From positions 1 through 21,198 of IMG/VR virus record IMGVR_UViG_3300004097_000073: a DNA stretch of 21,198 nucleotides; one strand, 5' to 3'. Source of the stretch: a virus. Of the stretch, positions 1 through 21,198 are shown piece by piece. The notes below the pieces were generated by a model. That model was not told where the DNA came from. It worked only from the letters and a program-made list of their open reading frames with translations, and did no database searches. Within the stretch, counting starts at the first letter, position 1. Each line of letters starts with the position of its first letter. Position numbers and translations under genes: made by a program.

Positions 1-1
1 A

Positions 2-2914
2 TTATTATTCAATACTGAGATAGATGTAATACAACCTGGTCAGCAAATACTAGATGCTTCCGAAGGTAACTACATATCATTTGATACATTAGCTTTATTA
101 GTAAATGACTCAGACAAAGTTTTGAACAATATCGATTTTTCAAAAACAAGCATAATAAAAGATGATAGTGAAATAGGAACAGGTTTATCTGGTACTAAAG
201 TTAATACTATAGGATCTAAATCTGTAGTGCAACTAATTTCTGCAGCTGCATTAAACTTAACTGTTGGTTCTGAAATAGTTGTGAGTAGTACTATAGATAA
301 TTCAAACTTTATTACTGGTACAGTTTTAAGACAAATTAAATCTATAAAAATAGATGATAGTGATATAGGTGGTTATAGTGCCGGAGATGAAGTTAGAATA
401 ATTCAAAATAATAGAGAGTTTAGTGTACCTATAGAAGGTTTACAAGCAGGCCCTGTTACTGGTGCAACTGTAAAAAATAGAGGAATAGATTTCGTTGTTG
501 GAGATGCAATAACTTTTACTTCTAAAAGTTCTGGTTCTGGTTCTGGTGGTAGTGCTATTATTACAGGAGTTGATAACGCAGGAAGAATAACTGAGATAGA
601 TAATAATAACGTTAGATTAGGACAACTAGGTACTGGTTTTCTTGCTAACGATTTTCAAAACGTAACAGTTCCTATCAATGAAGGTGGTAACTTTAACGAG
701 TTACCTGATGTAAAAATATTATCTCTAAACGGAACTAATACAGAGATAGTTCCTTTCTCTAATCAAATAGGTAAGATTAATAATTTTAGTTTCTTTAATA
801 AAGGTTACTTTGATTCAGATGGTGTAGATGTTATATTTCCTATGAATATAACTGTTCATGGTCAGTCAGATCTCACTGAAGGACAAACAGTAAGAATTCA
901 AAGATTTGAAGCTGACTCTGATGGGTTTTTAGATGATTCAGATAGTTTTAGAATATCTGTAAAGTTTACTAATAGAAAATTTACTACAAATGACTCTGAA
1001 GATATAAGAGTTAGAATACCTTATAAGTTTGATTTTGAAAATTATCAATGGGTAGATAGTGAATTTAAATTTAGTCATACTATTGGTGAAAATTTATCTA
1101 AGTCATTTAGAACTTTATTACAGAATCAAATAGGATCAGATAGTACTTACAGGTTTGATGTTATAGACAGTGATGATAAAGGTAACCGTGACTCTGAAGG
1201 TTTAAGAATATTTTTACAAGACCCTAGACTAAAAGGTCTAGATAATTTTCATTTTGACCAATTAACTAGTTATGAAGATAGTGATAAGTATAGACAGATA
1301 TCATTTAAACAACTTAAGAATACACCTTTTGTAGGTTTAAATGATAGTGTAGGTAGATTTCAAGATACTAATTTTATAGGAAGAATAACTTCTGTAACAG
1401 CTAATAAAAATGTTGTTAAGTTAACTCAAGCACCTAGAATTGTTTCTACTGATAGATTTCCTATTGATTCAGATTTATCAGTTATTGAAAATCAGAGATA
1501 TAAAGTTTTAAGATTAGCTCCTGTTGATACAGAAACTAACGAAACAGTAGTCAGTGAAACTTTTCCTTATAAAAATATTATTGCAAACCATCAAAGAGCA
1601 ACCGGTACATTATCATTTGAAGGTTCTGGAAAAACTAGTAAACAATTTTTAGATGATAAAGGTTTTAGTAATAGTTTATCAGGTGGAGTAATTAGAGATA
1701 ATTTATTCTTTGATAATTTTTCATACAGTTTAAAATCAAATTTATCTATTGCTCAGTGGAGAGAGTATGTTAAAGAAATTTTACACCCAGCTGGATTTAG
1801 ATTATTAGCTCAATTAAACATTAATTCAGCCGTTTCAGATACTTCAAATAAATCAAGTAGCGGGTACGATTCTGGTGAACAGCATAAAATGACTTTTGAT
1901 AGATCAATGGATCATAGTATAAACGCAACTACTTCAGCCAATTTACTTACTGCATCTTCAGTATTATATGCTTCTAACCCTTTTAACTTCTTTAATATAT
2001 CTACACCAGATGGTAGAAGTATATCAGCTGATAATTTATCATCAGTAGCTGAAGAAGGAGATGATGCAGAATTTGGAAATAGTTTTTGGGATTATGAACC
2101 ATTAGGTTATATTGATCCTAGATCTACTCAAACAAAAGATTCAGATGGATCTATCAATGTTCATGAAAAAACTTTTACTACAAAGTTATACCCTGATGTA
2201 AATTTAGATAGTGAACACTATCAAGATTATTTTAAAAATAAAACTTTGGATAGATTTCCAGATGAAAAAATAATTGAAATAGGTCAAACTACATTCCCAG
2301 CAGGAGAAAATAACTTTTTGCTTTTTGATTCAGAAAAAGTTAATAGAATTAAATTTATTAGATTTGACTACTTAAATGATAGTGATGGTAGATACTCTAA
2401 TGACAGTGATGATAAACATCTCTTTAAAGGTATTAATTATCAAAAATTAAAAGACAATGATTCTGATATTGTAAAACAAAATATTACTAAAAGAGATTTT
2501 GAGTATAATTTAGAAATGCAAAAAGATTTTATTAAAGCTAATAAACTAAATAACGAATTTAGTTTTAATATTGGTAGTCAGGAGTTATTTGATCTTGAAG
2601 CTTTTCAACAAAAATGGAATACTATTCATGTTGCAAGAGTAAATAAAGAAGGTTGGGAAATAGCAGGTTGGTCTTCTGCAATACAAAACGCTGCTGAAGG
2701 TCATAAAGTAAGACAGTTCTACTACCAATTAAATAAAATACCGCAGTATGCGAAAGAAAAGAATCCTGTTAAGAGAGATTTTTGGGTTAAACCAAACAAT
2801 ATCGTTTGGACCAATACTTATCTAGACCCATTAAATAAGACAGAATTAAATCTTTTAGAAGGTGATAGTGACTATAGAAGTCCAAGTCAGTATTATAAAA
2901 CGAGAACAGATTAA
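2..2914 (+). CDS. Large baseplate-region virion protein, gp7 position (5' partial)
   Basis: The reading frame is open from base 2 without a stop, so the true start lies left of the window; the TTG at 122 is only an internal codon. About 970 residues are visible. It lies directly before gp8, where T4 has gene 7, and is probably a baseplate wedge or other large virion protein. Recognisable features are a Gly/Ser-rich stretch near 530-560 with the beta-strand pattern common in phage structural proteins, and a block near 1729-1818 containing HPAGFRLLAQLNI, which resembles large structural proteins between gp6 and gp8 in marine T4-like phages. I see no direct similarity to T4 gp7 itself. It carries 13 Asp-Ser-Asp tripeptides plus several Asp-Ser-Glu. 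The stop overlaps the gp8 start as TAATG, implying translational coupling. Virion role is well supported; the gp7 equivalence is positional only. Confidence 0.75.
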   Translation, partial: LLFNTEIDVIQPGQQILDASEGNYISFDTLALLVNDSDKVLNNIDFSKTSIIKDDSEIGTGLSGTKVNTIGSKSVVQLISAAALNLTVGSEIVVSSTIDNSNFITGTVLRQIKSIKIDDSDIGGYSAGDEVRIIQNNREFSVPIEGLQAGPVTGATVKNRGIDFVVGDAITFTSKSSGSGSGGSAIITGVDNAGRITEIDNNNVRLGQLGTGFLANDFQNVTVPINEGGNFNELPDVKILSLNGTNTEIVPFSNQIGKINNFSFFNKGYFDSDGVDVIFPMNITVHGQSDLTEGQTVRIQRFEADSDGFLDDSDSFRISVKFTNRKFTTNDSEDIRVRIPYKFDFENYQWVDSEFKFSHTIGENLSKSFRTLLQNQIGSDSTYRFDVIDSDDKGNRDSEGLRIFLQDPRLKGLDNFHFDQLTSYEDSDKYRQISFKQLKNTPFVGLNDSVGRFQDTNFIGRITSVTANKNVVKLTQAPRIVSTDRFPIDSDLSVIENQRYKVLRLAPVDTETNETVVSETFPYKNIIANHQRATGTLSFEGSGKTSKQFLDDKGFSNSLSGGVIRDNLFFDNFSYSLKSNLSIAQWREYVKEILHPAGFRLLAQLNINSAVSDTSNKSSSGYDSGEQHKMTFDRSMDHSINATTSANLLTASSVLYASNPFNFFNISTPDGRSISADNLSSVAEEGDDAEFGNSFWDYEPLGYIDPRSTQTKDSDGSINVHEKTFTTKLYPDVNLDSEHYQDYFKNKTLDRFPDEKIIEIGQTTFPAGENNFLLFDSEKVNRIKFIRFDYLNDSDGRYSNDSDDKHLFKGINYQKLKDNDSDIVKQNITKRDFEYNLEMQKDFIKANKLNNEFSFNIGSQELFDLEAFQQKWNTIHVARVNKEGWEIAGWSSAIQNAAEGHKVRQFYYQLNKIPQYAKEKNPVKRDFWVKPNNIVWTNTYLDPLNKTELNLLEGDSDYRSPSQYYKTRTD

Positions 2915-4380
2915 TGACAGCAAAAATTACGACAGGATTAAATGTGTTAGTAGCAAAATCTTTTAGAGACAATCTAAGAGATACTTTAAATGATGATGAG
3001 TATTATGCGTTTATATGTTTTAATAATGATTCTGATTTACAAAGATATACTGATAGTGATGGAATAGATGATGACGCTGAATTTGTTGGCGGTGAATCAG
3101 CTGGTTTTAATAATGACGACCAAACTTATTATATGCAGCATGCAATAAGTGCTCATAAATTAGCTAAAGGTGGTGTATCAAGAGTTGTCCCAAGAGTAAA
3201 CTGGACTAGTGGTACAACTTATATAGCAGATAGTTACGCAATGGTTACGTCAATCATTCAAGGGGTTACAAAATTAAATGTTTACAAGGTACTTCATTAT
3301 CCGGGAAGCCCTTCAACTGCGTCACCTTCTGGAGACGCGAGCTTGCCGTTTACGACTGCTGATGGTTATCATTGGATTTATATGTACACTATTGATGCTT
3401 CTGATAGTCTAAGATTTGTTACTGAAAGTTATATTCCTATACCGGAAGCAGTATCTGTAGCTGAAGCTTTAACTTTAAATCCTGGTACAGCTAAATTTAA
3501 ACAATTTCAAGTTCAAAGAGATAGTAAAGTAGGTACAGTTTATGATGTTGCAATAAATGATTCAACTTTCGAAACTTCGTTAAGAACTATTTACGGTGAC
3601 TGGACTAGTATACCAACTACCATTACACTAACTTTACAGAATAGTACTTCTACAACACCAGTAACAACATTTGCAGGATCTATAACTAAGACTGATTCTG
3701 ATTTTACTTTTAATTTAATTACACCAGGTGAAGGTTACAGTAAAGGTGCTATTGCTAAGATAGGATCTAATACACCTAACGGTTTAACTGTAAATGTAGC
3801 TCCTGGATTAGGACACGGAACTAATGCTCCATTAGAATTAAATGCAAAAAATGTTATGGTGAGTGTAAGAAATACACCTGATGGAGACGTTACTAAATTT
3901 ACTAGAAATAATTTTAGACAAGTTAACTTATTGAGAAATCCTATTGATAGATCAACAGGTAAAGTAGCTAAGAATGATTTTTTAATTGCATGTAAAGCTT
4001 TTGTAGCAAGTGACAGCGATGGTGGTAATGCTACTTTTAACGTTGGTGATATTGTTGCTACAGGAACTGTATCTGGTAATAATTTTACTAGTACTACAAG
4101 TAAAGTAGGAAGAATAGTAGCTATAGATTCTAGTAAGAAAAAATATTATTATGTAAACTTAGGTAAAACAAAAGATAAAGATTCATTCATAGCTGGAGAC
4201 AACTTACAATTAGTAAATGCAACAGGCTCTTTGACTGGTAATCCTTTAACTATTTCTTCGGTAGCTAATAGAGAAGTACTGTTTAACTCAGGAGATATTA
4301 TTATATCTGATATAAGATCACAACAAATAACAAGAGCAATAGATCAAATTGAATCATTCAACTTTGTATTGACATTTTAG
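2914..4380 (+). CDS. 8: Baseplate wedge subunit gp8
   Basis: Product of 488 residues, against 334 in T4. Matches to T4 gp8 include VVPRVNW at residues 91-97 (T4 has VIPRRDW), GYHWIYMYTI at 151-160 (T4 GYVWEYLFEI), and the C-terminus, where RAIDQIESFNFVLTF corresponds to the T4 ending MAMDQTEEINILFTF. In T4, gp8 is a dimer in the baseplate wedge that contacts gp10, gp7 and gp6. The extra length lies mostly in residues about 240-320, a Gly-rich beta-type insertion with a GEGYSKGA motif. Four Asp-Ser-Asp triplets occur; two sit in the loop at residues 39-49, the second as DSDGIDDD, which looks like an acidic metal-binding loop. The start is fixed by the TAATG overlap with the gene before; only a weak ribosome-binding site is visible. 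Confidence 0.93.
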   Translation: MTAKITTGLNVLVAKSFRDNLRDTLNDDEYYAFICFNNDSDLQRYTDSDGIDDDAEFVGGESAGFNNDDQTYYMQHAISAHKLAKGGVSRVVPRVNWTSGTTYIADSYAMVTSIIQGVTKLNVYKVLHYPGSPSTASPSGDASLPFTTADGYHWIYMYTIDASDSLRFVTESYIPIPEAVSVAEALTLNPGTAKFKQFQVQRDSKVGTVYDVAINDSTFETSLRTIYGDWTSIPTTITLTLQNSTSTTPVTTFAGSITKTDSDFTFNLITPGEGYSKGAIAKIGSNTPNGLTVNVAPGLGHGTNAPLELNAKNVMVSVRNTPDGDVTKFTRNNFRQVNLLRNPIDRSTGKVAKNDFLIACKAFVASDSDGGNATFNVGDIVATGTVSGNNFTSTTSKVGRIVAIDSSKKKYYYVNLGKTKDKDSFIAGDNLQLVNATGSLTGNPLTISSVANREVLFNSGDIIISDIRSQQITRAIDQIESFNFVLTF

Positions 4381-4381
4381 G

Positions 4382-4389
4382 AATAAATA
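4382..4389 (+). promoter_or_regulatory. AATAAATA, T4-type late promoter-like element
   Basis: AATAAATA fits the NATAAATA form of late promoters in T4-like cyanophages (T4 itself uses TATAAATA). It sits in the 13-base gap between gp8 and the DUF4815 gene, four bases before the ATG, with no Shine-Dalgarno sequence. A T4-type start about six bases downstream would fall on the ATG, giving a leaderless message. The same octamer occurs by chance inside coding sequence (for example 9566-9573 and 14264-14271), so this is a tentative call. Confidence 0.35.
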
Positions 4390-4393
4390 GAAC

Positions 4394-7300
4394 ATGGCCA
4401 ATATAGATTTAAATATAAGTCCTTACTTTGATGACTTTGATGATAACAAAGACTTTTTAAGAGTTTTGTTTAGACCTGGTTTTCCAGTTCAAGCAAGAGA
4501 GTTATCACAAGCACAAACAATTTTACAGCAACAAATTACAAGAATGGGTAATTATCTGTTTAAAGATGGTTCCAGAGTAACAGGCGCTAAAATTGATTTT
4601 GACAATCAAAGTAAAAAGATGACTTTAACTGGCTCATCTAATATTTCATTTCCTTCTACAGGAGCTAGAATAGGAGCTATACTAGCAAATTTATCTACTT
4701 TAGAAGGTAAAGTAATTTCAAATGCATCAGGTTCTGTTAAAGCTGTAGTATTATCTAACCCTGTTGGAACAGTAGGTACTAATTCAGTAGGTTCTATCTA
4801 CTTAAAATATATTACTTCAACTACTTTTTCTACAGCTGGTGGATACATATATGCTACTGTTGCAGATAACCCTTCTTTAACAGCTGAGATATACAATACT
4901 TATTCAGCTATATCTGATTGTTCATTAGCTCATATTGAAGAAGGTGTATATTATATACAAGGTTTCTTTACTAGAGTAGCTAAACAAACAGTTGTAATTG
5001 ATGCTACAAATAAAAATCCTTCAGTTAAATTAGGATTTACAGTTAGTGAAAGTTTAATTACACCGAATAGTGATGCTACTTTATTTGATAATGCAAGAGG
5101 TAGTACTAATGAAGGAGCTCCTGGAGCTCATAGACTAAAACAGACTTTATCGTTTGGTATTAGATCATTAACTGCTAATAATGATCCTAACTTTTTTCAA
5201 GTTATGGTTATTGAAAACGGTGTTGCTCAACAACAAAGTACTAGAGGCGGCGTTAATAGCGGTATAGGAGATGTTTTAGCAACTAGAACATTTGAAGGTC
5301 ATGGTGACTTTTCAGTAGATCCTATTTCAATAAAGTATAGTAGATCTGATAGCGAAGATGCATTCTATGTTAACTCATCAAAGATTAAAGCTTATGTAAG
5401 AGGTTTTAGAATTGATCAAAGAGTTAATACTAATCTAAAAGTACCAAAACCGTTATCATTTAATAGAGTTAATAGTCAAACTATTGCAGTAACTGGTGTA
5501 CCTTATATTAATGTAAATAAAGAAGCAGATGTTGCAATGGGTGGTTTTACAAGCGCCACTAGTAACGATCCTCACTTACATGCTAATAGATTATTATTAC
5601 AAGATTCAGATAGTCGTACTTATGGTTATGCTAGAGCATACGCATTAGAAGATAGAAATCAACCTAAGTTGCATTTATACGATATAAAGTTTTTCCAAAA
5701 GTTAAGACTAGAAGGTCCTCCTAAAACTTTAAGTATAGGTAATGATGTTAAATCAACTAGAGATACTAAAGGTTATTATGTAGAGTTAGAAAGCACTGGA
5801 GCTGCAGATGTTGATCACGTAACTGATTCTGAAATATTAGTTATTGATTTTAACAAACCTTTTAGAAAAGGTCAAGTAATTAGATCTTCTGTTAATACTT
5901 CATTTAATTCAACTATTGCAGCTACAACTACTTATAGTTGGGCTAACATAACTAACATTAGAAGTAAAACAGGTAATTTTAAAGTAGAGAAAAAATCTTT
6001 AGCTAAAGTACAAAATGCTACTGGAAAATTATTTGGTGAAACTCAAAGTGCAGTTAAAACTGCTAGAGATGACGCTAAAGTATTCGATAATGATTTTGAA
6101 GTATTGTTTGCTAATCCACCTGTGATTGCTAGTACTTCTGGATCTACAGCTATAACACCCAATACAGCTGATACATTATTTTCTACTGCTAATGCTAATG
6201 GTGATTTTACTAGAACTAGAATTGATGATGGTAATGAAATAAGTAAAAAGCTTAAGTATGTTTACTTAAAAATTAGAAATGATAGAACAAGCTCAATTAA
6301 CTATGGTTGGTCTGCTCAAGATAGAGAATCAACTTTATTGTATTCTGATATCTATGATGTATATGGAATAAGTAAGAGTGATGCTAATAATACTTTCTCT
6401 CACTTTAAACAAATAAACATTACAATATCAGGCGGAGGTATTATACCTCAAGGTTCAATTGTAACTGGAACAACTTCTAAGTGTAGAGGTTTAGTTGCTT
6501 TATCTAATAGCGATAAAAATCAATCTGAATTAACAGGTTCTGCAGGTTACCATACTAGTAGATCAGGTACAGGTTCTACTGAAGTATTAGAAATTATTAA
6601 AGAAAACGCTACATCTAATTTTATTGCTAATGAGATATTATTAGTTACAACACCTAATGACTTAGATAGTTTTGTAAATCAAGTAACTTATGTTTCTGAT
6701 AGAACTGCAATAATAGTAGACACTCTTGAAAAATTCGGTACTGATATTATAGATAATTATTTCTTAGATGATGGTCAAAGAAATAATATATTAGAAACTG
6801 GAAGAATTATAAGAAAACCATTAATTAGAGCTCCTGAAGTAGGTGATTTAACTATATTCTTTTCTTATTTTGAAGATCAAGATACAACTAATAAGTTTTA
6901 TTACAATGCTGATAGTTATTCTTCAGCAGGCTTCTTCGCTACTGATCCTAGATTTTTCGAAAAGCCAGTTGACTTAGGTAATAAAGATAGAACAAAAGGT
7001 ATAAAGTTAAGAGACGTAATTGATTTTAGAAAGAAAGTAACTACAAATAATAATACTGGACAAAATACTTTCCATTTTAATCACAAGTCTATTACAAATA
7101 GACCTTTCTTATTACCTGGTATAGGTGAAACAGGAGCTACTCCTGCAGCTAAATTTACAATGACTTATGATGAGTATCTATCTAGATATGATATCTATTA
7201 TGTAGCTACTAAACCTTATTTTGGATTGAAAAGATTTAGCTCATTAGCAGCAAGAAATCCTCAAATACCAAAGTTTGATTCATCATTAGGTATGCCAATT

Positions 7301-9034
7301 GCAACTGCATTAATACCAGCTGCATTTAAAGATGTAAGTGAAATTATAACTGTACCTCAAGACAATAAACGATATACTATGAAAGATATTGGTGGTATTG
7401 AAAAAAGAATTAGAAATTTAGAAGATGCCATTTCATTATCATTCTTAGAAACTCAAGCTTTAACTGATGATACAGCTAATAGAACTAAGTTAGGATTCAT
7501 CGTAGATGATTTTAAGACTGATAAAGATGATGTTATTCAAGATAATGACTTATCTACATCTAAAGCATCAATTGCAGATGAATCTTTAAGACCATTATCA
7601 GTACCTACTTATGTAGAAACAGAAATATTAGATTCATCAGCTGGTGCGCTTACTGAAGCAGGTATAGATCCTTATTATTTTGATCAAGGTTTTTTAACTA
7701 AGACTTATACGCAAAGTACATTTTTAGATCAACCTCAAGCTTCTTCAAGTGTAAGAATAAACCCATATGCTGAGTTAACATATAAAGGTTATATTACATT
7801 AGATCCCGCTAGAGAGTTTAACGTAGACCCAGCTAAAAAAGAACTTACTAAGTTTCTTATTGATAGAAATGGTATAGTAAATGACTCAGAAGTATCAGTA
7901 AATGAATTTAACTTAAACGTAGTACCTATTCCGATGTCAGAGCCTTGGTCAGAATCTTGGAATGATATAGGTGATGCTTCTGTAACTACTTCACGAAGCG
8001 GTAATAGAAGAACAGTTAATACAGCTCAAAATCAAATTAGAAATATAAAACAGAAGCAATTCGTTACTAGAGATACAGCTAATAGTTTTAATTTAGAACA
8101 AGTTAAAATTGATAGAGATGCATTTTGTCCTTCTAGAGAAATTGTTTTTAAAGCAGAAGGTTTAAGACCTGATGTAAGTCTTATAGCTACTTTTGAATAT
8201 ATTAATGTTACTGATTTATGTCAGATGACTGATAATTCTACAGGTGATGTTACTTATATTAATACAAATAAAGGTACATTAACTACTGATGCATTAGGAA
8301 TGATAAGAGGTAGATTTACTATTCCTCCTTCAACTTTTAAAACTGGTCAATTAAGATTTACATTATTTGATTCAACTAAAACTACTATAGCATCAGCTAT
8401 CTATATTGTCGCTTCTAAGTATGAAGTAGGATTTTTATCTAAGTTTAGAACTGATGGAGTTGAAGACGTTATAATTAGAACAGAAGAGCAAACTGTTACT
8501 TCATCTTCTACTGAGTACTTAAATTACGGCGGTGGCGGAGGAGGCGGTGACTCTTGGGGTGATAGTCCACCATCTTATAATCCTAGTTATATGGATATGA
8601 ATTATGGTGACTTTGGTCACGGAAGTCATGACGATGGAAGCAGTTCCGAAGGCGGCGGAGGCGGCGGTGGTAAAATTGTATGTACTATGATGAATAAAAT
8701 GTACAATATGCCAATGTATTCTAATAGAGTATGGATGAGATATAATAAATTTAAGAAACTTGATGATGCTTATGAATTAGGATATCATAAACTGTTCTTA
8801 TACTTTGTAAAGAAGATGCCTACAAATACTTATATAAGAACTGCTCTAGAATGGTTTGCAAAAACTAGAACTCATGGTCTACAAGAAGAAATGAAGGGTA
8901 ACTATTTTACATTTAATAGTTTAGTCTTAAGATTGTTTAGACCTATAGTTTGGTTTACTGGTAAATTAGTTCAGAAAGGATATCTAAAGAAAGCAAATGT
9001 TAGATCGATTAAACGTATTCAGTCCAACTGGTAG
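4394..9034 (+). CDS. DUF4815-type virion structural protein with Gly linker and extra C-terminal domain
   Basis: Product of 1546 residues. The N-terminus, with SPYFDDFDDNKDF and VLFRPGFPVQARELSQ followed by QQQITRMGNYLFKDGS, is typical of the DUF4815 structural proteins in the baseplate cluster of marine T4-like phages. Around residues 1236-1360 is a beta-rich domain with AEGLRPDVS, also usual in this family. Two runs of seven glycines follow (1379-1385 and 1420-1426), separated by a Ser/Asp/Tyr/Met-rich stretch. A distinct basic 120-residue domain starting KIVCTMMNKMY closes the protein. I recall a similar module at the end of other marine phage structural proteins, but know no function for it. 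The usual continuation of this family (a DPLAQTF-like domain) is absent here and appears in the gene at 9804. Only one Asp-Ser-Asp is present. The last 38 bases overlap the desaturase gene. Confidence 0.85.
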   Translation: MANIDLNISPYFDDFDDNKDFLRVLFRPGFPVQARELSQAQTILQQQITRMGNYLFKDGSRVTGAKIDFDNQSKKMTLTGSSNISFPSTGARIGAILANLSTLEGKVISNASGSVKAVVLSNPVGTVGTNSVGSIYLKYITSTTFSTAGGYIYATVADNPSLTAEIYNTYSAISDCSLAHIEEGVYYIQGFFTRVAKQTVVIDATNKNPSVKLGFTVSESLITPNSDATLFDNARGSTNEGAPGAHRLKQTLSFGIRSLTANNDPNFFQVMVIENGVAQQQSTRGGVNSGIGDVLATRTFEGHGDFSVDPISIKYSRSDSEDAFYVNSSKIKAYVRGFRIDQRVNTNLKVPKPLSFNRVNSQTIAVTGVPYINVNKEADVAMGGFTSATSNDPHLHANRLLLQDSDSRTYGYARAYALEDRNQPKLHLYDIKFFQKLRLEGPPKTLSIGNDVKSTRDTKGYYVELESTGAADVDHVTDSEILVIDFNKPFRKGQVIRSSVNTSFNSTIAATTTYSWANITNIRSKTGNFKVEKKSLAKVQNATGKLFGETQSAVKTARDDAKVFDNDFEVLFANPPVIASTSGSTAITPNTADTLFSTANANGDFTRTRIDDGNEISKKLKYVYLKIRNDRTSSINYGWSAQDRESTLLYSDIYDVYGISKSDANNTFSHFKQINITISGGGIIPQGSIVTGTTSKCRGLVALSNSDKNQSELTGSAGYHTSRSGTGSTEVLEIIKENATSNFIANEILLVTTPNDLDSFVNQVTYVSDRTAIIVDTLEKFGTDIIDNYFLDDGQRNNILETGRIIRKPLIRAPEVGDLTIFFSYFEDQDTTNKFYYNADSYSSAGFFATDPRFFEKPVDLGNKDRTKGIKLRDVIDFRKKVTTNNNTGQNTFHFNHKSITNRPFLLPGIGETGATPAAKFTMTYDEYLSRYDIYYVATKPYFGLKRFSSLAARNPQIPKFDSSLGMPIATALIPAAFKDVSEIITVPQDNKRYTMKDIGGIEKRIRNLEDAISLSFLETQALTDDTANRTKLGFIVDDFKTDKDDVIQDNDLSTSKASIADESLRPLSVPTYVETEILDSSAGALTEAGIDPYYFDQGFLTKTYTQSTFLDQPQASSSVRINPYAELTYKGYITLDPAREFNVDPAKKELTKFLIDRNGIVNDSEVSVNEFNLNVVPIPMSEPWSESWNDIGDASVTTSRSGNRRTVNTAQNQIRNIKQKQFVTRDTANSFNLEQVKIDRDAFCPSREIVFKAEGLRPDVSLIATFEYINVTDLCQMTDNSTGDVTYINTNKGTLTTDALGMIRGRFTIPPSTFKTGQLRFTLFDSTKTTIASAIYIVASKYEVGFLSKFRTDGVEDVIIRTEEQTVTSSSTEYLNYGGGGGGGDSWGDSPPSYNPSYMDMNYGDFGHGSHDDGSSSEGGGGGGGKIVCTMMNKMYNMPMYSNRVWMRYNKFKKLDDAYELGYHKLFLYFVKKMPTNTYIRTALEWFAKTRTHGLQEEMKGNYFTFNSLVLRLFRPIVWFTGKLVQKGYLKKANVRSIKRIQSNW
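8528..8671 (+). repeat. Two poly-glycine tracts flanking a Tyr/Ser/Asp-rich linker
   Basis: GGN codons encode seven consecutive glycines at 8528-8548 and again at 8651-8671. The linker between them is rich in Ser, Asp, His, Tyr and Met. The mixed GGC/GGT/GGA codons make these stretches locally G+C-rich in an AT-rich gene. The linker separates the DUF4815-type body from the C-terminal domain and is likely flexible and exposed. Confidence 0.85.
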
Positions 9035-9803
9035 AAAAATAAAGTTACTACATTACTTACTTATACTATTAGCATTAACTTTACCTTTTACTTTTAGTTT
9101 TCCTATTGATTTACTAGGTTTTTCAATATCATTATTTGTATACTTCTTAACTGGATGCATAGGAATAACTATGACTTTACATAGATGTCTTACACATCAA
9201 TCATTTGAGTTCAAGTACAAATGGATGGAAAGATTAGGTTCATACCTAGGAGCTATTCAAGGTACAGGTAGTCCTTTAACTTGGGTTATAGTTCACTGGG
9301 AGCATCATAAGCATGCTGATACGGAAAAAGATCCTCATTCACCAGATAAAGGATTAGTTTTTTTAAAGAATGATAAGTATGATTCGTTTAAGTTTAACTT
9401 ATTAGAGTATAGACATATTATAAAAGATAAGTTTCAAGTACTTTTACATCAATATTATTTTCTAATAATTTTAATTCATGCAGCTGTAATGTTTAGTATT
9501 TTTGGTATGTATGGATTATATTGGGGATTCATTTTACCATCTGTAATAGGAATCACTACAAGTATAATAAATAATACGTTCGCACACTCCGAACTTGGTT
9601 ATAAAAGATATAAACAAGATAACGATAGTTCAAATGTGTGGTGGGTAGCACTGTTAACATTCGGTGAAGGGTGGCATAATAATCATCATGCTGAACCCTG
9701 GGATTGGAATTTTAGCAGAGCATGGTATGAAATAGATATAACTGGTTCTATGATAAAATTTTTATTATCATCTAAGTTAGCAATACAAGGGGAGAAATGG
9801 TAA
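8997..9803 (+). CDS. Fatty-acid desaturase (DesC / delta-9 type), phage-encoded
   Basis: Product of 268 residues of the membrane di-iron fatty-acid desaturase family, which inserts a double bond into acyl chains. All three histidine boxes are intact: HRCLTH (H62, H67), HWEHH (H100, H103, H104) and HNNHH (H227, H230, H231). The segments KDPHSPDKG and WWVALLTFGEGWHNNHH follow cyanobacterial and bacterial DesC closely. Hydrophobic segments at about 17-32, 40-60 and 150-190 fit an inner-membrane enzyme. Electrons would come from host ferredoxin or a similar donor. The length is close to the usual 270-300 residues, so the gene looks complete and functional. It overlaps the upstream structural gene by 38 bases and ends directly before the next ATG, so it is co-translated with virion genes, an unusual place for a metabolic gene. 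It likely remodels host membrane lipids; the exact substrate and double-bond position are not determined. Confidence 0.93.
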   Translation: MLDRLNVFSPTGRKIKLLHYLLILLALTLPFTFSFPIDLLGFSISLFVYFLTGCIGITMTLHRCLTHQSFEFKYKWMERLGSYLGAIQGTGSPLTWVIVHWEHHKHADTEKDPHSPDKGLVFLKNDKYDSFKFNLLEYRHIIKDKFQVLLHQYYFLIILIHAAVMFSIFGMYGLYWGFILPSVIGITTSIINNTFAHSELGYKRYKQDNDSSNVWWVALLTFGEGWHNNHHAEPWDWNFSRAWYEIDITGSMIKFLLSSKLAIQGEKW

Positions 9804-11657
9804 ATGGCAGTTAAAGGCGCAATAGCACAAACGTTCACGTTACCAGCTATCATAAAAAAATTAATTAGTGTTGATGGTGACGGTAGACCAGTTGATACTT
9901 CTGGTGGTGAGGATTACGAAAACGATGTTAAGATAAAAGAAGGAGCTTTTGTCACTGCTATTGATTTGTTTTTTGACGTAGTAGATTTATCCTCAAACCA
10001 AAATCAAGTTAGAGTTGAAATTAGAAATACAGTACAAGGTAGACCAGGACAAATAGTAGTTGGATACGCTTCCAAATTTTTATCTGATTCAGATGGTACC
10101 GGTTCAGGTAGAGCAGTAGCATCGACACCAACTAATTTTAGATTTAATTCACCTGTTAAGTTGATTTCTGCTCAGGAATATTGTATAGTAGTAAGAACCC
10201 AATCTTCTCTTACAAGTTTATGGACAGCTGAAATAGGTAAGCCAGACTTGACTTCTGGATTAGGTGGATTAATATCTTCGCCGCCTAGTATAGGAGGTTC
10301 AGGTGGTTCGTTCTTTACATCAGAAAATGGTGGAGTTTATATACCGGACCCTAATAAAGATTTAAAGTTTAAATTATATAGAGCTAGTTTTAATACTGGA
10401 GTAGCTACAGCACAGTTAAGATCTAAGTTAAGTAAACTAGCAGTTAATATTGGTACTGTGAATAACGGCACACCAATAAGAACTTTTAAGCATTCACCAT
10501 ATATTTTAATAAAGCATCCTAATCATGGAATGTATGGATCAGGACAAAAAGTCGTAGTATCAGGAGTTGAGGGACCAAACGGAGCATCTGAAATAGCAGG
10601 TATTCCGGTTACTGATATTAATACGCAAGCTGACGCCGCATCAAGTTCTTTTGTAGATACACATGATGTATTGTATGCTACACAAGATACTTATTTTATA
10701 AAAGTAGCTTCTAATGCAAGAGAAACTTTAGATGCAGGTGGTTATAATATGAAAGTGAGTTCTAACTTACAGTACGATTATCTATACACTAATCTTAATC
10801 CTATAAACAATCTCTTTACTAAAGTGGATGCTAAGATTAAAACTACAACTGGTAGTACTATTGATAACGTTATATCAAGTCAACTACTAGGTTTAGATAC
10901 TTCAGCTGAAAGTTATCAAGCTGTAGGTAGTATAGATGAAGCTTATGCATATGTTGAAACAGATAAAGTAACAACTTTTACTAATCCTAAATCAATTTTA
11001 TCTACTGTTAATTCTACTAATAGATCATTTGAAATGCAACTAGAACTTAACACAGCTGATGAAAGATACTCACCTGTAATACCAGTTGAATCTCCATCAC
11101 AAGGGGTTGTAAATAAAATTAAGTTACTAAGAAATAGAGCTGGAATGCAGCCTGATGATTCAGATCTACAGAATAAGTATCCAATTTTTGAATCAAAAAG
11201 AGCTAATGACTCTGACTTTTTAGAAGAAGGAGATTCTGACAATGCAAATATACAAGCTAAGTTAGCTTCTTATATTGCGTCACTTACAGCAGCTAAACAA
11301 GATCATGCAGACTACATTACTAAGATTACAGAATTAGCTACACCTGCTGATACTTTAATAGTTAAATTTTTAGCTGATATGAATCCTACTAATGAAATTG
11401 AAATTGCATTTAAAGTGAAACGTATAGGTGATACTGCAGATATAGATGCTCAAGATTGGGAAGATTTTAAACTTAATACATTTATAAGTGAAAAAAATTA
11501 CGGTGCGTTTAATAGTGCTGAAGACTTTAAAGAATATTCAGCAGAACATGCAGTAGGAGAAGATTTTCAAGAGTTTAGAGTTAGAGTTAGAATGAAAACT
11601 AAAAACGAAGCATATGTGCCTAGACTTAAAAATTTAAGGATATTAGCAGTTGCATAA
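9804..11657 (+). CDS. Virion structural protein; likely detached C-terminal half of the DUF4815-type protein
   Basis: Product of 617 residues. The start GAIAQTFTLP, then GAFVTAIDLFF (48-57), EYCIVV (125-130) and LWTAEIGKP (139-147), matches the domain that normally follows the DUF4815 part within one polypeptide of marine T4-like phages (typically DPLAQTF..., GVF(I/V)TSIDLFF). A middle block with HPNHGMYGSGQKVVVSGVE and the ending VPRLKNLRILAVA also match the C-terminal half of that family. The ATG immediately follows the desaturase stop, with GGGGAGA upstream as ribosome-binding site. Four Asp-Ser-Asp triplets are present, two in the short span NDSDFLEEGDSDN. The simplest reading is gene fission by insertion of a module containing the desaturase; the two halves probably still assemble together in the tail or baseplate. 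The virion role is firm, the fission is inference. Confidence 0.82.
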   Translation: MAVKGAIAQTFTLPAIIKKLISVDGDGRPVDTSGGEDYENDVKIKEGAFVTAIDLFFDVVDLSSNQNQVRVEIRNTVQGRPGQIVVGYASKFLSDSDGTGSGRAVASTPTNFRFNSPVKLISAQEYCIVVRTQSSLTSLWTAEIGKPDLTSGLGGLISSPPSIGGSGGSFFTSENGGVYIPDPNKDLKFKLYRASFNTGVATAQLRSKLSKLAVNIGTVNNGTPIRTFKHSPYILIKHPNHGMYGSGQKVVVSGVEGPNGASEIAGIPVTDINTQADAASSSFVDTHDVLYATQDTYFIKVASNARETLDAGGYNMKVSSNLQYDYLYTNLNPINNLFTKVDAKIKTTTGSTIDNVISSQLLGLDTSAESYQAVGSIDEAYAYVETDKVTTFTNPKSILSTVNSTNRSFEMQLELNTADERYSPVIPVESPSQGVVNKIKLLRNRAGMQPDDSDLQNKYPIFESKRANDSDFLEEGDSDNANIQAKLASYIASLTAAKQDHADYITKITELATPADTLIVKFLADMNPTNEIEIAFKVKRIGDTADIDAQDWEDFKLNTFISEKNYGAFNSAEDFKEYSAEHAVGEDFQEFRVRVRMKTKNEAYVPRLKNLRILAVA

Positions 11658-11835
11658 AAATATACAAGGTCATCCGTATCTTGAAAAGAGAGGCGGTGCT
11701 ATTATTAATACTGATCCGTCTCTTAAAGCAACTATTAATAAAAGACGTAAAGAACAAAAAAGATTGAACGATTTAGAATATAGATTAAATAGAATAGAAA
11801 ACTTGTTAGAAAGGATACTAGAGAAAAATGGCTAA
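11650..11835 (+). CDS. Small conserved coiled-coil protein, TTG start
   Basis: Product of 61 residues. The N-terminal part (GHPYLEKR, then GAIINTDPS) resembles a small protein of the baseplate/neck cluster in marine T4-like phages, often written GHS.L.RD..TGAI.NTN. Residues about 27-60 (KATINKRRKEQKRLNDLEYRL and onward) form a strongly charged helix with heptad-like Leu/Ile spacing, likely a coiled coil. The start is TTG at 11650, overlapping the upstream stop by eight bases; AAGGA at 11636-11640 lies at a good distance and no ATG is available in frame. Its exact function is unknown; it may be a small structural or assembly protein. Confidence 0.75.
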   Translation: MHKNIQGHPYLEKRGGAIINTDPSLKATINKRRKEQKRLNDLEYRLNRIENLLERILEKNG

Positions 11836-12559
11836 TACACTCTTATCAGATTATCTAAGTAAAAATAGTTCTGTTAATAAGCCATCGCTTGTTGATCCAG
11901 CTAATAGTAATTCTGTTATACCATTAACTGATTATACTGTAAATACCAATACAAGAGTTAACACAGGTACGTCTCCCAACTCTAATGATGGTGATCCTCT
12001 AAGAACAGCTTTTCAAAAACTTAATAACTTTATTGAAGCTTCATATAGAACTAATGTTAACGTTAATGCAGATATAACATCTTTATCATCTGCTGGTACA
12101 TTTTTAGGTGCAAAAACTTATACAGAAATTACTGCTTTGAGCCCTAATAGTAATGATACAGTTATTTTATCAGAGAGTATTTTAACACTTAATCCTGATG
12201 CTACTCCAGTATACACTAATAAAATAACAAGTGCAAGCTTTAATTTAACAAATGGTGTTTATAGTATATCTGCAGGTTCATTACTAAAATATAACGGTAG
12301 TAAGTTTGCATTAGAGCACAGTAATAGTGCTAAAAATATTACATTTGATTTTGATAGTGCACTATCAAGACTATCAACTGGTACTGCTTCTTCAGAGAAA
12401 ACTGGAGCTGAACAATTAGAAATGTATGCAGAATATTTAAAATTAAATCAGGGAGCGGCTAATAGCGTAAGAATACAAGCTCAAACTGTTGAAGATGCAA
12501 TAGTAGAACTAACAGTTAGACAAAGTACTTCTGGAAGAGACGCAGGGTATTATGCGTAA
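11828..12559 (+). CDS. Putative virion protein with a gp9/gp10-like N-terminal motif
   Basis: Product of 243 residues, not recognised over its full length. Residues 44-73 read NTGTSPNSNDGDPLRTAFQKLNNFIEASY in short blocks, the motif seen at the N-termini of T4 gp9 and gp10 and of many fibre-type proteins (IxxGTxxxDGTGDxLRxxxxKxNxNFxxxY). Here it follows a 43-residue leader. The rest is Ser/Thr/Asn-rich and beta-like. The ATG lies within the end of the upstream gene (eight-base overlap), with AAAGGA upstream, and the stop overlaps the gp14 start as TAATG. T4 has gene 13 immediately before 14, but this protein shows no resemblance to gp13. No Asp-Ser-Asp is present. Probably a baseplate, neck or fibre-associated protein. 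Confidence 0.6.
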   Translation: MANTLLSDYLSKNSSVNKPSLVDPANSNSVIPLTDYTVNTNTRVNTGTSPNSNDGDPLRTAFQKLNNFIEASYRTNVNVNADITSLSSAGTFLGAKTYTEITALSPNSNDTVILSESILTLNPDATPVYTNKITSASFNLTNGVYSISAGSLLKYNGSKFALEHSNSAKNITFDFDSALSRLSTGTASSEKTGAEQLEMYAEYLKLNQGAANSVRIQAQTVEDAIVELTVRQSTSGRDAGYYA

Positions 12560-13596
12560 TGGCTATAGTAAACAATTATCTAGGATTTACAATTGCAACT
12601 ACTACAGAGTTGACAAAAACAGATAATGATTCTGATTTTGGCGCTAGTCAAAATAGAAATATAAGAACTATAAACGAAAATTACAACTACAAAGCAGCTA
12701 TTCAAAATACTTTTATTGATGGTTATATTAACCAATTCGGTTCATCAGCAAACTTTTCAACAAATGAACAAAGACTAGTACAAAATTTAGTAAGAGAGTC
12801 AATTAATACTAATGGTATAACTGTTAGATATATGCCTAGACATTCTAAGTATACTGATTCAGTATTCAACGAAAGACCTGAATCTAAGTTTCATGCAGGT
12901 TACCAAATAGATATGATGTTATTAGCAGCAGCCGGCTTCGAAGGTGAAGGCGATGTAATGACTACTTACGGAGTTGAATTTAGAGAAGAAGTTATTATGA
13001 CTGTTGCTATTAATAACTTTAATAATAAACATAAAGATTATGACAGTGATCTATCTGATAGTGACTCAGCGTTTTATAATAGACAAAGACCTTTAGAGGG
13101 TGACTTAGTTGTTATTCCTTTTGGTAGATCAGCTCAGAATAAAAATCAATACGTTCCTAAAATATTTGAAATAACTCGAGTAACTACATTCCATGATGGT
13201 GCTTTCTTCCAAGTAGGTGATAACTATCAATATAAATTAAGATGTAAACTATTCGAACTTTCTGGAGAGGATCTTGGATTTTCACCAACTGCTATTACAT
13301 ACAATACAGTTACTGGTAAAGAACAGACTACTACTAATGAAAAGATACAAAGAGCTTCAGCAGGTGTTAATTTTATAGACAGTGATACTAAAGCACTTAA
13401 TATAGTAAGAGATTCAGATTCAATAACTGATTCTTATGGTAGGAATAGAGAGATAGAACAGAGAGCTCAGCAAAGAGTTATCTATGATGACGATGGTAAT
13501 GCAACCGAGAAGAGTGATGTTATTGTAGAAGACTATGGTAAATCAGCTCATCATAGTCCAGGTATAATTAATAATTTAGATTTAGATGATATATGA
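12559..13596 (+). CDS. 14: Neck protein gp14
   Basis: Product of 345 residues, against 256 in T4. Residues 77-110 (LVRESINTNGITVRYMPR, then FNERPESKF) align with T4 LVAESIQMRGVECYYVPR and onward. Also matching are GYQIDMMLLAAAGFEGEGD (114-132), REEVIMTVAINNF (142-154), RPLEGDLVVIPF (177-188) and GAFFQVGDNYQYKLRCKLFELSGEDL (214-239) in part. T4 gp14 forms part of the neck closing DNA-filled heads before tail joining. Extra length is in the N-terminus, around 160-175 and in the C-terminal tail. Five Asp-Ser-Asp triplets lie exactly there: residue 24, a pair in YDSDLSDSDS (161-170) inserted between two conserved blocks, and two after residue 270. The stop overlaps the gp15 start by four bases (ATGA). 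Confidence 0.93.
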   Translation: MAIVNNYLGFTIATTTELTKTDNDSDFGASQNRNIRTINENYNYKAAIQNTFIDGYINQFGSSANFSTNEQRLVQNLVRESINTNGITVRYMPRHSKYTDSVFNERPESKFHAGYQIDMMLLAAAGFEGEGDVMTTYGVEFREEVIMTVAINNFNNKHKDYDSDLSDSDSAFYNRQRPLEGDLVVIPFGRSAQNKNQYVPKIFEITRVTTFHDGAFFQVGDNYQYKLRCKLFELSGEDLGFSPTAITYNTVTGKEQTTTNEKIQRASAGVNFIDSDTKALNIVRDSDSITDSYGRNREIEQRAQQRVIYDDDGNATEKSDVIVEDYGKSAHHSPGIINNLDLDDI

Positions 13597-14585
13597 TAGG
13601 TACACATTTTTACAATGAGACTATTAAAACTTCAGTAGCAGTATTCGGTAGTCTTTTTAACAACTTAGTAATTAAAAGAAGAGATGGTAAACTCTTACCA
13701 GTACCTATTAGCTATGGTCCTCGTCAAAAATGGCTAGATGCTCAAAAACAATTTCAGCCTTCTGAAGAAATGTTTGAAAAGTTATTACCTAGAATGTCAT
13801 ATGAAATAGTAGCTATGAATTATGATCAATCTAGAAAATTAACTAACAGACAAACTATGTTAAGAGAACCTGATGGTTTAACAGACCCTAGACAAAGAAT
13901 AAATGTACCTACTCCTTACAATTTAGATTTTACTTTATACTGTGCTACAAAAACTCTTAATGATGGTTGGCAAATAATCGAACAAATACTACCATTCTTT
14001 ACTCCTGCTTATACAGTAAAGGTAAGACATTTTCCTCAAGATGCAAGTGCATTGACTCCTACACCAACTAATTCATATGATCAGACTTTTACGTTGTTAT
14101 CTACTACTTGGGCTGATGATTATACAGGTGAAATAGGTGATAGAAGAGTTATAGAATGGACAATGGAATTCCAAACAAAGATATGGTTACACGGACCAGT
14201 AGCAGCAACATCAGTAATTGTTGATTCTAGAGCTATTGTCTCAGTACCACCAACTGGAGTGCCAATAAATAAGATGTCTCGAGCTTCTACTCAAGCAGGT
14301 ACTGAAGTTGGTTACGCAGTTCTATCAGGTGATAGCAGAGGCTATGATTCTGACTCAAAAGGACCTTATGTATTAGACTCAGATGGAGTAACGTTTAGAC
14401 TTTATGATTCAGATCTTGATTTTGATTCTGATGGTGCTACAAAGAAGCTTAGAAAAAGAAGAAATGTAGTAAACGATTCAGATGTTAGATATAGTAATGA
14501 TTCTGATAGAAGTCCGACAATATTAAACTTAAGTGATAGCGATGGTAACATCATAAAGATCGTTAGAAACTTGCCAGAGAATTAG
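13593..14585 (+). CDS. 15: Tail terminator / sheath stabiliser gp15 with acidic C-terminal extension
   Basis: Product of 330 residues, against 272 in T4. HFYNETIKTSVAVFGSLF at 5-22 corresponds to T4 YFYNSSFRRYATLMGDLF. NLVIKRRDGKLLPVPISY (24-41), WQIIEQILPFFTPAYT (126-141; T4 FQIVEQILPYFQPHFN) and DRRVIEWTMEF (183-193) also match. In T4 gp15 is a hexamer capping the tail tube and sheath and joining the tail to the neck. The conserved core ends near residue 225. The remaining 100 residues are an extension with seven Asp-Ser-Asp triplets at residues 252, 262, 272, 278, 295, 303 and 315, interrupted by one basic patch KKLRKRR (284-290). It is translationally coupled to gp14 by the ATGA overlap. 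Confidence 0.93.
   Translation: MIGTHFYNETIKTSVAVFGSLFNNLVIKRRDGKLLPVPISYGPRQKWLDAQKQFQPSEEMFEKLLPRMSYEIVAMNYDQSRKLTNRQTMLREPDGLTDPRQRINVPTPYNLDFTLYCATKTLNDGWQIIEQILPFFTPAYTVKVRHFPQDASALTPTPTNSYDQTFTLLSTTWADDYTGEIGDRRVIEWTMEFQTKIWLHGPVAATSVIVDSRAIVSVPPTGVPINKMSRASTQAGTEVGYAVLSGDSRGYDSDSKGPYVLDSDGVTFRLYDSDLDFDSDGATKKLRKRRNVVNDSDVRYSNDSDRSPTILNLSDSDGNIIKIVRNLPEN
14346..14543 (+). repeat. Cluster of seven Asp-Ser-Asp units in the gp15 C-terminus
   Basis: Seven DSD tripeptides occur in 66 residues, spaced 10, 10, 6, 17, 8 and 12 residues apart, often as DSDG or flanked by an aromatic or aliphatic residue. The serine is written TCA, TCT, AGT or AGC and the aspartates GAT or GAC, so the repeat exists at the protein level and not as a DNA repeat. 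Confidence 0.85.
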
Positions 14586-14593
14586 AATAAATA
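14586..14593 (+). promoter_or_regulatory. AATAAATA, T4-type late promoter-like element
   Basis: This is the same octamer as at 4382, in the 12-base gap after gp15 and again exactly four bases before an ATG, with no Shine-Dalgarno sequence. The identical arrangement at both short gaps argues mildly against chance. The octamer does also occur inside coding sequence in this AT-rich window. Confidence 0.35.
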
Positions 14594-14597
14594 AGAT

Positions 14598-16022
14598 ATG
14601 TCAAGTAAAGATTTAATAAATTTAGGAACAGCCCCAGATTCGGGGACAGGAGATACAGCTAGAAAAGGCGGTATGAAGATTAATAATCTTTTCGCTGACA
14701 TCTATGCTAACTACGGTGACAACCCAATTGGTAATGATCCTGATGGAAAGAACTATGGATATAGAAAAGCCTATTCAGAAGGTGAATATAAAGTAGGTGA
14801 GTTACATCCAGCTACTAAATTTAAGAGAGTTTCATTTAAGCAAGATTCAGATGGTGCTACTGAAAGAGCAGATGGTTCATATGATTTTTTCCATAATGGT
14901 GAAGGTTATTTTGTAAAAGATTCAGACGGTGTAATTTATTCACCTTCAAGTTCAACTATACCATCTATATACTTAAGTAAAGAATGGTATTTCATGTCAA
15001 GAGGAGAGCAAATAACTCCTGACTTAACTCAATTAGATTCAGATTATTTTCATATAGTATTACCACTAGCTAAAGCTGGTGATAGAGTAATCATAAGAGA
15101 TAGTTTAGGTCATATATCTGAATCAACTCCTATGTCATTATGGGCTACACCTTATGAATGGAATAGTGTATCTCAAATAAATGAATGGATTACTAATACA
15201 CCTGAAGCAGGACTAGCTGCTGACTCTGATAGCTTCCCATCTGTTAACCATAGTAGAATAACAGTTCCAGGAGCTGCATCAGGTACTAATGCTTCATTAA
15301 GACAAACACAGATTACTAATTCAGATATAGTTGGAATTACCGGTTATGAAAAAATACCATTTGCAGGTACAACAGGTTATAGAAGTAATATTCCAGTATC
15401 ACCAATTACGTTTAATACAAAACATATTGAAGTTGAGTGTACATATCTAGGTGCAAATACTGGATGGGTGTATAAACAAACTACTATTACTGACTCTGGT
15501 GATACTAATATAAAACAGACTCACGATAAGTTTCATTCAAGAGATTGGTTTCAATGGAATAAAGCTGATTTAAATGAATCAGATTCAGTTATATTACAAA
15601 ACCAATACTTGTTACCTATAATGTCATCTAACGGTCAAAGAATAACTCTTACAGATGGCGCTCCTGTATTCAAAGTATTCCAAGAAATAGGTTATGATTC
15701 AGATGAATTTGGAAATAAATTGCAAGATTTTTTTAGTGGTTATGTAACTAACAACAATGAAAATATTACAGGTGATGGTGATGATAACGTTGTTACTGTC
15801 AATGTAGGAGACTCAGATACTATTATGGCTAGAAAGTATAGAAGAGCTCAAATAGCGGCTGGTAACGCAACATACCCTGTTGGTGTTAGTCAAAGCATAG
15901 GCAATTGGTACAATGAAATAAATATACCATCAATAGTAACTAAAGATGGAATATTGATATTAATTTCTAACTACCCATTTTCAGGTAGGATAGAATTATT
16001 TGTTAAAGGAAGTGTAGGTTAA
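14598..16022 (+). CDS. gp9/gp10-like baseplate wedge / tail-fibre connector protein
   Basis: Product of 474 residues. The N-terminus (residues 4-41: KDLINLGTAPDSGTGD, then KGGMKINNLFADIYANYGD) aligns with T4 gp9 (KLIDTGEIGNASTGD, then GGNKINSDFNAIYNAFGD) and with the similar start of gp10. After that, HIVLPLAKAGDRVIIRD (151-167) resembles the beta domain of gp10 (INLPKGTVNDYNKVIRARD). In T4, gp9 is the socket for long tail fibres and gp10 forms the baseplate pins. At 474 residues it lies between gp9 (288) and gp10 (602), so I do not choose one symbol. Six Asp-Ser-Asp triplets are present, including QDSDG and KDSDG near residues 82 and 108. The stop overlaps the next start as TAATG. Confidence 0.82.
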   Translation: MSSKDLINLGTAPDSGTGDTARKGGMKINNLFADIYANYGDNPIGNDPDGKNYGYRKAYSEGEYKVGELHPATKFKRVSFKQDSDGATERADGSYDFFHNGEGYFVKDSDGVIYSPSSSTIPSIYLSKEWYFMSRGEQITPDLTQLDSDYFHIVLPLAKAGDRVIIRDSLGHISESTPMSLWATPYEWNSVSQINEWITNTPEAGLAADSDSFPSVNHSRITVPGAASGTNASLRQTQITNSDIVGITGYEKIPFAGTTGYRSNIPVSPITFNTKHIEVECTYLGANTGWVYKQTTITDSGDTNIKQTHDKFHSRDWFQWNKADLNESDSVILQNQYLLPIMSSNGQRITLTDGAPVFKVFQEIGYDSDEFGNKLQDFFSGYVTNNNENITGDGDDNVVTVNVGDSDTIMARKYRRAQIAAGNATYPVGVSQSIGNWYNEINIPSIVTKDGILILISNYPFSGRIELFVKGSVG

Positions 16023-17332
16023 TGGCTAACCCTAATGTAGATTCAGATTTTAGTAGAGGTTTTTACCAACATAGAAGGACTTATAGTGCTACTGTGAACG
16101 GTGACGGAGCTCCTCTAGCTACTGATTTGCTAGAAGGTGAAATAGCAATAAACCTTTCTACAAGTAAATTATATACAAAAAAGAATACTTTTCAAGATAT
16201 AGACTATACAGATAAAATAGAAACGTTTCAGCAAAATGCGGGTATTTTATTAGATTTTTCTCCTATAAGTTCTGCTTACATAGGACAAAAAGTGGGTATT
16301 AATTTTAATAATGGTACTAAGTCTTTTATTTTTATAGACAGTGATGATACTACAGTGGGTAATTGGGTTAATGATTTTGTAACTCACGTTGCTGCTAACC
16401 ACCCATCTACTAGTGTTATCAACGGTACAGCATTAGGAGAGTTTGGTAAAACTAGTCAAGTATTAGTTTTTACAGATGACTCAGATCAAGCATTAAGTTA
16501 TGATTTAGATTCTGATTTTGTCAGATACATAGATCATACAAGAACAACAGTATCAAGATTGATACAATCATCAGATTCAGACAACGATATTTTCGCAAAA
16601 CAAGGTACAATAACACCAACAAGTTTTATAAAAACATATAAGACGGCAGGTTCAGTTAAATCAATAACCTCAACGTCAGTACCATTACGTAAGTTCGTTT
16701 CTGGTTCAGAGAATTCATACTTCGTTACTAATTTAACATTAGCGACAGGTGGAATAAACGAAGGGACAGATCAATTTAGAGTTTCTATAGATCAAAATAA
16801 TCCCTCTATTCTAGATTTAACAGCTAGAATACCTACAACATCCAACACCCCTCCTGCAGTTGCAGCAACCTCGTCTAAGCCCGGGTTAAATGGTGATTTG
16901 TGGATACAGCCTCCAGGTGCTGAAAATGATTCAGAGCCTAGTCATTTATATTGGCTAGATATGTCAGTAGTGAACTCTACTGCCGCTCAAGCTAAAGCTA
17001 GAGCCATGTCAGATTCAGATAGAATCTCTCAAGGAGTTGTCTTAATTGATTCAGATGGATCTGGCGGATCTACCTTTGCTGAATGGAGACAAGTTACTTC
17101 TGGTAGTTTTCTTATAACTCAAAACTTTGGTACTGTATCTGAAACAAAAACTTTCGATTCTGATTCAATTCATACTATGAAAGGAACACTTGACGTTAGT
17201 AATGGTGTACTAAAAGCTGGTTCTCGATTTGAGTTCCAAAACGATATGTTTACTAAAACTAAACGATTAAGAATAAAAAATGTAAGTGGAAGCACTGTAT
17301 TTTCTATGGTAGGATTTGACTCAGACGGGTAA
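16022..17332 (+). CDS. Tail-fibre-like virion protein
   Basis: Product of 436 residues. The N-terminus carries LATDLLEGEIAINLSTSKLYTK (residues 32-53) in near-canonical form, the EGEIAxNxxxxKLYxK motif common to the start of phage tail-fibre and distal tail proteins. A second typical fibre segment, NGDLWIQPPG, lies at residues 293-302. The remainder is Thr/Ser-rich and beta-like, with no recognised receptor-binding or lyase domain. It has the highest count after the first gene, nine Asp-Ser-Asp triplets, and ends exactly in GFDSDG. It follows the gp9/gp10-like gene with a TAATG overlap, consistent with a fibre or baseplate-attached adhesin. The specific fibre identity is not determined. Confidence 0.7.
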   Translation: MANPNVDSDFSRGFYQHRRTYSATVNGDGAPLATDLLEGEIAINLSTSKLYTKKNTFQDIDYTDKIETFQQNAGILLDFSPISSAYIGQKVGINFNNGTKSFIFIDSDDTTVGNWVNDFVTHVAANHPSTSVINGTALGEFGKTSQVLVFTDDSDQALSYDLDSDFVRYIDHTRTTVSRLIQSSDSDNDIFAKQGTITPTSFIKTYKTAGSVKSITSTSVPLRKFVSGSENSYFVTNLTLATGGINEGTDQFRVSIDQNNPSILDLTARIPTTSNTPPAVAATSSKPGLNGDLWIQPPGAENDSEPSHLYWLDMSVVNSTAAQAKARAMSDSDRISQGVVLIDSDGSGGSTFAEWRQVTSGSFLITQNFGTVSETKTFDSDSIHTMKGTLDVSNGVLKAGSRFEFQNDMFTKTKRLRIKNVSGSTVFSMVGFDSDG

Positions 17333-17334
17333 AA

Positions 17335-17342
17335 AATAAATA
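17335..17342 (+). promoter_or_regulatory. AATAAATA, likely T4-type late promoter
   Basis: The octamer lies in the 44-base gap before the 310-residue protein, with room for a normal leader: AAAGAGGA at 17361-17368 is a good ribosome-binding site eight bases before the ATG at 17377. This is the most convincing of the three candidates. A weak AAACT/AGTTT pairing between it and the ribosome-binding site is too short to call a terminator. Confidence 0.5.
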
Positions 17343-17376
17343 AACTAACTATAACAGTTTAAAGAGGAATAGACAA

Positions 17377-18309
17377 ATGACTGTAAGAAGACCCCTAAAA
17401 ATTAACGGAACATCTGGCCTTATTGAAATGTCAGATGCAGATTTAGATTACGTATCATACGTAGTAAGAGTATACTGGGCTGGTAGAACTAATGATCCAG
17501 GGCACTTAACAATTAATTCAAATCCATCCGGTTATAGTTCTATCGGAGCAGTAACAGATGAATCAAGATCACAAGGTAGAAGAACTACTGATATTGGTAA
17601 CGTATGGGGAGTAGGACCTTCCAACTCAAACGTTAATGCCCCTGGTTCATCAGGAGCAACTACCTATACAATGTATCAAAATTATAATAACAGTACTGAC
17701 GAACCTAATAGTACAACTTGGAATGCTGGAGCATTAGTTGCTGTAGATGCTGACTATGATAACCTACAACCATTAGGTTATGTAGGTGCTACTAAGACAT
17801 TAGCTGATATGTATGATACAGTTATTGATCCTATCATTCAAGATGTTGAAGGAGGAGGCGTTGGTAAGTTTCATTTAGCAACTTCTGCACCTGACGGTAC
17901 ATATGCTTCTACAGGTATGACAATGGCTAATAGACAAGTTACAGCTGGTAATACAGGTGGACCAAGTACAACAACTTATACACTATACAAGAAGACTTCA
18001 GAGTCAGCCCCGACTACTTCAAGACCTGTAAGATATAATTCTACTAATGCAGGATTTATTGAAATGTCAGATGCAGAAATTCAGAGCTTTTTTACTCCTT
18101 TCTTGTATAACAGAATAAATGAAAGTAGTAAATTAGTCTATACTTTCAGTACATCTACATCAGGTATTGATGCAGGTGGTTTTGTAGAAACACATTATGA
18201 TGGCTCTACAAATGCATCATCTGGCCAGGTAATATCAGGCCATACATACTATAGAGATGTTAATAGTTTAAGTACTACTAACCATTATCTAAGACTAGCT
18301 AATACATAA
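17377..18309 (+). CDS. Virion/fibre-like protein with internal duplication
   Basis: Product of 310 residues. It resembles a class of marine phage structural proteins beginning (M)xxRPLxxxxTSGxLxEMSxxE. Two copies of this unit are present: residues 4-25 (RRPLKINGTSGLIEMSDADLD in parts) and 216-237 (RPVRYNSTNAGFIEMSDAEI). A second pair, GATTYTMYQN (93-102) and STTTYTLYKK (197-206), suggests the protein is built from diverged repeats. It is rich in Thr, Ser, Gly and Asn, and has no Asp-Ser-Asp, unlike the four genes before it. It has its own likely late promoter and a strong ribosome-binding site (AAAGAGGA). Role probably in the tail fibre or a decoration; exact function unknown. Confidence 0.65.
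   Translation: MTVRRPLKINGTSGLIEMSDADLDYVSYVVRVYWAGRTNDPGHLTINSNPSGYSSIGAVTDESRSQGRRTTDIGNVWGVGPSNSNVNAPGSSGATTYTMYQNYNNSTDEPNSTTWNAGALVAVDADYDNLQPLGYVGATKTLADMYDTVIDPIIQDVEGGGVGKFHLATSAPDGTYASTGMTMANRQVTAGNTGGPSTTTYTLYKKTSESAPTTSRPVRYNSTNAGFIEMSDAEIQSFFTPFLYNRINESSKLVYTFSTSTSGIDAGGFVETHYDGSTNASSGQVISGHTYYRDVNSLSTTNHYLRLANT
17386..17451 (+). repeat. Internal protein repeat, copy 1
   Basis: This encodes residues 4-25 of the 310-residue protein, with the pattern RP(L/V)(K/R)...T.(G/A)(L/F)IEMSDA(D/E). The matching second copy is at 18022-18087. The two share the IEMSDA core exactly. Confidence 0.7.
18022..18087 (+). repeat. Internal protein repeat, copy 2
   Basis: This encodes residues 216-237 of the 310-residue protein. 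It is the counterpart of the copy at 17386-17451, about 210 residues downstream, which implies a duplicated domain. Confidence 0.7.
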
Positions 18310-18333
18310 TAGCAAAGCGGAGAAAAATATATT

Positions 18334-18897
18334 ATGAAAACGGAAATTATGAATACAGTCTATACGCCGGAAACTGCTTACTTCGTTGACGATGATAAAA
18401 CTACTATCAACGTCAACGTTGAAGAGCACTTTCACGTAGAAGGCTATGACGGGCAAGCGCCTGAAAGAGTTAGCAAATTTTTGAGGACGGTGTCAGTTGG
18501 ACCCAATCCAATCTTCGAAGAGTTTGTTAAGCAAGTTCCTTTAACAGTTGTTGAAGAAAATACTACCAAGTTCCACGAAAGATTAATCAGCGAGCACAAC
18601 GAGTTACGTAACGAAATTACCGCAGAGGTAATGAGTGATATCGGAAAACAGTTGTCTAAGCAAGGTGAAACTGCAGCCCCTGCAGCTACTAACCTTACAG
18701 AGTTGACTCAAGATGATCTTTTTAAATTAAAATTACAAGCTTTCGAAATCGATGAAGTAAAGAGTTCTAAGAATAGAGAACTTAAAGCTAAGATTAGAAA
18801 AGCTGGTAACCTTATGGAAATAGTAGCTATGACCGCAGCAACTATTTTAGACAATCCTGCTAAACAAACTGAAGAGACGCCTCCGGAAACAGCCTAA
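18334..18897 (+). CDS. Unrecognised acidic protein with atypical base composition
   Basis: Product of 187 residues; I recognise no family. Residues 1-75 look beta-rich (DDDKTTINVNVEEHFHVEG). Residues 78-110 and 124-172 look helical and highly charged, with an Ala/Pro-rich hinge GETAAPAATN (111-120) between them and a Pro/Glu/Thr tail. No signal peptide, membrane segment or cysteine is present. The first 390 bases are about 37-47% G+C with many C-ending codons (AAC, GAC, CAC, TTC, TAC), unlike the roughly 30% neighbours; the last part drops to about 25-30%. In AT-rich genomes C-ending codons often mark strongly expressed genes, but recent acquisition is also possible. GCGGAGA lies 11 bases before the ATG; an alternative ATG is at 18349. 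The stop overlaps the start of the radical SAM gene (TAATG), so this may be its substrate or partner; that is inference. Confidence 0.6.
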   Translation: MKTEIMNTVYTPETAYFVDDDKTTINVNVEEHFHVEGYDGQAPERVSKFLRTVSVGPNPIFEEFVKQVPLTVVEENTTKFHERLISEHNELRNEITAEVMSDIGKQLSKQGETAAPAATNLTELTQDDLFKLKLQAFEIDEVKSSKNRELKAKIRKAGNLMEIVAMTAATILDNPAKQTEETPPETA

Positions 18898-20318
18898 TGG
18901 CTTATCCTTCAGAAACGTTTTGTGCACTTCCATGGATGCATGTAAGTACTAGACCTAATGGACATATGCGTGTCTGTTGTACTGCTAATGCATCTGGAGT
19001 ACAGAATGCAGATAGTACAAATAAAACAGCTTCAGAAGTAGGTGTATTAAGAAGAGAAGACGGTAAACCTGCTAACCTAGCAACTACTGGTTTACTTGAA
19101 GCTTGGAATAATACCTATATGAAAGAAACTAGAAAGACTATGATGAGAGGTGAAAAACCAGCATCATGTCTTAAATGTTATAAGGAAGAAGAAGCTGGAC
19201 ATAGATCTAAAAGACAATGGGAAACTGATAAGTGGATTAGAGATGAAGGTATTGAATCTATACTACAAGGTTACGATACTGAAACTGGTGAAGTACCTGC
19301 TCAAGTCAGATACGTAGACTTAAGATTAGGATCTAAATGTCAATTAGCATGTGTTATGTGCTCACCGCATGATTCATCTAACTGGGTACCTGACCATAAA
19401 AAAATATGGTCTAATTTAAAAAACAAAAAACTTAAAAGTACTATGGCTTGGGAAAAAGAGTCAGGTAAGTTAGCTTGGTCCGGTGGTTCATATAACTGGC
19501 ATAAAAAGAATAAAGATTTTTTTCCAGAATTATATACTCAAATACCTCATATTAAACAATTGTATTGGGCAGGTGGTGAACCTCTAATACATGATGAGCA
19601 TTATGAACTATTAGAAAAATGTATAAGAGAAGGTTATGCTTCTCAAATGGAAGTAAGATATAACTCTAATGGTTTAGAATGGAGAGATGATCTATTCGAT
19701 TTATGGAAACATTTCAAGAAAGTAATATATCATTTTAGTATAGATGATATTGAAGACAGATTAAACTTTGTTAGATACCCTGCAGAGTTTAAACATTTAG
19801 AAAAGCAGATGCATGTATTAGATAATTACCCTCATGGTAATTTAATGCTTACTACTGCTTTTACAGGAATGGCAATTAATTATTTTTACGTACCAGAATT
19901 TATTAAGTGGAAAATAAACAGTGAGTTTAAACTACTTAATCAGTGGCCTTCTGGTGCAGGTATATTTAGTTGTCACTTAGCTTATTGGCCCCCTCAGTTG
20001 AACGTTAAAGCTTTACCTACTTTTTTTAAAGAAGAAGTCAGACTTAAATGGGAACAAGATTTGTATCCTTGGCTAGAACAAAATTGGCAAAAATGTACAG
20101 GTGTTAAAGAGCACAATGTATCTTATGAACAATGGCGTAATAGTGAATATGGTATTAAAAGATTAGAAGGTCTTTTAAACTTTATGGATGCTGAAGATTG
20201 GTCAGAAAGATTACCTGAGACTGCTGAGTGGTGTTATACTGTAGCAGAAACTAGAGGTCAAGATTTTGATAAAATATACCCAGATATGGATTGGCTAAAA
20301 TGTTATCTAAAAAAGTAG
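18897..20318 (+). CDS. Radical SAM protein with N-terminal twitch-like cysteine domain
   Basis: Product of 473 residues. The radical SAM motif CxxxCxxC is C148-C152-C155 (CQLACVMC), which would hold the [4Fe-4S] cluster that cleaves S-adenosylmethionine. GGEP at 226-229 is the usual SAM-binding motif. The N-terminus (FCALPWMHVSTRPNG, then VCC at 26-28 and CLKC at 91-94) is the twitch/SPASM-like cysteine pattern, normally holding an auxiliary iron-sulfur cluster and found here before the core, as in twitch-domain radical SAM proteins of marine T4-like phages. Relatives with such auxiliary domains often modify peptides or proteins, but the substrate here is unknown. It overlaps the upstream 187-residue gene by one base and the next radical SAM gene by 19 bases, so all three are probably co-translated. 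Confidence 0.88.
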   Translation: MAYPSETFCALPWMHVSTRPNGHMRVCCTANASGVQNADSTNKTASEVGVLRREDGKPANLATTGLLEAWNNTYMKETRKTMMRGEKPASCLKCYKEEEAGHRSKRQWETDKWIRDEGIESILQGYDTETGEVPAQVRYVDLRLGSKCQLACVMCSPHDSSNWVPDHKKIWSNLKNKKLKSTMAWEKESGKLAWSGGSYNWHKKNKDFFPELYTQIPHIKQLYWAGGEPLIHDEHYELLEKCIREGYASQMEVRYNSNGLEWRDDLFDLWKHFKKVIYHFSIDDIEDRLNFVRYPAEFKHLEKQMHVLDNYPHGNLMLTTAFTGMAINYFYVPEFIKWKINSEFKLLNQWPSGAGIFSCHLAYWPPQLNVKALPTFFKEEVRLKWEQDLYPWLEQNWQKCTGVKEHNVSYEQWRNSEYGIKRLEGLLNFMDAEDWSERLPETAEWCYTVAETRGQDFDKIYPDMDWLKCYLKK

Positions 20319-21198
20319 CTGTAGAGCATAACAATAAAAATTCAGATAATTTAGTAAAGATAGAATGGTTCATTTCTAAGAGATGTAACTTTCACTGTTC
20401 TTATTGTGATAAGCATACGCATGATCATAGTTCAGGTTTCCCTGACTTAGATACAATGAAAGCTACATTAGATAAGATAATGAATACTACTGATAAAAAG
20501 ATTAGACTTTCTTTTACTGGTGGTGAACCTACTATATGTAAACACTTATTTGACTTTTGTAAATATGGTAAAGAAAAATACGGTGATAGAATTAATCAGT
20601 TTAGTATTACTACTAATGGTTCTAGAACTACAAAGTATTATGTAGAGTTATCACAGTATGTGAACTCTATGATATTTTCTTATCATATGGAATATCATGA
20701 CGTTGAAAAGATACCTGATAGTGTCTATGCAGTTCATGAAGCAGGTAACCTTCAACACTTACATGTTCACATGATGATGCTACCTACAGTATTTGATAAA
20801 GCAGCTAAGCAAATAGATGAGTTTAGAAAAAAAGGTATAGCAGTTTCAATAAGAAGAATAAGACCTGCTTATAGAGAAGATAATAAAGAAATGAGATTAC
20901 CTTTTGATAATGATAAACAAATAGCGTCAATAAATTTAACTGGTTCAGATGGTAGACCAGATTATAGCGGCGATAAAGGCTATTATACTGATGAAGAACT
21001 AAACTATCTTAAAAATATTCCAGTATCAGATTTTAAAAATGTTATTGCACATGAAGTAAACGATAACTATGAAGTAAGTAATAGAGAGACTAACGTAAAT
21101 GAGTTTACAGTAGCTAAAAATAATCAATATCTAGGTTGGTATTGTTGGGCTGGTATACAAAGTCTAAGAATAGAACCTAGCGGTGATGTATGGAATGC
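20300..21198 (+). CDS. Second radical SAM protein (3' partial)
   Basis: The frame opens at ATG 20300 and runs without a stop to the right edge, giving 299 codons. The radical SAM motif is C29-C33-C36 (CNFHCSYC), followed by FTGGEPTI at 72-79 and TTNGS near 104-108, all in the expected order. The last visible residues (GWYCWAGIQSLRIEPSGDVW) look like the start of a C-terminal SPASM/twitch domain, in which a cysteine precedes xxxIxPxGxV. It overlaps the previous radical SAM gene by 19 bases. Cluster order differs between the two proteins (auxiliary domain first in one, last in the other), so they are not simple duplicates. Substrate unknown; a sequential or partnered modification is possible. 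Confidence 0.85.
   Translation, partial: MLSKKVAVEHNNKNSDNLVKIEWFISKRCNFHCSYCDKHTHDHSSGFPDLDTMKATLDKIMNTTDKKIRLSFTGGEPTICKHLFDFCKYGKEKYGDRINQFSITTNGSRTTKYYVELSQYVNSMIFSYHMEYHDVEKIPDSVYAVHEAGNLQHLHVHMMMLPTVFDKAAKQIDEFRKKGIAVSIRRIRPAYREDNKEMRLPFDNDKQIASINLTGSDGRPDYSGDKGYYTDEELNYLKNIPVSDFKNVIAHEVNDNYEVSNRETNVNEFTVAKNNQYLGWYCWAGIQSLRIEPSGDVWN

Follow-up and report, generated by a model that had tools for sequence, protein, structure and literature searches.

The tripeptide Asp-Ser-Asp (DSD) is itself under selection in the virion proteins of IMGVR_UViG_3300004097_000073, of which a stretch of 21,198 nt (the window) was analysed, and the best explanation that we can tentatively offer, judging from sequence, is that the serine of D-S-x may be a phage-encoded O-glycosylation sequon on outer-tail proteins in one clade of marine T4-like phages.

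DSD in the virion proteins

An exact count gives 49 DSD in eight virion ORFs, the first site lying at nucleotide 107 and the last at 17318, which agrees with the estimate of about 49 in the initial annotation and with its split among these ORFs (13, 4, 1, 4, 5, 7, 6 and 9 in order from 2-2914 to 16022-17332). About two had been expected by chance in that annotation; residue shuffling gives a slightly higher value of 3.10 (sd 1.76, maximum 14 in 2000 shuffles) and dipeptide-preserving shuffling gives 15.9 (maximum 29 in 300 shuffles), and the excess holds against both controls. The codons vary, as had been claimed: the sites are encoded by thirteen distinct 9-mers, among which GATTCAGAT is used 16 times, and serine is encoded by both TCN (36) and AGY (13) codons. 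Considering that six-frame translation of 107-17332 yields 49 DSD in the plus frames, as many as the genes themselves contain, with two more on the minus strand, DSD is a protein-level signal. Selection on the peptide, proposed at the outset, is well supported by codon variety, flanks, ortholog conservation, shuffles and the six-frame count. DSE is also elevated in the window (10 vs 2.0 expected); DTD (0 vs 3.2) and ESD (1 vs 2.0) are not above chance. The ORFs concerned, and two neighbouring ones lacking DSD, are as follows.

2..2914, + strand: large baseplate-wedge-like (gp7-like) ORF, 5' end beyond the window; 13 DSD (107 to 2864), 6 DSE
2914..4380, + strand: gp8 baseplate wedge (PF09215, E 2.3e-10; phrog_438); 4 DSD (3028, 3052, 3694, 4012)
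4394..9034, + strand: DUF4815/phrog_358 virion protein, N-terminal part (PF16075, E 3.3e-50); 1 DSD (5603)
9804..11657, + strand: C-terminal partner of the DUF4815 protein (phrog_358 positions 1764-2055); 4 DSD (10086, 11157, 11208, 11232)
11828..12559, + strand: tail-region protein; no DSD in the window, 1-5 DSD in 12/15 clade homologs
12559..13596, + strand: gp14 neck protein (PF11649, E 3.6e-16); 5 DSD (12628, 13042, 13057, 13378, 13411)
13593..14585, + strand: gp15 tail sheath stabiliser (PF16724, residues 5-209); 7 DSD (14346-14543, residues 252-315)
14598..16022, + strand: gp9/10-like baseplate-fibre connector (PF07880, E 3.8e-7); 6 DSD (14844-15818)
16022..17332, + strand: fibre-like virion protein, with nothing at E 0.001 in Pfam and PHROG scans; 9 DSD (16040-17326)
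17377..18309, + strand: tail-region protein; no DSD, which is also absent in 9/10 clade homologs

The clustering of gp8, DUF4815, gp14, gp15 and gp9/10-like genes identifies a T4-like (Kyanoviridae-related) tail module. A longer copy of the gp7-like ORF (G036:10477-13758, 1093 aa) weakly matches P-SSM2 gp7 (E 5e-5) and also a Melnitz hypothetical protein (3e-15). The set of DSD-bearing virion proteins is specific: the carriers are outer-tail proteins (gp7-like, gp8, gp13-gp15, gp18, gp9/10-like and fibres), whereas the mapped tube, hub, portal and capsid proteins have 0-1 DSD each, including the major capsid protein, which is exposed as well.

Conservation and placement of the sites

All 38 gp15 loci of at least 54% identity are DSD-rich (6.6-23x expectation), and the 10 loci of at most 41% identity have 0-2 DSD each. 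At 4058 ungapped aligned orthologous DSD sites, DSD is kept in 59% and DS[DE] in 69%, compared with 21% DSD retention expected from background rates; many sites turn over. The third Asp is often swapped for Glu, and Asp1 and Ser are rarely altered singly: DS is kept with a changed third position at 464 sites, 84% of them Glu (background 17%), while only Ser is changed at 78 of the 4058 sites (15 to Thr) and only Asp1 at 68 (24 to Glu, background 17%). The single site of the DUF4815 protein is DS[DE] in 10/10 aligned clade homologs (three others are gapped), and the residue-452 site of the 9804-11657 ORF is conserved in 15/15 homologs. ESD in the DSD-bearing ORFs of G002 occurs once against 2.9 expected. 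Non-virion ORFs contain 24 DSD (30.0 expected), 12 DSE (27.8) and 16 ESD (27.8); DS[DE] avoidance in these ORFs was promising at first and failed against controls.

The initial annotation placed the triplets in expanded loops or tails. An alignment check upheld this for 9 of the 21 sites alignable to outside phages, which fall in mostly-gap columns (4.0 expected), but not for the other 12, whose columns are mostly aligned in those phages; by protein, the gap-column test gives p of 0.005 for gp8, 0.034 for gp15, 0.11 for gp14, 0.12 for the 9804-11657 ORF and 1.0 for DUF4815. All seven DSD of gp15 lie C-terminal to its Pfam match. In a predicted gp14 structure (moderate, pLDDT 59 with 56 sequences; poor, pLDDT 38 with 10), DSD residues 162 and 167 lie at the ends where helix 151-164 and helix 167-173 face each other, and DSD residues 24, 274 and 285 fall in low-confidence parts.

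Flanks and spacing were examined at 531 non-redundant DSD sites, with enrichments reported at z > 2.5. Asp is depleted at -1 (13 vs 46 expected) and also avoided at -3 and +3, and Pro is disfavoured after DSD; mean flank preferences are weighted by the coiled-coil repeats of fibres. The triplets are spaced apart, with gaps of 3-11 residues observed 30 times against 74 expected and gaps of 12-29 residues 205 times against 112.

Glycosyltransferase-like genes and D-S-x in other lineages

A cassette next to the tail genes encodes a GT-A-like (glycosyltransferase, GT) protein and a methyltransferase-like protein, often with a second GT-A-like protein; the DLD motifs of the GT-A-like candidates were identified by eye. 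Hits at E <= 2e-13 to the GT profile A11 occur in 14 of the 19 records of the DSD clade and in G045, a sister lineage; none of 15 other gp14 records of at least 20 kb is matched. Cassette proteins of G002 and G045 are 46-49% identical, although gp14 on the G045 contig (L380) is 34% identical to that of the window over residues 69-239. The phage of the window itself has diverged cassette copies (22% and 25% identity; profile E 9.6e-19 and 1.0e-16). Pfam and PHROG scans gave no match for the A11 protein of G002; its G045 homolog matches phrog_1962 ('glycosyltransferase') only at 0.005, and the second cassette protein at 3e-9 and 8.7e-6. Linkage of this GT gene to virion genes and partial co-occurrence are observed, the GT activity being putative.

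Loci of other lineages were retrieved by searching with the cassette GT alone, using no structural gene. D-S-[ADEGNS] reaches at least twice the expectation in 12 of the 16 GT-found loci outside the clade and in 2 of 15 GT-less gp14 loci (Mann-Whitney p 3e-4, for loci that are not independent and represent few independent lineages); the GT loci span 11-21 kb and the comparison loci 6-13 kb, and therefore the two sets are not matched. Without L440 and L441 (the latter is G045, previously known), 10/14 GT loci are D-S-x-rich. The top tripeptide is DSA in 10/16 GT-found loci, and in G045 DSD (46 observed, 7.8 expected), DSA (39, 7.5) and DSN (19, 6.3) are all raised, with Thr forms at 3 vs 7.4 (DTD) and 3 vs 7.3 (DTA). 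The D-T-x ratio is below 1 in 16/16 GT loci and 13/15 GT-less loci, and thus D-T-x is no discriminator. L430, L432, L433 and L435-L439 resemble a single lineage.

The association has exceptions in both directions. A GT is present without D-S-x excess in L425, L429 and L434, and in Mosig, where the methyltransferase-like protein has a homolog (2.2e-23) and the GT matches weakly, the D-S-x ratio is only 1.11. Conversely, L330 and L365 have a D-S-x excess and no GT match (L335 is at 1.80 and L336 at 1.70). Mild DSD excess occurs without a known GT, since, among 66 gp14 loci from outside the clade, 9 carry at least 6 DSD at >3x expectation and the remaining 57 sum to 93 DSD against 55 expected. 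C48C1 has a moderate DSD excess (34 vs 13.0), and none was found in the examined parts of Melnitz, Mosig, P-SSM2 and AG-345-E02. The cassette tends to accompany D-S-x richness, in a few phage lineages and with differing third residues.

Several other enzyme candidates were rejected. The sugar cassette A1/A2/A3 (a GT8-like protein plus a pair of proteins that resemble each other and have weak GT-type matches, neighboured by KdsA-like, GT25 and other sugar genes) is insufficient as the modifier because its relatives occur in many phage records, Mosig included, in which DSD is not in excess over the parts examined. For A6/A7, which occurs in the clade and is 390-415 aa long, structural comparison gave no useful match. 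A T4 alpha-glucosyltransferase homolog (G002/G004) belongs to a family that modifies DNA and had no counterpart in the remaining sets that were searched.

Possible meanings of the motif

Among the three meanings offered by the initial annotation, serine modification is favoured, considering that Ser and Asp1 seldom change alone, that neither DTD nor ESD exceeds chance, and that other lineages have D-S-A/N/S in equivalent proteins beside homologous GT-like genes; calcium-binding loops and bulk surface charge are disfavoured by the non-acidic flanks and the absent DxDxDG pattern. Metal binding by acidic loops, calcium or other, is very improbable: calcium is abundant in seawater, DSDG is present and SDG is raised in the window (15 vs 3.2), but DxD with other middle residues is not comparably elevated, no significant Asp or Gly enrichment was seen at later DxDxDG positions of the 531 sites, and DSA sites carry one acid only. 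Tuning of charge or solubility, or a fibre architecture in which DSD caps the start of coiled-coil repeats, is quite unlikely; DSD does open coiled-coil-like repeats in long fibres (e.g., LDSDSIKIQ in an L027 protein with 36 DSD), yet it equally fills gp8, gp14, gp15 and the sheath, and flanking Asp is avoided. A serine might instead be phosphorylated at DSD/DSE by an acidophilic kinase of phage or host, which we consider unlikely. The surroundings of Ser in D-S-[D/E] are acidic, and a protein with a RIO-like kinase fold is encoded by the phage of the window (G001:13938-14480, PF01163, E 8.1e-6), but of the 30 sequence sets compared, several being fragmentary, only G001 has this gene at full length (L005 has a 38-residue match), and DSA, DSN and DSS of sister lineages have no acid at +1. 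Acidophilic (CK2-like) kinases usually want an acid at Ser+3, where the 531 sites show no enrichment. Asp beta-hydroxylation by phage Asp/Asn hydroxylases, which are frequent in the region (PF05118 proteins near tail genes, G002:131144-131833; 2/27 in the region of G001), is highly improbable, as Mosig has three such genes annotated in the same part without DSD excess and the specificity covers the middle Ser, not Asp alone.

It is also rather unlikely that a host factor modifies or binds the motif, with D-S-x phages sharing such hosts and the GT cassette changing the host surface. The cassette is absent or weak in some carriers, and in the main text of PMC7029224, where 'DSD' does not appear, pelagimyophage GT genes in a variable region beside tail fibres are taken as modifiers of host O-chains; those phages and cyanomyophages (Kyanoviridae) have the same T4-like virion genes with GT neighbours. 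Against this, a search with the GT alone retrieved D-S-x-rich loci, the third residue tracks phage lineage, and two pattern-limited scans of bacterial contigs gave no gp14/gp15 relative.

The O-glycosylation reading has partial counterparts in known systems. Staphylococcal SdgA/SdgB likewise use Ser in DSD as acceptor (here a candidate acceptor); SdgB GlcNAcylates a bare DSD peptide (PMC8561734) and DSD serines of SDR domains are mostly modifiable (PMC3794999). SDR adhesins have long SD repeats, whereas the phages have isolated, spaced triplets across many virion proteins and no long uninterrupted SD repeats, gaps of <12 residues being rarer than chance. The Sdg enzymes are GT-B proteins with a DUF1975 insert, unlike the GT-A-like phage candidate, which has no detected relation to them, and Pfam gave no such GT-B match among the subset of phage proteins scanned. 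PMC12871550 describes a Bacteroidota D-(S/T)-x sequon with Asp nearly always at -1 (Glu is rejected in B. fragilis and rare elsewhere), a species-dependent, mostly hydrophobic third residue, acceptance of Thr, and non-cytoplasmic targets. The phages resemble it in Asp at -1 with Glu rarely accepted and in the variable third residue (D-S-[D/E] vs D-S-[A/D/S/G/N]), but their third residues are not mainly hydrophobic and D-T-x shows no rise. Bacteroidota modify non-cytoplasmic proteins, whereas phage tail proteins are synthesised in the cytoplasm.

If D-S-x is an O-glycosylation sequon, the cassette glycosyltransferase would add a sugar to Ser of D-S-[D/E], or of D-S-[A/D/S/G/N] in other lineages, on freshly synthesised tail proteins within the cytoplasm of the host; the glycan would be completed by the methyltransferase-like enzyme together with further phage sugar genes, giving a coat on sheath, neck, baseplate and fibres. 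We speculate that such a coat might shield from proteases or decoys, confer stability or aid adsorption. Recurrent D-S-x beside GT-like genes suggests that tails may be sugar-decorated in these viruses, and no report of DSD in phage virions appeared among the open-licence PMC papers listed. It is possible, though still more tentative, that several marine T4-like lineages own a cytoplasmic, sequon-specific O-glycosylation system, with a tail-linked GT-A/methyltransferase cassette and a lineage-specific third residue (D/E, A, N or S), building a dense, evolvable outer-tail glycan coat of dozens of sequons. If so, acceptor sites of virion modification would be readable directly from sequence, GT-sequon pairing would become predictable and checkable in metagenomes, and some marine-phage glycosyltransferases would make phage glycoproteins rather than act as the host-surface modifiers that PMC7029224 takes them to be.

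DSD in the tail proteins of the window

The window comes from an uncultured phage (a 21,198-base record), and its T4-like tail genes are listed below.

gp8
DUF4815/phrog_358 protein (two ORFs)
gp14
gp15
gp9/10-like protein
fibre-like protein

The initial annotation had counted about 49 Asp-Ser-Asp (DSD) tripeptides by hand, and this tally was borne out, with 49 copies in eight window tail ORFs. This number exceeds the maxima of both null models, namely residue shuffling (3.10 expected, maximum 14 among 2000) and dipeptide-preserving shuffling (15.9 expected, maximum 29 among 300). DSD is the top over-represented tripeptide of the window (49 against 3.36 expected), the second by z-score being VRY (7 against 0.77). 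The plus-strand frames contain 49 copies in total, which equals the in-gene total, and the minus strand contains 2. Codon variety at these sites was likewise as previously described (13 nine-mers; Ser codons TCN 36 and AGY 13). A fatty-acid desaturase gene (PF00487, window 8997-9803) splits the two DUF4815/phrog_358 ORFs; this protein is a single ORF of about 1900-2090 aa in loci L008, L009, L011, L017, and L023, and two adjoining ORFs without a desaturase in L004. Seven radical SAM proteins, with four SPASM matches, are found among 27 proteins beside the tail genes (window 18897-21196 and G001:5426-17297).

Identity and gene order suggest that records G001 and G036 contain the greater part of the phage from which the window comes. 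In these two and in the clade record G002, DSD is carried by gp7-like, gp8, DUF4815, gp13, gp14, gp15, gp9/10-like, sheath gp18, and fibre proteins and by some ORFs without identity, with 0 or 1 copy detected in gp6, gp25, gp53, gp48/54-like, gp26-like, gp5-like, tube gp19, portal gp20, gp21, gp22, gp23, and gp3. Under the known T4 arrangement, the carriers are outer-tail proteins and the DSD-poor set inner or core proteins, with the capsid protein, exposed yet DSD-poor, as the exception. A gp14 model (pLDDT 59, 56 sequences), in which residues 162 and 167 lie where the ends of two helices face each other and the three remaining DSD sites fall in low-confidence parts, provides weak evidence of exposure.

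Motif shape and turnover in the DSD clade

Among the 17 ORFs of G002 carrying at least two DSD, the middle residue is strongly raised only for Ser (DSD 139 against 6.3 expected, DTD 3 against 5.4), and the flanking-acid variants differ (DSE 39 against 2.9, ESD 1 against 2.9). In 60 non-redundant proteins (109 before clustering; 40,324 aa) of the DSD clade, marine T4-like phages with DSD-rich tail proteins, 531 sites, heavily weighted by fibre repeats, show that Asp is rarer than expected right outside the triplet (13, 17, and 15 against 46 at positions -1, -3, and +3), that Pro seldom follows it (2 and 4 where 16.6 were expected), and that neighboring DSDs are kept apart (gaps of 3-11 residues, 30 against 74; 12-29 residues, 205 against 112). 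The spacing tendency was repeated for DS[DE] in 30 shorter, non-fibre-like proteins (gaps below 9, 8 against 20; 12-29, 60 against 35). Thus, from flank depletion and spacing, the unit is an isolated tripeptide and neither a DxDxDG loop nor a run of acidic residues. One fibre-like ORF of 1081 aa (L027:17339-20584) has 36 DSD, many inside coiled-coil-like repeats (LDSDSIKIQ).

A gp15 search returned 48 loci, 38 of which (54-100% identity) are all DSD-rich at 6.6 to 23 times expectation; the remaining 10 (30-41% identity) have 0-2 DSD each, and in two of them the 2 DSD amount to 3.4 and 4.3 times expectation. The gp14 search added 10 clade loci, all DSD-rich, and 66 loci outside the clade, of which nine have at least 6 DSD at more than 3 times expectation, while the 57 that remain have, pooled, 93 against 55 expected; therefore, a mild excess extends past the clade. 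No DSD excess was detected in the examined parts of phages Melnitz, Mosig, P-SSM2, and AG-345-E02, and C48C1 has 34 against 13.0 expected.

Across 1054 directed ortholog alignments (35-80% identity, not independent) covering 4588 DSD sites, of which 530 are gapped, DSD is retained at 59% of ungapped sites (21% predicted from background rates) and DS[DE] at 69%. When DS is kept, 390 of 464 position-3 changes are to Glu (84% against a background of 17%); the first Asp changed in 68 cases with the rest kept, 24 times to Glu, and Ser changed between two kept Asp in 78 cases, 15 times to Thr. Residue 285 of gp14 (16/16) and residue 315 of gp15 (16/17) are kept clade-wide, and other DSD sites are private to the window's phage. 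The earlier proposal that the triplets sit in expanded loops or tails holds in part, since 9 of 21 alignable sites are in columns mostly gapped in outside phages (4.0 expected) but the remaining 12 are not. In L025:10001-11683, gp15 has grown to 560 aa (9 DSD, 3 DSE), with an insertion preceding the conserved C-terminal DSDG segment. A clade gene of 390-415 aa (L393:1434-2606, G036:39434-40606) is present in five DSD-clade records (G036, G002, G004, G005, and G009); among 30 records searched, its relatives elsewhere (G020, G021, and Mosig) are weak.

A tail-adjacent cassette and D-S-x richness

Contig G045 (L380), reached via the gp14 search (34% identity over residues 69-239), has raised DSD (46/7.8 expected), DSA (39/7.5), DSN (19/6.3), DSS (21/10.6), and DSG (16/9.1) over its ORFs taken together, with DSE 2/4.0 and DTD 3/7.4; G042 is similar and weaker (DSD 14/4.2, DSA 11/3.4). 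Thus, the lineages have the D-S core in common and the third residue is lineage-dependent. G002 and G045 share the following tail-adjacent cassette, on the strand opposite to the tail genes.

GT-A-like protein, about 260 aa
methyltransferase-like protein, about 215 aa
second GT-A-like protein

These proteins are 46-49% identical between the two records, and the two GT-A-like proteins are paralogs (29% identity). The candidate glycosyltransferase gene of the cassette is at G002:128612-129394 and G045:20422-21177. The second matches the PHROG 'glycosyltransferase' phrog_1962 (3e-9 in G002, 8.7e-6 in G045); for the first, the G045 copy reaches no better than 0.005 and the G002 copy has no match. 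A Pfam search of the GT-A-like proteins gave no match, and their DLD motifs were read by eye, so that the putative glycosyltransferase assignment is thin. The Mosig homolog of the 215-aa protein is annotated as methyltransferase. Diverged cassette copies lie in the window's own phage within G001:17285-20425, about 9.6 kb past the window end.

The glycosyltransferase-like (GT) profile matched 14 of 19 DSD-clade records (the five without a match measure 19-47 kb), G045, none of 15 other gp14 records of at least 20 kb, and, weakly, 5 of 20 further records, including Mosig and C48C1. The methyltransferase-like gene was detected in 9 of 11 clade records (clade counts for both genes include several near-duplicates), G045, all 10 tested GT-found records, and Mosig (2.2e-23), and was absent from 19 other records searched. 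Another sugar cassette (A1/A2/A3, GT8-like plus two mutually similar proteins) was dropped as a sufficient modifier, because many phage records that show no DSD excess also have it. A T4 DNA alpha-glucosyltransferase homolog (PF11440, E 6.9e-29) is encoded at L037:8337-9665 (G002:65337-66665) and also in G004, near UDP-glucose dehydrogenase and thymidylate-synthase-family proteins; some clade members may carry glucosylated modified DNA. A protein read by eye as KdsA-like (Kdo-8-phosphate synthase) occurs at L051:11795-12536 (G001:68795-69538) and L037:4212-4988 (G002 copy, PF00793, E 4.6e-49), with relatives in G029, G020, G021, and G023.

With the GT alignment alone as query, 25 loci were returned, 9 from the DSD clade and 16 others. 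Twelve of these 16 are rich in D-S-[ADEGNS] (at least twice expectation; L443 reaches 1.86, and L425, L429, and L434 about 1.0), against 2 of 15 GT-less gp14 loci (L330 3.81, L365 2.34; L335 1.80, L336 1.70), a difference (Mann-Whitney p 3e-4) between sets of unequal length (11-21 kb and 6-13 kb). L441 is G045 itself and L440 is numerically the same; leaving both out, 10 of 14 are rich. Eight GT loci look like one lineage, so that roughly three or four lineages provide the support. DSA ranks first among tripeptides in 10 of the 16 non-clade loci. All 16 of these GT loci fall below expectation for D-T-x, as do 13 of 15 GT-less loci, so that D-T-x does not discriminate between them. In L430, L432, L433, and L438, sites are located in gp8, DUF4815, and adjoining tail-region ORFs, with hardly any in cassette genes.

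Candidate meanings of D-S-x

Calcium-binding loops and surface charge, both raised by the initial annotation, are disfavored because a DSA site carries one acid only. The main rival is phosphorylation of the DSD serine. The window's phage encodes, amid radical SAM genes next to its tail module, a RIO/ABC1-like kinase-fold protein (L048:13938-14480, in G001; PF01163, E 8.1e-6); however, among 30 sequence sets searched, several of which are fragments, the full-length gene was found in one genome only. As for precedents, a bare DSD can serve as a glycosyltransferase acceptor for SdgB (PMC8561734), and a Bacteroidota system follows a D-S/T-x logic in which the third residue depends on the species (PMC12871550); neither system is a family match. 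Considering the Asp-Ser core, the lineage-specific third residue, spacing, site turnover, the outer-tail distribution, and the linked GT-like genes, the reading that fits best is that D-S-x is a putative enzyme acceptor sequon.
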